A stretch of 64,000 nucleotides of DNA from positions 744,001 through 808,000 of the forward strand of contig NZ_WQCF01000001.1 of assembly GCF_013032455.1 (NCBI RefSeq). Direction: 5' to 3'. The translations under genes and the position numbers were made by a program. How positions within the stretch are numbered: the first letter of the stretch is position 1; the number at the start of each line of letters is the position of its first letter. Positions 1-64,000 of the stretch are shown one piece after another. Under the pieces are notes generated by a model, which searched no databases, had not been told where the DNA came from, and saw only the letters and a list, made by a program, of their open reading frames with translations. The DNA comes from Ruegeria atlantica (GTDB lineage: Bacteria; Pseudomonadota; Alphaproteobacteria; Rhodobacterales; Rhodobacteraceae).

Positions 1-633
1 ACCGTTTGTGTCGTGGTAATGACCGGCGAGGCGCGTCACTGGCACACGCTCACGCACCGCCAAAAGCATATGCGCGATGGTATCCGGCGTGCCCTGCCCA
101 ATCGTGTCGCCCAGCGAGATCTCATAACAACCAAGCGAGAATAGTTTGTCGGCCACCTCGGCCACCTTCTCGGGCGGCGTCGGGCCATCGTATGGGCAAT
201 CAGTAGCACAGGAGACATAGCCCCGTACCGGCAGGTCAATATGACGCGCGGCTTCAAGGATCGGCGTGAACCGTTCAATGGACTCTTCAATTGTCGCGTT
301 GATATTTGCTTTTGAAAATCCCTCGGAGGCGGACGCAAAAACAGCGATTTCATCCGCTTTGGCCGCCAGGGCGTCCTCGTAGCCACGCATATTCGGTGTC
401 AGCGCGGCATATCGCACCCCGTCTGCCCGCTTGATCCCGGCAAGCACCTCTGCGCTGCCTGCCATCTGCGGCACCCACTTGGGAGAAACGAAACTGGCCA
501 CCTCGATGCGGTTGAAACCGGCACGGCTGAGGCAATCGACCAGCGCCACCTTTTCGGCCACCGGAATCTCACGCTGCTCGTTCTGCAAGCCGTCGCGCGG
601 CCCTACTTCGAAAATCTCGACCCGCTCGCCCAT
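1..633 (-). CDS. mvaB: Hydroxymethylglutaryl-CoA lyase (3' end missing)
   Basis: The first 211 codons are present and the gene runs off the left edge. The protein opens MGERVEIFEVGPRDGLQNE, the DRE-TIM metallolyase signature of HMG-CoA lyases, with RDGLQNE carrying the active-site Arg-Asp pair. Near the break LAGHYHDTNG supplies the HxHD metal-binding pair; the catalytic cysteine loop lies beyond the edge. HMG-CoA lyase cleaves 3-hydroxy-3-methylglutaryl-CoA to acetoacetate and acetyl-CoA, the last step of leucine degradation. That fits its place downstream of mccA on the same strand. The start is the ATG at 633 with GGGAGGAG about 8 bases upstream. Other symbols used for it are liuE and hmgL. 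Confidence 0.95.
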   Translation of the reverse strand, partial: MGERVEIFEVGPRDGLQNEQREIPVAEKVALVDCLSRAGFNRIEVASFVSPKWVPQMAGSAEVLAGIKRADGVRYAALTPNMRGYEDALAAKADEIAVFASASEGFSKANINATIEESIERFTPILEAARHIDLPVRGYVSCATDCPYDGPTPPEKVAEVADKLFSLGCYEISLGDTIGQGTPDTIAHMLLAVRERVPVTRLAGHYHDTNG

Positions 634-711
634 GGCTGCGCTCCTCCCGGTTTTGTCACGTTCTTCAAATGGATGACCTGACTGTGCCACGTGATGTTGC
701 GCAGGAACAGG

Positions 712-2640
712 TTACTCTTCCTCCAACCTGATCAGGGCAGCTCCGGCTTCAACCTGAGCACCATCATCAGCCAGCACTTCGGCAACGATGCCATCACGGG
801 CGGCTAGCAGAGAATGCTCCATCTTCATGGCTTCCAGAATGGCAAGCCGGTCGCCTTCCTGCACCGTCTGTCCCACGGTAGCAAACACAGCCTTGACCAG
901 GCCTGGCATGGGTGCCTCGATCACATTGGTATCACCCGCGGCGCTGGTATCGCGGTCGAGTGGATCAACGACGTCAAACGCCTGCCCATAGTTTTCAAAT
1001 ACCGTGACCCGCCCGCCTGAAATCGCAACACGCGGCATCGGCGTCCCATCAATGGACCAGGTACCGCCATTACGCTCGGCAATGACGGTTTCTCCTCCCA
1101 CCGTCCAAGTCTGACGGTTCGGACCTTCAACCTGCACATCCAGATCAATGACGTCCCCGGCCGCCAATTGGACCGCCCGGTGCAATGGAGCCCAGAGGTA
1201 AAAGCCGGTCTGTTCAGTTGTCTCGATAAGATCCAACGCCGTCATTGCAGCGGCCACGCTGGTCGCAGCCGAGACACGAGCGCCCCGCGTCAATGCCTCA
1301 AGATCGCGTCCGATCAGCCCGGTATCCACGTCACCTGTTGCAAATCCTGCATGCCGGGTCAGCGCACCCAGAAAGGCAAGGTTCGTGACGGTGCCCGCGA
1401 CTTCGGTCTGATGCAAGACGCGGTGCAACTGCTCCAGCGCAACCGCGCGCGTGGGACCGTGGACGATAACCTTTGCGATCATTGGATCATACCACGGGCT
1501 GATCGTGTCCCCCGCACGTACACCACTGTCGGCGCGGCATGCTGGCGGAAACTGCAGATGGGTCAATGTCCCGGTCGCAGGCAGGAACCCCTTGGGTACA
1601 TCCTCGGCGTAAAGCCGGGCTTCGAACGCATGGCCATTGATCGACAATTTATCCTGCGATTTCGGCAGCGTCTCACCCGAGGCGACCCGCAATTGCCACT
1701 CGACAAGATCGACGCCGGTGATCGCCTCGGTCACCGGATGTTCGACCTGCAGGCGGGTGTTCATCTCCATGAACCAGAACCGATCCGGGCGCAGACCGTC
1801 CGAGGCATCGACGATAAACTCAACCGTCCCTGCCCCTTTGTAGCCAATCGCCTCAGCCGCGCGCACGCCAGCCTGCCCCATCGCCTCGCGCATCTCGGCT
1901 GTCATACCGGGGGCTGGAGCTTCTTCGATCACTTTCTGATGGCGGCGCTGCAGCGAGCAATCGCGTTCAAACAGATGCACAGCATGGGTGCCGTCACCAA
2001 AAACCTGCACCTCGATATGGCGTGGTTTTGCGACGAATTTCTCGACCAGCACCGCATCATTACCAAAGGCAGTGCGCGCCTCACCTCGTGCACTGTCCAG
2101 CGCGGTGGCAAAATCTGCTGGGTCTTCGACAAGGCGCATCCCCTTACCGCCACCACCTGCAACCGCCTTGATCAGCACCGGATAGCCGATGGTATCTGCA
2201 GCACCGGCCAGATGCTCGGGATCCTGATTGTCTCCGTGATAGCCGGGCACCACGGGTACACCGGCCTGCTCCATCAGAGCCTTGGCGGCATCCTTCAGGC
2301 CCATCTTGCGGATCGCATTCGCCGAGGGGCCGATAAAGGTCAGACCCGCGACTTCGACCGCATCCACGAAGTCCGGGTTTTCGGATAAAAACCCGTAGCC
2401 TGGATGGATCGCCTGCGCACCAGTATCCAGCGCAGCCTGAATGATCACATCCCCCTTCAGATAACTTTCTGAGGGAGCCGCACCGCCGATATGGACAGCT
2501 TCATCGGCCATCAGTACGTGCTTAGCGGAAGCATCCGCATCCGAATAAACCGCGACGCAGGACACACCCATCTTCTGGGCGGTTTCCGTCACCCGACAAG
2601 CAATCTCGCCTCGGTTGGCAATCAGAATTTTGTTAAACAT
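712..2640 (-). CDS. mccA: Methylcrotonyl-CoA carboxylase, biotin-carrying alpha subunit
   Basis: 642 residues with the family's usual layout: biotin carboxylase N-domain (FNKILIANRGEIACRV at the start), ATP-grasp domain with glycine loop AVAGGGGKGMRLV and substrate-binding EMNTRLQVEHPVTE, biotin-carboxylase C-domain, and a C-terminal biotinyl domain with EAMKMEH (biotinylated lysine about residue 606). With MccB it carboxylates 3-methylcrotonyl-CoA to 3-methylglutaconyl-CoA in leucine breakdown. An upstream in-frame ATG at 2649 overlaps the stop of the ASCH gene (ATGA), but the purine run GGAAGG lies directly against it and sits 9 bases before the ATG at 2640. The latter also matches the usual N-terminus, so 2640 is preferred. 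Propionyl- or geranyl-CoA specificity is less likely given ivd and HMG-CoA lyase beside it. Confidence 0.95.
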   Translation of the reverse strand: MFNKILIANRGEIACRVTETAQKMGVSCVAVYSDADASAKHVLMADEAVHIGGAAPSESYLKGDVIIQAALDTGAQAIHPGYGFLSENPDFVDAVEVAGLTFIGPSANAIRKMGLKDAAKALMEQAGVPVVPGYHGDNQDPEHLAGAADTIGYPVLIKAVAGGGGKGMRLVEDPADFATALDSARGEARTAFGNDAVLVEKFVAKPRHIEVQVFGDGTHAVHLFERDCSLQRRHQKVIEEAPAPGMTAEMREAMGQAGVRAAEAIGYKGAGTVEFIVDASDGLRPDRFWFMEMNTRLQVEHPVTEAITGVDLVEWQLRVASGETLPKSQDKLSINGHAFEARLYAEDVPKGFLPATGTLTHLQFPPACRADSGVRAGDTISPWYDPMIAKVIVHGPTRAVALEQLHRVLHQTEVAGTVTNLAFLGALTRHAGFATGDVDTGLIGRDLEALTRGARVSAATSVAAAMTALDLIETTEQTGFYLWAPLHRAVQLAAGDVIDLDVQVEGPNRQTWTVGGETVIAERNGGTWSIDGTPMPRVAISGGRVTVFENYGQAFDVVDPLDRDTSAAGDTNVIEAPMPGLVKAVFATVGQTVQEGDRLAILEAMKMEHSLLAARDGIVAEVLADDGAQVEAGAALIRLEEE

Positions 2641-2645
2641 TTTTT

Positions 2646-3071
2646 TCATCCTTCCGCTGCCAGATCCTCGATCAGATGAAACCGCTCGCAGACCAGTTCC
2701 ATCTTGGGGTCAAACCCGCCATTGCGTTCGAAATACCGGCGGTGCCCATCGCGCCAACCGTCCAGCGTGTCATTTTCACCCTCTGCCAACGCAAAATCCT
2801 CGGTCACGTCACAAAACCTGCGTATCGAAACATCCGCCGTTTCGATGACGAGAGCCGGTCGTCCATCCCACTCCAAAGCGATGTCGCGCCGACCGGGCTT
2901 AGGCATATCCGCACTGCCCTCGGGAAAATCCCTAAGAGCGCCACACGTGGCCGTCTTCGCCCCAGATCGAACCAATGTAAGCAATTCGTCACACAAGGTT
3001 TGACTGTCACCGAATTTGAATGTCTGAGCTTCGGGATAGCGCGCTATTATTCTGTCTAGTTCAGCGTTCAT
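2646..3071 (-). CDS. ASCH-domain protein
   Basis: 141 residues resembling the ASCH superfamily, a beta-barrel fold related to PUA and thought to bind RNA. Visible hallmarks are the SGAKTATCGAL segment near residues 36-46 (the ASCH G-x-K-x-x-T motif), a central PALVIETADV strand and C-terminal FERNGGFDPKMELVCERF. Some family members cleave RNA or hydrolyse modified nucleosides; which applies here cannot be told from sequence. It is locked between mccB (1 base after its stop) and mccA (ATGA overlap with the upstream mccA ATG), so it must be co-transcribed with the leucine genes. There is no signal peptide or membrane segment. Family call good, role unknown. Confidence 0.85.
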   Translation of the reverse strand: MNAELDRIIARYPEAQTFKFGDSQTLCDELLTLVRSGAKTATCGALRDFPEGSADMPKPGRRDIALEWDGRPALVIETADVSIRRFCDVTEDFALAEGENDTLDGWRDGHRRYFERNGGFDPKMELVCERFHLIEDLAAEG

Positions 3072-3072
3072 G

Positions 3073-4677
3073 CTACATCCTGAACACGCCGAAACGTGTC
3101 TCCTCTATCGGGGCGTTCAGTGCGGCGCTCAGCGACAGGGCCAACACGTCGCGGCTTTTGCGCGGGTCGATGATGCCGTCATCCCACAACCGCGCCGAAG
3201 CATAAAGCGGGTGCGACTGTTCCTCGAACATCTCCAGCGTCGGGCGTTTGAATTCGGCTTCTTCCTCGGCAGACCAAGTGCCGCCCTGCCGCTCGATCCC
3301 GTCACGTTTGACAGTGGCCAAAACGCCTGCGGCCTGCTCACCCCCCATCACGGAAATCCGCGAGTTCGGCCATGTCCACAGGAAGCGCGGCTGATAGGCG
3401 CGACCCGACATACCGTAGTTTCCGGCCCCGAATGAGCCTCCGACAAGCATTGTGATCTTGGGCACTGAGGTCGTGGCAACCGCCGTCACCATCTTGGCCC
3501 CGTGCCGCGCGATACCCTCGTTTTCGTATTTACGGCCCACCATGAACCCGGTGATGTTCTGCAGGAAGACCAGCGGGATGCGGCGCTGAGAACACAGCTC
3601 GACAAAATGCGCGCCCTTCTGCGCCGACTCGGAAAACAGCACACCGTTATTGGCGATGATCCCGACCGGACAGCCTTTGACATGGGCGAAACCGGTCACC
3701 AGAGTTTCGCCAAAGCGCGGTTTGAACTCATCGAACCGGGACCCATCGACCAACCGTGCGATGACTTCGCGAATGTCATACGGCGTGCGCAGGTCCGCCG
3801 GAACAACGCCGAGGATTTCATCGGGGTCATAGGCCGGGTCCTCGGGGCTGGCCCAGTCCACCGTCTGAGGTTTGCGCAAGTTCAGCGATCCCACCGCGCG
3901 GCGCGCCAAGGCCAGCGCGTGGGCATCATCCTCGGCCAGATAATCCGCGACGCCGGACAGGCGAGTGTGGACGTCGCCGCCGCCCAGATCCTCGGCGCTG
4001 ACAACCTCTCCCGTCGCGGCCTTGACCAGAGGCGGCCCAGCCAGAAAGATCGTGCCCTGTTCTTTCACGATGATGGTCACGTCCGACATCGCGGGCACAT
4101 AGGCCCCGCCTGCAGTACATGAGCCCATCACGACGGCGATCTGGGCGATCCCCTTGGCACTCATCCGCGCTTGGTTATAGAAAATTCGGCCAAAATGGTC
4201 GCGGTCAGGGAAAACCTCATCCTGATTGGGCAGGTTCGCACCGCCGCTATCCACCAGATAGATGCAGGGCAGATGGTTTTCCTCGGCAATCTCCTGCGCG
4301 CGGAGGTGTTTCTTGACGGTCATAGGATAATAGGTGCCGCCCTTCACGGTGGCGTCGTTGCAGACCACCATAACCTCACGCCCCTGCACCCGGCCAATGC
4401 CTGCGATAACCCCGGCACAAGGCGCAGCGTCCCCATACATCCCATGCGCCGCTGTCGCCCCGATTTCCAGAAACGGAGACCCCGGGTCCAACAGGTTCGC
4501 CACCCGCCGGCGCGGCAACATCTTGCCCCGCGATTCATGCCGCGCGCGAGATTTTTCACCGCCCCCCATACGGGCCGCTTCGGCAGCGGCTGAGATTTGC
4601 GCTAGCGCGTCCAGATGGGCGGCTCGGTTTGCCTTGAAGCCCTCAGAGGCGGGCATGGCTTTGGATGTGAGTTTCAT
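3073..4677 (-). CDS. mccB: Methylcrotonyl-CoA carboxylase, carboxyltransferase beta subunit
   Basis: 534 residues, the normal length for acyl-CoA carboxylase beta chains. Two crotonase-fold halves are visible: N-terminal with [20 protein letters not shown] and [16 protein letters not shown] (oxyanion glycines), C-terminal with [18 protein letters not shown] and [16 protein letters not shown]. The [10 protein letters not shown] segment and the GFMVG loop are typical of 3-methylcrotonyl-CoA rather than propionyl-CoA carboxylases. It moves CO2 from the biotin on MccA to methylcrotonyl-CoA. It follows a small secreted-protein gene by 2 bases and precedes the ASCH gene by 1 base, indicating one transcript. 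Start ATG at 4677. Confidence 0.95.
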
Positions 4678-4679
4678 GT

Positions 4680-5219
4680 CTAAGGCACCTGTTTTTCTTC
4701 AGCGCGTTCAGCCGCGCGTTGGAGCATTCTCAGCGTGAGCCAGCCAGCCATGGCATCCGCATAGCCACAAACAACCTGCTCAGAGACACCTTGGACTTGA
4801 ACGTCTTCACAATCAGGTATCGCTGGTGCAAATTGGGCCAATAATTCATTGTCGAATATTCTCTTTGCATCTCTTGTTAACTCTTGCGCTGTAGGAGGGT
4901 CTTCGTGGCCAAAACGGTTTTTTTCTGGGATTTGAGACCACTCCGAAATCGTTTCGTTACGCATCCACTTTGACACCACCAAAACGCATCTTTCGGCCTC
5001 AGCACTTGGGTCCGCCAACTCACACATCCTGAGGCTTTGACTGATACATTCCACGTCCATAGGAAGCGCATAGTCGACATCTGGAACCAGATCAGTGCAA
5101 GCTCGCAAAAATGCGACTGTATCAAACCTGTCGGGGTCCGCTGCCTCGGTTTGCGTTGCTATGTTGATTGCACTCAGCACTGTCGCCAGAACAAATAAGC
5201 TTCTCAATTCGAATATCAC
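4680..5219 (-). CDS. Small secreted six-cysteine protein of unknown function
   Basis: 179 residues. The N-terminus ([22 protein letters not shown] then ADPDRF) is a Sec signal peptide with likely cleavage after TEA. The mature part has six cysteines (RACTD, VECIS, RMCEL, ERCVL, PDCED, VVCGY), consistent with three disulfides in the periplasm, and the C-terminal third is helical and rich in Ala/Glu. I do not recognise the family; a distant likeness to LprI-type lysozyme inhibitors was considered but not established. The start is a GTG overlapping the synthetase stop (GTGA), and the stop is 2 bases before mccB. Translation is therefore probably coupled inside a catabolic operon, odd company for an exported protein. 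Confidence 0.8.
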
Positions 5220-6742
5220 TTGTTCAATTCCTCCGCCGCCCGCGCCTTTAATTCCTTGCGAATCACCTTGCCCGTCACCGTCATCGGCAATTCCTCCAGA
5301 AAGGCCACCTCACGTGGGTAGGAGTAACGCGCCAGACGGTCCTTGACCCAATCCTGCAACTCCTGCTCCGAAGCCTCGGTCCCCGGCTTCAACACCACAT
5401 AGGCCTTCACAATCTCGGTTCGCAGCGGATCGGGCTTGCCGACCACGCCCACCGTCGCCACCGACGGATGGGTCAGCAGGCAATCCTCGATCTCGGCAGG
5501 GCCAATGCGGTATCCGGCCGAGGTGATCACGTCATCATCACGGCCGACGAAGCGCAGATAGTCGCCCTCCCACACGCCGCGGTCGCCTGTGATCAGCCAG
5601 TCGCTACGGAACTTCTCAGCCGTTGCCTCGGGCCGATTCCAGTATTCCAGCAGCATCGAGGCCGAGCCGCGCCGGATGGCCACATCGCCCTCCTCGTCGG
5701 TCGGGTTGCCATCCTCATCAATCACAGCCACCTCGTGCCCCGGCACCGGCTGACCGATACAACCGGGCCGCACCGGGAAATCCTCGGCGCAGGAGGAGAC
5801 AACCATGTTGCATTCAGTCTGGCCGTAAAACTCGTTGATCGTCAGGCCAAACGCCTGTTCACCCCATGCCAGCATCTCTGCCCCCAATGGCTCACCACCC
5901 GAAGCCACCGAGCGCAAGCCAGGGATTGCTTGGTCCGCCGCCTTGAGCATCCGCAAAGCGGTCGGCGGAAAGAACACATTGCGCACCTCACCCCGCGCGA
6001 TCACATCAGCGCAAGCTTTAGGCGAGAATTTCTCAAGACGCGCGGCGACCACAGGAATGCCCAGCGCCAAACCGGGCATCAACACATCGAACAACCCTCC
6101 GATCCAGGCCCAATCGGCGGGCGTCCAAAGGCAATCGCCATCGCGCAAATGATTATGGCTGATCGACACGCCCGGCAAGTGACCAGTCAGCACCCGGTGA
6201 CCATGCAGAGCGCCTTTTGGTTTACCCGTCGTCCCCGAAGTATAGATCAACACTGCTGGGTCTTCCGGCCCTGTATCGACAAATGGCATCGGACTATCCG
6301 ATGGCATGATCTGATCAACCAGCAACGAATGGGCGAGACCGCCCAGCAACGCGGCCCCCTCAGCATCCGTGACCACCAACTGCGCTCCCGCATCCCCGAC
6401 GCGCGAAGCCAGTGCATCCCGTTTGAACAGCTTGAACAGCGGCACCGAGATCGCCCCCAGCTTCCAAATCGCTAGATGCGCTGCTGCGCACCAAGGCGAC
6501 TGGCTTAGCAACACACCGATGCGGTCCCCAGCCCGAACCTGTGGCTGAAGTACACGCGCGAGCCCATCAGCCATGCGCGCCAACTGACCATAGGTGACAC
6601 GCTCGGTTCCATCATTGGTCAGGTCAATGATCGCCACGCGCTCACCAGGATGCGCGAGACACTGCCGCGCCATGTTGAGCCTGTCTGAAATGGCCCAACC
6701 CCCGGAATTTCGCATACCGGGTATGCGCTTATCGGGACACAT
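5216..6742 (-). CDS. Acyl-CoA synthetase (AMP-forming)
   Basis: 508 residues of the ANL adenylating family. Motifs: A3 phosphate loop YTSGTTGKPKG (near 170-180), A5 NEFYGQTE, A7/A8 TGDRGVWEGDYLRFVGRDDD and SAGYRIGPAEIE, and A10 TVTGKVIRK with the catalytic lysine near residue 492. It activates a carboxylic acid to its CoA thioester. Position between ivd and mccB suggests isovalerate, methylcrotonate or another short branched acid, or acetoacetate produced downstream, but specificity is not readable. It resembles the acetyl/medium-chain synthetase branch. The start is the ATG at 6742; the in-frame ATG at 6715 is an alternative. It is divergent from the OmpW-family gene, so the 136-base gap at 6743-6878 must serve both. 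Confidence 0.9.
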   Translation of the reverse strand: MCPDKRIPGMRNSGGWAISDRLNMARQCLAHPGERVAIIDLTNDGTERVTYGQLARMADGLARVLQPQVRAGDRIGVLLSQSPWCAAAHLAIWKLGAISVPLFKLFKRDALASRVGDAGAQLVVTDAEGAALLGGLAHSLLVDQIMPSDSPMPFVDTGPEDPAVLIYTSGTTGKPKGALHGHRVLTGHLPGVSISHNHLRDGDCLWTPADWAWIGGLFDVLMPGLALGIPVVAARLEKFSPKACADVIARGEVRNVFFPPTALRMLKAADQAIPGLRSVASGGEPLGAEMLAWGEQAFGLTINEFYGQTECNMVVSSCAEDFPVRPGCIGQPVPGHEVAVIDEDGNPTDEEGDVAIRRGSASMLLEYWNRPEATAEKFRSDWLITGDRGVWEGDYLRFVGRDDDVITSAGYRIGPAEIEDCLLTHPSVATVGVVGKPDPLRTEIVKAYVVLKPGTEASEQELQDWVKDRLARYSYPREVAFLEELPMTVTGKVIRKELKARAAEELNK

Positions 6743-6806
6743 GGCGAGAAACCCTTGTTTTTATAAACTTAATCCGCACCGGAAGATCTCTTTCCCTTAC
6801 AAGAAC

Positions 6807-6820
6807 TTGATGCAGATCAG
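6807..6820 (+). promoter_or_regulatory. FNR/FnrL-type box upstream of ompW
   Basis: TTGATGCAGATCAG matches the FNR/FnrL consensus TTGAT-N4-ATCAA at 9 of 10 fixed positions. It lies 58 bases before the ompW ATG. ompW homologues elsewhere are known members of FNR regulons. That this site is functional is inference. Confidence 0.55.
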
Positions 6821-6878
6821 AGTTCCCGGCGGTCTTGCCTTGCAGAAGCGACCCATCAACAAATTCAAAGGCCATAAA

Positions 6879-7481
6879 ATGACTAAAACACTCGCCGCTT
6901 TGACATTCTCGACCGCGCTTGTCGCGCTTGCCGCCCCTGCAATGGCCCAGAACCAAGGTGACTGGACCGTGGGTGTCGGTGTTGGCTACCTTGAGCCGAA
7001 ATCCGACAACGGCACTCTGACCGGCGGCCTCGACGTCGAAGTGGATTCGGACACGCGCCCGATCTTTACCGTGGAATATTTCGTCCGCGACAACCTCGGC
7101 ATCGAACTTCTGGCTGCTACCCCGTTCGAACACGACATCACTTTGAATGGCAGCATTGACGCGGGCAGCGTCAAGCACCTGCCGCCCACCCTGTCGCTGA
7201 ACTACCACTTCCCGACCAACAGCGTTTGGAAGCCCTATGTCGGTGCAGGTCTGAACTACACAATTTTCTTCGACGAAGAGCTGCCCGGACTCGAGCTTGA
7301 CAACTCCTTCGGCATCGCGCTGCAGGCTGGCCTGGACTACATGGTCACCGAAAAAGGTGCCGTACGTCTGAACGTCCGCTGGTTCGACATCGACTCGGAC
7401 GTTTCGCTGGGCGGCACCGATATCGGCACCGCCGAAATCGATCCTTGGCTGGTCGGCGTATCCTACGTCCATAGCTTCTGA
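6879..7481 (+). CDS. ompW: OmpW-family outer membrane protein
   Basis: 200 residues. The signal peptide is MTKTLAALTFSTALVALAAP followed by AMAQ, cut after AMA or AQ. The mature protein shows alternating beta-strand character with OmpW landmarks: GDWTVGVGVGYLEP at the start, YFVRDNLGIELLAATPFEHDI, LPPTLSLNYHFP, KPYVGAGLNYT, and the terminal aromatic strand LVGVSYVHSF. OmpW forms a narrow eight-stranded barrel for small, often hydrophobic, solutes. The ATG at 6879 is chosen because it begins the signal peptide and has AAAGG 7 bases upstream; the reading frame is open further upstream but without signal-peptide sense. It is oriented against the leucine genes on both sides and is followed by its own terminator. 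Confidence 0.92.
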   Translation: MTKTLAALTFSTALVALAAPAMAQNQGDWTVGVGVGYLEPKSDNGTLTGGLDVEVDSDTRPIFTVEYFVRDNLGIELLAATPFEHDITLNGSIDAGSVKHLPPTLSLNYHFPTNSVWKPYVGAGLNYTIFFDEELPGLELDNSFGIALQAGLDYMVTEKGAVRLNVRWFDIDSDVSLGGTDIGTAEIDPWLVGVSYVHSF

Positions 7482-7495
7482 TCCCTTTCAGGCCA

Positions 7496-7524
7496 CGCCC
7501 CGCCATCCTATGGCGGGGCGTTTT
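7496..7524 (+). terminator. Intrinsic terminator of ompW
   Basis: A perfect 10-bp stem (7496-7505 with 7511-7520), loop TCCTA, followed by TTTT. It lies 14 bases after the ompW stop and just before the convergent ivd stop. Confidence 0.85.
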
Positions 7525-7528
7525 CCTT

Positions 7529-8692
7529 TCAGACCATCTCGTTCATCATTTCCCGCCCGATCAGCATCCGGCGGATTTCACTGGTGCCTGCTCCGATCTC
7601 CATCAACTTGGCGTCTCGGAAAATCCGGCTGACAGCCGAATCTGACAGGAACCCGGCACCACCCATCGCCTGCACAGCCTGGTGCGCCTGCGTCATTGCC
7701 TGCTCCGAGGCATAAAGGCAGCACGCTGCCGCGTCCTGACGGGTCACGTCGCCCCGATCGCAGGCCTTGGCGACCTCATAGACATAGGCACGTGCTGAGT
7801 TCATCGCGGTGTACATATCCGCAATCTTGCCCTGCATAAGCTGAAAGCTACCGATCGGTTTGCCGAACTGCTTGCGTTCAGCCAGATAAGGCATGATTTC
7901 ATCCAGACAGGCAGCCATGATCCCTGTGCCGATCCCGGCCAGCACCACGCGCTCATAGTCCAGTCCGGACATTAAAACCGCCACACCCCTGCCTTCTTCG
8001 CCCAGAACGTTCTCGAAGGGCACCTCGACATCTTCAAAGATCAACTCGGCCGTATTCGACCCACGCATCCCCAGCTTGTCGAAATGGGGCGAAGTCGAAA
8101 ATCCCGCCATCTCCTTCTCAATCAGAAAGGCTGTAATCCCTTTCGAGCCCGCATCCGGATCCGTCTTGGCGTAAACAACCAGAGTATCCGCGTCCGGCCC
8201 ATTTGTGATCCAATACTTATTGCCGTTCAGACGATAGTGATCGTTGCGCTTTTCCGCGCGCAGCTTCATCGAAACCACATCAGACCCAGCCGATGCCTCG
8301 GACATTGCCAATGCGCCGACATGCTCACCCGAAATCAAACGCGGCAGGTACTTCGCCTTCTGTTCGTCGGTTCCGTTCAACTTGATTTGATTGACGCACA
8401 GATTTGAATGCGCCCCGTAAGACAGAGAAACCGAGGCCGAGGCCCGCGCGACCTCTTCCACCGCGACTGTGTGGGCAAGATAAGACATGCCAGCGCCGCC
8501 ATACTCCTCGGGTACGGTTATGCCAAGCATCCCGAGATCACCCATCTCTTTCCAAAGCTCATTGGGAAATGCGTTGGATTTGTCGACCTCGGCAGCCATC
8601 GGCTTGACCCGCTCCTGCGCCCAGCGATGCACCATTTCACGCAGGGCATTCACGTCTTCGCCCAGATCAAATTGCATTGTAGCTGTGAACAC
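7529..8692 (-). CDS. ivd: Isovaleryl-CoA dehydrogenase
   Basis: 387 residues of the acyl-CoA dehydrogenase family. Signatures: [14 protein letters not shown] (FAD/substrate loop, residues 126-139), [17 protein letters not shown], and [20 protein letters not shown] near the C-terminus. The catalytic base sits in [12 protein letters not shown] (E247), the position used by isovaleryl- and long-chain dehydrogenases instead of the C-terminal loop glutamate. It oxidises isovaleryl-CoA to 3-methylcrotonyl-CoA, feeding MccAB. The start is a GTG at 8692 supported by GAGGAGG 7 bases upstream. It is the promoter-proximal gene of the cluster and lies behind a strong palindrome, so regulation by a repressor is likely. 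Confidence 0.95.
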
Positions 8693-8706
8693 GTCGCGGC
8701 CTCCTC

Positions 8707-8740
8707 ACCAACTTAATGAACACTTGTTCAATAAGTTGGT
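8707..8740. promoter_or_regulatory. 34-bp near-palindrome, candidate operator for ivd
   Basis: Two 16-bp arms (8707-8722 and 8725-8740) around a 2-bp centre, with one mismatched pair (8716/8731). The core TGAACA-CT-TGTTCA resembles TetR-type operators. It begins 15 bases before the ivd start and overlaps a candidate -10 element, a place suited to repression. No regulator gene is adjacent. Confidence 0.65.
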
Positions 8741-8764
8741 AGCAGCGAATCCCCTACAGGTCAA
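8736..8764 (-). promoter_or_regulatory. Candidate promoter of ivd
   Basis: On the minus strand TTGACC (8764-8759), a 17-base spacer, then TACCAA (8741-8736). The -35 is good and the -10 weak (3 of 6). The -10 runs into the palindrome. Confidence 0.4.
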
Positions 8765-8782
8765 TGCGCAGGTAGCGGGCAC

Positions 8783-8813
8783 AAAAAATGCCGCCCTGCA
8801 CAGGGCGGCATTT
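8783..8813 (-). terminator. Intrinsic terminator of the DegT-family gene
   Basis: A 13-bp stem formed by 8786-8798 and 8801-8813 with a very short loop. On the minus strand it is followed by a T-run (A-run at 8783-8788 of the plus strand). It lies 40 bases past the DegT gene stop. Confidence 0.85.
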
Positions 8814-8853
8814 CACAGGAAACGAGCGTGCGCCATCGGCGCACACCTTTGGA

Positions 8854-10044
8854 TCACGCTTGGAACACAGCCCCGACCTCGGCCCGAATGATCCGTGCGA
8901 TCAATCGGCAATCGTCCAGTGAGAAAGTCAGCGGCACGCGCATATCCATCACCCCAGCTAGGATGCGATCACTGGCAGGCAAAGGCTCGCTGTCGGCATA
9001 GCGCCAACTGTCATAACGCGAGGTGAACCCGGTCGGTTCAGCACCCCCGAACCATTTCAGTTCAACCCCCCGCGCAGCGCAACGCCGGATAACCTCGGCA
9101 ATACGCTCGGGCGACCAACCCAGCAGCAAGAATTGGATCGACGAGCCGACATAGGTCTCTTCTTCGGGGCGCTCCACAATAGTTAAGCCGGGTGTGTCTA
9201 GCAAACCGGCTGCGATCTCGTCATAACGCTCATTCCACCGCTGCACCTGCTGGTCCAGATCGCGCAGTTGCGGGCGCAGGATCGCCGCACGCAGGTTGTC
9301 CATGCGACCAGACACGTTGGGGGTTGTGTATTTGATCTTTTCGAACACCTCTGGCCCCGGCGCAGCAAGGTGACGTTCATACAGCATATACGACCCCGAC
9401 AGCATCGTGGCCTTGGCCGCAAGTTCTTCATCATCGGTGATCAGCAACCCACCCTCACCGGAATTGACGTGTTTGTAAGTCTGGCAGGAATAGCACCCTA
9501 TCGCCCCCTGACGCCCCGACAACAGGCCGCGCCACGCGGCCCCCATCGTGTGGGCGCAATCCTCGATCACCGTAACGCCCGCCGCGTCGCACATCTGCAT
9601 CAGACGATCCATGTCGCAGAGATGCCCTCGCATATGACTCAGCATCAGAACACGAGCCTGATCCAACTTGGCTGCCAGATCATCCAGATCAATCGTCAGG
9701 TTTTCGGTCACACCCACGAAAATCGGCCTTGCCCCGACCGAGGCGATCGCCCCCGGTACTGGTGCCAGAGTAAACGCGTTGGTCAAGACCGGATCACCCG
9801 GCTTTACCCCGACCGCTCGCAACGATGTCGCCAATGCATATCCACCAGAAGACACCGCTAAGCAGTATTTCGCCCCCATCTGCGCCGCGAATTCCTGTTC
9901 CAGCAGAGCAGTTTCGCCCAACTCACCGGGCACCACGTTATAGCGATGCAGGCGCCCATGGCGCAGAACGGCCATCGCGGCCTCTATCGCATCGTCGGGA
10001 AGGGGTTCTTGTTGGGTGAAACTACCAGTGAATATCTCGCTCAT
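8854..10044 (-). CDS. DegT/DnrJ/EryC1-family PLP aminotransferase
   Basis: 396 residues with the fold-type I layout of sugar aminotransferases: N-terminal HGRLHRYN, cofactor-phosphate loop AVSSGGYALATSL (63-75), EDCAHTMGA (161-169) with the pyridine-binding Asp, and SCQTYKHVNSGEGG with the Schiff-base lysine K191. Members transaminate keto-sugars or make aminohydroxybenzoates; the substrate here is unknown. There are no other nucleotide-sugar or polysaccharide genes beside it; the only partner is the upstream phosphatase gene gph, 39 bases away on the same strand. ATG start at 10044; a terminator follows. Confidence 0.88.
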   Translation of the reverse strand: MSEIFTGSFTQQEPLPDDAIEAAMAVLRHGRLHRYNVVPGELGETALLEQEFAAQMGAKYCLAVSSGGYALATSLRAVGVKPGDPVLTNAFTLAPVPGAIASVGARPIFVGVTENLTIDLDDLAAKLDQARVLMLSHMRGHLCDMDRLMQMCDAAGVTVIEDCAHTMGAAWRGLLSGRQGAIGCYSCQTYKHVNSGEGGLLITDDEELAAKATMLSGSYMLYERHLAAPGPEVFEKIKYTTPNVSGRMDNLRAAILRPQLRDLDQQVQRWNERYDEIAAGLLDTPGLTIVERPEEETYVGSSIQFLLLGWSPERIAEVIRRCAARGVELKWFGGAEPTGFTSRYDSWRYADSEPLPASDRILAGVMDMRVPLTFSLDDCRLIARIIRAEVGAVFQA

Positions 10045-10083
10045 AGGCTCGTTCTGATCCTACTTTAGGTTGGGGTCAAGAGA

Positions 10084-10755
10084 TCACGCCGCCGCGCCGA
10101 TCAGGCCAGTGACCAGCTCGGGCAAATCATCGAAGTGATGCAACAGCGCTTCGGGCTCCAACGCTGCCATGTCTTCGCCGGACGGGCCGAATGTCACCAG
10201 CACCGAAGGCACACCCGCCGCCCGCGCCGTGTTGCGGTCGGTGTCTGAATCGCCAATCAGAACGCATAGCTCGGGATGCCCACCCGCCCGACGCGCGGCT
10301 TCGCGCAGGGGCTCAGGGTCGGGCTTGCGCACTGGCAGGGTATCTGCCCCGACCAGAGATGCGAATTGATCCCGCACTCCCATCTGGATCAGCAACTGTT
10401 CAGCCAGTGCCTCGGGCTTGTTGGTGCAGATACCCACACCGTAACCTGCCAATTTCAACATTTCGACGGCCTCAAGTGCGCCGGGATAGAACTGCGTGTG
10501 GGTATCGATGGCTTGCGAATAGGCCCTGAGCAACGTCGGATAGTAGGCATGAACCGTATCTTCATCATAGGCCCCAAGCCGCTTGAGCCCATGAGTCAGC
10601 ATCATTCGCCCACCCCGTAGTGCAACGGCTGCATCCTGCTCGTGGATCAGCACATCCCCATGCCCCATCTCACGGAAGCAATGGTTGGCAGCGGCCAGCA
10701 GATCACCCGATGTATCGGCCAAAGTTCCGTCCAGATCGAAGATAACCGTGCGCAT
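10084..10755 (-). CDS. gph: Phosphoglycolate phosphatase-like HAD hydrolase
   Basis: 223 residues of the haloacid dehalogenase superfamily. Motif I is FDLDGTLADT (nucleophile and acid/base Asp), motif II ICTNKPEAL, motif III lysine in VRKPDPEPL, motif IV LIGDSDTDRNTA. A helical cap lies between motifs I and II, as in Gph. The likely reaction is dephosphorylation of 2-phosphoglycolate, though other phosphosugars are possible. The ATG at 10755 gives the canonical N-terminus and has AGGAGA 4 bases upstream; a longer open frame adds no homologous sequence. It is divergent from glmU and probably forms a two-gene unit with the downstream aminotransferase. Confidence 0.88.
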   Translation of the reverse strand: MRTVIFDLDGTLADTSGDLLAAANHCFREMGHGDVLIHEQDAAVALRGGRMMLTHGLKRLGAYDEDTVHAYYPTLLRAYSQAIDTHTQFYPGALEAVEMLKLAGYGVGICTNKPEALAEQLLIQMGVRDQFASLVGADTLPVRKPDPEPLREAARRAGGHPELCVLIGDSDTDRNTARAAGVPSVLVTFGPSGEDMAALEPEALLHHFDDLPELVTGLIGAAA

Positions 10756-10889
10756 TGTGTCTCCTGTCTCGGCGGGTTTTTGCCGCGTCATGTTGCAAAC
10801 GGCAATCTTGTTTGATGGCTGAACCGCTTGCGCCTTTGTCCTCAGCGGATAAAACGGACCGCAACAAAACACAAAGAGAAATCGGTTTC

Positions 10890-12242
10890 ATGAGCACTGC
10901 CCTTGTCATCCTTGCCGCTGGAAAAGGCACCAGGATGCATTCGGATACCCCCAAAGTTCTGCACCCCATCGCCCAGGCCCCCATGCTGATTCACGCCATG
11001 CGCGCGGGTGCCGTGCTGTCGCCCGAGCGCACCGTGATCGTCACCGGACATGGGGCCGAGGCCGTGGCAAAGGTTGCCACTGCCGAAGATGAAGGCGCAC
11101 AGATCGCGGTTCAGGAAGAACAGTTGGGAACAGCCCACGCCGTCGCACAGGCCCGCGACGCCTTGGACGGATTCATGGGTGATGTCGTGGTTCTATATGG
11201 TGATACACCATTTATTTCGCCCGACACACTAGAACGCATGATCGCTGCACGGGCGGAAAATGATCTGGTCATTCTGGGGTTCGAGGCCGCTGATCCCGCG
11301 CGCTATGGCCGCTTGGTCATGAAAGGCGACAATTTGGAACGGATCGTCGAATATAAAGACGCATCGGATGAAGAACGTGAAATAACCTTCTGTAACTCAG
11401 GTCTTTTAGCATGCAATGCACAGACGCTGTTTTCGCTGATCGACGCGGTCGACAATAACAATGCTTCGGAAGAATACTACCTGACTGATGTTGTCGAAAT
11501 CGCCCGCGAGCGTGGATTGCGGGTGACGGCAGTGGCCTGTGATGAAACACAAACAATGGGCGTCAACTCGCGCACTGATTTGGCCGCAGCAGATGCCGTG
11601 TTTCAGGCCAGTGCGCGCGCCGAACTGCTGGATCTTGGTGTGACCCTTATGGCCCCGGATACCGTCTATCTGGCCGCCGACACCATTATCGGCCGTGATA
11701 CGGTGATCGAACCTAACGTTGTCTTCGGCCCCGGTGTCACCGTCGAAAGCGGTGCAACGATACGAGCATTTTCGCATCTGGAAGGCTGCCATGTCAGTCG
11801 CGGCGCCGTTGTTGGCCCCTACGCCCGCCTGCGCCCCGGAGCGGAGCTGGCGGAAAACACCCGCATCGGCAACTTTGTCGAGATCAAGAACGCGGAAATC
11901 GCCGAAGGCGCCAAGGTCAATCACCTCAGCTATATCGGCGATGCTTCGGTCGGTGCGGCTTCGAATATCGGCGCGGGTACAATTACCTGCAACTATGATG
12001 GGGTGATGAAGCACCGCACCACGATTGGTGAGAATGTATTTGTCGGCTCGAATACCATGCTGGTTGCTCCGGTGACTCTGGGCAACGGCGCGATGACGGC
12101 GACCGGCACAGTGGTAACGCGTGATGTTGACCCGGATGCGCTGGCCGTGGCTCGCGCCAAGCAGGACAACAAGCCCGGCTACGCACGTAAATTATTTGAA
12201 ATGTTGAAGGCGAAGAAGGCTCGCCGCGACAAAGGAGCCTGA
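10890..12242 (+). CDS. glmU: Bifunctional UDP-GlcNAc pyrophosphorylase / GlcN-1-P acetyltransferase
   Basis: 450 residues, full length. The N-terminal half is a nucleotidyltransferase with LAAGKGTRMHSDTPKVLHPI and VLYGDTPFI. The C-terminal half is a left-handed beta-helix with hexapeptide repeats (e.g. GRDTVIEPNVVFGPGVTV) ending in SNIGAGTITCNYDG, the acetyl-CoA and GlcN-1-P site. It makes UDP-GlcNAc for peptidoglycan and lipid A. The ATG at 10890 matches the family N-terminus; the ribosome site is weak (AAAGAGAAA). glmS follows after 3 bases, so two steps of the same pathway are made from one transcript. Confidence 0.97.
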   Translation: MSTALVILAAGKGTRMHSDTPKVLHPIAQAPMLIHAMRAGAVLSPERTVIVTGHGAEAVAKVATAEDEGAQIAVQEEQLGTAHAVAQARDALDGFMGDVVVLYGDTPFISPDTLERMIAARAENDLVILGFEAADPARYGRLVMKGDNLERIVEYKDASDEEREITFCNSGLLACNAQTLFSLIDAVDNNNASEEYYLTDVVEIARERGLRVTAVACDETQTMGVNSRTDLAAADAVFQASARAELLDLGVTLMAPDTVYLAADTIIGRDTVIEPNVVFGPGVTVESGATIRAFSHLEGCHVSRGAVVGPYARLRPGAELAENTRIGNFVEIKNAEIAEGAKVNHLSYIGDASVGAASNIGAGTITCNYDGVMKHRTTIGENVFVGSNTMLVAPVTLGNGAMTATGTVVTRDVDPDALAVARAKQDNKPGYARKLFEMLKAKKARRDKGA

Positions 12243-12245
12243 TCC

Positions 12246-14066
12246 ATGTGTGGAATCGTAGGTGTACTGGGCGAGCACGAGGCCGCCCCCATTCTAGTCG
12301 AAGCCCTGAAGCGGCTGGAGTATCGCGGATATGACAGTGCGGGCATCGCCACGGTCAATAACGGCGCGCTTGGTCGCCGCCGCGCGGTGGGCAAGCTGGT
12401 CAACCTTAGCGATTTGCTGGTGCATGATCCGCTGCCCGGCAAATCCGGTATCGGGCACACCCGTTGGGCCACCCACGGTGCGCCCTCTGTCACCAACGCG
12501 CACCCGCATCAGGCGGGGCCGGTCGCCGTCGTACACAATGGCATCGTCGAAAACTACCGCGAATTGCGGGCCGAACTTGCCGAGCATGGTGTAAAATTCG
12601 TCACTGAAACGGACACTGAAACGGTGGCCCTGATGGCCGCGCACTACCTCGACAGCGGCCTTTCCCCTGTCGACGCTGCATTCAAGACCATCAACCGCCT
12701 TCAGGGCGCCTTTGCACTGGCCTTTTTGTTTGACGGCGAGGACGACCTGATCGTCGCCGCGCGCAAGGGCTCGCCACTCGCAATCGGGCACGGAACTGGC
12801 GAGATGTTCGTCGGCTCGGACGCGATTGCCCTGGCTCCACTGACCGACCGCATCACTTATCTGGAAGAAGGCGATCGAGCGGTGTTGACCCGCACTTCGC
12901 TGGAAATTCGCGACGAGGCCGGAGAACTGGCCAACCGCGAGACCCGAAAAATTAAACTGGATCAAACGCGTGCGGACAAGGCTGGCCACAAGCACTTTAT
13001 GGCCAAGGAAATCGCCGAGCAACCCGTTGTGGTTGCCGAAGCAATTCGATCCTACCTGCCAACTGGCGGGGATGAGGTCGTCCTGCCCGGTGATCTGGAC
13101 TTCACCAAGCTGGACCGTCTGACCATGGTTGCCTGCGGCACAGCGTTCTACGCCTGCCTGACCGCAAAATACTGGTTCGAACAGTTGGCGAAGATACCCG
13201 TCGAAGTCGATATCGCCAGCGAGTTCCGCTATCGCGAGCCTCCGATTCCTGGCCGCACGGCGGCTCTGTTTGTCAGTCAATCGGGCGAAACTGCAGATAC
13301 GTTGGCCGCGTTGCGGTATTGCGAGGGCAAGGCCGACAAGATCGTGTCGGTGGTCAATGTCCCCGAAAGCTCAATCGCGCGGGAAAGCGATATCGCACTC
13401 CCCATCTATGCTGGGGTCGAGATTGGCGTGGCCTCGACCAAGGCTTTCACCTGCCAGCTAAGTGTGCTGCTGATGCTGGCGCTCAAGGCTGCTGCGGATC
13501 GCGGAACGCTGAGTGACGAAGAACTGGCAGATCACGCTGCAGCCCTTCGCGGGTTACCCACGGCTTTGAACACAGCCCTGGATCAGAACCGCGCCATTAA
13601 GAAATCCGCTCAGCGCCTGTCCGAGGCCCGCGATGTGCTGTTTCTGGGCCGCGGACTGATGTATCCTCTAGCGATGGAAGGTGCACTGAAGCTCAAGGAA
13701 ATCAGCTACATCCACGCCGAAGGTTACGCATCCGGCGAACTGAAGCATGGCCCGATCGCCCTGATCGACAAGCACATGCCGGTGGTTGTCATGGCCCCCC
13801 GCGATGCGGTGTTCGACAAGAGCGTCTCAAATATGCAGGAAGTCATGGCGCGCAAAGGCAAGGTCATTCTGGTCTCGGATGACGACGGCATCGCCGAGGC
13901 CGAGGACGGCGTCTGGAGCATCATTCGCATGCCCCATATCCACCCCAGCCTGGCACCGATCCTCTATTCGGTACCGGCACAGTTGCTTGCCTATCACACA
14001 GCGGTTGCCAAAGGGACGGATGTGGACCAACCTCGTAATCTGGCAAAATCCGTTACGGTAGAGTGA
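12246..14066 (+). CDS. glmS: Glutamine-fructose-6-phosphate aminotransferase (isomerizing)
   Basis: 606 residues. MCGIVG gives the N-terminal nucleophile cysteine of the class-II glutaminase domain, followed by LEYRGYDSAG, GHTRWATHG and VHNGIVENY. Two SIS isomerase domains follow (FVSQSGETADTLAAL and FLGRGLMYPLAMEGALKLKE). The C-terminus PRNLAKSVTVE closes the active site. It converts fructose-6-phosphate and glutamine to glucosamine-6-phosphate, the entry to UDP-GlcNAc synthesis. There is no room for a glmS ribozyme, as glmU ends 3 bases before. A PNPOx-like gene follows 3 bases after its stop. Confidence 0.97.
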   Translation: MCGIVGVLGEHEAAPILVEALKRLEYRGYDSAGIATVNNGALGRRRAVGKLVNLSDLLVHDPLPGKSGIGHTRWATHGAPSVTNAHPHQAGPVAVVHNGIVENYRELRAELAEHGVKFVTETDTETVALMAAHYLDSGLSPVDAAFKTINRLQGAFALAFLFDGEDDLIVAARKGSPLAIGHGTGEMFVGSDAIALAPLTDRITYLEEGDRAVLTRTSLEIRDEAGELANRETRKIKLDQTRADKAGHKHFMAKEIAEQPVVVAEAIRSYLPTGGDEVVLPGDLDFTKLDRLTMVACGTAFYACLTAKYWFEQLAKIPVEVDIASEFRYREPPIPGRTAALFVSQSGETADTLAALRYCEGKADKIVSVVNVPESSIARESDIALPIYAGVEIGVASTKAFTCQLSVLLMLALKAAADRGTLSDEELADHAAALRGLPTALNTALDQNRAIKKSAQRLSEARDVLFLGRGLMYPLAMEGALKLKEISYIHAEGYASGELKHGPIALIDKHMPVVVMAPRDAVFDKSVSNMQEVMARKGKVILVSDDDGIAEAEDGVWSIIRMPHIHPSLAPILYSVPAQLLAYHTAVAKGTDVDQPRNLAKSVTVE

Positions 14067-14069
14067 GAC

Positions 14070-14612
14070 ATGTCCAAGAAATTCCCGGAACTGGACGCCA
14101 ACCAGCGCAAGTTCATCGAAGAGCAGCACATCTTTTTCGTTGGCACTGCAGCGTCCGAGGGGCAGGTAAATATCTCGCCAAAGGGCATGGATTCCTTGCG
14201 TGTTCTGGGGCCGAACCGGATTGTCTGGATGAACCTGACAGGAAGTGGCAACGAAACCGCCGGGCATTTGCTCGAGGCCAACCGCATGACGCTGATGTGG
14301 TGTTCTTTCACCACGCGTCCGCTGATCCTGCGTACCTACGGGACGGCGCACACATTTCATGTCGGCGACGAAGGCTGGGACGAACTGGCCAGTCTGTTCC
14401 CTGTTCACCGCAGCGCACGTCAGATTTATGATCTGAAGGTTGATCTGGTCCAGACCTCCTGCGGCTATGCAGTGCCCTTCATGGATTACCATTCCGACCG
14501 CGACACCATGCAAAAATGGGTAGACGGCAAGTCGGATGACGACATCCGCGCCTATTGGGTAGAAAAAAACCAGCAAACCATCGACGGCAAGCCCACCCGC
14601 CCCGCCGACTGA
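14070..14612 (+). CDS. Pyridoxamine 5'-phosphate oxidase-like (FMN split-barrel) protein
   Basis: 180 residues. The central barrel reads IFFVGTAASEGQVNISPKG, RIVWMNLTGSGNETAGHLLE and NRMTLMWCSF, the pattern of FMN-binding split-barrel proteins that reduce or bind flavin-like cofactors. It continues with RTYGTAHTFHVGDEGWDEL and a C-terminal tail containing YWVEKNQQTIDGKPTRP, as in the longer PNPOx-like subfamily. The physiological substrate is unknown. It lies 3 bases behind glmS and 7 bases before the AlkD-like gene, so it is co-transcribed with glmUS although no functional link is evident. Confidence 0.85.
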   Translation: MSKKFPELDANQRKFIEEQHIFFVGTAASEGQVNISPKGMDSLRVLGPNRIVWMNLTGSGNETAGHLLEANRMTLMWCSFTTRPLILRTYGTAHTFHVGDEGWDELASLFPVHRSARQIYDLKVDLVQTSCGYAVPFMDYHSDRDTMQKWVDGKSDDDIRAYWVEKNQQTIDGKPTRPAD

Positions 14613-14619
14613 ACCGTAG

Positions 14620-15306
14620 ATGCTGAATACCTATCTCGACCAGATCAAGGCGCACGCCGAACCCGAGCGCGCCAAACAGATGTTGGCCTATCACAAGGTT
14701 GACCGCCCCTATCTGGGCGTCGCAAATCCTGTTCTGAACGACCTGACCAAAGCCTGGCGTCAGGAACTGGACATACCCTTGCGCGTGAATCTGGCGGACG
14801 CTCTTTGGCAGACCAATATCCATGAGGGTCGTGTAGCGGCGGCAAAGTTGCTCACGCAGGCGCGCATTCGGCCCGACGAAACGGTTTGGCAGTTGCTGCA
14901 AAGCTGGCTACCCGATTTCGACGGGTGGGCCGTGGCCGATCACACGTGTATCGCGATCCAAAAACGGCTTTCGGCCGACCCGACCCGGCTGGACCAGGTG
15001 GAAACCTGGACAAATTCCGACCATATGTGGACCCGGCGTGCGGCACTGGTGGCCACCCTGCCATGGACCAAACAAAACCACCCCAAGCCCGATGATCTGG
15101 CGCGGCGCGACCGTATCCTGAGTTGGACAGCGGGCTATGTGCCCGACCGCGACTGGTTCATCCAAAAGGCCATCGCCTGGTGGCTGCGTGAACTGTCGAA
15201 ACACGACGCCCCAAGAGTAATCGCGTTTCTTGATAAGCACGGCGATGCAATGAAACCCTTTGCCCGTCGAGAAGCCGGAAAATACCTGAAAGGTCAGTTG
15301 GAATAG
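14620..15306 (+). CDS. AlkD-like DNA alkylation repair protein
   Basis: 228 residues of tandem HEAT-like helices. Recognisable segments are AYHKVDRPYLGVANPVLNDL near the N-terminus, WLPDFDGWAVADHTC in the middle, and DRDWFIQKAIAWWLRELSKH then FARREAGKYL at the end, all typical of AlkD-type glycosylases. These release N3- or N7-alkylpurines without base flipping. Absence of signal or membrane segments fits a cytoplasmic enzyme. The 3' end overlaps the convergent lipoprotein gene by 13 bases. Same operon as glmU-glmS by spacing. Confidence 0.88.
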   Translation: MLNTYLDQIKAHAEPERAKQMLAYHKVDRPYLGVANPVLNDLTKAWRQELDIPLRVNLADALWQTNIHEGRVAAAKLLTQARIRPDETVWQLLQSWLPDFDGWAVADHTCIAIQKRLSADPTRLDQVETWTNSDHMWTRRAALVATLPWTKQNHPKPDDLARRDRILSWTAGYVPDRDWFIQKAIAWWLRELSKHDAPRVIAFLDKHGDAMKPFARREAGKYLKGQLE

Positions 15307-15710
15307 ACCTGTAGTTCGACCAATTCGTCGAACGGCAGCAGCAGTTCTCGCATCGCGTCCAGCGACAAACGGCTGCCTCCGCTTTCTGGCCCCGGCGCTG
15401 GCACAAGGGTGATATAGGCCTGCGCGCCAGTTCTGGGCACAACCACGCGTCCTGTAAATTCCGTATCGACCAGCGGCGTCTCTAACCAGCGCCCCGGTGT
15501 CGTTGGATCACCCAATGCAGCAATCGTGGTCTTTGCACCAACCCAACTGGCAGCAGTGGCTGCTACGGGCTCTGGCTCGAAAACCTCTTCTGTCACGACC
15601 TGTTCTTGCTCGGCGGCTACGTCGTCCTTTCCAAAAACGCGATCCGTCGTCGACCGCACGGTGTCGCAACCCGCAATAAGAACACACAAAGCCAAAAGCA
15701 TATATCTCAT
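15294..15710 (-). CDS. Small predicted lipoprotein
   Basis: 138 residues. MRYMLLALCVLIAGC is a lipoprotein signal with lipobox LIAG-C, so the mature protein would start at Cys15 and be lipidated. After an acidic linker rich in Glu and Val come a WVGAKTTIAALGDPTTPGRW segment and VPAPGPESGGSRLSLDAM. I do not recognise an enzymatic domain. Its 3' end overlaps the AlkD-like gene on the other strand by 13 bases, and its start faces moaA across 90 bases. Asp at +2 in Lol-dependent bacteria would favour inner-membrane retention; whether that rule holds here is uncertain. Confidence 0.8.
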   Translation of the reverse strand: MRYMLLALCVLIAGCDTVRSTTDRVFGKDDVAAEQEQVVTEEVFEPEPVAATAASWVGAKTTIAALGDPTTPGRWLETPLVDTEFTGRVVVPRTGAQAYITLVPAPGPESGGSRLSLDAMRELLLPFDELVELQVYSN

Positions 15711-15770
15711 GCCTAAAGCCTACCGTCCTGCGCGCATCTGTACCAGCGCAAAGGAAACTTCGCCCTTGTC

Positions 15771-15803
15771 GGAGGTAGGTCCCGGCTTTACCTATGTCGC
15801 ATG
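15771..15803 (+). promoter_or_regulatory. Distant ribosome site and possible hairpin before moaA
   Basis: The only good Shine-Dalgarno near moaA, GGAGG at 15771-15775, is 25 bases from the ATG at 15801. TAGGT (15776-15780) directly after it can pair with ACCTA (15790-15794). If formed, that stem would bring the site to 6 bases from the ATG. The stem is only 5 bp. Confidence 0.35.
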
Positions 15804-16808
15804 ACTGCTCCGCTTATCGACCCGTTCGCCCGTGCGATTACCTATCTCCGCGTCTCCGTCACGGACCGCTGCGATTTCCGCTGTGTGTACTGCATGTCCG
15901 AGGACATGAAGTTCCTACCCAAAAAGGATCTGCTCACGCTGGAAGAGTTGGATCGCATGTGCTCAACCTTTGTAAAGATGGGGGTTGAAAAGCTGCGGAT
16001 CACCGGGGGCGAACCGCTGGTGCGCCGCAATATCATGACATTTTTCAACAGCATGACCCGGCATCTGGACAGCGGCGCATTGAAAGAGCTGACGCTGACC
16101 ACCAATGGATCTCAGCTGCATCGCTTTGCTGACGATCTCTATACCGCAGGTGTGCGCCGGGTGAACGTATCTCTGGACACGCTGGATGAGGACAAATTCG
16201 CCCAGATCACCCGCTGGGGTCGCCTGAAACAGGTGCTGAACGGAATTGATGCGGCCCAAAAGGCCGGACTGCGGATAAAGATCAACGCGGTGGCCCTGAA
16301 GGGATTTAATGAAGAAGAGCTGCCCACCATCACAAACTGGTGTGCTGAGCGCGACATGGACCTGACCTGGATTGAGGTCATGCCGATGGGGGATATCGGC
16401 AACGAAGATCGGCTGGACCAGTACTGGTCACTGAAAGACGTGCGCAAAGAATACGAAAACCACTATACCGTCACCGACCTTGCTGAACGAACCGGTGGGC
16501 CAGCGCGCTATGTGCGGCTCGAGGAGACCGGGCAAAAGATCGGCTTCATCACGCCGCTATCTCATAACTTCTGCGAAAGCTGCAACCGGGTGCGCCTGAC
16601 CTGCACTGGTGAGCTTTACATGTGCCTCGGTCAGGAGGACATGGCTGACCTGCGCGGCGCTCTGCGCGACCATCCTGACACCGAGCAACCGCTCGAAGAC
16701 GCAATCCGCGCGGCGATCAACCTCAAACCCAAGGGCCATGATTTCGATTATTCCCGCCAAGCGGTCGACGGAAAGATGAGCCGTCATATGAGCCACACCG
16801 GCGGCTGA
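15801..16808 (+). CDS. moaA: GTP 3',8-cyclase (molybdenum cofactor biosynthesis)
   Basis: 335 residues, full length. The radical-SAM cluster is CDFRCVYC (C24, C28, C31). The second, C-terminal cluster that holds GTP is [11 protein letters not shown] followed by a third Cys (C-x2-C-x13-C). The protein ends in the conserved double glycine (HTGG). It carries out the first step of molybdopterin synthesis with MoaC. A molybdenum hydroxylase encoded at 28-31 kb in this window is one likely user of the cofactor. waaA begins 1 base after the stop. Confidence 0.96.
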
Positions 16809-16809
16809 T

Positions 16810-18132
16810 ATGCCGAATCAAACTGGTCGAGCGACGCTGCTTTATCACCTGTATTGCGGTCTGACTGCCGTAGCAGGCCCATTGGTCTGGCGAACAGTTA
16901 GGAAGAAATTGCAGGCAGCTGGTGTCTCCGCGGACCGTCAACGTGAACGCTTGGGCCATGCCAGCCTGCCCCGCCCCGACGGTCAGCTAATCTGGTTTCA
17001 TGCAGCCAGCGTAGGCGAAACGCTATCGGTCATCAGCCTAATCACGCGGCTGGGTAAGCGGCTGCCTCAGGCCGAGTTCCTGATCACCTCCGGCACGCCC
17101 ACCTCTGCCGCCTTGATCGAAAAACGCATGCCACCGCGTGCGCGTCACCAGTACCCGCCGTTGGACACCTCCGGCCCCGTGCGCCGTTTTCTGGATCATT
17201 GGCAGCCAGACGCCGCCATCTTTGTCGAAAGCGAACTCTGGCCTCGTCTGATTGTCGAAGGTGCCGCGCGCGGCATTCCTTTAACCTTACTGAACGCGCG
17301 TCTGTCGGACAGGTCGGTTGAAGGCTGGAAGAAACGACCCAACACGGCGCGGTTCATACTGGATCATTTCCGCCTGTTTCTGACTCAGAATGACAAGACG
17401 GCGCAAAACCTTATCGACATGGGCGCGCGCGCCGAGCGCGTGCAGCCCGGTACGAACCTCAAAGCCATGTCCGACCCTCTGCCGGTGGATCAGATCACGC
17501 TGTCTGATATTCGTGCACAGATCGAAAACCGCCCCATCTGGATCGCCAGCTCAACACACGCGGGCGAAGAGGAAACCGTACTGGCCGCACATACCGAGCT
17601 TCTCAAACGCTGGCCAGACCTGCTGTTGTTGCTGATCCCGCGCCACCCGGAACGCCGGTCCGAGGTCGCAGCCTTGGTAGAACGCGCCGCGCAGGCCGTG
17701 GCCATCCGATCCGATGGTGATAAAATCACTAAAGAAACACAGGTCTACATTGCCGATACGCTGGGTGAAACCGGCACATGGTACGCGCTCTGCCCCATCG
17801 TGTTTCTGGGTGGTTCATTAAAAGAAATCGGCGGCCATAACCCTTTCGAACCCGCACAAGCGGGCGCAGCAGTGATCACCGGCCCCGGTTATTTCAACTT
17901 CGCCGAAACCTTCGCCCCGCTGATCGAAACCGGCGGCGCACTGCAAGTCCAAACTGCCCCCGAACTGGCCAAGGCTGTTGCAACCTGGCTATCAGATCAA
18001 TCCGCTTTGGACACAGCGCGCATGGCGGCGAAATCCTGCGTAAACACCCAAAAATCGGCACTGGATGCAATCGTCGAAACGCTCTGTGCCCAACTCGACC
18101 TGACAGACCCGGATCCAGCTTCATCTGGCTAA
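16810..18132 (+). CDS. waaA: 3-deoxy-D-manno-octulosonic acid (Kdo) transferase
   Basis: 440 residues of the GT30 family. An N-terminal hydrophobic segment (LLYHLYCGLTAVAGPLVW) anchors it to the inner membrane. FHAASVGETLSV, FLITSGTPTSA, HWQPDAAIFVESELWPRL and NARLSDRS are the N-domain motifs, and the C-domain has ASSTHAGEEE, LIPRHPERR, LGGSLKEIGGHNPFEP and ITGPGYFNF. It adds Kdo to lipid IVA during LPS assembly. The last residues (ASSG) and the stop codon are encoded by a copy of a dispersed repeat, so the C-terminal tail differs from what selection on the enzyme alone would give. It is translationally close to moaA, with no functional link. Confidence 0.94.
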   Translation: MPNQTGRATLLYHLYCGLTAVAGPLVWRTVRKKLQAAGVSADRQRERLGHASLPRPDGQLIWFHAASVGETLSVISLITRLGKRLPQAEFLITSGTPTSAALIEKRMPPRARHQYPPLDTSGPVRRFLDHWQPDAAIFVESELWPRLIVEGAARGIPLTLLNARLSDRSVEGWKKRPNTARFILDHFRLFLTQNDKTAQNLIDMGARAERVQPGTNLKAMSDPLPVDQITLSDIRAQIENRPIWIASSTHAGEEETVLAAHTELLKRWPDLLLLLIPRHPERRSEVAALVERAAQAVAIRSDGDKITKETQVYIADTLGETGTWYALCPIVFLGGSLKEIGGHNPFEPAQAGAAVITGPGYFNFAETFAPLIETGGALQVQTAPELAKAVATWLSDQSALDTARMAAKSCVNTQKSALDAIVETLCAQLDLTDPDPASSG

Positions 18133-18139
18133 AAATATC
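18119..18139 (-). repeat. Dispersed 3'-end repeat, copy A
   Basis: Minus-strand sequence GATATTTTTAGCCAGATGAAG, identical over 21 bases to copy C. It lies behind a hairpin downstream of the M20 amidohydrolase gene. On the other strand it encodes the end of WaaA. Confidence 0.8.
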
Positions 18140-18166
18140 TCGGGGGTGCGGGGGCAGAGCCCCCGC
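18131..18166 (-). terminator. Probable terminator of the M20 amidohydrolase gene
   Basis: A perfect 7-bp GC stem (18148-18154 with 18160-18166), loop of 5, lying 8 bases past the gene's stop. On the minus strand it is followed 9 bases later by ATATTTTT, which belongs to the dispersed repeat. Confidence 0.55.
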
Positions 18167-18174
18167 CCTTTCCA

Positions 18175-19338
18175 TCAAGCAGCCGGCATACGCTGTTCGA
18201 CAATCTCAGCCCACCAACTGCACCCAGCCGGAATAGCTTCGTCGTTAAAATTATACTCCGGATGATGCACTGCGGCCGTATCGCCATTACCGACCAGAAT
18301 ATACGCTCCCGGCCGCTCTTCGAGCATAAAGGCGAAATCTTCACCACCCATGATCAAAGGCGCCTCATCACAGTTACCCGAAACAGACCGGGCAACATCG
18401 GCGGCGAAATCGGTCTGCTCATCGCTGTTTACCATCACAGGATAACCCCGGTAGTAAGTCACCTCGGCAGCCCCGCCGAATGTCGCAGCAACACCCTCGC
18501 AGATTTCCTTGATGCGTTTCTCCGCCAGATCCCGCATCGCTGTACTCATCGTGCGGACGGTGCCTTTGATCTGCACCCGTTGCGGGATCACATTGAAGGC
18601 CGTAGACGACGTCTCAAATGACGTGACCGAAACTACGACCTGATCTACCGGATCGGCATTGCGCGACGCGACCGTCTGCAGCGCCAGAACCGCCTGCGCC
18701 GCCATCACGGTCGTATCCACAGTTTCATGCGGTTTGGCAGCGTGGCCGCCCTTCCCTTCGAATGTAACGTCGAACTGGTCCGTGGCCGCAAAAAACGCAC
18801 CGGGACGAATGGCAAAACTGCCTACGGGACGTCCGGGCCAGTTGTGCATGCCGTAGACTTCCTGAATGCCCCAGCGATCCATCATTCCGTCTTCGCACAT
18901 CTCGCGGCCGCCACCGCCGCCCTCTTCGGCGGGCTGAAAAATCACAACAACTGTGCCGTCAAAGTTCCGGGTTTCCGAGAGGTATTTCGCCGCCCCAAGC
19001 AACATCGCCGTATGCCCATCATGACCACAGGCATGCATCGCCCCATCCGTCTTTGAAGCATAGTCCAACCCCGTGGCCTCATGTATCGGCAGAGCATCCA
19101 TATCGGCCCGCAAACCGATCACCTTGCCGCGTGTATCAACCTTGCCCCTGATCACCCCAACAACCCCGGTGCGGCCGATACCGGTGACCACCTCATCGCA
19201 GCCAAACTCCTTCAGCTTCTCGGCAACCAGAGCGCTGGTTCGATGCGTTTCGAACAGGATCTCCGGGTTTTCATGAATGTCACGCCGCCATTCAGTGATT
19301 TCACCCTGCAATTCAGCGAACCGGTTTTTGATCGGCAT
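18175..19338 (-). CDS. M20-family amidohydrolase (N-acyl amino acid / hippurate type)
   Basis: 387 residues. Metal-site motifs are RADMDALP (78-84), HACGHDGHTAM (102-112) and PAEEGGGGG (from 136), with MGGEDFAFM and VHHPEYNFNDE near the C-terminus. This is the M20D layout of hippurate hydrolases, N-acetyl-amino-acid deacetylases and IAA-amino acid hydrolases, with a lid/dimerisation domain in the middle. It hydrolyses N-acyl amino acids; the exact acyl group is not readable. The start is the ATG at 19338 with GGGAGAA 5 bases upstream. An MFS transporter gene precedes it by 58 bases on the same strand and could bring in or export a substrate (inference). Confidence 0.9.
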   Translation of the reverse strand: MPIKNRFAELQGEITEWRRDIHENPEILFETHRTSALVAEKLKEFGCDEVVTGIGRTGVVGVIRGKVDTRGKVIGLRADMDALPIHEATGLDYASKTDGAMHACGHDGHTAMLLGAAKYLSETRNFDGTVVVIFQPAEEGGGGGREMCEDGMMDRWGIQEVYGMHNWPGRPVGSFAIRPGAFFAATDQFDVTFEGKGGHAAKPHETVDTTVMAAQAVLALQTVASRNADPVDQVVVSVTSFETSSTAFNVIPQRVQIKGTVRTMSTAMRDLAEKRIKEICEGVAATFGGAAEVTYYRGYPVMVNSDEQTDFAADVARSVSGNCDEAPLIMGGEDFAFMLEERPGAYILVGNGDTAAVHHPEYNFNDEAIPAGCSWWAEIVEQRMPAA

Positions 19339-19396
19339 TGTTTTCTCCCATTTTATTTTGTTGCTCGGGGTACTGCCCCGATGAGCAATCGTAATT

Positions 19397-20539
19397 TCAA
19401 TTTGCCGACGCAGGCCGCAGCGCTCCAGACAGAAGGACAATCAGTACGGCCAACGGCAACAAAGCTGCAAACGCCAAGCGCAATGTAAGCATTTCGGCCA
19501 GAAACCCAATAAGCGGTGGGCCGATCAGCAACCCTCCATAGCCCAGCGTCGCCACACTGGCGATCGCCTGACCCGGCGGTACATGCGGGTCATTGGCAGC
19601 CCGGCTAAAGGCCAACGGCATGATCACCGCATAGCCGATGCCCATCAAGGCGAAGCCCGCCAGCGCAATCTCGGCCTCCGCAGCAGAGACCACAGCGAGC
19701 ACACCCAATGCGGCGCAAACACCCCCGAAACGCGCAGTGGCAGCGGGTCCGAACCGAGCAATGACCAAACCACCCGCCAGCCGGAAAACCACCATCGCCA
19801 CCGAGAACACAGCATAGCCCAACGCCGCGACGCTTTCTGCTGCCCCGGTCTCGTCGCGCATGAAAATCGCGCTCCAGTCCGCCACAGCCCCCTCTCCCAA
19901 CGCTCCGCAAAGCGCGGTGAAACCAACAAGGATCAGTGCACCCGAAGGCAAGGCAAAGACGGCACCGCCTGCAGATACAGCCTTGCGAGATGTCCAGTGT
20001 ACCCAAGACAGAGCCAACGCCGAGATCACGACAAGCCCTCCTGCCAGCAGGAAATGCTGCATCACCGTCAACCCTGCTTGCACCGCTCCGTACCCGCTGA
20101 ACGCACCCAACCCGGCCCCAAGGCTCCACATCGCGTGAAACGAGGACATGACGGGCTTTTCATAGGCTTGCTCAACTTCCGCCGCCCAGGCGTTCATGGC
20201 AACGTCCATCGAGCCGTGAAAAGCACCGAAAACAAACAGAAAGGCCGCCAAGGACCAAAACCCATCGGCCATGGCCAGCAGGATCAAAGACAACGTGTAA
20301 ACCACAGCAATGACGCGAGTGATCGTTACTGCGCCGAACCAGTCTGTCAGCCGACCTGTAACCGGAAAAGAACACACAGCCCCCGCTGCCATGAACAGCA
20401 AGCCATAACCCAAAGCTTCATGCGATAGGTCCAACCTGTCCCGCACGGCGGGGATACGAGATGCCCAGATGCCAAACAGCGCACCATTCAGGATGAACAT
20501 GGCCGCAACGGCCCGCCAAGCGGCCAACAATCCGATCAA
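19397..20539 (-). CDS. Major facilitator superfamily transporter
   Basis: About 380 residues with roughly twelve hydrophobic helices. GRLTDWFGAVTITR (after helix 2) matches the MFS loop 2-3 signature and GGLVIARFGPAATARFGG is its repeat in the second half. It resembles sugar/drug antiporter-like MFS proteins of the YbjJ type; the solute is unknown. The frame is open from 20653 but that would overlap the upstream gene's coding end and add non-hydrophobic residues. A TTG at 20539 with AAGGA 5 bases upstream begins directly at the first helix (IGLLAAWRAVAAMFILNGAL) and is preferred. No ATG in this frame gives a complete first helix. Confidence 0.8.
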   Translation of the reverse strand: MIGLLAAWRAVAAMFILNGALFGIWASRIPAVRDRLDLSHEALGYGLLFMAAGAVCSFPVTGRLTDWFGAVTITRVIAVVYTLSLILLAMADGFWSLAAFLFVFGAFHGSMDVAMNAWAAEVEQAYEKPVMSSFHAMWSLGAGLGAFSGYGAVQAGLTVMQHFLLAGGLVVISALALSWVHWTSRKAVSAGGAVFALPSGALILVGFTALCGALGEGAVADWSAIFMRDETGAAESVAALGYAVFSVAMVVFRLAGGLVIARFGPAATARFGGVCAALGVLAVVSAAEAEIALAGFALMGIGYAVIMPLAFSRAANDPHVPPGQAIASVATLGYGGLLIGPPLIGFLAEMLTLRLAFAALLPLAVLIVLLSGALRPASAN

Positions 20540-20607
20540 AAGGCATCCTTCGCAACTAGCGCCAAACGCGCCTGTTTTACAGGCTTTCAACGCATTGGCA
20601 AAGACGC

Positions 20608-21885
20608 CTATTCCAACCGCTTGCGTATTCGGCGAATGGCCAGCCAAACACAAAAAACAACCGGAATTGTTACCGCTGAAGTCAGCATTCCTTTGCTTAG
20701 CTGGTCCTCAGCAAACGGGTGCAAAAGATCGCGAACCAGCGAGACTGCATAGTAGCTGATCGCAACGACCGACAGCCCCTCGACGGTGTATTGCAACCGC
20801 AACGCAATATCAGCGCGACGGTCCATGCTCTCCAGCAGTGCTTGGTTTTGGGCGCTCCGCTCGACATCCACCCGCGTTCGCAGCAACTCGCCCGCGCGAA
20901 TGGCGCGGTCAGACAACGCCTGCAAACGGCGCTCCGTCGATTTCACCGTACGAATGGCCGGGTCATAGCGGCGCATCATGAAATCAGCAAAGCTCTGACC
21001 GCCTTCGAAACGCTCTTCCCGCAAGACCTCGATCCGCTGATTTACGATAGCCTCATAAGCGCCTGTTGCTCCGAAGCGGAAAGAACACTGGGCTGAAAGT
21101 GTCTCAAGTTCGGTCGAGATCGACAACAAATCAGGCAGCAACTCGTCGGGATGGGCCGTATTATCGGTCATTTGACCCATCAGCTCTGTCAGTTTCGCAT
21201 CCAGCTCGCCAATCCTGGGGGTCAGTTTCTTGACGCGAGCAAAGCCTAGCATCGACATGGCTTTGTAGGTCTCGATTTCACAAAGACGTTGGATAATACG
21301 TCCCGTTCTGCGCCGTCCGGCACCTTTGGAAACGAAAAGCGCAAAACGCATATGCCCCGCCGGGTCGATGCGAAAATCGCTGGCGCAAACCGCAGCATCG
21401 TCTAACACACGAGCTGCTGCCAGGCTTTCAGGCTCGAACCAATCAAGCAGCGAAGCTTTGACTGCATCATCCTCTTGCCGCTCAACCACCCGGATCATGG
21501 CCGAGGTGATACGCTGACCTTCGCTGGCCTTCAGCCAATCAGGGGGGAACACCTCAAAATCCGCCGGGTTGAAGGGGCGGTCGCTCACGTTCTTCGTAAT
21601 TGCTGTAAAGGTCACGAATTCGGTGTGCTGTTCCCATTTCAGCCAATGACGCCCAATCTGGCCAGCATAGTGTGTGGCCTGAGGTTGCGGATGTTGCGCC
21701 CCGTGACGATCCAACAGATTTATCAAATGCGCCAGATCCTTGTCCCGATCCCGAGCTACAGCGGCCACCGGCTTTTTGATCGCCAAAAAGGTTACAGTGC
21801 AAGGCGTATCAGCCACAGGAAATGGGCGCGCGTGCAGTTCATTGGCCAGAGAATAGCGCAAAGGATGATCGTCGATGGTCGTCAT
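20608..21885 (-). CDS. DUF3422 family membrane-anchored protein
   Basis: 425 residues. The N-terminal part (HPLRYSLANELHARPF, then THYAGQIGRHWLKWEQHTEF and FPPDWL) matches the DUF3422 family. The middle is a long helical, coiled-coil-like region (e.g. RRYDPAIRTVKSTERRLQAL), and two transmembrane helices close the protein (VVAISYYAVSLVRDLL and TSAVTIPVVFCVWLAI) with a basic tail. Function is unknown; the architecture suggests a large cytoplasmic helical body tethered at its C-terminus. The ATG at 21885 has GGAG 6 bases upstream and a good promoter further up, so this gene can start its own transcript leading into the MFS and M20 genes. Confidence 0.85.
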   Translation of the reverse strand: MTTIDDHPLRYSLANELHARPFPVADTPCTVTFLAIKKPVAAVARDRDKDLAHLINLLDRHGAQHPQPQATHYAGQIGRHWLKWEQHTEFVTFTAITKNVSDRPFNPADFEVFPPDWLKASEGQRITSAMIRVVERQEDDAVKASLLDWFEPESLAAARVLDDAAVCASDFRIDPAGHMRFALFVSKGAGRRRTGRIIQRLCEIETYKAMSMLGFARVKKLTPRIGELDAKLTELMGQMTDNTAHPDELLPDLLSISTELETLSAQCSFRFGATGAYEAIVNQRIEVLREERFEGGQSFADFMMRRYDPAIRTVKSTERRLQALSDRAIRAGELLRTRVDVERSAQNQALLESMDRRADIALRLQYTVEGLSVVAISYYAVSLVRDLLHPFAEDQLSKGMLTSAVTIPVVFCVWLAIRRIRKRLE

Positions 21886-21909
21886 AAGGGGCTCCGGTTC
21901 GTCCACCGC

Positions 21910-21937
21910 ACTATACGGCACACCAAGAATACATCAA
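21910..21937 (-). promoter_or_regulatory. Candidate sigma-70 promoter of the DUF3422 gene
   Basis: Minus strand TTGATG (21937-21932), 16-base spacer, TATAGT (21915-21910), in an AT-rich stretch. It begins 25 bases before the ATG. Confidence 0.55.
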
Positions 21938-21992
21938 TTATCTTTTTATTTCATGCACTTACAAGGATACAACGGTATACATTCCAGCTATC

Positions 21993-22349
21993 CTATTGAT
22001 TTGGTTGCCACAGCTCGACGGGATTTCCTTCGGGGTCGTGAATGCGGGCGAATTTTCCAACCTCACTGTCCCATTCGGCACGAGTTTCAACCGGAATCCC
22101 CGCTGCTTCTAACTGAAAGATCATGGCCTCCAGATCATCGACACGAAAGTTGATCATCCATTGCCGATTAGTCGGCCCAAAATACGTCGTGTCCTGCGCG
22201 AAAGGGGCAAACACAGTGTACCCTTCGCGCTGCTTCCACGGAACAGACCCGCAGGGATCAACTCCAAGATTTTCTTCATACCAAGCGCTCAAGGCTTTAG
22301 GATCATTGGCCCGAAAGAACACGCCGCCTATGCCGTTCACCTTCTGCAT
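21993..22349 (-). CDS. Glyoxalase/bleomycin-resistance (VOC) fold protein
   Basis: 118 residues with the paired beta-alpha-beta-beta-beta modules of the VOC fold: GIGGVFFRANDPKALSAWYE at the start, MINFRVDDLEAMIFQLEAAG in the second module, and the closing FARIHDPEGNPVELWQP with a typical metal-ligand glutamate. Members range from metal lyases to antibiotic-binding proteins; no substrate can be assigned. The ATG at 22349 is chosen because the family N-terminus begins there and GGGGGAC precedes it; a longer open frame would run into a dispersed repeat. Confidence 0.85.
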   Translation of the reverse strand: MQKVNGIGGVFFRANDPKALSAWYEENLGVDPCGSVPWKQREGYTVFAPFAQDTTYFGPTNRQWMINFRVDDLEAMIFQLEAAGIPVETRAEWDSEVGKFARIHDPEGNPVELWQPNQ

Positions 22350-22396
22350 TGCCGTCCCCCAGTTGTACTCAGGTTGAACATAACACACCCCGCCCG

Positions 22397-22417
22397 CTTC
22401 ATCTGGCCGCAAATATC
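22397..22417 (-). repeat. Dispersed 3'-end repeat, copy B
   Basis: Minus-strand GATATTTGCGGCCAGATGAAG, three changes from copies A and C. It lies downstream of pntB and of a small hairpin with 7-bp arms (22441-22447 with 22457-22463). Confidence 0.65.
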
Positions 22418-22489
22418 TTGGGGCGACGCCTTTTGATGCACCATTGGTTCAAGCATCCAATGGCGGCGAGCAAAGCCCCCTACCAAAAC

Positions 22490-22522
22490 GAAAAAAGAAA
22501 AGGGCGCCCGCAGGCGCCCTTT
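22490..22522 (-). terminator. Intrinsic terminator of pntAB
   Basis: A perfect 10-bp stem (22499-22508 with 22513-22522), loop CGCA, followed on the minus strand by a pyrimidine run with TTTTTT. It starts 22 bases past the pntB stop. Confidence 0.9.
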
Positions 22523-22544
22523 GCAATTTGATAAACCTTAACGA

Positions 22545-23993
22545 TCAGTCGATCATCGGCAGAAGCTTGTCCAGCGACTCCTTGGCGTCGCCATAGAACA
22601 TGCGGGTGTTCTCTTTGAAGAACAGCGGGTTTTCGATGCCCGAGTATCCAGTGCCCTGTCCACGCTTGGACACGAACACCTGCTTGGACTTCCAGCATTC
22701 CAGAACCGGCATCCCGGCGATGGGGCTGTTGGGGTCTTCCTGCGCTGCAGGGTTCACGATGTCGTTCGAACCGATGACGATGGCCACATCCGTCTCAGGG
22801 AAGTCCTCGTTGATTTCGTCCATTTCCAGAACGATATCGTAAGGAACCTTCGCCTCAGCCAGCAGCACGTTCATGTGGCCCGGCAGACGACCGGCAACGG
22901 GGTGGATCGCGAAACGCACCTCTTTGCCCTTGGCGCGCAGCTTGCGGACCAGTTCGGAAACCGACTGCTGTGCCTGCGCAACGGCCATACCGTAACCCGG
23001 GATGATGATAATGCTGTCAGCGTCGTTCAGAGCTGCGGCAACACCATCGGCGTCGATGGCCACCTGCTCACCTTCGACCTCCATCTGCGGCCCCGAAGTG
23101 CCGCCAAAGCCACCCAGGATCACGCTGACAAAGTGGCGGTTCATTGCTTTACACATGATGTAGGACAGGATCGCACCCGACGAGCCCACCAGCGCTCCGA
23201 CCACGATCAGCAGATCGTTGCCAAGGCTGAAGCCGATCGCAGCAGCCGCCCAGCCCGAGTAGCTGTTCAGCATCGACACAACCACCGGCATGTCGGCGCC
23301 GCCGATGCCCATGATCAGGTGATAGCCGATGAACAGAGCAGCCAGCGTCATCAGGATCAGCGGCAGCAGACCACCGGATGCGGTGTACCAGACCAGGCAG
23401 ATCAGCGAGAGACCCGCAGCAGCTGCGTTCAGCGCATGGCCACCGGGCAGCTTGGTCGCCGCCGAAGTCACCTTGCCTGCCAGCTTGCCATAGGCCACGA
23501 CCGAACCGGTAAAGGTGATCGCACCGATGAAGATGCCCAGGAACAATTCCACATGCAGGATTGCCAGTTCCGCCGAGGATTTCTTGGCGATCAGTGCAGC
23601 GAAGGTTCCAAAACCTTCCTTGGCCAGTTTCGCATCAGCAGAAGCAAGCGCCTGCGCCACGTTTCCGATCTCGAAATGCGCATTGAAGCCGACGAAAACA
23701 GCCGCCAGACCAACCAACGAGTGCATTGCGGCCACCAGCTGCGGCATCTCGGTCATCTGGACACGCTGCGCCACATACTGACCGATCAGACCACCGCCGA
23801 TGATCAGCAGCAGCGACAGTAGCCAATAACCCGAACCAGGGCCAACCAGCGTGGCAAAAACCGCCAGCGCCATACCGACAATGCCGTACCAGACCGCGCG
23901 CTTAGCGCTTTCCTGGTTCGACAGACCGCCGAGCGAAAGGATGAAGAGAACAGCCGCAACAACATAGGCGGCAGTAGTGAAGCCAAATTCCAT
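22545..23993 (-). CDS. pntB: NAD(P) transhydrogenase subunit beta
   Basis: 482 residues. The first ~270 are about nine transmembrane helices forming part of the proton channel; the C-terminal domain III binds NADP(H), with [14 protein letters not shown] (nucleotide loop), [32 protein letters not shown] and [19 protein letters not shown]. With PntA it couples hydride transfer from NADH to NADP+ to inward proton flow, supplying NADPH. It follows pntA by 13 bases and is closed by a strong terminator. Start ATG at 23993 with GGAGG a few bases upstream. Confidence 0.97.
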
Positions 23994-24006
23994 CTACCCG
24001 GCCTCC

Positions 24007-25578
24007 TTAAGATTTCTGGAACATGGCGAGCATGCGCCGGGTGACAAGAAAACCGCCGAAGATATTGATCCCGGCCATGAAAACGGACAGCGCCGCCAGC
24101 AGAATAACAAGGAACGAGCCCGATCCGATCTGCATAAGCGCCCCGACGATGATGATCGACGAGATCGCGTTGGTGATCGCCATCAGCGGCGTATGCAGGC
24201 TGTGCGCAACATTCCAGATCACCTGGAAGCCAACAAAGATAGCCAGCACAAAGACGATGAAGTGCTGCATGAAGCTGGCCGGAGCGATCAGCCCCACCAG
24301 CAGCATCAGCGCACCGCCGACACCCAGCAGGGTGAACTGCTGCTTGGTCTGCGCCTTGAAGGCCGCGATCTCCTGCGCCTTTTTCTCTTCCGGGGTCAGT
24401 TCCTTGACCTCAGGCTTTTTCTGCGCCGCGATCGCCTGAATTTTAGGCGGCGGCGGCGGGAAGGTGATCTCTCCCTCATGGGTCACGGTTGCGCCGCGGA
24501 TCACGTCATCTTCCATGTTGTGATTGATCTGACCGTCCTTCTCGGGTGTCAGGTCAGTCATCATGTGACGGATGTTGGTCGCATAGAGCGAAGAGGATTG
24601 TGCCGCCATCCGGCTGGGGAAGTCGGTGTAGCCGATGATGGTCACGCCATTGTCAGTTACGATCTTCTCATCCGCCACGGTCAGCTTGCAGTTGCCGCCC
24701 TTTTCCGCAGCAAGGTCAACGATAACCGAGCCGGGCTTCATGCTTTCGACCATATCCTTGGTCCAAAGCTCAGGAGCCTCACGGTTCGGGATCAGCGCCG
24801 TGGTAATGACGATGTCCATCTCGGGCGCCAGCTCGCGGAACTTGGCCAGCTGCGCGTTACGGAATTCTTCAGACTGAACCGAAGCATAACCACCGGTCGC
24901 CGCGCCGTCCTGCTGGTCTTCTTCAAAATCCAGATAGACGAACTCGGCCCCCATCGATTCGACCTGCTCGGCCACTTCAGGGCGCACGTCGAATGCATAG
25001 GTGATCGCACCCAGAGAGGTCGAGGTCCCGATCGCTGCCAGACCAGCCACACCAGCACCGACAATCAGCACTTTCGCAGGCGGTACTTTACCGGCAGCCG
25101 TCACCTGACCGGTGAAGAAACGGCCAAAGTTGTTACCGGCCTCGATCACCGCGCGGTAACCGGCGATGTTCGCCATCGACGACAGCGCGTCCATCTTCTG
25201 CGCGCGCGAAATACGCGGCACCATTTCCATGGCGATAACGTTGGCACCTTTGGACTTGGCCAACTCCATGCCTTCTTCATTGCCTGCAGGGTTAAAGAAG
25301 GAAATCAGTGTCTTACCAGCAGACAACCGCTTCAGCTCGGCCTCGTCGGGCTGGCGAACCTTGGCGATGATATCCGCAGTTTTCCACAGCGATGCAGCCG
25401 TCTTGACGACTTCAACACCTACGGCTTCATAAGCTGCATCAGAAAAGCCCGCAGCTGCGCCAGCGCCCTTTTCGATCAGGCATTCATAGCCCAGTTTCTG
25501 TAACTGAACCGCAGAGTCAGGCGTCATCGCGACCCGGTTCTCTCCGTCCAGTATTTCCTTTGGTGTGCCTATCTTCAC
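24007..25578 (-). CDS. pntA: NAD(P) transhydrogenase subunit alpha
   Basis: 523 residues. Domain I (1-~380) binds NAD(H) and resembles alanine dehydrogenase: [53 protein letters not shown] charged, helical linker rich in Lys and Glu (near 390-420) leads to four C-terminal transmembrane helices (from [19 protein letters not shown]). This is the fused PntA form, not the split PntAA/PntAB form found in many alphaproteobacteria. The start is a GTG at 25578 (GTG AAG ATA GGC) with GGGGGAT about 7 bases upstream. It heads the pntAB operon. Confidence 0.97.
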
Positions 25579-25708
25579 TGGCAGATCCCCCTAATTTTCA
25601 CTCAGACTGAGCGGGTGGTCGGTATTGTTTGTTAAGCGAACGTGTATCCTGCGCAACATTATTTCGCAAGCGCAGCATTTGCTGCGTTGCATCATGGTCA
25701 CGGTTCCT

Positions 25709-26158
25709 TCATATCCAGCGCCGCGTCCGGCGTTCATAGCGGGCGAAATCAGCGCGAAAAGCGCGACGCAAACGATCCTCTTCCGGCAGGATGAAACGGC
25801 GCTCAAGCACCCACACAAACATGGGTACGAGCACCAGAGACAGGACCGCATCGAACCGTAGAACCAAACCTGCAAGGATTAGGACGTCACCAAGATAGAT
25901 TGGATTGCGGCTACGCTTATATATGCCCGATTGCACCATGGCAGTTGGCGTTTCATGCGGAATTACTGTTGTTTTGTGGCGGCGAAACTCAACAATAGCC
26001 AATACCGCAACCAGGATACCAGCGCCGATCAGAAGTCCGCTGAGCAGATCGGTCAGCCCGCTATCCAGCGACAACCCTAGCGGAAAATGACGCGCCTGCA
26101 GCCAAGCCAGCAATGCAAATCCAATCAGCCATACGGGCGGTATGTCGATCCAGCGCAT
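25709..26158 (-). CDS. Isoprenylcysteine/phospholipid methyltransferase-like membrane protein
   Basis: 149 residues. Several hydrophobic helices (VWLIGFALLAWLQ, LLSGLLIGAGILVAVLAIVEF) precede the hallmark C-terminal motif SGIYKRSRNPIYLGDVLILAG followed by the FVWVLERRFILPEE segment. This is the ICMT/PEMT-like pattern in which the NP-Y-G region binds S-adenosylmethionine within the membrane. The substrate is unknown; bacterial members methylate lipids, thiols or isoprenoid-like groups. ATG at 26158 with GGAGAG 5 bases upstream; it is divergent from kynU with a 172-base gap. Confidence 0.85.
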   Translation of the reverse strand: MRWIDIPPVWLIGFALLAWLQARHFPLGLSLDSGLTDLLSGLLIGAGILVAVLAIVEFRRHKTTVIPHETPTAMVQSGIYKRSRNPIYLGDVLILAGLVLRFDAVLSLVLVPMFVWVLERRFILPEEDRLRRAFRADFARYERRTRRWI

Positions 26159-26330
26159 GCGCACTCTCCGCAAGTGGCGCCACGCAAAGCACGTGTCGCT
26201 TCTGACCGATGTCCTACCGCTTTCAGACCCAAATGGCAAAGCTTCGGTTGTCGCATCAATGGACAGGCATAAATGGATCGGATAGGCCGAATCAAAGCAC
26301 TGACCCAGATCAAAAGATTGTGAGCCCCCG

Positions 26331-27524
26331 ATGACCGATTTTGCCGCGACAAAAGCCATGTTCGACCTGCCAGATGGCGTCATCTATCTGGACGGAAATT
26401 CACTGGGTCCGCTGCCCAAGGCAGCAGGAGACCGGGTAAACGACATGATGGTCAAGGAATGGGGGCAAATGTTGATCACCGGCTGGAACAAGGCCGGGTG
26501 GATGGCTTTGCCGACAGGGTTGGGCGACCGCATTGGCCGCCTTGTCGGAGCGGAACCTGGTACTGTGGTGACCGGGGATACACTCTCGATCAAGGTCTAT
26601 CAGGCCGTGGCCTCGGCCCTTGAGCTGCGCCCGGATCGCAAGGTTGTGCTGTCGGACAACGGCAATTTCCCTTCGGACCTTTATATGGTGGACGGTCTGT
26701 TGCGCTCTCTGGGCCCAGATTACGAACTGCGCGTCGTTGCACCTGAAGAGGTCGCCGCAAGCATCACCGAAGATGTCGCTGTTCTGATGCTGACCGAAGT
26801 CGACTATCGCAGCGGAAGAATGCACGACATGAAGGCGTTGACCGAGTTGGCTCATGCGAATCGGGTGGTCACTGTCTGGGATCTGGCCCACTCTGCCGGA
26901 GCTGTTCCAGTGGATCTGTCCGCCTGCAACGCAGATTTCGCGGTTGGCTGTACATATAAGTACTTAAACGGCGGCCCCGGTGCGCCTGCCTTTATTTATG
27001 TCGCGCCGCGTCTGGCCGACCGCGCGCGCCCTGCCCTGTCTGGCTGGCTGGGACACGATGCCCCCTTTGCCTTCGATCTGGATTACCGCCCCGGCAGTGG
27101 GATCGAGAGAATGCGTGTCGGCACCCCTCCGATCATCCAGATGACCGCCCTCTCTGCTGCAATGGACATCTGGGACATGGCCAACATGACCGACGTGCGC
27201 GCCAAGTCCATCGAACTAACCGAGTTGTTCATCTCCCGCTTGGAAGCGACCTGCCCCGAGTTAGAACTGGCCAGCCCGCGCGACCCAAACCAGCGCGGCA
27301 GTCAGGTCTCTTTCCGGTTTACTGAGGGCTACGCGGCTATGCAGGCGCTGATCGCGCGCGGTGTGATCGGAGATTTCCGCGCGCCTGATATCATGCGGTT
27401 TGGTTTCACGCCGCTTTATATCGACGAGCAGGACGTAGAACGTGCAGCCGGCATCATGGCCGACATCATGGGCAACCGCTTGTGGGACACGCCAGAATAC
27501 AAGGTGCGGCAGCGGGTTACTTAA
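26331..27524 (+). CDS. kynU: Kynureninase
   Basis: 397 residues. Fold-type I PLP enzyme with DGNSLGPLPK (21-30), GDTLSIKVYQAV, DLAHSAGAVP (184-193) and the cofactor lysine in GCTYKYLNGGPG (K210). RPALSGWLGH and RMRVGTPPI complete the kynureninase pattern. It cleaves kynurenine (or 3-hydroxykynurenine) to anthranilate (or 3-hydroxyanthranilate) and alanine in tryptophan breakdown. No tryptophan dioxygenase or formamidase gene is present in the window. It ends 8 bases inside the convergent TetR gene. Confidence 0.95.
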   Translation: MTDFAATKAMFDLPDGVIYLDGNSLGPLPKAAGDRVNDMMVKEWGQMLITGWNKAGWMALPTGLGDRIGRLVGAEPGTVVTGDTLSIKVYQAVASALELRPDRKVVLSDNGNFPSDLYMVDGLLRSLGPDYELRVVAPEEVAASITEDVAVLMLTEVDYRSGRMHDMKALTELAHANRVVTVWDLAHSAGAVPVDLSACNADFAVGCTYKYLNGGPGAPAFIYVAPRLADRARPALSGWLGHDAPFAFDLDYRPGSGIERMRVGTPPIIQMTALSAAMDIWDMANMTDVRAKSIELTELFISRLEATCPELELASPRDPNQRGSQVSFRFTEGYAAMQALIARGVIGDFRAPDIMRFGFTPLYIDEQDVERAAGIMADIMGNRLWDTPEYKVRQRVT

Positions 27525-28095
27525 CCTCAAGCCCTGCGCTGATCAGCGCCGCGATCTGCGCGACCTGCTGTTCATAAACATCAGCCCCCGCGCCGATCAG
27601 CTTAAGACCTTTCAGCGTGGCCGTGATCGTCCGGCCGGTCTCGGCCGCACTCGTCAGCAGACGCACGCGCCCCAACCGTTCCTGCTGCGACAGCCACTCG
27701 GCATAGACGCCCGCCAACCCGGCTTCTCCCTCTGCAATGATTTCAGAGGACATGGACTTGGTGTTATCCAGCATCTCAAGCCCGTGAGGCGACGCCAGTA
27801 TCTTTGCGATCCCTGCCGTCTGGGTCTGAATAGCATGGGTCAGAACCTCGGCCACTGAACCCTGCGTCGCTAGCGCTGCGGCAACTGCTGCCGTTTTTTC
27901 AACGTAGTAAAACTCAGTCAGTTTGCTGACGATCGCCTCTTTGTTCTTGAAATGCAGATACAGCGCTGGCCGGGACATCCCCGCCCCGCGCGCTATGTCA
28001 TCCATCGAGGTCTTTCGATACCCATAAGTAGAAAAGGCCTGAAACGCCGAGTTCAGGATCGCCTTTTGCCGTGAATCGTCAACTGCTTCCACCAT
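27517..28095 (-). CDS. TetR-family transcriptional regulator
   Basis: About 192 residues. The N-terminal HTH reads ILNSAFQAFSTYGYRKTSMD, then DIARGAGMSRPALYLHFKNK, ending in the usual EAIVSKL. The C-terminal ligand domain is not assignable. The ATG at 28095 gives the normal short N-terminal arm; an upstream in-frame start at 28146 would extend into the operator region. It is divergent from the molybdenum hydroxylase genes, with an array of TGACA/TGTCA half-sites in between, so it is probably their repressor. Its 3' end overlaps kynU by 8 bases, but regulation of kynU is not indicated. Confidence 0.9.
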   Translation of the reverse strand: MVEAVDDSRQKAILNSAFQAFSTYGYRKTSMDDIARGAGMSRPALYLHFKNKEAIVSKLTEFYYVEKTAAVAAALATQGSVAEVLTHAIQTQTAGIAKILASPHGLEMLDNTKSMSSEIIAEGEAGLAGVYAEWLSQQERLGRVRLLTSAAETGRTITATLKGLKLIGAGADVYEQQVAQIAALISAGLEVK

Positions 28096-28106
28096 ACCTG
28101 AACTCG

Positions 28107-28166
28107 TGACATTTTTTGTTTGTATTGTCAATTGACACGCTGACACTTTTCGACAATTATGTCAGC
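28107..28166. promoter_or_regulatory. Array of TGACA/TGTCA half-sites, candidate TetR operator
   Basis: Five half-sites: TGACA at 28107, TGTCA at 28126, TGACA at 28133, TGACA at 28141 and TGTCA at 28160. The first/second and fourth/fifth pairs are both inverted repeats with exactly 14 bases between. The second and third form a perfect 12-bp palindrome (28126-28137), and GCTGACA/TGTCAGC extends the last pair. The array covers the promoter of the hydroxylase genes. Confidence 0.65.
28132..28160 (+). promoter_or_regulatory. Sigma-70-type promoter of the molybdenum hydroxylase genes
   Basis: Perfect -35 TTGACA (28132-28137), 17-base spacer, -10 AATTAT (28155-28160, 4 of 6). The ATG of the first gene lies 34 bases downstream. 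It is embedded in the half-site array. Confidence 0.65.
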
Positions 28167-28194
28167 AACAAGCCACAGATAAATGAGGTGCGCA

Positions 28195-28659
28195 ATGGCG
28201 ACCGCTCTGAAGATCAACGGAAAGCAACATCAGATTGACTTGCCCGATGACGTCCCCCTGCTTTGGGTACTGAGGGATGAGGTCGGGTTGACCGGAACCA
28301 AGTTTGGCTGCGGCGTCGCCGCCTGCGGCGCGTGCACCGTGCATATTGATGGCGAGGCCGTACGTTCGTGTCAGGTGGCCTTGTCAGATGTTTGGGGTGA
28401 TGTGACCACGATTGAAGGCATCGGAACACCAGACGCTATGGCTGCAATCCAACAAGCCTGGGTCGATCATCAGGTGGCACAGTGCGGATACTGTCAATCG
28501 GGCCAGATCATGCAGGCCGCCGCATTGCTGGCAGAAAACCCCGCACCATCGGACGCGGACATAGACGAAGCGATGCAAGGCAACCTGTGTCGCTGTGGCA
28601 CCTACCCCCGTATTCGCGCTGCGATCCACGACGCAGCCGGCAAATTGAAGGAGGCCTAA
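28195..28659 (+). CDS. iorA: Molybdenum hydroxylase 2Fe-2S subunit (isoquinoline 1-oxidoreductase alpha type)
   Basis: 154 residues. Plant-ferredoxin-type cluster ligands C39, C44, C47 and C59 ([16 protein letters not shown] ... RSC), then the second cluster with C97, C100, C132 and C134 (QCGYCQSGQ ... [11 protein letters not shown]). This is the small electron-transfer subunit of xanthine-oxidase-family enzymes; it passes electrons from the Mo site. The ATG at 28195 is chosen because GAGG lies 6 bases upstream; that GAGG overlaps another in-frame ATG at 28183. The large subunit follows after 3 bases. The symbol reflects subfamily layout; the true substrate (N-heterocycle or aldehyde) is not known. 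Confidence 0.85.
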
Positions 28660-28662
28660 TCA

Positions 28663-30903
28663 ATGGCTTCTGTTGGAAAAATCCTCCGTCGCACTTTTCT
28701 GATCGGGTCCGCCGCAATTGTCGGCGGCGTGGCTTTTGGTGCCTATTACGTGAACCGCCCCGCCGCAAACCCGCTGAAACCCACCGAAGGTCAGACAGCA
28801 CTGAACCCATTTGTTCTGATCGACCAGAACGGCGTGACCCTCTTTGCCCCCCGCGCCGAGATGGGACAGGGGGTGAAAACAACATGGGCTGCGCTTATTG
28901 CCGAGGAACTGGACGTTGATCTGGACCAGATCAACGTTCTGCACGGCCCGGCGGCAGCTGCCTACTACAACTCGGCGCTGATGAGGGAAAGCCTGCCCAA
29001 CAAGGGTTATGACATCTCGAACTTCCAGCACAATCTGGGTGAAGCGCTTGGGGTGCTTGGCAAGGTGCTGAGCCTGCAAGTCACCGGTGGCTCGACCTCG
29101 ATGAAGGACGGGTTCGAGCGTATGCGTCAGGCCGGAGCCTCGGCTCGTGAGACGCTGAAACGCGCGGCGGCCAATCGTCTGGGCGTCGACCCGTCCGAGC
29201 TAAAGACCGCTTCGGGGCACGTGATTTCCCCGAGTGGCGATAAGATCGCCTACACTGATCTGGCTGTAGATGCGGCGGGGCTTGAACCGGTCGAGGTGCC
29301 GCTGCGCGATCCGTCCGAATGGCGCTATCTGGGCCAGACCCAACCGAGACTGGACATGGTCGAAAAGGTGACAGGTACGGCCGGGTTCGGTGTCGACGTA
29401 CGCTTGCCGGGCATGAAATTCGCCGCCGTCCGGATGAACCCAAAACTCGGCGGTGCGATGAACGGTTTTGACGACAGTGCCGCCAAAGCCATGCCCGGGG
29501 TCGAGAAAATTGTCGATCTGGGCACTGGTGTCGCGGTTATCGCAAACAACACTTGGCTCGCCAATCAGGCAGTTGAGGCAATAGATGTGGATTGGGGCGA
29601 CGCCCCCTACCCACCCGACACCGCGGGCATCTTTGCCAAAATTGCTGAAGCTTTCGACGACGCTCCGAACTCGACCATGCGCGACGATGGCGATGTGAGC
29701 GTCACGCCCGATGGCGCAACCGAGATCACGGCGGAATATCAGGTGCCCTATCTGGCCCACGCCACGATGGAGCCAATGAACACAACCGCACTTTACACAG
29801 GCGACGCGTTGGATTTGTGGTGCGGCAATCAGGCCCCGACGCTGATCCGGTTCCGCGTAGCCAACACAGCCGGTCTGGACACCGAGGCAGTGCAGATCCA
29901 CACCACATATCTGGGCGGCGGATTTGGCCGACGCGGTGAGCTGGATTTCGGCGAGATCGCCACCAAGGTCGCCATGGCCATGCCCGGCACTCCGGTTCAG
30001 ACAACTTGGAGCCGCGAAGAAGACATGCGCCACGACTATTTCCGCCCAGGTGCCATCGCCCGGCTGCGCGGAGCGGTTCAGGATGGCAAAGCGGTGCTGA
30101 TCGACGGTAGCGTCGCATCCCAATCCAGCACTCAGCAAGCCGTTACACGCTATACTGGTCTGCCCGGTTCAGGCCCAGACAAGGTGCTGGTCGAAGGGTT
30201 CTTCAACCAACCCTACGCGGTGCCGAATTACAGGGTAAGCGGACACATCGCTGAACTTGATGTTCCCGTCGGGTTCTGGCGCTCAGTCGGTAACAGCCAT
30301 AACGGCTTTTTTCATGAAACCTTCATGGATGAGATGGCCCATGCCGCAGGCCGCGACCCGCTGGAGTTCCGACTGGAGTTGATGAAGGACGAACACGCGC
30401 CGTCGGCAGGTTGCCTTGAAGCTGTGAAAGAGATGTCGGGCTGGACAGGTCAGACACCCGAGGGTGTTGGGCGCGGCGTGGCCTTCACCTACAGCTTCGG
30501 CACTCCGGTTGCGCAGGTGATCGAAGTGGTCGATGAAGACGGCACCATCCGCATCAACAAGGCATGGATCGCCTGTGATATGGGGCTGGCTTTGGACCCG
30601 GAAAACGTCAAGGCGCAGATGTTCGGCGGCATGATGTACGGGTTGTCGGCGGCCTGCTATGGCGAGATCACCTTTGCCGACGGCGAGGTCGAACAGTACA
30701 ACTTCCCTGACTATGATGCGCTGCGCATGCACACTGCCCCGCAGGTCGAGGTGCGCGTGCTGGAAACCAACCGTCATATGGGCGGCGCAGGCGAGCCGGG
30801 AACACCTCCGTCAATGCCCGCGCTCGGTAATGCTCTGTTCGATTTGACCGGAGAACGCGCCCGCACCCTCCCCCTGATCAATCAGTTTAACTTGCTGGTC
30901 TGA
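28663..30903 (+). CDS. iorB: Molybdenum hydroxylase molybdopterin-binding subunit (isoquinoline 1-oxidoreductase beta type)
   Basis: 746 residues of the xanthine dehydrogenase large-subunit family. The N-terminus (KILRRTFLIGSAAIVGGVAFGAYYVNR) has a twin-arginine and hydrophobic core, suggesting Tat export or membrane tethering with the small subunit carried along. Mo-cofactor segments include AEMGQGVKTTW, HTTYLGGGFGRRGELDF and the C-terminal GGAGEPGTPPSMPAL, whose Glu is the catalytic base. This two-subunit layout without a FAD subunit is that of isoquinoline 1-oxidoreductase and periplasmic aldehyde oxidases, which pass electrons to a cytochrome. No cytochrome gene is adjacent. Confidence 0.87.
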   Translation: MASVGKILRRTFLIGSAAIVGGVAFGAYYVNRPAANPLKPTEGQTALNPFVLIDQNGVTLFAPRAEMGQGVKTTWAALIAEELDVDLDQINVLHGPAAAAYYNSALMRESLPNKGYDISNFQHNLGEALGVLGKVLSLQVTGGSTSMKDGFERMRQAGASARETLKRAAANRLGVDPSELKTASGHVISPSGDKIAYTDLAVDAAGLEPVEVPLRDPSEWRYLGQTQPRLDMVEKVTGTAGFGVDVRLPGMKFAAVRMNPKLGGAMNGFDDSAAKAMPGVEKIVDLGTGVAVIANNTWLANQAVEAIDVDWGDAPYPPDTAGIFAKIAEAFDDAPNSTMRDDGDVSVTPDGATEITAEYQVPYLAHATMEPMNTTALYTGDALDLWCGNQAPTLIRFRVANTAGLDTEAVQIHTTYLGGGFGRRGELDFGEIATKVAMAMPGTPVQTTWSREEDMRHDYFRPGAIARLRGAVQDGKAVLIDGSVASQSSTQQAVTRYTGLPGSGPDKVLVEGFFNQPYAVPNYRVSGHIAELDVPVGFWRSVGNSHNGFFHETFMDEMAHAAGRDPLEFRLELMKDEHAPSAGCLEAVKEMSGWTGQTPEGVGRGVAFTYSFGTPVAQVIEVVDEDGTIRINKAWIACDMGLALDPENVKAQMFGGMMYGLSAACYGEITFADGEVEQYNFPDYDALRMHTAPQVEVRVLETNRHMGGAGEPGTPPSMPALGNALFDLTGERARTLPLINQFNLLV

Positions 30904-30909
30904 TCGCAA

Positions 30910-30945
30910 CGCGCCGGTCCGGTCCCCCTCTTGCGGATCGGCGCG
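30910..30945. terminator. Hairpin between convergent iorB and glutamine amidotransferase genes
   Basis: A 12-bp stem with one G-U pair (30910-30921 with 30934-30945) and a 12-base loop. Neither strand has a clear T-run, so it is at best a weak two-way terminator. Confidence 0.35.
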
Positions 30946-30949
30946 AAAT

Positions 30950-31729
30950 TCACGCTGTCTGCTGTATCAGGCTGACATCCGATCCGGTCGCCCATGCGCG
31001 TACAGCCGCGCCGAACGCTTCGAATAAAGGTCGGGAAACAGGATCGTTGATCGCATCCCATTCCGGGTGCCATTGCACCGACAACGTAAACCCGGGTGCA
31101 TCCTTGACATAAATTGCCTCGGGCGTGCCATCCGGCGCGTGTCCGTCTATAACCACGCGATCACCGACTGTCTTGATACCCTGCCCGTGAAGGGTGTTCG
31201 TCATCACCTCAGGCGCGCCGAATAGTTGGTGAAACACGCCGCCCTCGTCCAATGTTACCACATGGCGCAAAGCGAATTTCTCTTCCAGCGTGCCGTCCGG
31301 CGGCATGCGGTGGTTCATTCGCCCCGGTAGATCACGAATTTCGGGGTAAAGCGTCCCCCCCATGGCAACGTTCACTTCTTGGAACCCACGGCAGATCCCC
31401 ATGAACGGCTGCCCTCGCTCAACGCAAGCCCGAACCAGAGGCAGCGTGATAGCATCCCGTGCCCGGTCGAACTCGCCATGGGCGTCAGTGGCGTCTTCGC
31501 CATATTCCTCGGGGTGTACATTTGGACGCCCGCCAGTCAGCAGGAACCCGTCGCAGACCTCCAGCAATTCTTCGACCGTGACATATCGCGGGTCAGATGG
31601 GATCAAAAGCGGCAGGCAGTGGGAAACATTTGCCACGGCGTCCGAATTCATCGTTCCGCCCGCATGGGTCGGATATTCATCGTTCATGAGATAAGAGTTG
31701 CCGATGATACCGACGACAGGTCGAGACAT
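30950..31729 (-). CDS. Class-I glutamine amidotransferase (gamma-glutamyl-GABA hydrolase type)
   Basis: 259 residues of the peptidase C26 / PuuD-like family. The nucleophile is C113 in PFMGICRGFQEVNV; the His-Glu pair is H221/E223 in SVQWHPEWD. CDGFLLTGGRPNVHPEEYG and GRMNHRMP are typical of enzymes that hydrolyse gamma-glutamylated amines such as gamma-glutamyl-GABA, a putrescine breakdown step. No other Puu genes are present. The ATG at 31729 gives the family start MSRPVVGIIG. It is third in line after glcB and the GlcG-like gene, with a 137-base gap before it that may hold its own promoter. Confidence 0.87.
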   Translation of the reverse strand: MSRPVVGIIGNSYLMNDEYPTHAGGTMNSDAVANVSHCLPLLIPSDPRYVTVEELLEVCDGFLLTGGRPNVHPEEYGEDATDAHGEFDRARDAITLPLVRACVERGQPFMGICRGFQEVNVAMGGTLYPEIRDLPGRMNHRMPPDGTLEEKFALRHVVTLDEGGVFHQLFGAPEVMTNTLHGQGIKTVGDRVVIDGHAPDGTPEAIYVKDAPGFTLSVQWHPEWDAINDPVSRPLFEAFGAAVRAWATGSDVSLIQQTA

Positions 31730-31866
31730 TCCGCTTTCCTTACTGGTTCCCTGATTAAAAAGAAAGCTATCCGCAGCGAGGAGAACGTGCAACAGAGCAC
31801 GCCCTGCATGACAGCGCAAGGACGTGTTCAGTTCTGCACGCATCTTTCAGCGTAAGTTAGAGAAAA

Positions 31867-32292
31867 TCAGATTTCTCCGGTCAGGCCCGCCGCCTCAATC
31901 CCGGCCATGCCTGCAACCGCGTCATTGTCCGACGTATCGCCGGTAACACCCACGGCACCAATCACGGCACCTTTGCGATCCCGCAACAAGATACCGCCCG
32001 GAACCGGAACGACCTGACCACCATAAACACCATTCACCGCGGCCATGAAATAAGCTTGCGCCTCGGCCCGCTGCATCTGCGCAGTGCCCGCCATGCCCAG
32101 CATGACCGATCCATACGCCTTGCCATGCGCGATCGGGAACCGACCCGGTGCCGCGCCATCTTCACGCTCAAATGCGATGACGTGGCCTCCGGCATCCAGC
32201 ACAACAACCGAGAGAGGCTTCAGTTCCATCTCGCGCCCCTTCTCAAGGGTTTTCCGGATGATAGTGCGAGCTTTGCGCAGATTGACTGCCAT
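31867..32292 (-). CDS. GlcG/HbpS-like protein
   Basis: 141 residues: an N-terminal helix (LRKARTIIRKTLEKGREM), then PLSVVVLDAGGHVIAFERED, AHGKAYGSVMLGM and a C-terminal VPGGILLRDRKGAVIGAVGV with GDTSDNDAVAGMAGI. This is the GlcG/HbpS family, found beside glycolate oxidase and malate synthase genes, with haem or small-molecule binding reported for some members. It begins 24 bases after glcB, so a link to glycolate/glyoxylate metabolism is supported by context, although glycolate oxidase genes are not in the window. Confidence 0.87.
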   Translation of the reverse strand: MAVNLRKARTIIRKTLEKGREMELKPLSVVVLDAGGHVIAFEREDGAAPGRFPIAHGKAYGSVMLGMAGTAQMQRAEAQAYFMAAVNGVYGGQVVPVPGGILLRDRKGAVIGAVGVTGDTSDNDAVAGMAGIEAAGLTGEI

Positions 32293-32316
32293 GTTGTGTC
32301 CTCTCGTTCCTTGGGA

Positions 32317-34449
32317 TTAAAGGCTGGCTTTCAGTTCCAGACGGCGGGCATGCAGAACCGGCTCGGTATAGCCCGAGGGCTGAATGCGCCCCTTGAAAAC
32401 CAGATCGCAGGCCGCCTGAAACGCGATGCCGTCGAATCCCGGCGCCATAGGTGAATAAGTCGGGTCGTCTTCATTCTGGCGATCCACTACAGCGGCCATC
32501 TTCCGCATTGCTGCCATCACCTGGTCTTCGCTGACAACGTCGTGGTGCAACCAATTGGCCAGCGCCTGTGACGATATCCGGCAGGTTGCCCGGTCTTCCA
32601 TCAGGCCAATATCATTGATGTCTGGCACTTTCGAGCACCCCACCCCCTGATCGACCCAACGCACCACATAGCCCAGAATGCCCTGCGCGTTGTTTTCGAT
32701 CTCGCGCGCGATTTCATCTTCGCTGAGGTTACGGCCACCCAGCAGTGGAATGGTCAGCAAGTCGTTCAGCGTACCGCGCGCGCCACCGGCAGCCAGTTCG
32801 TCCTGACGGGCCAGCACGTCGACCTTGTGATAGTGCGTCGCGTGCAAAGTCGCGGCAGTTGGCGACGGCACCCAAGCGCAAGTGGCACCCGATTGCGGAT
32901 GGCCGATCTTGGCCTCCAACATATCGCCCATCCGGTCGGGCATCGCCCACATACCTTTGCCGATTTGCGCCTTGCCCTTCAGACCGCAAGCCAGACCGAT
33001 ATCAACGTTGCGATCCTCATAAGACGCAATCCACGGCGTGTTCTTGATGTCACCCTTCGGCAGCATCGGGCCTGCTTCCATGGAGGTATGGATCTCATCC
33101 CCCGTCCGATCGAGGAACCCGGTGTTGATGAAAGCCACACGCGATTTAGCAGCGCGGATACATTCCTTGAGGTTCACCGAGGTGCGGCGCTCCTCATCCA
33201 TGATGCCCAGCTTCACGGTGTTGCGCGGCAGGCCCAGAACGTCTTCGACCATGTCGAAAATCTCGACCGAGAACGCAACTTCTTCCGGCCCGTGCATCTT
33301 GGGCTTCACGACATAAACCGAGCCTTCGACCGAGTTGCCCCCATCGCGCTTGAGGTCGTGCATGGCGATCAGCGTGGTGCAGAGCGCGTCCATCAGGCCC
33401 TCACCGATCTCGTTGCCGTCGCCGTCCAGCACCGCGGGGTTGGTCATCAGGTGGCCCACGTTGCGCACCAGCATCAGCGAACGGCCTTTCAACGTGGCCT
33501 GTTCGCCGTCAGCGGTGGTGTATTCCACGTCACCCGCCAGTTTTCGAGTGAAGGTTTTGCCGCCCTTGGAGACCTCTTCAGTCAGATCGCCTTTCATTAG
33601 GCCCAGCCAGTTACCATAGGCCACAACCTTGTCAGCAGCATCGACGCAGGCGACCGAGTCCTCGCAGTCCATGATCGTGGACAGGGCCGATTCCAGTCGC
33701 ACATCCGCGATACCTGCCGGATCGGAGGACCCGATATTGCTGCTCGGGTCGATCATGATCTGCACGTGCAGGCCGTTGTTTTTCAGCAGTACAAAGTCGG
33801 GCTTGTCCGCAGCACCGCCAAAGCCCGCGAAAGCCGCGGGATCAGCGAGCGCTGGAACCAGCGCGCCGTCCTCGACGCGCAGGCCGGTGACGTCCGCCCA
33901 CGACCCTTCGGCCAACGGCGCGGTGTCATCCAGAAACGCTTTGGCCCACGCGATTACACGCGCGCCACGCTCAGCGTTATAAACACCCGCCGGAGGCAGA
34001 TCGCCCATCGCGTCGGTGCCATAAAGCGCATCATACAGGCTACCCCAGCGCGCATTGGCGGCGTTCAGCGCAAAGCGGGCGTTGGTGATCGGCACCACCA
34101 ATTGCGGGCCGGGCGTCAGCGCGATCTCCGGGTCGACATTGGCGGTTTCGATCTGGAACGCCTCGCCTTCTTCGACAAGATAGCCGATCTCACGCAGGAA
34201 GGCCTGATAAGCGGCGGCGTCATGGTCCTGACCCTTGTTGGCCAGATGCCAGCCGTCGACCAGGCCCTGAATCTCGGTGCGTTTGGCTAGCAGAGATTTG
34301 TTCTTTGGCCCCAGTTCTTCAACCATGCGGGACAGACCGGACCAGAAAGTTCGGGACGAAACGCCAGTTCCCGGCAGCGCCTGATTCTCGATGAAATCCG
34401 CCAGCTCAACGGCAATCTGCAAGCCGTTCCGGGTTTCTCTGCTGCTCAT
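32317..34449 (-). CDS. glcB: Malate synthase G
   Basis: 710 residues, the length of the G isoform (about 720) rather than the shorter A form. Landmarks: [22 protein letters not shown] at the start, [78 protein letters not shown] (catalytic region), [14 protein letters not shown] and RVDQ-like [14 protein letters not shown]. It condenses glyoxylate with acetyl-CoA to malate. The ATG at 34449 has GGGAGAGG upstream; a longer open frame is not supported. The GlcG-like gene downstream suggests a glycolate/glyoxylate role. Divergent from pepN. Confidence 0.96.
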
Positions 34450-34656
34450 GTTCGACCTCTCCCGCATTTGTACGCCACTGTATGCAGCCTCCAATTAGGG
34501 TGGATGTTTCCGATAGGCAACTCTTCTTGGCTCATTTCACTGCCAATCCGCACGCCACCACGGAAATCATCACGTATCCGATGCTGCACCCCTGCTTGCA
34601 GGCGGGCGCCGCACCTCATAACGTCGCGCCAGACATCTACCGTTACGAGGCCCCCG

Positions 34657-37209
34657 ATGCGCGACGCTGCCCCTACCACGATCTACCTCAAAGACTACAC
34701 GCCCTTTGGCTATCTGGTGGACAGTGTGCATTTGACCTTTGATTTGGCCGATCACGCCACCCGCGTCACCTCGCGCATTGCCTTCCGACCGAACCCCGAT
34801 GCAACCGACCGCACGTTTTTCCTGCATGGTGAAGAGTTAACCCTGATCCGCGCGGTCATCGACGGGGTCGAGATCACGCCAGAGGTCACCGAAAAAGGCC
34901 TGACCGCAAATGTTCCCAACGCCCCCTTCATCTGGGAAGCCGTGGTCGAGATCGACCCCGGCAACAACACCGCGCTTGAGGGGCTATACATGTCGAATGG
35001 CATGTACTGCACCCAATGCGAGGCCGAAGGGTTTCGCAAGATCACCTATTACCCGGATCGTCCCGACGTGATGTCCACCTTCACCGTGCGCATCAATGGC
35101 GACCTGCCGGTGCTGCTGTCCAACGGCAACCCTTCGGGCAAGGGAGACGGTTGGGCGGAATGGACTGATCCGTGGCCCAAACCGGCTTACCTGTTTGCAT
35201 TGGTGGCCGGAAACCTGATCGCCCATCCCGACCAGTTCACCACCATGTCCGGTCGCGATGTGGAACTGAACCTCTGGTTCCGCCCTGGCGACGAGGGAAA
35301 ATGCGCCTTTGGCATGGAGGCGCTGAAGAAGTCGATGAAATGGGACGAAGACGTTTATGGCCGTGAATACGATCTGGACGTGTTCAACATCGTGGCCGTC
35401 GATGACTTCAACATGGGCGCGATGGAAAACAAGGGGCTGAACATCTTCAACTCCTCCGCCGTTCTGGCCAGTCCCGAAACCTCGACCGATGCCAATTTCG
35501 AACGAATCGAAGCAATCATCGCGCATGAGTATTTCCACAACTGGACCGGCAATCGGATCACCTGCCGCGACTGGTTTCAGCTATGCCTCAAAGAAGGGCT
35601 GACTGTCTTCCGCGATGCGCAGTTTACATCCGACATGCGCTCGGCCCCGGTCAAACGCATACACGACGCGATCGATCTGCGCGCACGGCAGTTTCCCGAG
35701 GATAACGGGCCGCTGTCGCACCCTGTCCGGCCTGAGAGCTTTCAGGAAATCAACAATTTCTACACCGCGACCGTCTACGAGAAAGGCGCCGAGGTCATCG
35801 GCATGTTGAAGCAGTTGGTGGGCGATGAGGCTTACTCCAAGGCACTCGATCTATATTTCGACCGCCATGACGGGCAGGCCTGCACCATCGAAGACTGGAT
35901 CAAAGTTTTCGAGGATACGACCGGCCGCGATCTGACCCAGTTCAAACGTTGGTATAGCCAGTCCGGTACACCTCGCGTTTCGGTCACCGATGATTGGCAG
36001 GACGGCACCTATACCCTGACTCTATCACAGCGCACCGAACCCACCCCCGGACAAACGGAAAAGCTGCCGCAAGTAATCCCGGTCGCCGTCGGCCTACTGG
36101 GTCCAAACGGCGACGAAGTGCGCGCGACTGAGGTTCTGGAACTGACCGAGGCCGAACAGCGCTTTGAGTTTACCGGGCTGGCGGCCAAGCCTGTGCCCTC
36201 GATCCTGCGGAATTTCTCGGCTCCGGTCATTCTGGAACATGATCACACGGATGCCGAGCGCGCGTTCCTTCTGGCTCATGACACCGATCCGTTCAATCGC
36301 TGGCAGGCCGGGCGCTCGCTGGCGCAAGATACGTTGCTGCGCATGATCCGCGAGGACACAGCACCCAGCTCCGACTACCTGGACGGTATTCTTGCCGTGT
36401 TGCGGGATGGCGATCTGGATCCGGCCTATCGCTCTTTGATGCTGGGCCTGCCAACGCAAGCCGAACTCGCAGCAGCCCTATTTGAAGCCGGGGACACACC
36501 CGACCCGATGGCGATCTGGACCGCAGTTGAAACCCTGCGTCAGGCGACAGCGCAGCATGTGCAGGATTTGCTGCCCCGGCTACACAGTGAAACGCTGATC
36601 GAAGCGCCATTCAACCCTGACGCCGAACAGGCAGGAAAGCGCGCGCTTGGCGGCGCGGCTTTGGCCCTGACATCGCGCCTGGACGGTGGCGCAAAGGCAG
36701 CCGAGGACTATGCCGCTGCAGACAACATGACGCTGCAACTGACCGCATTGTCCTGCCTGCTGCGTGCTGGCAAAGGACAAACGGAACTGAGCGCCTTTTA
36801 CGACCAGTGGCAGCACGATCGTCTGGTGATGGATAAATGGTTTGGCCTGCAGGTCTCAATGTCCACCCCCGAAGCGACCGCCGACACCGCCCGCGACCTG
36901 ACGGAACACGCTGACTTCAACTGGAAGAACCCGAACCGGTTCCGCGCAGTTATGGGTGCATTGGCGATGAACCATGCGGGTTTCCATCGTGCGGACGGTG
37001 CTGGTTACGCGCTGTTGGCAGATTGGCTAATCCGGCTGGATCCGGTGAACCCGCAGACTACGGCGCGGATGTGCTCGGCCTTCCAGACATGGAAGCGTTA
37101 CGACGCAGATCGCCAGTCGCTTATGCAGGCTCAAATGACCCGTATCGCCGACACGCCGAACCTGTCCCGCGACACCACGGAAATGGTGTCTCGTATCCTT
37201 GACGCATGA
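34657..37209 (+). CDS. pepN: Aminopeptidase N (M1 family)
   Basis: 850 residues, the usual length of proteobacterial PepN. The substrate-binding GAMEN motif is at 254-258, and the zinc site is HEYFHNW (H290, E291, H294) with the third ligand E313 in LKEGLTVFRDAQF. The N-terminal beta domain and the C-terminal helical domain are both complete. It removes N-terminal residues from peptides in the cytoplasm. The ATG at 34657 is chosen because GAGG lies 6 bases upstream and the family N-terminus (IYLKDYTPFGYLV) begins shortly after; the open frame extends back to 34468 without homologous sequence. Its stop overlaps the next start (ATGA). Confidence 0.96.
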   Translation: MRDAAPTTIYLKDYTPFGYLVDSVHLTFDLADHATRVTSRIAFRPNPDATDRTFFLHGEELTLIRAVIDGVEITPEVTEKGLTANVPNAPFIWEAVVEIDPGNNTALEGLYMSNGMYCTQCEAEGFRKITYYPDRPDVMSTFTVRINGDLPVLLSNGNPSGKGDGWAEWTDPWPKPAYLFALVAGNLIAHPDQFTTMSGRDVELNLWFRPGDEGKCAFGMEALKKSMKWDEDVYGREYDLDVFNIVAVDDFNMGAMENKGLNIFNSSAVLASPETSTDANFERIEAIIAHEYFHNWTGNRITCRDWFQLCLKEGLTVFRDAQFTSDMRSAPVKRIHDAIDLRARQFPEDNGPLSHPVRPESFQEINNFYTATVYEKGAEVIGMLKQLVGDEAYSKALDLYFDRHDGQACTIEDWIKVFEDTTGRDLTQFKRWYSQSGTPRVSVTDDWQDGTYTLTLSQRTEPTPGQTEKLPQVIPVAVGLLGPNGDEVRATEVLELTEAEQRFEFTGLAAKPVPSILRNFSAPVILEHDHTDAERAFLLAHDTDPFNRWQAGRSLAQDTLLRMIREDTAPSSDYLDGILAVLRDGDLDPAYRSLMLGLPTQAELAAALFEAGDTPDPMAIWTAVETLRQATAQHVQDLLPRLHSETLIEAPFNPDAEQAGKRALGGAALALTSRLDGGAKAAEDYAAADNMTLQLTALSCLLRAGKGQTELSAFYDQWQHDRLVMDKWFGLQVSMSTPEATADTARDLTEHADFNWKNPNRFRAVMGALAMNHAGFHRADGAGYALLADWLIRLDPVNPQTTARMCSAFQTWKRYDADRQSLMQAQMTRIADTPNLSRDTTEMVSRILDA

Positions 37210-37634
37210 CCCCATTCCGCTTTACACGCCACAACAGAACGCCACGCACGATCCTGATCCTGCTCGCCGTCTACGTGGCGCTGGTGGCCCTGCAGGTTAT
37301 GTTTGATGCGGCTTGGTGGCTCGTCGGCCTGTTGGCGTTAACCACTCTTCCCGCGCTTTGGGACATCGCACGCGACACCCGCGCCGGGATATCCGTGGAC
37401 CACGACGAGGTACGCTGGTTCTCGGGAAATCGCGAAGGCCACGTCGATTTAGCGGATATTGACTATGCGCGGTTTGACACACGCTGGGACTTTTCGGTGC
37501 GCATTTCGTTGGTGCTGAAGTCTGGCAAGCGGATTCGGTTGCCCGATGAATCCACGCCCCCCAGCAAGGATTTGGAAGAGGTCTTTCAGCAGGCCGAGCT
37601 GCGTGTTGAACGCCACCATTTTAGCATTTTGTGA
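37206..37634 (+). CDS. Small two-helix membrane protein
   Basis: 142 residues. Two adjacent hydrophobic helices (TILILLAVYVALVALQVMF and WWLVGLLALTTLPALW) are followed by a soluble beta-rich part (GISVDHDEVRWFSGNREGHV, FSVRISLVLKSGKRIRLP) and a C-terminal amphipathic helix. The tail resembles bacterial PH-like domains found in short membrane proteins, but I cannot confirm this. It starts inside the pepN stop codon (ATGA), so its translation is coupled to pepN. Function unknown. Confidence 0.8.
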   Translation: MTPFRFTRHNRTPRTILILLAVYVALVALQVMFDAAWWLVGLLALTTLPALWDIARDTRAGISVDHDEVRWFSGNREGHVDLADIDYARFDTRWDFSVRISLVLKSGKRIRLPDESTPPSKDLEEVFQQAELRVERHHFSIL

Positions 37635-37759
37635 AACAATCAACACGGGTGTGGTCCATTGCGCCACATCCGCGCTCAAATTCTTATGCAAAGCTTGAGT
37701 TGGAGGATCGTTTCAGTAAAATTTAAGACCACCTGTTTGTTACGGTTTCGAGTGTTACC

Positions 37760-39019
37760 ATGTTTCGGTTTTTCAAGGCGCGTCACGCCCAGTCTTCTCT
37801 GCCCTATCCTCATCCCGCGCAAGAATTGTGCGCTTTGGATGGGTCTGCAACGGCGACTTTGCCGGATAAAGGGCAACTGAATATTCCTCTTGGCGATATC
37901 CGGGCCGAAGACCTAGCTGCACACGAAACCATTGAACATGGTCGCAAGCTGGCAAGGCAGGATCAGTGGTCCGAACTGTCCCAACTGATGCGAAAGGCTG
38001 ATGAAGCGCGCGAGACGGCACCAGATGGTACGCCAATCGCGGACTTGCTGGCCTTTGGCGCCAGATCCGACGTTGTTCTCGCGGTTGAGCATGCGCTGGC
38101 TGACGTAAATGCTCTACGCGAATACGACCTGCTGAGCGGCATTTCCGAGCTTGAAGATGAAATGCGCGCGCATCCGGAGGATCCGATGATTACTCTGGTC
38201 GTTGCCTTGGCGCATATCGACCTGGCTTGGGCTTGGCGTGGGACAGCAACGAAGGCGACATTGCCGCCGCTGCACCAATCGCGCTGCGCAGCGCATTTTG
38301 ACCGGGCCGCGGCACTTTTGCCGAAATGCCGTGCGGTTGCTCCGAACAGCCCCATGGTCGCTGCAGCAGGATGTGCCCTGCTGGCGGGCCAGCGGAAATC
38401 CAACCTGCGTGTTGCGGACGAATACGAACGGCTGATCACGCTGGACCCGCAAAACCAGCGCCACATGCGGGCAATGGGCACGCATCTATTGCCGCGCTGC
38501 TTCGGCAGCTATGAAGAACTTGAGGTTCAGGCCCTGCGCAACGCCGCGCGCACCCAGGATATCTGGGGAGCCGGTGGATATACCTGGGTTCAGTTTGACG
38601 CCATCGCACTGGATGAAGAGGCCTGCGCACGGCTGGATGTGGAATACTTTCTGGAAGGCCTGCACGACATCCTGCATCGCCGACCAGACCAGCCGACCGT
38701 CAACATGCTGTCGGCCTATTGCGCCATCACGATTCAAAACGGGTTGGGCTTGAACGACAAGGCCGATCAGGTGCGTGCAGAAATTCATGAGGCGGCCAAT
38801 TGGCTGATCCGTGATCATTTGACCGAATTGCACCCGCTCCTCTGGGCTCATGCTGCAAACGGGTTCAACAACAGCGCCCGTATCAACTCGCCAGAGCGAT
38901 TCGCGGCTCGAGGCCATCGCGACGCGCTGCGGGCCATCGGTGATCTGTTTCGGGAAGAGCTGCGCAGCGGCATGGACGTGACGTTTACTCCGTCGGGGCT
39001 GCGCCTGTCTCAGCACTGA
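37760..39019 (+). CDS. Unrecognised 419-residue helical protein
   Basis: I do not recognise this protein. There is no signal peptide or membrane segment. It is mostly alpha-helical with a TPR-like rhythm: HGRKLARQDQWSELSQLMRK, LEDEMRAHPEDPMITLVVAL, HFDRAAALLPKCRAVAPNSP, EYERLITLDPQNQRHMRAMG. The latter three look like helix pairs with the P at the turn that TPRs have. The C-terminal third contains DVEYFLEGLHDILHRRPDQ and HPLLWAHAANGFNNSARINS. It stands alone: 125 bases after the membrane-protein gene and 70 before gatB. Codon use looks like that of its neighbours. A scaffold or adaptor role is a guess from the fold. Confidence 0.8.
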   Translation: MFRFFKARHAQSSLPYPHPAQELCALDGSATATLPDKGQLNIPLGDIRAEDLAAHETIEHGRKLARQDQWSELSQLMRKADEARETAPDGTPIADLLAFGARSDVVLAVEHALADVNALREYDLLSGISELEDEMRAHPEDPMITLVVALAHIDLAWAWRGTATKATLPPLHQSRCAAHFDRAAALLPKCRAVAPNSPMVAAAGCALLAGQRKSNLRVADEYERLITLDPQNQRHMRAMGTHLLPRCFGSYEELEVQALRNAARTQDIWGAGGYTWVQFDAIALDEEACARLDVEYFLEGLHDILHRRPDQPTVNMLSAYCAITIQNGLGLNDKADQVRAEIHEAANWLIRDHLTELHPLLWAHAANGFNNSARINSPERFAARGHRDALRAIGDLFREELRSGMDVTFTPSGLRLSQH

Positions 39020-39089
39020 TTCCCCCTTGCCCCTTTGGCGCGGCACGCCTAATACGCAGGCTTAAACTTCTGCGGAAATGAGGCGCGCC

Positions 39090-40601
39090 ATGCTCGACCT
39101 GACATACGAAATGCCCAAACCCAAGACCATTGCCGGGGCCAAGCACGACTGGGAACTGGTGATCGGGATGGAGGTGCATGCTCAGGTCTCATCCAATGCC
39201 AAGCTGTTCTCGGGCGCGTCGACCCAATTCGGGGCCGAACCGAACTCGAACGTGGCTTTCGTGGACGCGGCGATGCCCGGCATGTTGCCCGTAATTAACG
39301 AGTTTTGCGTTGAGCAGGCCGTACGCACTGGTCTGGGCCTGAAAGCGGATATCAACCTGAAATCGGCGTTTGACCGCAAGAATTACTTCTACCCCGACCT
39401 GCCGCAAGGCTATCAGATCTCCCAGCTGTACCACCCCATCGTGGGTGAAGGCGAAGTGCTGGTCGAGATGGGTGACGGCACCGCGCGTATGGTTCGCATC
39501 GAACGCATTCACATGGAACAGGACGCGGGCAAATCGATTCACGACATGGACCCGCATATGTCTTTCGTGGACCTGAACCGGACCGGCGTTTGCCTGATGG
39601 AGATCGTCAGCCGCCCCGATATTCGTGGCCCGGAAGAGGCCGCCGCTTATATCGCCAAGCTACGCCAGATCATGCGGTATCTGGGCACCTGTGATGGCAA
39701 CATGCAGAACGGCAACCTGCGCGCGGACGTGAACGTCTCGATCTGCCTGCCGGGCGCATATGAGAAGTATCAGGATACACAGGATTTCTCGCATCTGGGT
39801 ACACGTTGTGAGATCAAAAATATGAACTCGATGCGCTTTATCCAGCAAGCGATCGAGGTCGAGGCCCGTCGTCAGATCGCCATCGTCGAGGCTGGTGGCA
39901 AGATCGATCAGGAAACCCGCCTGTATGACCCGGACAAAGGCGAGACCCGCTCGATGCGGTCCAAGGAAGAAGCACATGATTATCGCTATTTCCCCGACCC
40001 CGACCTGCTGCCGCTGGAGATCGAGCAGGCGTGGGTTGACGACATCGCAAACAACCTGCCTGAGTTGCCGGACGACAAGAAAGCCCGCTTTATCAGCGAG
40101 TTTGGCCTGACCGACTATGACGCTTCGGTACTGACTGCCGAGGTGGAATCTGCCGCATATTTCGAAGAGGTCGCACAGGGCCGCAACGGCAAACTGGCCG
40201 CGAACTGGGTGATCAACGAACTGTTCGGTCGCCTGAAGAAAGAAGATCATGACATCACCGAGTCGCCGGTTTCTCCGGCACAGTTGGGTGGGATCATTGA
40301 CTTGATTTCATCCGATGCAATCTCGGGCAAGATCGCCAAGGATCTGTTCGAGATCGTCTATACCGAAGGCGGCGACCCGGCGCAGATCGTCGAAGAGCGT
40401 GGCATGAAACAGGTGACCGATACCGGAGCCATCGAATCCGCTCTGGATGAGATTATCGCCGCCAATCCAGCGCAGGTTGAAAAGGCCAAGGTGAACCCGA
40501 AACTGGCGGGCTGGTTTGTAGGGCAAGTAATGAAAGCCACCGGCGGCAAGGCCAACCCAAAGGCCGTGAACGAGCTGGTGAGCAAAAAGCTGGGTTCTTA
40601 A
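39090..40601 (+). CDS. gatB: Aspartyl/glutamyl-tRNA amidotransferase subunit B
   Basis: 503 residues. [24 protein letters not shown] begins the GatB/E catalytic domain; [60 protein letters not shown] and [16 protein letters not shown] follow. The C-terminal YqeY-like helical tail ([20 protein letters not shown]) is complete. It transamidates mischarged Glu-tRNA(Gln)/Asp-tRNA(Asn) with GatA and GatC, which are not adjacent. The ATG at 39090 is preferred because GAGG lies 6 bases upstream; that GAGG overlaps an in-frame ATG at 39078, the same arrangement seen at the iorA start. A strong terminator follows. Confidence 0.96.
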
Positions 40602-40625
40602 GTCGATCAGAATTTACGTCATGGG

Positions 40626-40657
40626 CGGCAGGGGTTGCGAAAACCTCTGCCGTTTTT
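40626..40657 (+). terminator. Intrinsic terminator of gatB
   Basis: An 11-bp stem with one G-U pair (40626-40636 with 40642-40652), loop GCGAA, then TTTTT. It is 24 bases past the gatB stop. Confidence 0.92.
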
Positions 40658-40773
40658 GTCTGTGAATTGCATTTCAACGGCAGTTCCGGCGGAATTCGGC
40701 ATGTTTGTGATGATGACTTTCCCAAAATCCTCAACATGTTAGATTGTCAGGTATCGGCAACCGGGAATATCTG

Positions 40774-41184
40774 ATGCAGCGCTACGAATACAAAGTGATC
40801 CCCGCCCCTCAAAAAGGCACCAAAGCCAAGGCGGCGAAAAACGCCGAGGATCGGTTTGCGGCTTCGATTGAGCACGTGCTGAACCAGATGGGAGAAGACG
40901 GATGGGAATATCAGCGCGCAGAATTACTGCCTAGCGAAGAACGCTCGGGCCTGACCAGTTCGACGGTGAACTGGCGCAATGTTCTGGTCTTCCGGCGGAA
41001 AGTTGAAGTTACGTTTGCGACTACCCGAAGTCCATCAGAAACGCCCGAGGGCGTGGCTCTGGCGCAACCGGTGCCGGGCCCAGAGTCTGTTGTCGCCCCG
41101 GCTCCTATTTCGCAAGCGGTCAAAGAACCGCCACTGTCGCTGAAAGGTTCCGAGGCCAATATAGACCCTGAGGAAAAACCCTAA
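40774..41184 (+). CDS. DUF4177-type small protein
   Basis: 136 residues. The N-terminal part (MQRYEYKVIPAP, then GEDGWEYQRAELLPSEER and NVLVFRRKVE) has the compact beta-alpha-beta pattern of DUF4177 proteins, ending in the aromatic/basic VFRRK strand. The C-terminal 50 residues are low-complexity, rich in Pro, Ala, Ser and Glu, and probably disordered. No signal peptide. The ATG at 40774 has a weak GGGA upstream; a TTG at 40744 in the same frame is possible but less likely. Function unknown. Convergent with the GDCCVxC gene. Confidence 0.78.
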   Translation: MQRYEYKVIPAPQKGTKAKAAKNAEDRFAASIEHVLNQMGEDGWEYQRAELLPSEERSGLTSSTVNWRNVLVFRRKVEVTFATTRSPSETPEGVALAQPVPGPESVVAPAPISQAVKEPPLSLKGSEANIDPEEKP

Positions 41185-41206
41185 AGCCCAAGCAGGCCAC
41201 AAAGAT

Positions 41207-41431
41207 TCACGTGCAGCAGGATTTACCTTCTTGAATCGGGGGGCATGGCACAGTGCCAAAAGAACAATAAACGCAACAATCGCCTTCCAATGGTTTCAGA
41301 ACCGCATGGCACGACTTGCATTCGTAAAACCACTGGCACGCATCCGTTGGCATCACTTCAATCTCAACATGACCACACAATGGGCAGGTCAAAGCGGATT
41401 CTAATGTGATGGCATGTTTTTCTTCTGCCAT
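41207..41431 (-). CDS. GDCCVxC-domain small metal-binding protein
   Basis: 74 residues with nine cysteines. Ligand-like pairs are CPLCGH (N-terminal) and ECKSCH (middle), followed by the signature GDCCVYCSFGTVPCPPIQ and a CC near the end. This belongs to the small GDCCVxC family, in which some homologues place selenocysteine in the motif; here all positions are ordinary cysteine codons. Two zinc-ribbon-like knuckles are likely. Function unknown. It lies 44 bases downstream of bolA on the same strand, suggesting co-expression with an iron-sulfur/redox-related factor. Confidence 0.87.
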   Translation of the reverse strand: MAEEKHAITLESALTCPLCGHVEIEVMPTDACQWFYECKSCHAVLKPLEGDCCVYCSFGTVPCPPIQEGKSCCT

Positions 41432-41475
41432 TGCTTCCCTCTAACCCTATATTCCGCCTGTATATTTCAAGGATG

Positions 41476-41730
41476 TCAGCCGCCGATATCCAGCGCCAGG
41501 GCGTGTATTCGCGGAACGATGTCGCCCAGCGCCTTGTGCACTGCGCGGTGGCGAGCTACGCGAGATTGGCCCTCGAACGCGCTGGCACGAATGAAAACGT
41601 TGAAATGGCTCTCACCACCATCTTGGTATCCTGCGTGACCGCGATGGCTCTCGCTATCGTCAACCACCTTCAACTCGCGCGGATTGAATGCCGCATCAAG
41701 GGCTTTATGGATTTCATCGGCCACGGTCAT
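41476..41730 (-). CDS. bolA: BolA-family protein
   Basis: 84 residues. The BolA fold is recognisable in LKVVDDSESHRGHAGYQDGG (with the conserved His loop), ESHFNVFIRASAFEGQSRVA and RHRAVHKALGDIV. BolA proteins partner monothiol glutaredoxins in iron-sulfur handling; the loop His is a cluster ligand in those complexes. It is divergent from the J-domain gene across 108 bases, a neighbourhood (bolA, J-protein, cobS, cobT) seen in related bacteria. Confidence 0.93.
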   Translation of the reverse strand: MTVADEIHKALDAAFNPRELKVVDDSESHRGHAGYQDGGESHFNVFIRASAFEGQSRVARHRAVHKALGDIVPRIHALALDIGG

Positions 41731-41838
41731 TTTTTCGCTCAGCGGTAAAAAATTTACCGCTCCCCCTCTTCTACTTTCGGCTACTTAGACTAAACTGCTG
41801 CCTCCGAGTCGAAAAGATACCTTCGAGAGGTTCAGAGC

Positions 41839-42462
41839 ATGGTGAAGTCAGACCCCTTCGGATTCGATATGTCCGTTTCCAGCGCCAAGAAAAAGAACCC
41901 GCGCGGGCGCCGGGGCATGTCGGGTGCGTCGGAAACCTCGGTGCGAATCTGTGACCACGAGGGCTGTGAAGAGGCCGGAAAGTTCCGTGCGCCCAAAGCA
42001 CCCGACGTTCTGGATGATTTTTTCTGGTTCTGCCAGCAGCACGTGCGCGAATATAACCAGAAATGGAATTTCTTCGACGGCACGACCGAAGCAGAGTTGA
42101 ATGCGCAGCGATCCAAAGACAAAGTCTGGGAACGTGAGACAAAGCCCATGGGTGATCCCGAGGCACGTGCCTGGGCCCGTTTGGGCATCGAAGATCCGCA
42201 TCAGGTATTGGGCGAGAACGCAACCAAAAACCCCGGCCGCGCCAATTCAGGTGGTCGCCGCCTGCCCCCGACCGAACGCCGCGCAATCGAAATTCTCGAA
42301 GCTCAGGACAGCTGGTCCAAGGCCGAGGTGCGTAAGGCCTACAAAAAACTGATCAAGGTGTTGCACCCGGACATGAACGGGGGCGACCGCTCGCAGGAAG
42401 AACAGTTACAAGAGGTTGTCTGGGCCTGGGATCAGATCAAGGATAGCCGGAACTTCAAATAA
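41839..42462 (+). CDS. J-domain protein with N-terminal Cys/His motif
   Basis: 207 residues. The J-domain is at the C-terminus, unlike DnaJ: SWSKAEVRKAYKKLIKVLHP contains the HPD triad (HPDMNGGDR) and ends in EEQLQEVVWAWDQIKD. The N-terminal half has CDHEGCEE and WFCQQHVREYNQKWNFFDG, giving a C-x4-C ... C-x2-H set that could bind zinc. It would recruit DnaK/Hsp70 to a particular client. In relatives it neighbours cobS and cobT, so a link to assembly of the cobaltochelatase is a reasonable inference. ATG at 41839 with GAGAGG upstream. Confidence 0.88.
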   Translation: MVKSDPFGFDMSVSSAKKKNPRGRRGMSGASETSVRICDHEGCEEAGKFRAPKAPDVLDDFFWFCQQHVREYNQKWNFFDGTTEAELNAQRSKDKVWERETKPMGDPEARAWARLGIEDPHQVLGENATKNPGRANSGGRRLPPTERRAIEILEAQDSWSKAEVRKAYKKLIKVLHPDMNGGDRSQEEQLQEVVWAWDQIKDSRNFK

Positions 42463-42470
42463 GCTTCGCT

Positions 42471-43358
42471 TTAATGTTGAAGCATGTCCTGCAGCGCTTG
42501 CGCTTCGGGACGTTTCAAGCAGCGCAAACTGGTTTGCGGCATTGGTGCGCCACTGCTCAACTCGGGAAAAAGCGCGTGCAGTTCGTCAAGGTATTCCCGG
42601 CCAAACGATCTTACCGCTCTATCGCCAAGATACAGGCTTTCGCTCTGCAAGCCATGTGATGTCAGAATGGCGTGCCGTTCACAGGCAATGTGATAGTACG
42701 TAACGGCTTCGTCCTTCTGCAATTGGCGGATCGTATCATTATTGACCAAGTGAATCGCGGCAGAAAAAACCATCGGTTCGCCAAACAGCAACTCGGCACG
42801 CCAACCTTCAATAACGATCCGATGTTGCGGGGACACGTACAGATCACGATCCGGCAAGCCTTTGCCCAGCGCGTCACGCGTGATCAATACGGGCCGGAAT
42901 TTTGACTGGAGGCGTAAAGTCTGAGCACTGAGCGTTCGGTTACCAATCCAGATTATCGGCAGTGTCTGGCCGTTGGACACACAAACCCTGTCGCCAACCT
43001 CCAATTCTTCGACTGGTCGCGGGCCTGTGTCAGTTTCGATCAAAGTACCAGCGACAAAACACGGTGGGTTATCCGGGTTGAGGTCACCCTCGGTAATCTG
43101 CCAATTCCCGGTGCTCATCGAACTAGTGGGATCTTCTGTATTCCAAGCGTAAGTCTGCCCGCCTACCCGTATGAAATCCCCGGATTCGCTTGACCCCGAC
43201 CTGAAACCTTGCCCAAGGAATTCATATTCCTCAAACGTCAGCCCCCCATCAAACGAGATCATGTCACCATCAATAATGGCTGGCTGTGTCTCACCCTGAA
43301 CAACCAAGTCGCCCGGGCCAGTTACATTTACAGTGTGGAGAAGGACATCAAACGCCAT
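42471..43358 (-). CDS. Hint-domain (Hedgehog/intein-type) protein
   Basis: 295 residues. An N-terminal beta-rich part (about 1-105) precedes a Hint domain starting at PCFVAGTLIETDTGPRPVEE, LEVGDRVCV and continuing through LYVSPQHRIVIEGWRAELLF, HLVNNDTIRQL and YYHIACERHAILTSHGLQSE. The conserved Cys and the HRI/H-A-I histidines of self-processing domains are present. Such proteins are common in Rhodobacterales, sometimes attached to secreted or surface proteins; no classical signal peptide is visible. The ATG at 43358 is weakly supported. It sits inverted between the J-protein gene and cobS, in a region that is otherwise collinear in relatives. Autoproteolysis is inferred from family only. Confidence 0.85.
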   Translation of the reverse strand: MAFDVLLHTVNVTGPGDLVVQGETQPAIIDGDMISFDGGLTFEEYEFLGQGFRSGSSESGDFIRVGGQTYAWNTEDPTSSMSTGNWQITEGDLNPDNPPCFVAGTLIETDTGPRPVEELEVGDRVCVSNGQTLPIIWIGNRTLSAQTLRLQSKFRPVLITRDALGKGLPDRDLYVSPQHRIVIEGWRAELLFGEPMVFSAAIHLVNNDTIRQLQKDEAVTYYHIACERHAILTSHGLQSESLYLGDRAVRSFGREYLDELHALFPELSSGAPMPQTSLRCLKRPEAQALQDMLQH

Positions 43359-43785
43359 CACACGCACCGTGGATAATTGCGGCAATCAAAATAGGCATAC
43401 CATATTGTAGGGATGGCGCGAGCATACTCTTGCAGTAAGTTCTATTCTTCATCGCCCTCTCGCACAAACTCACTCACACAGAACCAATAGGGATAGTTTA
43501 CGAGAACTCAGGTGAACCCAAAATTAATATTTTTACTATCGCATCCATGAACTCAAAAAAGTCGGCATCGCTGTCACCCAATGCCAGCGACTGGCTGTTT
43601 CGCTACAGCCTGATGCAGGTCCGCGATGCAATTCTCGACTGACCCGCACACGATAAGGCCAGTTTCAAAGAAAGACTTGCCGACTTCATAACCTGCGCGG
43701 CTTTCCCTTGCCCTTGCCCGCAATATGTTGCACCACACACAGGTTCAAACCCGGCAATGCGGGCCATAGGATAAGGACAAGGCGA
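43359..43785. other. 427-base intergenic region between the Hint gene and cobS
   Basis: No gene is recognisable. It contains an AT-rich patch around 43510-43560 (GC clearly below the surrounding coding DNA), a 6-bp hairpin at 43593-43610 and a CCCTTGCCCTTGCCC run at 43705-43719. It must hold the promoters of both divergent genes, but no convincing -35/-10 pair was found. Confidence 0.5.
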
Positions 43786-44772
43786 ATGGCTGACGGATCG
43801 ATCGATATCAACGCAAAACCCACCGAGGAAATCTCGGTCCGTGACGTGTTCGGCATTGATACCAACATGGCTGTCAAAGGCTTCGCCGAACGCAGTGACC
43901 GGGTTCCGGCCATTGACCCGACCTACAAGTTCGACCCGGAAACAACATTGGCTATTCTGGCTGGTTTTTCTCATAACCGCCGCGTGATGATTCAAGGCTA
44001 CCACGGCACTGGTAAGTCTACACATATCGAACAGGTTGCCGCCCGTCTGAACTGGCCCGCCGTACGTGTGAACCTGGACAGCCATATCAGCCGGATCGAC
44101 CTTATCGGTAAGGACGCAATCAAGTTGCGCGATGGCAAGCAAGTCACCGAGTTCCACGAAGGCATCCTGCCATGGGCGCTGCGCAACCCCGTTGCCATCG
44201 TGTTCGATGAATATGACGCGGGCCGCGCAGACGTGATGTTCGTGATCCAGCGCGTGCTTGAGCATGACGGGAAACTGACTCTGCTGGACCAGAATGAAAT
44301 CATCACGCCGAACCCAAATTTCCGCCTGTTTGCCACCGCAAACACAGTCGGCCTGGGCGACACCACCGGCCTGTATCACGGTACGCAGCAAATCAACCAG
44401 GCGCAGATGGACCGCTGGTCTCTGGTCTCAACGCTGAACTACCTTAGCCACGATGCTGAGACGATGATCGTCCTGTCCAAGGCGCCGCATTACAACACCG
44501 CAGAAGGCCGCAAGAAAGTCAGCCAGATGGTAACAGTCGCCGATCTGACCCGGACTGCCTTTATGAACGGTGACCTTTCGACCGTGATGAGCCCCCGGAC
44601 CGTGATCAACTGGGCCCAGAATGCCGAAATTTTCCGCGACGTGGGCTATGCCTTCCGCCTGTCCTTCTTGAATAAATGTGACGAACTGGAGCGCCAGACT
44701 GTCGCCGAGTTCTATCAGCGCTGCTTTGACGAAGAACTGCCGGAAAGCGCGGCGAGCGTGAGCTTGGGGTAA
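43786..44772 (+). CDS. cobS: Cobaltochelatase subunit CobS
   Basis: 328 residues of the AAA+ MoxR-like branch. Walker A is [13 protein letters not shown] (71-83), Walker [11 protein letters not shown], sensor region [34 protein letters not shown] and [15 protein letters not shown] are family landmarks. With CobT it forms the ATPase ring that drives CobN to insert cobalt into hydrogenobyrinic acid diamide in aerobic B12 synthesis. The ATG at 43786 has AAGGACAAGG upstream; the frame is open further back without homologous sequence. cobN is not in the window. Confidence 0.95.
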
Positions 44773-44780
44773 CCCGCAGA

Positions 44781-44803
44781 ATTGCGCCCGTGCCGGGCGC
44801 AAT
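44781..44803 (+). terminator. Hairpin downstream of cobS
   Basis: A perfect 10-bp stem (44781-44790 with 44794-44803) and a 3-base loop, 8 bases past the cobS stop. The T-run ATATTTTT comes 13 bases later inside repeat copy C. It may act as an attenuator between cobS and cobT. Confidence 0.55.
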
Positions 44804-44836
44804 GCCTCCGGCGGGGATATTTTTAGCCAGATGAAG
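44804..44836 (+). repeat. Dispersed 3'-end repeat, copy C
   Basis: GCCTCCGGCGGG followed by GATATTTTTAGCCAGATGAAG, directly after the cobS hairpin and 58 bases before cobT. The core is identical to copy A; the GC block is shared with copy D. Confidence 0.8.
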
Positions 44837-44894
44837 GCGGATCCGGTTTCACGGTTGTTGAAATTTGGGGCCGCGATGTGAAAGGCTTGGGGAC

Positions 44895-46772
44895 ATGGCA
44901 CAGAAGAACGACAACCCTGCTGATCCGTTTAAGAAGGCTCTGGCTGAGGCCACAAAAGTTATGGCCGACGACCCGGATCTGTCGGTTAGCTATACCGTCG
45001 ACCCTTCGGGCTTGTCTGGCGAGTCGATGCGTTTGCCTCAGGTCTCACGCCGGATGACCCGTGAAGAAGTGCTGCTGGCACGTGGAACAGCGGACGCACT
45101 GGCATTGCAGCGCAAGTACCACGACGATGCGACGCATGCGCGCTATATCCCGCCGGGCGATATGGCACGAGATCTATATGAAGCGATGGAAGTTGCCCGT
45201 TGTGAGGCGATGGGCGCGCGGGATATGCCCGGCACCGCCTCAAATATCGACGTCAAGATCGGGCACGAAGCGATCCGGCGCGGCTATGATCAGTGTAAGC
45301 AGCCCGCAGATGCACCGCTTGCGGTTGCTGCCGGTTATCTGATCCGCCACTTGGCAACAGGGCGCGATCTGCCACCTGCTGCTGATAATATAATGAATCT
45401 GTGGCGCGGCTTCATTGAGGAACAGGCTGGCGGGACGCTGGAAAACCTTGATGAGATCCTCTCGGATCAGGCTGAGTTTGCCAAGTTCGCACGCCAGGTG
45501 ATCAAGGATCTGGGCTATGGCGACCAGCTGGGCGAAGACCCGGATGAGCTGGACCAGGAACAGGAAGATCAGGCCGAGGACGACGCTGAGGAACAGCCGG
45601 ACCCCGACAGCACCGGCCAGGATGATCAGGATGAACAGGACGCTGACGCCACGCCTGAGCAGACACAGGAAGAGCAACAGGACCAGTCTCAGGCGCAGGT
45701 CTCAATGGATGAGATGGCCGAGGACGAGATGGGCGATGAGGCAGAGATGCCTGACGGGGAAGCTCCTCTGGAACCCCCTGCCCCACAGCCTGCATCTGAG
45801 GCCGACCCGGACTATAAGGTCTATCTGGACACGCATGACGAAGAGATTGCGGCCGAGGATCTGGCCGAGCCTGCCGAGCTGGAGCGCCTTCGCGCCTATC
45901 TGGACCAGCAATTGGAGCCATTGAAGGGCGCTGTGAGCCGTCTGGCCAACAAGTTGCAGCGTCGTTTGCAGGCACAACAGAACCGCAGTTGGGAGTTCGA
46001 CCGCGAAGAAGGTATTCTGGATGCGGGCCGTCTGGCGCGTGTGGTTGCCAACCCGACCACTCCGCTGAGCTTCAAGGTCGAGAAAGACACCGAGTTCCGC
46101 GATACCGTGGTGACATTGCTGCTGGACAATTCCGGTTCGATGCGCGGGCGACCGATTTCCATTGCGGCCATCTGTGCGGATGTTCTGGCGCGGACGCTGG
46201 AGCGCTGCAATGTGAAGGTCGAGATTCTGGGCTTTACCACCCGTGCGTGGAAAGGCGGACTGGCGCGTGAGGCGTGGCTGAATGATGGCCGCCCGCAGCA
46301 GCCGGGACGTTTGAACGATCTACGCCACATCATCTACAAAGGCGCTGATGCGCCGTGGCGACGGGCGCGGCCAAACCTGGGTCTGATGATGAAAGAGGGC
46401 CTGCTGAAGGAAAACATCGACGGTGAGGCGCTTGAATGGGCGCATCGCCGGATGCTGGCGCGGCGCGAGCAGCGCAAAATCCTGATGGTGATTTCCGATG
46501 GCGCCCCGGTCGATGATTCAACTCTGAGCGTTAACCCGGCCAATTATCTGGAAAAACATCTGCGTGATGTGATCGCGATGGTGGAAAAGCGCAAGATGGT
46601 GGAGTTGCTGGCGATTGGTATCGGCCATGACGTGACGCGCTATTACGACCGTGCGGTAACGATCACGGATGTGGAACAACTGGCAGGCGCCATGACCGAG
46701 CAGCTGGCGGCGCTGTTTGACAGCGATCCACGTGCGCGGGCCCGCGTGATGGGCATGAAAAAGGCCAGCTAA
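44895..46772 (+). CDS. cobT: Cobaltochelatase subunit CobT
   Basis: 625 residues. The N-terminal helical part ([20 protein letters not shown]) leads to a long acidic, low-complexity linker near 215-330, rich in Asp, Glu and Gln. A C-terminal VWA domain follows with MIDAS motif [11 protein letters not shown] (DNSGS at 411-415) and [13 protein letters not shown]. CobT is the adaptor that pairs with the CobS AAA+ ring, as VWA/MoxR partners do. The ATG at 44895 is close behind GGGGAC; a TTG at 44865 is in frame but unlikely. The stop codon lies in the loop of a downstream hairpin. Confidence 0.95.
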
Positions 46773-46782
46773 GGCTGGCCTT
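46761..46782 (+). terminator. Hairpin overlapping the cobT stop codon
   Basis: A perfect 9-bp stem (46761-46769 with 46774-46782). The left arm encodes the last three residues (K-A-S) and the TAA lies in the 4-base loop. It is followed at once by repeat copy D. Confidence 0.5.
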
Positions 46783-46815
46783 GCCTCCGGCGGGAGTATT
46801 TTCAAAAAGATGAAG
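46783..46815 (+). repeat. Dispersed 3'-end repeat, copy D (diverged)
   Basis: GCCTCCGGCGGG then AGTATTTTCAAAAAGATGAAG. The GC block is identical to copy C; the core has drifted in the middle but keeps the T-run and AGATGAAG end. Confidence 0.65.
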
Positions 46816-46844
46816 GGGTAAACCCCGCATAGGAGAGGTCCGAG

Positions 46845-48626
46845 ATGTTTCAATCCTTTGAGGTAACCGCACGCCCGGAACAAGGGCCGCCACGGCTGGT
46901 CGCTCTGCGGAGCGAGATGGTGAAAGAAGGGTTGGATGGTTTCCTGATCCCGCGCGCTGATGTGCATCAGGGTGAATACGTGGCGCCCAGGGATGAACGG
47001 CTGGCGTGGTTGACGGGATTTACCGGCTCGGCCGGGTTTTGTGCAGCGCTTGCAAATGTGGCCGGTGTTTTCGTCGATGGCCGCTATCGGACACAGGTCA
47101 AGGCACAGGTCGCGGCTGATTTCACCCCAGTTCCATGGCCAGAAGTCAGTCTGAGCGCATGGTTAAAAGAGCAACTACACGGCGGAGGCAAGGTGGGGTT
47201 TGACCCATGGCTACATGCTGCGGGTCAAATCGCCAGCGCGCAGAAAGACTTGGCAGACAGCGGTATCGAATTGGTGCGCGTTGAAAATCTGGTCGACCGG
47301 GTCTGGCAAGATCAACCCGCGCCGCCAATGAACCCGGTCAAGGCGCATCCGATTGAGTTTGCCGGTGAAGCGGCGAGCAGCAAAATCACGCGTCTCGCAA
47401 AAGTTCTGCAAGAGGCAGGTTGCACTGCAGCAGTGATTACCTTGCCGGATTCGATCATGTGGCTACTGAACATTCGCGGTTCGGACATCGGGTACAACCC
47501 GGTCGCTCATTGCTTTGCCATTCTGCGCGCCGATGGCCGGGTCGATCTGTTCATAGCCAAAGAAAAGCTGACTATGTCTTTGGGTGATCAGGTATCCGTT
47601 CACGCGCCAGAGGCTTTTCTGGACGCCGTAGCGGCGCTGGAAGGGAACGTTCAGGTCGATCTGGGAACGTTACCTCAGGCCATAGCAGATGTGCTGGCAG
47701 ATCGGATGATCGATAGCGGGGATCCCTGCGCCCTGCCCAAAGCCTGCAAGAACGACGCTGAAATCGCGGGCAGTGCCGAGGCGCATCTGCGCGATGCCGT
47801 AGCGGTGATCGAAACGCTGTGCTGGTTGGATTCGCAGCGCCCCGGCACCGTGAAAGAGACGCAGGTTGTCACCAGACTTGAAGAGAACCGTCGCAAAGAC
47901 AACGCGCTGCAGGATATCTCATTCGACACCATCGCTGGCACCGGCCCGAACGGCGCAATCATGCACTATCGCGTGACCGAGGAAACCGACAGCACGTTGG
48001 AAGATGGGCACATTCTGGTTCTGGACAGTGGCGGGCAATATCTGGACGGCACCACCGACATCACCCGCACTATTGCCATCGGTGACGTTGGCGATGAGGA
48101 AAAAGCCTGTTTCACCCGCGTACTGAAAGGCATGATTAACCTGTCTATGCTGCGCTGGCCTGTGGGGTTGGCCGGACGTGATATCGAAGGGGTCGCAAGA
48201 GCACCGCTTTGGGCCGCTGGGCAGGACTTTAATCATGGCGTGGGGCATGGCGTCGGCGCATATCTCAGCGTTCACGAAGGCCCGCAGCGCCTGTCCAAAA
48301 CCAGTCATATACCGCTGCAGCCGGGCATGATCCTGTCCAATGAGCCGGGCTATTACCGCGAGGGCGCCTTTGGGATTCGCATCGAAAACCTTGTTGCCGT
48401 ACAAAAAGCCCCGGCCCTGCCCGGGGGTGACGACGAACGCGCAATGCTGAATTGGCGCACTTTGACCTTCGTACCCATTGACCGGCGGCTGATTTTGGTC
48501 GACATGCTAACCAGAGCAGAACGGGACTGGCTGAACACTTATCACAAAGAAGTGGCTGAAAAGCTCCGGCCTAGACTGGGCGATCAGGCGCAACTGTGGT
48601 TGGATGCCGCAACCGCGCCGATCTGA
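46845..48626 (+). CDS. pepP: Xaa-Pro aminopeptidase (M24B)
   Basis: 593 residues, the long three-domain form. Two creatinase-like N-domains (GFLIPRADVHQGEYVAPRDE, then AAVITLPDSIMWLLNIRGSD) precede the pita-bread catalytic domain. Metal ligands lie in LDSGGQYLDGTTDITRT (two Asp), FNHGVGHGVGAYLSVHEGP (His), ILSNEPGYYREGAFGIRIEN (two Glu). It removes the N-terminal residue before proline. ATG at 46845 with AGGAGAGG 7 bases upstream. It follows the cobT hairpin and repeat, so probably its own unit. Confidence 0.94.
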   Translation: MFQSFEVTARPEQGPPRLVALRSEMVKEGLDGFLIPRADVHQGEYVAPRDERLAWLTGFTGSAGFCAALANVAGVFVDGRYRTQVKAQVAADFTPVPWPEVSLSAWLKEQLHGGGKVGFDPWLHAAGQIASAQKDLADSGIELVRVENLVDRVWQDQPAPPMNPVKAHPIEFAGEAASSKITRLAKVLQEAGCTAAVITLPDSIMWLLNIRGSDIGYNPVAHCFAILRADGRVDLFIAKEKLTMSLGDQVSVHAPEAFLDAVAALEGNVQVDLGTLPQAIADVLADRMIDSGDPCALPKACKNDAEIAGSAEAHLRDAVAVIETLCWLDSQRPGTVKETQVVTRLEENRRKDNALQDISFDTIAGTGPNGAIMHYRVTEETDSTLEDGHILVLDSGGQYLDGTTDITRTIAIGDVGDEEKACFTRVLKGMINLSMLRWPVGLAGRDIEGVARAPLWAAGQDFNHGVGHGVGAYLSVHEGPQRLSKTSHIPLQPGMILSNEPGYYREGAFGIRIENLVAVQKAPALPGGDDERAMLNWRTLTFVPIDRRLILVDMLTRAERDWLNTYHKEVAEKLRPRLGDQAQLWLDAATAPI

Positions 48627-48687
48627 CATCGGACTGTTACAATCACCGGGCAGAGGAGAAGCCCAGACTAAAGACGAGGGAAGAAAA

Positions 48688-49029
48688 ATGGTCGAGATTA
48701 CAATTCGCAAGGCTCCGGGCAAATGGAGCGTCCGCTCCGGTGGTGCGGTTCTGGGCGAAACCACGGCTGCGCTGGAACTGGCCGAGGGCGACCTGCCCCC
48801 CGTGATCTATTTTCCTCGTAAAGACATTGCGATGGCTTTTCTGGATACAACGGACAAGATTACCCATTGTCCGCACAAAGGGGACGCCACCCATTTCTCG
48901 ATCGTCAACAAGTCTTCGGTGACCGAAAACGCCGCGTGGAGCTATGAAGCTCCGGTTCAGGCCATGGCCGAGATCAAGGGCTATGTGGCGTTCTATCCAG
49001 TAGAGTCTGTCAAGGTCGAGCAGATCTAA
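48688..49029 (+). CDS. DUF427 family protein
   Basis: 113 residues. Family hallmarks are GGAVLGETTAALELAEGDLP, PVIYFPRKDIAMAFL, HCPHKGDATHFSI and YVAFYPVESVKVEQ. DUF427 proteins are small beta-rich cytoplasmic proteins of unknown role, widespread in proteobacteria and actinobacteria. The ATG at 48688 has GAGGG 7 bases upstream. It lies 61 bases behind the aminopeptidase gene and converges on the ClC gene. Confidence 0.9.
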   Translation: MVEITIRKAPGKWSVRSGGAVLGETTAALELAEGDLPPVIYFPRKDIAMAFLDTTDKITHCPHKGDATHFSIVNKSSVTENAAWSYEAPVQAMAEIKGYVAFYPVESVKVEQI

Positions 49030-49133
49030 GGTCTGGCCTCTGATACATTGAAACTTCAGGCGACGGTGGGTCCTGCGACTTGGCACCTGTCAGGCCAAAT
49101 ATCGGTTTTCGTCGGGCTGTGGCCTGAGGATAG

Positions 49134-50819
49134 CTAGGAATGCTCCTCGGCCGCAGTCGCCGCCAGCGCCCGGTTATAGGCCTTGAGCGCGTCAATGTGA
49201 TACAGCGCACCGACTGGTGTTTCGTTCCCCTCACTATCGAGTATCACGACAGGGATGCAGGGTATGTCGTCATGGTCGAAATAGGGCATTGCGGCTTCCA
49301 GCGTGGCATCGGCCTGCACGCAGAGGCCCTGCTCAATCAGTTCCTGTGCCTGTTCTCCGGTAATCGAACGCGCATCTCCAATTGGGCGCATGACCGCTCC
49401 TGCGCTCAGCATCGCCAGCAAATAGGCCTGCGGCCCAGCTGCCAAGTGTACGTTGCGCCGTTCCAGCTGTGTCAGGAAGAAGGACCGGTCCACAAGGCGC
49501 GACGCCAACGCGGTGGACATCGAAACTGAGGCCATCACGGCGATCCCGATCTGCCAATCTCCGGTCAACTCGAAAACAATCATCGTGGTTGAGATCGGCG
49601 CGCCCAGCACGGCGGCGGCCACAGCCCCCATTCCTGCAAAAGCATAAAGTGTATGGGTACCCGATACATCAGGCAGTAGCCCCGTTGCGATTAGACCAAA
49701 GGCCAACCCTGTCAGTGCACCTATCATCAGCGAAGGTGAGAATACCCCGCCACCCATACGCCCCCCCATGGTTATGGCCAAGGCAACTGTCTTGATCACC
49801 GCAAACAGGATCGCCACGGTCAGTGTCAGATCTCCGGCCAGTGCACGGATTGTCGTCTCATAACCGACGCCGATGATATGCGGAAACCAGATGGCGATCA
49901 GTCCCAGCAACGCTCCGGACACGGCTGGTCGCAACCATCGCGGCAAGGACAAACGGTTTTGGATATGGGAACCAATATCTTCGGCAAAGAAAATCGAACG
50001 CATCAGCAGCAGGGAGACGAGCCCGCAGATCAGGCCCAGGATCAGAAATGCGGGCAATTCCACATAGAATTGCAGCGAACCCGGAGTTTCCAGAACGAAC
50101 TCGGTCACATCACCATATTCCAATCGGTTAATCACCGTGCCCGCAACCGAAGCGATGACGATGGGCGCGAAAGCGTGCACCGCGAAGTGACGCAGCACGA
50201 CCTCAAGTGCAAATAGAGCGCCCGCGATGGGGGAGTTGAAGCTGGCCGACACAGCCGCCGCAACGGCACAACCCAATAGATCGCGGCCCGTGATACCATC
50301 CGCATGGATACGGTCACTGACCCAGGTTGAGATTACACCGGCCATATGCACCACCGGCCCTTCTCTCCCGCTCGACCCCCCGGTGCTGAGTGTGATCAGC
50401 GAAGCGAAGAACGAGGCGATCCCCGCCTTCCCCTCGACCCGGCCATTCGTCAGCGCCGCACCTTCGATCACGTCCGCAACCGAGCGTACCCGCCCGTCGT
50501 CCGTAAATTTGTGCAAAATGACCCCCACGACCAAACCGCCGATAGTCGGTATGATCAGGATCATAACCCAAGGCAGCTTTTCGGCATGGCTGTGCAACAA
50601 CAGAATATCATCTGTGTCATAGACATAAGCCTGCAACGCGCTGATTGCCTTGCGAAAGCCTAGTGCCATGAACCCCGCAGCAATCCCAATTGCCAGAGCA
50701 ATAAACCAGAATTGGATCTGGCTTGGTCCACGCCGCAACATCACCCGCCACGCATCCTTCATCGCGGCCAGAGCCTGATTGAGCTGGTTGCGCAAAACGG
50801 TGCGGGTCGATTGGGTCAT
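49134..50819 (-). CDS. ClC-family chloride channel/antiporter with CBS domains
   Basis: 561 residues. ClC selectivity motifs are TGGSSGREGPVV (GREGP with the gating glutamate), FNSPIAGALFALEVV, and GGRMGGGVFSPSLMIGA (GxFxP). About ten or more hydrophobic helices precede a cytoplasmic C-terminal region of roughly 120 residues with CBS-like segments (VMRPIGDARSITGEQAQELI, DIPCIPVVILDSEGNETPVG). The gating Glu is compatible with either channel or Cl-/H+ exchange. It lies 100 bases downstream of recN on the same strand. Start ATG 50819. Confidence 0.92.
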   Translation of the reverse strand: MTQSTRTVLRNQLNQALAAMKDAWRVMLRRGPSQIQFWFIALAIGIAAGFMALGFRKAISALQAYVYDTDDILLLHSHAEKLPWVMILIIPTIGGLVVGVILHKFTDDGRVRSVADVIEGAALTNGRVEGKAGIASFFASLITLSTGGSSGREGPVVHMAGVISTWVSDRIHADGITGRDLLGCAVAAAVSASFNSPIAGALFALEVVLRHFAVHAFAPIVIASVAGTVINRLEYGDVTEFVLETPGSLQFYVELPAFLILGLICGLVSLLLMRSIFFAEDIGSHIQNRLSLPRWLRPAVSGALLGLIAIWFPHIIGVGYETTIRALAGDLTLTVAILFAVIKTVALAITMGGRMGGGVFSPSLMIGALTGLAFGLIATGLLPDVSGTHTLYAFAGMGAVAAAVLGAPISTTMIVFELTGDWQIGIAVMASVSMSTALASRLVDRSFFLTQLERRNVHLAAGPQAYLLAMLSAGAVMRPIGDARSITGEQAQELIEQGLCVQADATLEAAMPYFDHDDIPCIPVVILDSEGNETPVGALYHIDALKAYNRALAATAAEEHS

Positions 50820-50919
50820 TGGCCCTCTGAGATCAATTCATAACCCTTAGTAAGCCACGGGGCGCCCTTATAAAAGTGAGATCGCGACGGATTGCGAACC
50901 AGAAAGCGGCAGAATGGCT

Positions 50920-52569
50920 TCAGGCGTCCAACAGAGCACGAGCGGCGGCGCGGGCCTCTTCGGTTATTGTGTCGCCTGCGACCATGCGGGCGATTTCGTC
51001 CACCCGGTCAGGATCAGCCAGCGGGATCACGGTCGAAAGTGTTTGCCCGTCGCTCACCTGTTTCTGCACCCGCCAGTGGTGCGCCGCTCGCGCAGCGACC
51101 TGCGGTGAATGCGTGACCACCAGAACCTGCCCGCCCTGCGCCAGCGAGGCCAGGCGGCGACCTACCGCATCAGCAGTGGCGCCACCGACGCCCCGGTCAA
51201 TCTCGTCAAAGATCATGGTTCGGGCGCTGTCATCCCCCGTCAGACACACCTTGAGTGCGAGCAGAAACCGACTGAGTTCACCACCCGAGGCTATCTTGTT
51301 CAACGGCCCAGACGGTGCCCCGGGATTGGTGGCGACGGTAAAGGCTACTGCATCGGTCCCCTCGGGCCCTGGGTCAGCTACTGTGATTTCAGTTCGAAAC
51401 ACTGCGCGTTCCATTTTCAGCGGTGCGAGTTCCGCCATGACCGCAGCATCCAATTGTCCTGCAGCCTGCTGACGCACGGTGCTAAGTGCGGCTGCAGCTT
51501 TGTCATAAGCCATCTGAGCGGCCTCGACCGAAGCGCGCTGATCTGCCAGATCGGCATCGCCAGCGTCCAGTCGGCTCAATCGCTCGCGCAACGTGTCTGC
51601 AAAAGCCCCAAGATCGTCCGGTGTCACATCATGCTTACGAGCCAACGCACGGATTGCAAACAGGCGTTCTTCAGCCGCCTCCAGCTCTGCGGGGTTGAAA
51701 TCCAGCGCTTGTAGACAGGCATTAACACCATCCTGCGCCTCACCGAGTTCAATTAAAGCGCGGCCAAGCGCGGCAATCGGTTCCTCCAACTGACCGCCTG
51801 CAGTGTCAGAGACGCCCTCTAGCCAGCGGACAGCATCGGACATAGCACCCTCAGCCGCATCCGCGCCCAAAAGGTCAAAGGCGCGCGCAACATCATCGCG
51901 GATGCGCTCAGCCCCCTGCATCACCCGGCGGCGGGCGTCCAGTTCGGCATCCTCGCCCGGCTGCGGGTCCAACTTGTCCAGTTCGGCAACGGCGTGACGC
52001 AGGTATTCCTCCTCGGCACGCATGGCAGCGAGGCTCGCCTCAGTCTCGGCCAGCGCCTTTCTGACACGGGACATCTCTGCCCAGGCGGCTCTCACAGCGG
52101 CCAAGTGATCTCCGGCATCGGCATAATCGTCCAACATTGACCGATGGCCGCGCGGGTTCAGCAAACCACGGTCATCATGTTGGCCATGCAATTCGATCAA
52201 TGTCTCGGAAAGCGCGCGCAGCACCTCGCCCGAGCAACGCCGGTCATTGACCCACGCCGTCTTGCGCCCCTCGGCCGTATTCACGCGGCGCAGGATCAAT
52301 TCCTCCCCGCCGGGAAGGCCAGCCTCGGCCAGTACAGTGTGGGCCGGATGGCCATCAGGCAGCTCAAACTCGGCCACAACCTCGCCCTGCGCTGCCCCCT
52401 GGCGGACCAGTTCGGCGCGGCCACGCCAACCCAGTACAAAGCCCAGCGAGTCCAATAGAATCGACTTGCCCGCGCCGGTTTCCCCGGTCAACGCGTTCAA
52501 ACCCGGCTGAAACGTCAGTTCCAGCCGGTCGATGATCAGCATGTCGCGGATATCAAGGGCGCGCAGCAT
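50920..52569 (-). CDS. recN: DNA repair protein RecN
   Basis: 549 residues of the SMC-like family. Walker A is LTGETGAGKSILLDSLGF near the N-terminus; the C-terminal half holds the ABC signature ASGGELSRFLLALKV, Walker B TMIFDEIDRGVGG and the H-loop VLVVTHSPQVAARA. Two coiled-coil arms lie between. RecN acts in double-strand break repair. Order lpxC-bamD-recN is conserved among alphaproteobacteria. Start ATG 52569, 35 bases after the bamD stop. Confidence 0.95.
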   Translation of the reverse strand: MLRALDIRDMLIIDRLELTFQPGLNALTGETGAGKSILLDSLGFVLGWRGRAELVRQGAAQGEVVAEFELPDGHPAHTVLAEAGLPGGEELILRRVNTAEGRKTAWVNDRRCSGEVLRALSETLIELHGQHDDRGLLNPRGHRSMLDDYADAGDHLAAVRAAWAEMSRVRKALAETEASLAAMRAEEEYLRHAVAELDKLDPQPGEDAELDARRRVMQGAERIRDDVARAFDLLGADAAEGAMSDAVRWLEGVSDTAGGQLEEPIAALGRALIELGEAQDGVNACLQALDFNPAELEAAEERLFAIRALARKHDVTPDDLGAFADTLRERLSRLDAGDADLADQRASVEAAQMAYDKAAAALSTVRQQAAGQLDAAVMAELAPLKMERAVFRTEITVADPGPEGTDAVAFTVATNPGAPSGPLNKIASGGELSRFLLALKVCLTGDDSARTMIFDEIDRGVGGATADAVGRRLASLAQGGQVLVVTHSPQVAARAAHHWRVQKQVSDGQTLSTVIPLADPDRVDEIARMVAGDTITEEARAAARALLDA

Positions 52570-52604
52570 CGGGTCTTAAAGTCCCACGCCTTTAAACATG
52601 GCGA

Positions 52605-53447
52605 TTACAACCACTCACCTTTGATCGTCTGGCGGTAAATCGTGCTCAGCCAGTTGTTACCGCGGCTCTTCAGCTTCAGCCCGCGCGAGGTCAGCAGTTT
52701 GTAGCCCGCATCATACCACTCGGACGACTGGTAGTTGTAACCCAAAATAGCACCGGCCGACTGCGCCTCGTCCACAAGTCCCAGCGACAGATAGGCCTCG
52801 ATCAAACGATATAGAGCCTCAGCCGTATGCGATGTGGTCTGGAAATCCTCGACCACGACGCGGAAGCGGTTGATGGCTGCCGTATAGTGGTCCTGACGCA
52901 GGTAATAGCGCCCGATCTCCATCTCTTTTCCGGCCAAGTGGTCGAAAGCCAGATCGAATTTCAGAACAGCCGAAGTGGCGTATTCACTGTCAGGGTAAAC
53001 TTCAATTACCGTGCGCAGCGATTGCAGAGCCTGAAAGGTAAGGCCTTGATCGCGCCCGACCTCGTCTATTTGGTCATAATAGCTGAGCGCCAGAAGATAT
53101 TGCGCATAGGCCGCATCTTCGTCCGTAGGATAGAAGTCGATATAACGCTGCGCGGCAGCCCGGCTTTCTTCGTAATTCTTGTCCGTGTGATACGAAAACG
53201 CCTGCATGATCAGCGCGCGTTTCGCCCAATCGGAATAAGGATACAGACGCTCAACTTCCGAGAAGTACCACGCTGCATCATCCGAGCGATTCTGCGACAG
53301 CTCAAATTCACCGCGTGTGAAAATCTGTTCCGGCGTATAGCCTTCCAGATTCTGGTTGCGGTCTGCGCCTTTGCCACTGCACGCCGTCAAAACTGCTGCC
53401 AGAAGAATCGCTCCTGCGAATCTGACTGCCGCTTTGGTGCCAACCAT
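52605..53447 (-). CDS. bamD: Outer membrane assembly lipoprotein BamD
   Basis: 280 residues. A lipoprotein signal (FAGAILLAAVLTAC) with lipobox LTA-C is followed by five TPR-like repeats: EQIFTRGEFELSQNRSDDAA, WYFSEVERLYPYSDWAKRAL, YIDFYPTDEDAAYAQYLLAL, VIEVYPDSEYATSAVLKFD and INRFRVVVEDFQTTSHTAEA. BamD belongs to the BAM complex that folds outer-membrane beta-barrels. The ATG at 53447 starts the signal peptide; the frame is open back to 53678 without signal-peptide sense. Formerly called ComL/YfiO. Confidence 0.94.
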   Translation of the reverse strand: MVGTKAAVRFAGAILLAAVLTACSGKGADRNQNLEGYTPEQIFTRGEFELSQNRSDDAAWYFSEVERLYPYSDWAKRALIMQAFSYHTDKNYEESRAAAQRYIDFYPTDEDAAYAQYLLALSYYDQIDEVGRDQGLTFQALQSLRTVIEVYPDSEYATSAVLKFDLAFDHLAGKEMEIGRYYLRQDHYTAAINRFRVVVEDFQTTSHTAEALYRLIEAYLSLGLVDEAQSAGAILGYNYQSSEWYDAGYKLLTSRGLKLKSRGNNWLSTIYRQTIKGEWL

Positions 53448-53574
53448 TCCGCCTATCCTTGTCGTATTACCTTGCGGGGCAAACCCCGGATTGGCCTTTG
53501 GTCTAGCATATAAAATTCCAGGGCAAAACGCCTTAGTACGCCACCTGACGGAATTGTCGGCCGACTTGATCCAA

Positions 53575-54495
53575 TCAGGCAACTTCGGGGATTTCATCCC
53601 AAACAAGACCCTGCCCCGGCAGGCGCGCGGCTTGTTCCGGGGTGCACAGCACAGGGCGCACAGCGCCGGGAGTTTCAAACAGCTTGCGCAGCAGTGTGTT
53701 AGTCATGGCATGGCCAGATTTGTCGCCGGTGAAGTGACCCAGAATCGGGCCGCCCGCCAAATAGAGGTCACCCAGAGCGTCCAGCATCTTGTGACGTACA
53801 GCCTCATCCGCGTGACGGAAACCGCCCGGCGTCAGCACTTCGTCACCCTGTACGACAACGGCATTTTCCAGCGTACCGCCCAAGGCAAGGCCGTTTTCAC
53901 GCATTGCTTCCACATCGGTACGGCGGCAGAAGGTGCGGCTATCGCTAAGTTCACGCGCGAACGAGCCATTCCGCATGTCCAAAGTTTTGGTCTGCGTACC
54001 GATAGCGCCATCCTCAAAATCGATGTGAAAGTCGATGATCAGACCATCTGCCGGAGCGATCGACGCGCTGGCACCTTCACGCGTGGCGGTGACGGGCTTG
54101 AGAACCTCAAAGGCCAGAACCGGGCTAGCCTGACGGCGCACGCCCTTGGCCATGATGCCACGCACAAATTCAATCGAAGATCCGTCCATGATCGGTACTT
54201 CGGGGCCATCAATCTCGATAAGGGCATTGTGCACGCCACACCCGGCAAGCGCGGCCATGATATGTTCGACGGTCGACACCGAAACGCCCGCATCGTTCAC
54301 CAGACGAGTGCAAAGCGGGGTGCGCTCGACCACATCGTAAATCGCCGGAACCAAGGCATTGCCCAACTCAATGTCCGTACGTTTGAACCAGATCCCATGA
54401 CCGGCGGCCGCTGGCTTCAGGACCATCGTTGCGGGTTTGCCGCTGTGCAGGCCAACGCCTGTAAACGTGATCGGAGATTTGAGCGTATGTTGCAA
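53575..54495 (-). CDS. lpxC: UDP-3-O-acyl-N-acetylglucosamine deacetylase
   Basis: 306 residues. Zinc ligands are H78 in STVEHIMAAL, H235 and D239 in RHKMLDALGDLYLAGG, and the catalytic His is H262 in GDKSGHAMTN. TFTGVGLHSGKPATM opens the protein as usual. It performs the committed step of lipid A synthesis. ATG at 54495 with GAGG about 12 bases upstream. It lies between ftsZ (213 bases upstream, behind a terminator) and bamD. Confidence 0.96.
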   Translation of the reverse strand: MQHTLKSPITFTGVGLHSGKPATMVLKPAAAGHGIWFKRTDIELGNALVPAIYDVVERTPLCTRLVNDAGVSVSTVEHIMAALAGCGVHNALIEIDGPEVPIMDGSSIEFVRGIMAKGVRRQASPVLAFEVLKPVTATREGASASIAPADGLIIDFHIDFEDGAIGTQTKTLDMRNGSFARELSDSRTFCRRTDVEAMRENGLALGGTLENAVVVQGDEVLTPGGFRHADEAVRHKMLDALGDLYLAGGPILGHFTGDKSGHAMTNTLLRKLFETPGAVRPVLCTPEQAARLPGQGLVWDEIPEVA

Positions 54496-54581
54496 GGTGA
54501 ACCTCGGTGAGTGGTGTCCGGCCTATGCGGTCCGTGTTGGGCACTCAGTTAAGGAAGCAAACGCCAAGGCTCAACTCACTC

Positions 54582-54610
54582 TTTGTAACTGAATGAAACA
54601 TGTTTGTAAC
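54582..54610. repeat. Two direct copies of TTTGTAAC upstream of lpxC
   Basis: TTTGTAAC at 54582-54589 and 54603-54610, start-to-start spacing 21 bases (two helical turns), between the ftsZ terminator and the lpxC start. This could be a binding site in the lpxC promoter region. Confidence 0.35.
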
Positions 54611-54658
54611 AGATCGGCAAAAGCCTGCTTAGAACCCGGTAAATCCATGTAATTAAAT

Positions 54659-54687
54659 GAAAAAGGGTCGCCAAATGGCGACCCTTT
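54659..54687 (-). terminator. Intrinsic terminator of ftsZ
   Basis: A perfect 11-bp stem (54662-54672 with 54677-54687), loop of 4, followed on the minus strand by a T-run. It lies 21 bases past the ftsZ stop and separates ftsZ from lpxC. Confidence 0.92.
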
Positions 54688-54708
54688 CTTTCGATTTTGT
54701 TACCAGGG

Positions 54709-56325
54709 TTAGTTGGCCTGACGGCGCAAGAAGGCAGGAATTTCGATCCGATCCTGCTCGGGGTCGACTTCATCATGCGCAGGTGCCGTAGCGTCAGCTT
54801 GGCGCATCGGAGGCTGCTGGCGCACCGGCTGGGCCGGGGTATCTGCGGCGTGACCGGTCATCCGATCGATCAGGCGATTGAAGCCGAACCGGGAACGATC
54901 CTGTGCATCAGATTGTGGAGCCGGGACAGGTTGCGGAGCCTGCGGACGAGGTGCTGCGTGGCTACGCTCAGACGCGGGAACGTTCTGCACAGCGGCCTGC
55001 AATCGCTGCAGCGCCTCCGGTGACGGAGTGCCTGCTGCCGGTTGAGGCTGAGGTGCAACATAGCTTTCAGGTGCGGGTTCAACCGGTTCAGGTGTCGGCT
55101 CGAACTCAGCAACGCGGGGCTGATAGGCTGGCGGTGGCAAACCATCGTCATCCTGCTCGGCCTGCGGCTGGAATTGCGCCGGTTCTTCGGTTGCTTCGAA
55201 CAGCGACGGCTCACGGTTCATCTCGGCTTGGGGCGCCGGAGCGGTTTCTTCTTCCGCAACAACAGGTGCCTCTTCCTGCTGAGGCTCTTCTGCCGAAACA
55301 GTGCGTGTCAGCGGTGCCGACATGGTACGGCGCGCAACCGGCACGTCTTCGGTTTTTTCGCTGGCGTCGATGCCGGTGGCAACAACCGATACACGCATGC
55401 CGCCTTCCATCGCTGTGTCCAAGGTCGAACCCACGATGATGTTGGCTTCGGGATCCACTTCTTCGCGAATGCGGTTGGCCGCTTCGTCCAGTTCGAACAG
55501 GGTCAGGTCGTGCGAACCGGTGATATTGATCAGCACGCCCTTTGCGCCTTTGAGGCTGATTTCGTCCAGCAGCGGGTTGGCAATCGCTTTCTCAGCCGCC
55601 TGAACCGCGCGATCTTCGCCCGTGGCTTCACCGGTGCCCATCATCGCCTTGCCCATCTCGTCCATAACGGCACGAACGTCAGCAAAGTCGAGGTTGATCA
55701 GGCCCGGACGGACCATCAGGTCGGTCACACCTTTGACGCCCTGATACAGAACGTCATCTGCCATCGAGAACGCCTCGGTGAAGGTGGTCTTTTCGTTGGC
55801 CAGACGGAACAGGTTCTGGTTCGGGATGATGATCAGCGTGTCGACGACCTTCTGCAGCGATTCAACGCCGTCTTCAGCCTGACGCATCCGCTTGGCGCCT
55901 TCGAACTGGAAGGGCTTGGTGACAACGCCCACGGTCAGCACACCCAGTTCCCGCGCAGCCTGTGCGATGATCGGGGCAGCACCAGTACCGGTACCACCGC
56001 CCATACCAGCAGTGATAAAGCACATATGTGCGCCAGCCAGATGATCGACAATCTGCTCGATGCTTTCTTCGGCAGCTGCGGCACCGACGGTCGGGCGGGC
56101 GCCTGCCCCAAGACCTTCGGTCACTTTCACACCCAACTGTACCCGCGCAGAAGCCTGGCTTTGCTGCAGCGCCTGCGCGTCAGTGTTCGCGACGACAAAA
56201 TCCACGCCGTCCAATTCTTTTTCAATCATGTTGTTGACAGCGTTGCCGCCCGCACCGCCAACGCCAAATACTGTAATCCGAGGCTTCAGTTCGTCGTGCC
56301 CGGGCATCGAAAGATTCAATGTCAT
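54709..56325 (-). CDS. ftsZ: Cell division GTPase FtsZ
   Basis: 538 residues. The GTPase core (1-~320) has [20 protein letters not shown], the tubulin signature [16 protein letters not shown] and the synergy-loop region [12 protein letters not shown]. Then comes a long, low-complexity linker of about 200 residues rich in Pro, Ala, Glu and Gln, and the conserved C-terminal peptide [13 protein letters not shown] that binds FtsA. Long linkers are usual in alphaproteobacteria. It forms the Z-ring. ATG at 56325 with AGGCGGA upstream. The 348-base leader before it may contain its own promoter. Confidence 0.97.
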
Positions 56326-56673
56326 GCTCTGTCCGCCTGTTTTATTGACCCGCCAAAGCGGTGTTTTTCTTACCTATCCACTAACAATCCTACCGATCGA
56401 AACGGCAAACGTCACGCCAAAAATCGTCGAATTCCACAAAATATGGAGTAAATAAGGCGGTGCTAAGCGGTATTTCGTATTTATCGCCAGATGTTGCGGA
56501 ATGAACTCAATGCACCACAAAGCACGCGACCCGCGCGCCACAACTGACGTGCGCGTCACCTGACTCTTTTCAAACCTTTACGCTGCGGAAAACTGCTCAA
56601 GTCCTGCCGCGAGGCCTCTGACGGGCCTTGTGGATATCTTGCTGGAAACTCAAGCGCGCTGCAACCCATTTAT
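56326..56673 (-). other. 348-base leader upstream of ftsZ
   Basis: No gene is recognisable. It separates ftsZ from the preceding secreted-protein gene and is the natural place for ftsZ promoters. A near-palindrome TGACGTGCGCGTCA (56545-56558) is visible. No CtrA-type TTAA-N7-TTAA pair and no strong -35/-10 pair was found by eye. Confidence 0.5.
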
Positions 56674-57090
56674 TTAGCTAATTGGGGTACTTGGGCAATT
56701 TAGACCGTCTTCAGTAACACTGCGCACCTCTTGGATTTCGCTTTGGTTTAAACTGGCTAGACGTACCATGAGCCGACCTTCGTACTGAAAGGTCCACCAA
56801 CATACCGGCAAACCATCACTGTCGTCATCATACAAAAAGCAAAGTTTGCCGTCCGGAGTGGTGATCTGCCCATAGACACAGCCCCGCCCTTCCATTCGCC
56901 AGACCGACAGAGTCGGGCTGAGAAACTCTTCGGTTCCCACCAACATGCCAGTTGGAAATTCATGGAACATGACAGTTTTGCCCTGAACAGCATCTAAAAA
57001 CGCCTCGGGCGTGATCCGCGTTTGGGCGAAAGCGACAAGCGGACACGCGGCGACAAGCGCCGCGACCCCGATCGCCTTACCAATTGTCAC
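56674..57090 (-). CDS. Small secreted four-cysteine protein between ftsA and ftsZ
   Basis: About 138 residues. A signal peptide (IGKAIGVAALVAACPLVAFAQ) precedes a mature part with four cysteines: GRGCVYGQ, GKLCFLY, LPVCWWTF and LNCPSTP. The GCVYG...CFLYDDD...VCWWTF pattern recalls small DUF995-like secreted proteins, unconfirmed. The frame is open to 57327, but a GTG at 57090 begins the signal peptide and overlaps the ftsA end by 14 bases; the ribosome site is poor. Other ATGs upstream would lie deep inside ftsA. It may act in the periplasm at the division site, but position is the only argument. Confidence 0.72.
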   Translation of the reverse strand: MTIGKAIGVAALVAACPLVAFAQTRITPEAFLDAVQGKTVMFHEFPTGMLVGTEEFLSPTLSVWRMEGRGCVYGQITTPDGKLCFLYDDDSDGLPVCWWTFQYEGRLMVRLASLNQSEIQEVRSVTEDGLNCPSTPIS

Positions 57091-58414
57091 GGAACCAGCG
57101 CATAGCGCGCTTGAAAGGCCGCGTGGCATATGTGTCGACCGGGATTTCGAAATCCCACCACTCATCCTGCGGATGCGCCGCAAACAGGCTGAGACCAACC
57201 GCCGACGAGAATCCCGGCCCCGTCGCCGATTGCGGAAGGCCATGCACGCGCAGCGGGCGGCCCAAACGCACGCGCTGACCCAGTATGCGTGTAGCCAAGC
57301 CATCCAGGCCCATGATCTGACTGCCACCCCCGGTCAGCACGATCTGCTGGCTTGGCATATGCTCGAAACCAGCGGCATCCAGTCGGACACGCACCTCTTC
57401 CAGAATCTCTTCGACCCGAGGACGCATGATGCCGATCAACTCGGCGCGGCTGACGGTGCGACGGTCATGCTCCCAATCTCCGGTGTCGCCACCGATATCA
57501 ATCAGGTCACGATCATCGGCCCCAGTTGCGTGGACACCGCCATTGAAGGTCTTGATCCGCTCGGCCACCGAGGCCGGCACCCCAAGCCCCATCGAGATGT
57601 CAGAGGTCACATGGTCGCCGCCCATGCGCACGCAATCGGCGTAGATCATGTGTTTTTTCATGAAGATCGAAACGCTGGTCGTGCCGCCCCCCATGTCGAT
57701 ACAAGCTGCGCCCAGCTCCTGCTCGTCCTCGACCAAAGCCGAAATGCCCGATACGTAGGCCGAGTTCGCAATCCCCGCCAGCTCCAGATCACAACGCTTG
57801 ATGCAGCGGACGATATTCTGGATCGCCACCGCATCTACAGTCAGCATATGCATGTCCACAGCAAGCGTCTGGCCCATCTGCCCGCGCGGATCAATCAAGC
57901 CCGAACGGTTGTCTAGCGCAAAGTTCACCGGCTGGGCGTGCAGCACCTCGCGCCCTGCCCCGTAATCTGGAACGTCGCAGGCATTGAGAACACGCCCGAC
58001 CTCGGCCTCGGTCACCTCCTGACCGCCAAGATCAACCTGCGCATCCAAACCATAGGACCGCGGGTTTGCGCCCGAGAAACTGGCAATGACGTGATCCACG
58101 CGGATATCAGCCATCTTCTGCGCCGCCTGCAATGCGGTGCGAATGGCGCGCTCGGTTTCCTGCATGGCGGTGACTTCGCCAAACTGCACACCGCGAGACC
58201 GCGTTGTGGCCGCACCGATGACGCGAAATCCACTCTGACCGGCCAGCGAGCCGATGCTGTTGTCCTCGCTCAACCGACTTGTACCGTCGAACCGCAACAC
58301 AAGGCAGGCAATCTTGGAACTGCCAACGTCCAGAATGGCGACAACACCGCGTTGCATCGCCTGCCTGCGCATCTGCCGCATGGCACGTTGGGACTGATAA
58401 AGATCGGTCATCAT
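57077..58414 (-). CDS. ftsA: Cell division protein FtsA
   Basis: 445 residues of the actin/Hsp70 superfamily. Phosphate 1 is AILDVGSSKIACLV, phosphate 2 ACIDMGGGTTSVSIF, adenosine loop IVLTGGGSQIMGL. The FtsA-specific 1C domain lies near residues 90-170. The C-terminus (RPFKRAMRWFRDNW) is an amphipathic helix suited to membrane attachment. It tethers FtsZ filaments and recruits late division proteins. It begins 5 bases after the ftsQ stop. Confidence 0.95.
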   Translation of the reverse strand: MMTDLYQSQRAMRQMRRQAMQRGVVAILDVGSSKIACLVLRFDGTSRLSEDNSIGSLAGQSGFRVIGAATTRSRGVQFGEVTAMQETERAIRTALQAAQKMADIRVDHVIASFSGANPRSYGLDAQVDLGGQEVTEAEVGRVLNACDVPDYGAGREVLHAQPVNFALDNRSGLIDPRGQMGQTLAVDMHMLTVDAVAIQNIVRCIKRCDLELAGIANSAYVSGISALVEDEQELGAACIDMGGGTTSVSIFMKKHMIYADCVRMGGDHVTSDISMGLGVPASVAERIKTFNGGVHATGADDRDLIDIGGDTGDWEHDRRTVSRAELIGIMRPRVEEILEEVRVRLDAAGFEHMPSQQIVLTGGGSQIMGLDGLATRILGQRVRLGRPLRVHGLPQSATGPGFSSAVGLSLFAAHPQDEWWDFEIPVDTYATRPFKRAMRWFRDNW

Positions 58415-58419
58415 GGTCG

Positions 58420-59421
58420 TTATTGCCCGTTACCCACTGTCACTTTTGTATTCCACCAGTCTTCGCTGGCAGCTTTGGTCATTCTGATTGTCGGACGCTG
58501 CCCAAGGCGCATGTCCACTACTGCCACATCGCGGTCCAAAAGGTCCTGCACCTCGTTCACCGCAAGCACACGTTCAAGTGCACGCACCGGTTTCTCGGTC
58601 GGCAGCATGACACGCTGGCCGCGATCCAGAACAAGATCCCAGCGTCGCTCACCTATACGAACCAGACCACGCACCCGACCGCCCAGGCTACGGGCAGTGG
58701 TCAGTAAAGCCATTGCCTCGGCCACATGACCATCCGCCCCCTTGCCCGCGATCAGTGGCAAGTTCGGATGATCCTTTCGGGACACAATTCGCTCGACATG
58801 CGCGCCAGTTTCGTCCAGCAACTCGATCCCGCTCCGTGTCCGCCAAACGACAACCGGCTGCCGCTCGACCACATCCACTTGCAGAATACCGCCAGGGCGC
58901 ACGCGCACGGTCGCGGATTTAACCGGATTCAGCCCTGTGATCGTGTCGCGGATCTGCTCAACATCCAGATCCCAGGAACTGATCGGGAAATCCAGCGGCA
59001 CCACCTCGCGAATATCTTCGGACAGGTTCGTACCTGCACCGTCAATTGCCATCAGGTTGACCATGAATTCCGGCCGCTGCTGGATCGAGGTCTTTACGTC
59101 TGCGACATACGCCACCACTGCCTCGCGCCGTTCCTCTGAACCAAAATAGACGCCAGCCGCGGCGCAGACCGCCAGAACTGGCAGCCCGACCCGCAGCCCC
59201 CGCCTCACACCGGGCGTCAGCATCCAGCGCTGTAGGCGGTAGCTCAGCCGCGACGGTGCGGGATCAAACCGCTGCGACTTGCGCCCAAAGAGTTTAACTC
59301 CACTCAAACGCAGCTTGGGCTCGACCTCACGCTCCGCACCCGACGCAAAATCGGCATCCGGTCCAGCCAGCGGTTTCGAGCGATGAATCACTGGTGCTCG
59401 GGTGGCCCTCAGCGGTCGCAT
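58420..59421 (-). CDS. ftsQ: Cell division protein FtsQ
   Basis: 333 residues. A long basic cytoplasmic N-terminus (about 75 residues) precedes a single transmembrane helix (GLPVLAVCAAAGVYFG), the POTRA domain (FMVNLMAIDGAG, VPLDFPISSWDLDVEQIRD) and the FtsQ/DivIB beta domain (VVERQPVVVWRTRSGIELLD). The ATG at 59421 has GGAGG 7 bases upstream and overlaps the ddl stop by 13 bases, indicating coupled translation. FtsQ forms a divisome sub-complex with FtsB and FtsL. Confidence 0.92.
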   Translation of the reverse strand: MRPLRATRAPVIHRSKPLAGPDADFASGAEREVEPKLRLSGVKLFGRKSQRFDPAPSRLSYRLQRWMLTPGVRRGLRVGLPVLAVCAAAGVYFGSEERREAVVAYVADVKTSIQQRPEFMVNLMAIDGAGTNLSEDIREVVPLDFPISSWDLDVEQIRDTITGLNPVKSATVRVRPGGILQVDVVERQPVVVWRTRSGIELLDETGAHVERIVSRKDHPNLPLIAGKGADGHVAEAMALLTTARSLGGRVRGLVRIGERRWDLVLDRGQRVMLPTEKPVRALERVLAVNEVQDLLDRDVAVVDMRLGQRPTIRMTKAASEDWWNTKVTVGNGQ

Positions 59422-60332
59422 GATGCATCCTCCACCATCCACGCGCAGAGTTGACCGAAGGTCATGCCGTTATGCTCGGCCTGTTCGGGCGCCAGCGACG
59501 TCGGGGTCATACCTGGCTGTGTGTTGGTTTCCAGCAGAAACAGCCCATCAGCGCCCATGCTGTCATCCCAGCGAAAATCTGTTCGGGTTACACCTTTGCA
59601 CCCCAGCGCGTTATGGGCCTTCAGCGCGTAGTCCATGCAGCGGTCAAAAATGTCCTGTGGGATGTCAGCAGGCAGCACGTGCCAAGATCCGCCAGGTTTG
59701 TACTTGGCGTCATAGTCATACCAACCGCCATCCGTCATGATCTCGGTCACCGTCAGAGCCCGATCACCCATTACGGTTACAGTCAGCTCCCGGCCTGCGA
59801 CGTATTTCTCGACCATCACATGTTCGGGCATGTCATCCGATAGCTGCGGAGGCCCGTTCGAGCCTTCATGCACGATATAGATGCCAACGCTGGAGCCTTC
59901 GTTATTGGGTTTGGCCACATAGGGCGGCTCCATAACATGGGCTTTGGACACCTCAACCTTGGGAACGATCACGCTGGGCACAACAGGTAATCCTTCGGCC
60001 TGATACACCTCTTTACTGCGCTGCTTGTCCATTGCCAGCGCCGAAGCCAGCACCCCGGAGTGCGTGTAGGGAATGCGCATCCATTCCAGCAAGCCTTGAA
60101 CACAACCATCCTCACCCCAACGACCGTGCAGTGCGTTGAAAACCACATCCGGTTTAATGTCCAATAGGCGCGCGTAGAGGTCGGGACCTGCGTCCAGCTC
60201 GACCACTTCAAAGCCTTCTCCCACAAGGGCGGCTGCGCATTCGCGCCCAGAGCTGAGAGACACCTCGCGTTCCGCCGAGGGGCCACCCATCAATACCGCC
60301 ACTTTGGGGTTTGTCCTGCTCGACTTACCCAC
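59409..60332 (-). CDS. ddl: D-alanine-D-alanine ligase
   Basis: 307 residues of the ATP-grasp family. VAVLMGGPSAEREVSLSSG starts the N-domain; FNALHGRWGEDGCVQGLLE follows, and YVAKPNNEGSSVGIYIVHEG, VEKYVAGRELTVTVMG, DFRWDDSMGADGLFLLETNT and QPGMTPTSLAPEQAEHNGMT complete the pattern. It makes the D-Ala-D-Ala dipeptide for peptidoglycan precursors. Start ATG 60332; murB lies 103 bases upstream. Confidence 0.96.
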   Translation of the reverse strand: MGKSSRTNPKVAVLMGGPSAEREVSLSSGRECAAALVGEGFEVVELDAGPDLYARLLDIKPDVVFNALHGRWGEDGCVQGLLEWMRIPYTHSGVLASALAMDKQRSKEVYQAEGLPVVPSVIVPKVEVSKAHVMEPPYVAKPNNEGSSVGIYIVHEGSNGPPQLSDDMPEHVMVEKYVAGRELTVTVMGDRALTVTEIMTDGGWYDYDAKYKPGGSWHVLPADIPQDIFDRCMDYALKAHNALGCKGVTRTDFRWDDSMGADGLFLLETNTQPGMTPTSLAPEQAEHNGMTFGQLCAWMVEDASCDR

Positions 60333-60435
60333 TTCGTGCGCCTCAATGTACTCGGACCTTATGTCGTGGTCCGTACTGTGTTATGCCTTTGATCCGTCGC
60401 CTGAATTTGCCTGTTATGGTCTGACGGTTGGGGCT

Positions 60436-61362
60436 TTATTCTTTCAGCGGTTCTCCGACCCGCATGATTTCCCATTCTAGCGTAATGCCGCTTGTTTCGT
60501 AAACCTTTTTTCGCACATCTTCACCCAACCCTTCGAGGTCAGCGGCTGTGGCGTCACCGGTATTGATCATAAAATTTGAGTGCTTGGGGCTCATCTGTGC
60601 ACCGCCTCTGGTGGCGCCGCGCATCCCCGCGTTGTCGATAACCTTCCACGCCTTGAGGTCATGCACATCATCCTCACGGCCAGTCGAGGAAAACCCTGCC
60701 GGATTGCGGAACGTGGACCCGGCGCTACGGTCCTTGGTGGGTTGGGTTTCGTCTCGTTTCTGCAACTGTGCGGTCATTCGGGCATGCAATTCTTCGGAAT
60801 CACCCATCCGCCCTTCAAACGTGGCCGAAATTAGCACCGCGCCCTCGGGCATGTCCGTCTGGCGATAACGGAAATTCAGATCCTCGGGGGTTAGATCCTC
60901 GATCTTTCCTTGTCGCGTGACGATGGTAGCCTTGCGCAGAACATCCGCAGTATAGCTGCCATAGCAGCCCGCATTCATCCGAACCGCCCCACCGACAGAG
61001 CCGGGGATGGTACGCAAAAAGGTCAGATCCACGCCCGCATCCGCCGCCTTGCGCGCAACATGCGCATCCAATGCGGCCGCACCGGCAATCACAGTGTTGC
61101 CTTCGACAGAAATGCCATTGAAACCACGTCCCAAACGGATCACGACAGCGCGCAGGCCACCATCCCGCACGATCAGGTTCGAACCGACGCCCATCGGGAA
61201 CACCGGCACTTCCGCGGGTAAATCACGCAGAAAACTCTGCAAATCTTCAGTATCAGCGGGCTGAAACAGATAATCCGCCGGACCGCCAACGCGGAGCCAG
61301 GTGAGATCGTTCAACGCGCGAGCCTGAATTAGGCGCCCCCGGACGACCGGCAGATCAATCAT
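60436..61362 (-). CDS. murB: UDP-N-acetylenolpyruvoylglucosamine reductase
   Basis: 308 residues of the FAD-binding type. [55 protein letters not shown] and [12 protein letters not shown] (catalytic Ser region) are clear, and [20 protein letters not shown] ends it as in the type IIa family. It reduces the enolpyruvyl group to form UDP-MurNAc. The ATG at 61362 overlaps the end of the upstream small membrane-protein gene by 8 bases, with GGAAGGG 8 bases upstream. Confidence 0.95.
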
Positions 61363-61651
61363 GTGCTGCCCTTCCAGCCAGACTGCGCCCACCGACACCG
61401 CCCATGATGACTGCGAAAAGGAAAGGCAGGACCGCTCCGGTCAACCATACGAAGGGACCAAAGGCTTGCTCCTCTTCTCCGGTACCAACCCCTGTCAGCA
61501 TTACGATCAGCACCAGCGCACCGGCAGAGGTCAGGCCGATCAGCCAAAGCAGCCCCTTCGTGCCGATCCAGCGACCGGCAACAAAACCGGAAAGAGCGCC
61601 AAGGATCAAGGATACCAGCGGTAAATAAGCGAATGTGGCGATGTCGACCAT
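61355..61651 (-). CDS. Small three-helix membrane protein in the mur cluster
   Basis: 98 residues, nearly all hydrophobic: [40 protein letters not shown] and [20 protein letters not shown], with a glycine-rich end (GGVGGRSL). I do not recognise the family. It overlaps the murB start by 8 bases and is 22 bases from the DUF2484 genes, so it is translated as part of the cell-wall operon. It may assist envelope protein assembly, but only gene order supports that. Confidence 0.75.
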
Positions 61652-61673
61652 GGGGGCCTCCTGAAAATGGCCG

Positions 61674-61940
61674 TTACTTCTTTGCCGCCTTCATGCCCTG
61701 CATTTTCGCCTTTGTCCAACGGGTGAAGTAAATCACGGGCCATCGGAGCACCGACATGCCCATCGCCATCACAAGCAAACCAACCCAAGGCCCGTTTTGA
61801 AGCGTTACATAACCAATAATCGGGATACCCACTGCGATCAGAATATAGGCGCGGGTCCAGTGGTTATCTTTACTGGGGATCATGGCCAAAACGTTCGCAG
61901 CAACCCCCCAAAGTGCAGCCAGAGCGATGGAAAAGTTCAT
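61674..61940 (-). CDS. DUF2484 protein, second copy
   Basis: 88 residues with about three hydrophobic helices. AALWGVAANVLAMIP, PWVGLLVMAMGMSVLRWPVI and FTRWTK correspond in order and spacing to segments of the neighbouring upstream DUF2484 gene, so the two are tandem paralogues. ATG at 61940 with GGGAGG 8 bases upstream; it overlaps the upstream gene's stop (ATGA). Function unknown; the family is largely Rhodobacterales and lies between murC and murB. Confidence 0.82.
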   Translation of the reverse strand: MNFSIALAALWGVAANVLAMIPSKDNHWTRAYILIAVGIPIIGYVTLQNGPWVGLLVMAMGMSVLRWPVIYFTRWTKAKMQGMKAAKK

Positions 61941-62206
61941 TGCTCGACCTCCCGGCCGGTCCAACGGCGCCAGTAGTAGCGGATGGGGTTACGGAACATG
62001 GATACAAAGCCCGCCAAGGCCAGCACTGAGAAGAACCAACCGTAATCGAAACCCAACCAGATGATCAGCACAGGCGCGGAAGCGAACAGAACAATCCCAG
62101 GCGGGAACTGCAGGCGCATTGGCAACATAGCCACAATGGTCGAGGCCACGACCCACAAGGCTGCGAACACCACAGAATATGCCAATTGCCCCTCCGAGGA
62201 CGTCAT
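61937..62206 (-). CDS. DUF2484 protein, first copy
   Basis: 89 residues, three hydrophobic segments. AALWVVASTIVAMLP, WFFSVLALAGFVSMFRNPIR and YWRRWTGRE align with the downstream paralogue. Stop overlaps the next ATG (ATGA). It lies 54 bases after murC on the same strand. Confidence 0.82.
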   Translation of the reverse strand: MTSSEGQLAYSVVFAALWVVASTIVAMLPMRLQFPPGIVLFASAPVLIIWLGFDYGWFFSVLALAGFVSMFRNPIRYYWRRWTGREVEQ

Positions 62207-62260
62207 CTTTGCGGTTGCGACGCTACTCTTTAGAGTTGCATCGCAGAAATGTCCATCACG

Positions 62261-63670
62261 TCAAACAGCCTGTTTCTGCTGCAACCGAGCCGGCAATCCG
62301 TTGGCCCAGGCGCTGATCGTACCCGCTCCGAGGCAAACGACCATATCTCCTGGGCGTGCCTGTTCACGCACCAACCGTTCGAGATCGTTTTCATCCAGCA
62401 GAGCGCGGGCGTGGCGGTGGCCGTGGCGGATCAAACCTTGCACGAGGTCATCGCGGCTCGCCCCTTCGATCGGTGTCTCTCCGGCCGCGAAGATGTCAGC
62501 AATTGCCACGACGTCGGCATCGTTGAAGCAGGTGCAGAAATCATCAAACAGGTTTGACAGGCGTGAGTAACGGTGCGGCTGATGCACGGCAATAACACGG
62601 CCTTCCGTTGCCTGACGCGCAGCTTTGAGAACAGCGTTAATTTCAACTGGATGGTGGCCATAATCGTCAATTATTGTGACACCATCGATCTCACCCACCT
62701 TGGTGAAACGCCGGTTGACGCCCCCGAAATTGGCCAGAGCGTCGCGAATTTCGCTGGCTTTCATGCCCAGATGACGTGCCACAGTAGCGGCAGACAACGC
62801 GTTCGAGACGTTATGATCCCCCGGCATCGGCAGCGTGCAGCCCTCGATCACCGTGTCTTCGTATTGCAGGTGAATGTCGAAATGCGCGACACCGCCTTTA
62901 TAGGTCAGGTTCACCGCCCGCACATCCGCCTGCGCGTTGAAGCCATAGGTGCGCACACGCCGGTCGGTGATGCGACCGACCAACGTCTGAACTTCGGCAT
63001 GGTCGGTGCAGCAAACGGCAAGGCCATAGAACGGCAGGTTCGTGACGAATTCATAAAACCCGTCGCGCAGAGTGTCGAAATCACCCCAATGCTCCATATG
63101 CTCGGGGTCGATATTGGTGACGATGGCGATGGTTGCGGGCAGGCGGTTGAACGAACCGTCCGATTCATCGGCCTCGACCACCATCCATTCGCCCTGCCCC
63201 ATCCGCGCGTTCGATCCATAAGCGTGGATGATACCGCCGTTGATCACGGTCGGATCGAAATCACCCGCCACCATCAACTCGGCCATCATCGTAGTCGTGG
63301 TGGTCTTGCCGTGAGTTCCGGCGATGGCAATGTTGGATTTCAAGCGCATCAGTTCGGCCAGCATGTCGGCGCGGCGCACCACCGGAAGGCCGCGCCTGCG
63401 GGCGCCGTCCAGTTCCGGGTTGCCGGGTTTAATTGCGGTCGAAACCACTACAACGGCGGCGTTATCCAGGTTCTCGGCCCGTTGGCCGACAAAAATTTCG
63501 CCACCCAAACTGGCCAGCCGGTCGGTGATCTTAGATGCTTTCAGGTCCGATCCCTGCACCCGGTAACCCAGGTTCAACAGCACCTCCGCAATGCCTGACA
63601 TACCGATCCCGCCGATCCCCACAAAGTGAATCGGCCCTACGTCTTGCGGCAGTTTGGTTGCAGGATTCAT
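62261..63670 (-). CDS. murC: UDP-N-acetylmuramate-L-alanine ligase
   Basis: 469 residues of the Mur ligase family. [18 protein letters not shown] is the N-terminal UDP-binding loop, [16 protein letters not shown] the ATP phosphate loop, [29 protein letters not shown] and [12 protein letters not shown] further signatures. It adds L-Ala to UDP-MurNAc, starting the peptide stem. It overlaps the murG stop (ATGA). Confidence 0.97.
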
Positions 63671-64000
63671 GCGGTCTCCTTCTGCGCCAATTCTTCGACA
63701 AGGTGCACCAGACGATCTGTTGCGTCGGGGGCACCGGCCGAGAGGGCCGCATGGGCCATCTTTTGCGCGGCTTCGGGGTTTGTCAGAACTGCGGTGATTT
63801 GCTCGGTCAGGGACGAAACGTCAAGGGCGTTTTCAGGGATCATAATCGCACCGCCCGCCTGAACCAGCCCACGGGCATTGGCGGTCTGGTGATCTCCGGC
63901 AGCGGCTGCAAAGGGGATCAGGATCGAAGGCCGCCCGATCACCGAGATATCGGCAACACTGGATGCGCCCGAACGGCTGATCACCAACTGCGCATCCGAC
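63667..64000 (-). CDS. murG: UDP-GlcNAc-undecaprenyl-PP-MurNAc transferase (5' end missing)
   Basis: Only the C-terminal ~110 residues are present; the gene continues past the right edge. [20 protein letters not shown] and [20 protein letters not shown] are the donor-sugar binding motifs of the MurG C-domain (GT28), with [15 protein letters not shown] following. It makes lipid II from lipid I at the inner membrane. Position at the head of murC fits the division cluster order. Confidence 0.93.

Follow-up and report, generated by a model that had tools for sequence, protein, structure and literature searches.

What kind of element is the repeat that recurs beside gene ends in this 64,000-nucleotide stretch of Ruegeria atlantica DNA (the window, meaning the whole stretch analysed)? 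The first-pass annotation had described four copies sharing one core, placed next to the M20 gene, the pntB region, cobS and cobT, and we found the neighbours to be as named. Copies A (18119-18139, minus strand) and C (44816-44836, plus strand) are identical over 21 bases and copy B (22397-22417, minus strand) has three differences, but the shared core does not extend to copy D (46795-46815), which agrees at only 15/21 positions and represents a second subtype, with AAAAGATGAAG where subtype I has GCCAGATGAAG. No match occurred in 100 dinucleotide shuffles, and a relaxed core recovered all four window copies versus 0.06 expected. The copies and the genes beside them are as follows.

18111 to 18166, minus strand: copy A, subtype I, downstream of the M20 gene; R block GGGGG (18160-18164), loop, Y1 CCCCC (18150-18154), 3-nt linker, Y2 CCCCC (18142-18146), head GAGA, TATTT (18133-18137), NNR, GCC, AGATGAAG (18119-18126), GGATCC (18111-18116)
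18175 to 19440: M20 peptidase gene
22397 to 22419, minus strand: copy B, subtype I core AAGATATTTGCGGCCAGATGAAG, ~130 nt downstream of pntB
22545 to 23993: PntB gene
43786 to 44772: CobS gene
44781 to 44844, plus strand: copy C, subtype I, between cobS and cobT; hairpin ATTGCGCCC..GGGCGCAAT (44781-44803), mini-hairpin CTCCGGCGGG (44806-44815), TATTT (44818-44822), GCC, AGATGAAG (44829-44836), GGATCC (44839-44844)
44895 to 46772: CobT gene
46760 to 46815, plus strand: copy D, subtype II, after cobT and ~30 nt before the next start; hairpin AAGGCCAGC..GCTGGCCTT (46760-46781), CTCCGGCGGGAG, TATTT (46797-46801), AAA, AGATGAAG (46808-46815)

Copy A overlaps the stop codon TAA (18130-18132) of a convergent gene (16909-18132) and is present at the same place in four congeners (G299, G249, G316 and G027), in all of which the hairpin of copy B, degraded in the window, is intact. 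Copy C was seen in 15 of the 30 congener loci read, namely those with the cobS end upstream, and has plasmid matches, some of them weak, in Ruegeria, Leisingera, Paracoccus, Tritonibacter, Phaeobacter and others. The state of copy D varies among congeners from intact through variant and decayed to absent.

The whole genome holds 58 exact copies of TATTT-N6-AGATGAAG, while the reversed control gave none. These divide into 34 copies of subtype I, GGGA-TATTT-NNR-GCC-AGATGAAG, and 24 of subtype II, GGAG-TATTT-NNR-AAA-AGATGAAG. Head and tail are strictly coupled, with no hybrid between the subtypes in 121 copies, and no consistent base pairing between the head (GGGA or GGAG) and the trinucleotide (GCC or AAA) was visible by eye. 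Beside the exact copies there are 12 core variants with one mismatch. The word GCCAGATGAAG is nearly confined to the element: 36 of its 38 occurrences lie within such elements or evident variants, and the other two are inside predicted genes.

A family of this size is neither too small to be one nor scattered at random relative to genes. A gene 3' end adjoins the copy in 53/55 classifiable cases, and only 2/55 copies fall in divergent gaps, which make up 23% of gaps (P = 9e-5). A co-directional gene precedes 40/55 copies (23 tandem, 17 convergent), and 13/55 point against both neighbours. The single orientation relative to transcription that had been proposed from the four window copies breaks down genome-wide, tandem gaps holding 23 copies that run with their genes and 13 that run against them. 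Facing tails within 150 nt of each other occur at nine places, seven of them with 11-13 nt between the tails and the other two 110 and 136 nt apart; a facing pair in Marinibacterium is ~22 nt apart.

The earlier statement that the repeat always follows a hairpin is true of subtype I, where 34/34 copies have a perfect GC-rich stem of 4 bp or more upstream (5 bp or more in 33/34), and of only 16/24 copies of subtype II; four of the eight remaining copies keep a small CTCCGGC/CTTCGGC motif. The folding energy of the upstream 55 nt is modestly lower than that of shuffles (median z -1.23 for subtype I and -0.57 for subtype II), and the hairpin frequently does not adjoin the TATTT tract.

Beyond the species, the hairpin-side pattern was found in 115/149 Rhodobacteraceae genomes and in 2/285 genomes of the class outside the family. 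The listed copies of G085, G025 (in two forms) and G139 show little or no tail variation within a genome, and the tails differ between these genera. In G085, AAG follows TATTT in most listed copies, as judged by eye. A tail search returned 34 rows from 19/80 loci, double listings included. Among the literature matches listed, with subscription papers outside the scope, titles and abstract openings do not describe the element, and a literature search by sequence string gave no match about Rhodobacteraceae by title. These dialect-like differences in the signature from one genus to the next suggest that it has a reader in the cell.

The simplest alternative is that these are plain intrinsic terminators, in which hairpin and U tract terminate transcription and the downstream bases are kept for their contact with the downstream DNA channel of RNA polymerase, tuning release with no special factor. 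The gene-end placement and the hairpins are consistent with this, as is the enrichment of T at the first two free positions after TATTT (39/58 and 35/58). A single conserved polymerase, however, would hardly require exact words that vary from genus to genus, and this account leaves unexplained both the hybrid-free coupling of head and tail and the 13 copies oriented against both genes. We consider this explanation unlikely.

A second alternative is a REP-like dispersed palindromic repeat, spread in the past by mobile machinery and since domesticated. Selection or transposition of a cassette had been suggested at the outset, and our comparisons support selection but not active transposition. 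In G027, 40/58 copies are intact at the same place, with a median flank identity of 83% (40 pairs after two one-flank matches, hits of 58 and 40 nt, were dropped), which indicates that the repeat is old and selected rather than actively jumping. The head and trinucleotide are kept while the free bases drift (79/120 identical), and copies with one mismatch are few; a trinucleotide identity of 108/108 was set aside as circular, the pairs having been selected on that feature. Exact copies beyond A-D were absent from 80-kb stretches around cobT of five congeners, four of which share most of their gene order with the window, and the congener G033 has no exact copy. The RAYT transposase (Y1_Tnp, PF01797) occurs in 13/54 genomes of the genus, yet was not found in the R. 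atlantica genome (58 copies) or in G027 (63 copies). Given that no RAYT was found in these two genomes, the lack of extra copies in the congener stretches and the shared places, we reject present REP/RAYT mobility. A cassette-like trait is nevertheless apparent in the sequence. Subtype was replaced as a unit at 4/40 orthologous places, where head and trinucleotide changed jointly while the hairpin stayed the same or similar; near-identical hairpin cassettes such as GCGAGGGGCCAGCCCCTCGCGCTCCCC recur at unrelated loci; 16/58 copies lack an intact counterpart in G027, which has 21 without a matched partner; and facing pairs occur. With most places old and shared, we regard a REP-like origin as quite improbable.

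Alternatively, the element could act at the RNA level, as a 3'-UTR module in which transcription extends over the tail and AGAUGAAG is recognised by an RNA-binding protein, small RNA or nuclease that sets stability. Placement beside gene ends and compensatory changes in orthologous hairpins fit such a role. Against it, the 3' end is expected before the tail is reached, and mRNAs next to the 13 copies that oppose both neighbours would contain the tail's complement. Rfam covariance models gave no match at the gathering score in the window and 11 loci, which speaks against a known RNA family there, and we rate an RNA-level module as rather improbable. An analogue of DNA uptake signals (DUS/USS) with words reused at terminators is very improbable: PMC3630211 describes dialects and terminator-associated inverted pairs in Neisseriaceae, but here the copies number tens rather than thousands, just 2/38 GCCAGATGAAG words lie inside genes, and 28/29 tail words in a 320-kb sample of G085 come after TATTT; we reject a DUS-like word on copy number and placement.

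The explanation that we favour, with a probability of roughly 0.4, is that the repeat is a vertically inherited, selected boundary element of gene 3' ends in Rhodobacteraceae, combining a terminator-like hairpin with a tail recognised by a putative lineage-specific factor. Its parts are, usually, a strong RNA hairpin, then a head of GGGA or GGAG with TATTT, a three-base spacer that ends in a purine after two free positions, and a tail specific to the lineage, in Ruegeria GCC- or AAA-AGATGAAG, to which GGATC is often added in subtype I. The hairpin and A/U tract would stop or trim transcripts at the gene end, and head and tail would jointly form a sequence-specific site for a trans-acting factor. 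This factor is most likely DNA-bound, since the element can point either way relative to genes and facing pairs are mostly 11-13 nt apart; once bound, it may block read-through or mark the gene boundary. Co-evolution of factor and site would account for the different tails of the genera, and the two subtypes per genome could correspond to two factors or two binding modes. Several observations count against this explanation: the A/U tract is short (TATTT) and, by eye, runs into AAG in most listed G085 copies, 13 copies oppose both neighbours, 8/24 subtype II copies have no GC-rich stem of 4 bp, the folding z is modest, facing pairs occur at 110, 136 and ~22 nt, 16/58 copies are unmatched in G027, and G033 is without an exact copy. 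If it is correct, gene ends across a large bacterial family bear a lineage-specific word that needs a reader; this hidden gene-boundary system could be found directly by pull-down, and the dialects offer a natural set for swap experiments in culturable genera.

A further regularity concerns the hairpin subclass with a 3-nt linker. The linker-side segment Y2, before TATTT, mirrors the pyrimidine arm Y1 in 29/30 loci (30 genomes) and is never a direct repeat of it; the only demand made on Y2 in finding these loci was that it be pyrimidine. With no demand on Y2, 52/66 mixed-arm cases were mirrored and none direct, 10 of the other 14 belonging to the CTCCGGCGGG class. Shared ancestry reduces the independence of the cases in both counts. 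When linkers of every length to 50 nt were allowed, 14 of 42 non-palindromic arms proved mirrored, none direct, and 28 fitted neither pattern; the hairpin of one mirrored case (L055) is distant, and this case probably reflects chance. In the 3-nt-linker subclass, the mirror register places a third strand parallel to the purine strand, as a Y.R-Y triplex requires. As a Watson-Crick partner of the purine arm, Y2 could form partial antiparallel pairing of 4-5 bp in several arms (GGGG:CCCC, AGGGA:TCCCT, GAGAG:CTCTC), but no arm scanned showed the full antiparallel form, in which Y2 would repeat Y1 directly. This subclass might fold as a short paperclip triple helix that, combined with the dialect tail read by a co-evolving factor, forms the gene-end signal, a proposal that we consider doubtful. 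In RNA, the purine arm would pair with Y1 and Y2 would lie parallel in its groove; alternatively, a mirror-image purine version might form on the other DNA strand. C+.G-C triplets are disfavoured at neutral pH. Were the proposal true, the mirror rule would provide comparative evidence that the ends of bacterial genes can adopt a triple-stranded structure. For the SAM-V riboswitch, a major-groove triplex is reported (PMC6061858).

Among known systems, intrinsic (Rho-independent) terminators share with the element a GC-rich hairpin at the 3' ends of genes and, after it, a short T-rich tract. The element differs from them in the fixed word, specific to the lineage, that follows TATTT after 6 nt, in the base of its paperclip-class hairpins, ~10 nt or more before TATTT, in its occurrence in both orientations to genes and in those copies that have no clear hairpin. 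Mirror repeats form Y.R-Y triple helices and H-DNA, and the order R-loop-Y1-linker-Y2 with Y2 the mirror of Y1 is shared with them, whereas the element has only 4-8 triplets, mostly C+.G-C. REP, BIME and REPIN repeats, associated with RAYT, are likewise dispersed intergenic palindromes, often at 3' ends and sometimes in inverted pairs; unlike them, the element has a strict core, occupies places mostly common to two species and resides in two genomes in which no Y1 transposase was found. With the DUS/USS of Neisseriaceae and Pasteurellaceae, as portrayed in PMC3630211 and PMC13020248, it shares short-word dialects, inverted pairs and association with terminators, while its word is nearly confined to the element and its bipartite core is asymmetric, with a hairpin on one side.

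The repeat belongs to a selected gene-end element that is nearly restricted to the Rhodobacteraceae, has its head coupled to its tail, and occurs in lineage dialects, that is, with tail words peculiar to a genus or lineage. The element usually consists of a hairpin, a head, TATTT, two free bases and a purine, a trinucleotide (GCC in subtype I, AAA in subtype II) and the tail word. The window holds four copies:

18119-18139, minus strand: copy A
22397-22417, minus strand: copy B
44816-44836, plus strand: copy C
46795-46815, plus strand: copy D

The first-pass annotation gave all four a common 21-base core. A and C are indeed identical over the 21 bases, a match absent from the shuffled window, and B belongs with them at three differences; the core does not extend to D, which agrees at 15/21 positions and is a member of the second subtype. 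A relaxed core recovered all four, with 0.06 expected in the window. The adjoining genes encode a KDO-transferase-like protein, an M20 peptidase, PntB, CobS, CobT (97% identical to a Ruegeria sp. CobT) and an M24 peptidase. The M20 peptidase gene (18175-19440), which neighbours MFS and DUF3422 genes in the window, looks like a tandem gene family in the congeners G299, G249, G316 and G027, as it matched two or more adjoining stretches there.

Exact TATTTNNNNNNAGATGAAG occurs 58 times in the 4.24 Mb genome (30 forward, 28 reverse strand), and the reversed pattern not once. A one-mismatch search, whose pattern additionally demanded G three bases ahead of TATTT, returned 70 rows, including 12 additional core variants, one of which (C1:37460) may be a chance match. 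Of 38 GCCAGATGAAG words (reversed control 0), 34 stand after TATTTNNN; of the other four, two fall within predicted genes, one faces locus L004 and has TACTT, and one, L327, comes after a variant element. Heads GA and GG are paired with GCC in 34 of the 58 copies, and head AG with AAA (TAA once) in 24; the congener G027 has 38 (one with head GT) and 25, and no head-tail hybrid was present among the 121 copies of both genomes. At the third free position, 56/58 and 62/63 copies, respectively, have a purine. GGATC follows within 12 nt in 23/34 subtype I copies and 1/24 subtype II copies, versus 6/406 control windows.

Using a custom ORF caller, we could classify the gaps of 55/58 copies: 23 are tandem with the copy running with the genes, 17 convergent, 13 tandem with the copy against the genes, and 2 divergent (of the other three copies, one is inside a gene and two have a neighbour missing). 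Divergent gaps are depleted of copies: they hold 2/55, against a share of 23% among all gaps of 50 nt or longer in the window and five congeners (P=9e-5). The fixed orientation relative to transcription proposed from the window did not hold genome-wide, the 23 with versus 13 against in tandem gaps being no significant bias (P=0.13). In many convergent or reversed cases, roughly a dozen bases at most separate the tail from the other-strand gene's stop codon. Tails face each other within 150 nt at nine places, seven with 11-13 nt spacing (six subtype I, one subtype II) and two 110 and 136 nt apart; the six subtype I pairs at 11-13 nt carry GGATCC or AGATCC centrally. One of the 58 copies, L079 (L311 in G027), sits in a coding frame and is probably a chance match maintained by the protein.

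In 80-kb stretches from five congeners, copies A, B and C were at the same positions in G299, G249, G316 and G027, and G321, which matches the window around cobT only, has copy C there. Copy D was exact in G249, had one mismatch in G027 and was not found in the stretches of G299, G316 and G321; the five stretches held no exact copies beyond A-D. CobT orthologs are present in 54/54 genomes of the genus. Among 30 congener loci read, copy C was in 15, those with the cobS end visible upstream, and is almost unaltered across them while the bases after it drift; copy D was intact, variant, decayed or absent across the loci read.

When all 63 G027 copies were matched by their flanks to all 58 of the window genome, 38 of the 58 matched on both flanks, 4 on one and 16 on none, and 21 G027 copies were left without a match. 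Dropping two weak one-flank matches gave 40 pairs, including the coding-frame L079, with a median flank identity of 83% (quartiles 79 and 85). Identical positions numbered 79/120 in the free bases, 139/160 in the head and 139/200 after the tail; identity in TATTT and AGATGAAG was left uncounted, as both were demanded of each pair member. At the free-base identity of 0.66, drift would be expected to spare thirteen fixed bases at 0.66^13, about 0.5%, of places; 40/58 was observed. The trinucleotide is unchanged in 36/40 pairs, and the other four (L002/L323, L063/L274, L068/L280 and L076/L322) swap GCC and AAA jointly with the head, the hairpin being the same or similar. At L075/L300, L001/L283 and L018/L325 the upstream hairpin is very different, with head, TATTT and tail retained. 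As the hairpin is replaced while these stay at several orthologous places, the core and its hairpin seem to be modules that evolve separately.

A hairpin ahead of every copy, as claimed for the window, is not the rule: a perfect GC-rich stem of at least 5 bp precedes 33/34 subtype I and 11/24 subtype II copies, and 8 subtype II copies lack any such stem of even 4 bp. Compared with shuffles, the 55 nt upstream of the copies had modest folding energies (median z -1.23 for subtype I, -0.57 for II). One hairpin class has the block order R(n)-loop-Y1(n)-3 nt-Y2(n)-head-TATTT, where R is a purine arm, Y1 a pyrimidine arm and Y2 a pyrimidine block, with lengths exactly equal in 43/58 scorable copies of the 121. 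In mixed blocks Y2 mirrors Y1 rather than repeating it, as in GAGGGG/CCCCTC/CTCCCC, GAGGGA/TCCCTC/CTCCCT, GAGAGG/CCTCTC/CTCTCC and GGAGGGGG/CCCCCTCC/CCTCCCCC. With Y2 unconstrained, 52/66 mixed-arm cases were mirrored and none direct, 31 of the 66 stemming from the pyrimidine-Y2 search described below and the remainder being mirrored in 23/35; the 14 unmirrored cases comprise 10 of the CTCCGGCGGG class, a reading of G249's copy B in the wrong register and three chance-like ones. That search, with arm GAGGR and any pyrimidines as Y2, matched 131/394 family genomes (reversed control 0), and 30 loci taken from among its matches, each from a different genome, were 29 mirrored, 0 direct and 1 chance match; by eye, Y2 lacks T in a few listed rows (e.g. 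G441, G420, G393). G413 (3.8 Mb) has 78 mixed-arm matches, by far the most of the 394 genomes, and is suited to a study of the mirror rule. In 64 other cases with an all-pyrimidine Y2, A in R stood opposite T in Y2 at 39/41 in parallel register versus 2/41 in antiparallel (19/21 and 2/21 with duplicates removed). Three-strand changes were seen at L065/L277, where in parallel register A replaces G in one block and T replaces C in the two others, and in copy B of G249 (GGAGG/CCTCC/CCTCC), and all three blocks are altered in length at the orthologous places L003/L284 and L017/L297; the rule is broken at L070/L296, and a single block changed at L078/L310. Block order and register are those of a pyrimidine third strand. 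A triplex would be a possibility rather than a result, since cassette kinship limits independence, R could also pair partly with Y2 by Watson-Crick, and C+.G-C runs are unfavourable at neutral pH.

TATTTN6AGATGAAG was found in 120/292 genomes of the Rhodobacterales (reversed control 2 matches in total), at 23 to 67 per genome in 14 congeners drawn. G033, of the same genus, had no exact copy of it or of the hairpin-side pattern CTCCGGCGGGNNTATTT, and may have lost the family or changed its dialect. CTCCGGCGGGNNTATTT matched 115/149 genomes and 63/72 genera (control 2 in total), with 163 matches in G085; in a draw of 289 alphaproteobacterial genomes (4 in the family), the 285 non-family genomes gave 2 single matches. 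A free-tail search covered 12 genomes, with copies listed for three and tails judged by eye: every listed G085 copy has AACAAAAGAA, G025 shows GGGA..GCCAGAAGAAG and GGCA..TTCAAAAGAAAG, two forms in which head and tail are coupled, plus a few variants, and G139 has AAAAGAAGAAG or AAGAGAAGAAG. Over 320 kb of G085, TATTT precedes 28/29 AACAAAAGAA words, and 16/28 elements lie between convergent genes. Downstream of cobT, several other genera have tails of their own, with facing pairs in two (G103, G035), and no tail stands there in many of the 40 genera covered. A plasmid search with copy C (E limit 10) gave 43 records, chiefly Leisingera, Paracoccus and Ruegeria; two Proteus matches are probably chance.

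We infer that the hairpin and TATTT would terminate transcripts and that a putative, co-evolving factor would read the head and the tail; plain termination remains a rival to such reading. As the element occurs in both orientations, and its facing pairs mostly have a constant spacing, we favour a factor that binds DNA, with recognition at the RNA level remaining a rival. Searches of the open-access literature gave no description of the element among the titles and abstract openings listed. The nearest system found there is that of uptake-sequence dialects at terminators (PMC3630211, PMC13020248), from which the element differs in copy number and placement.
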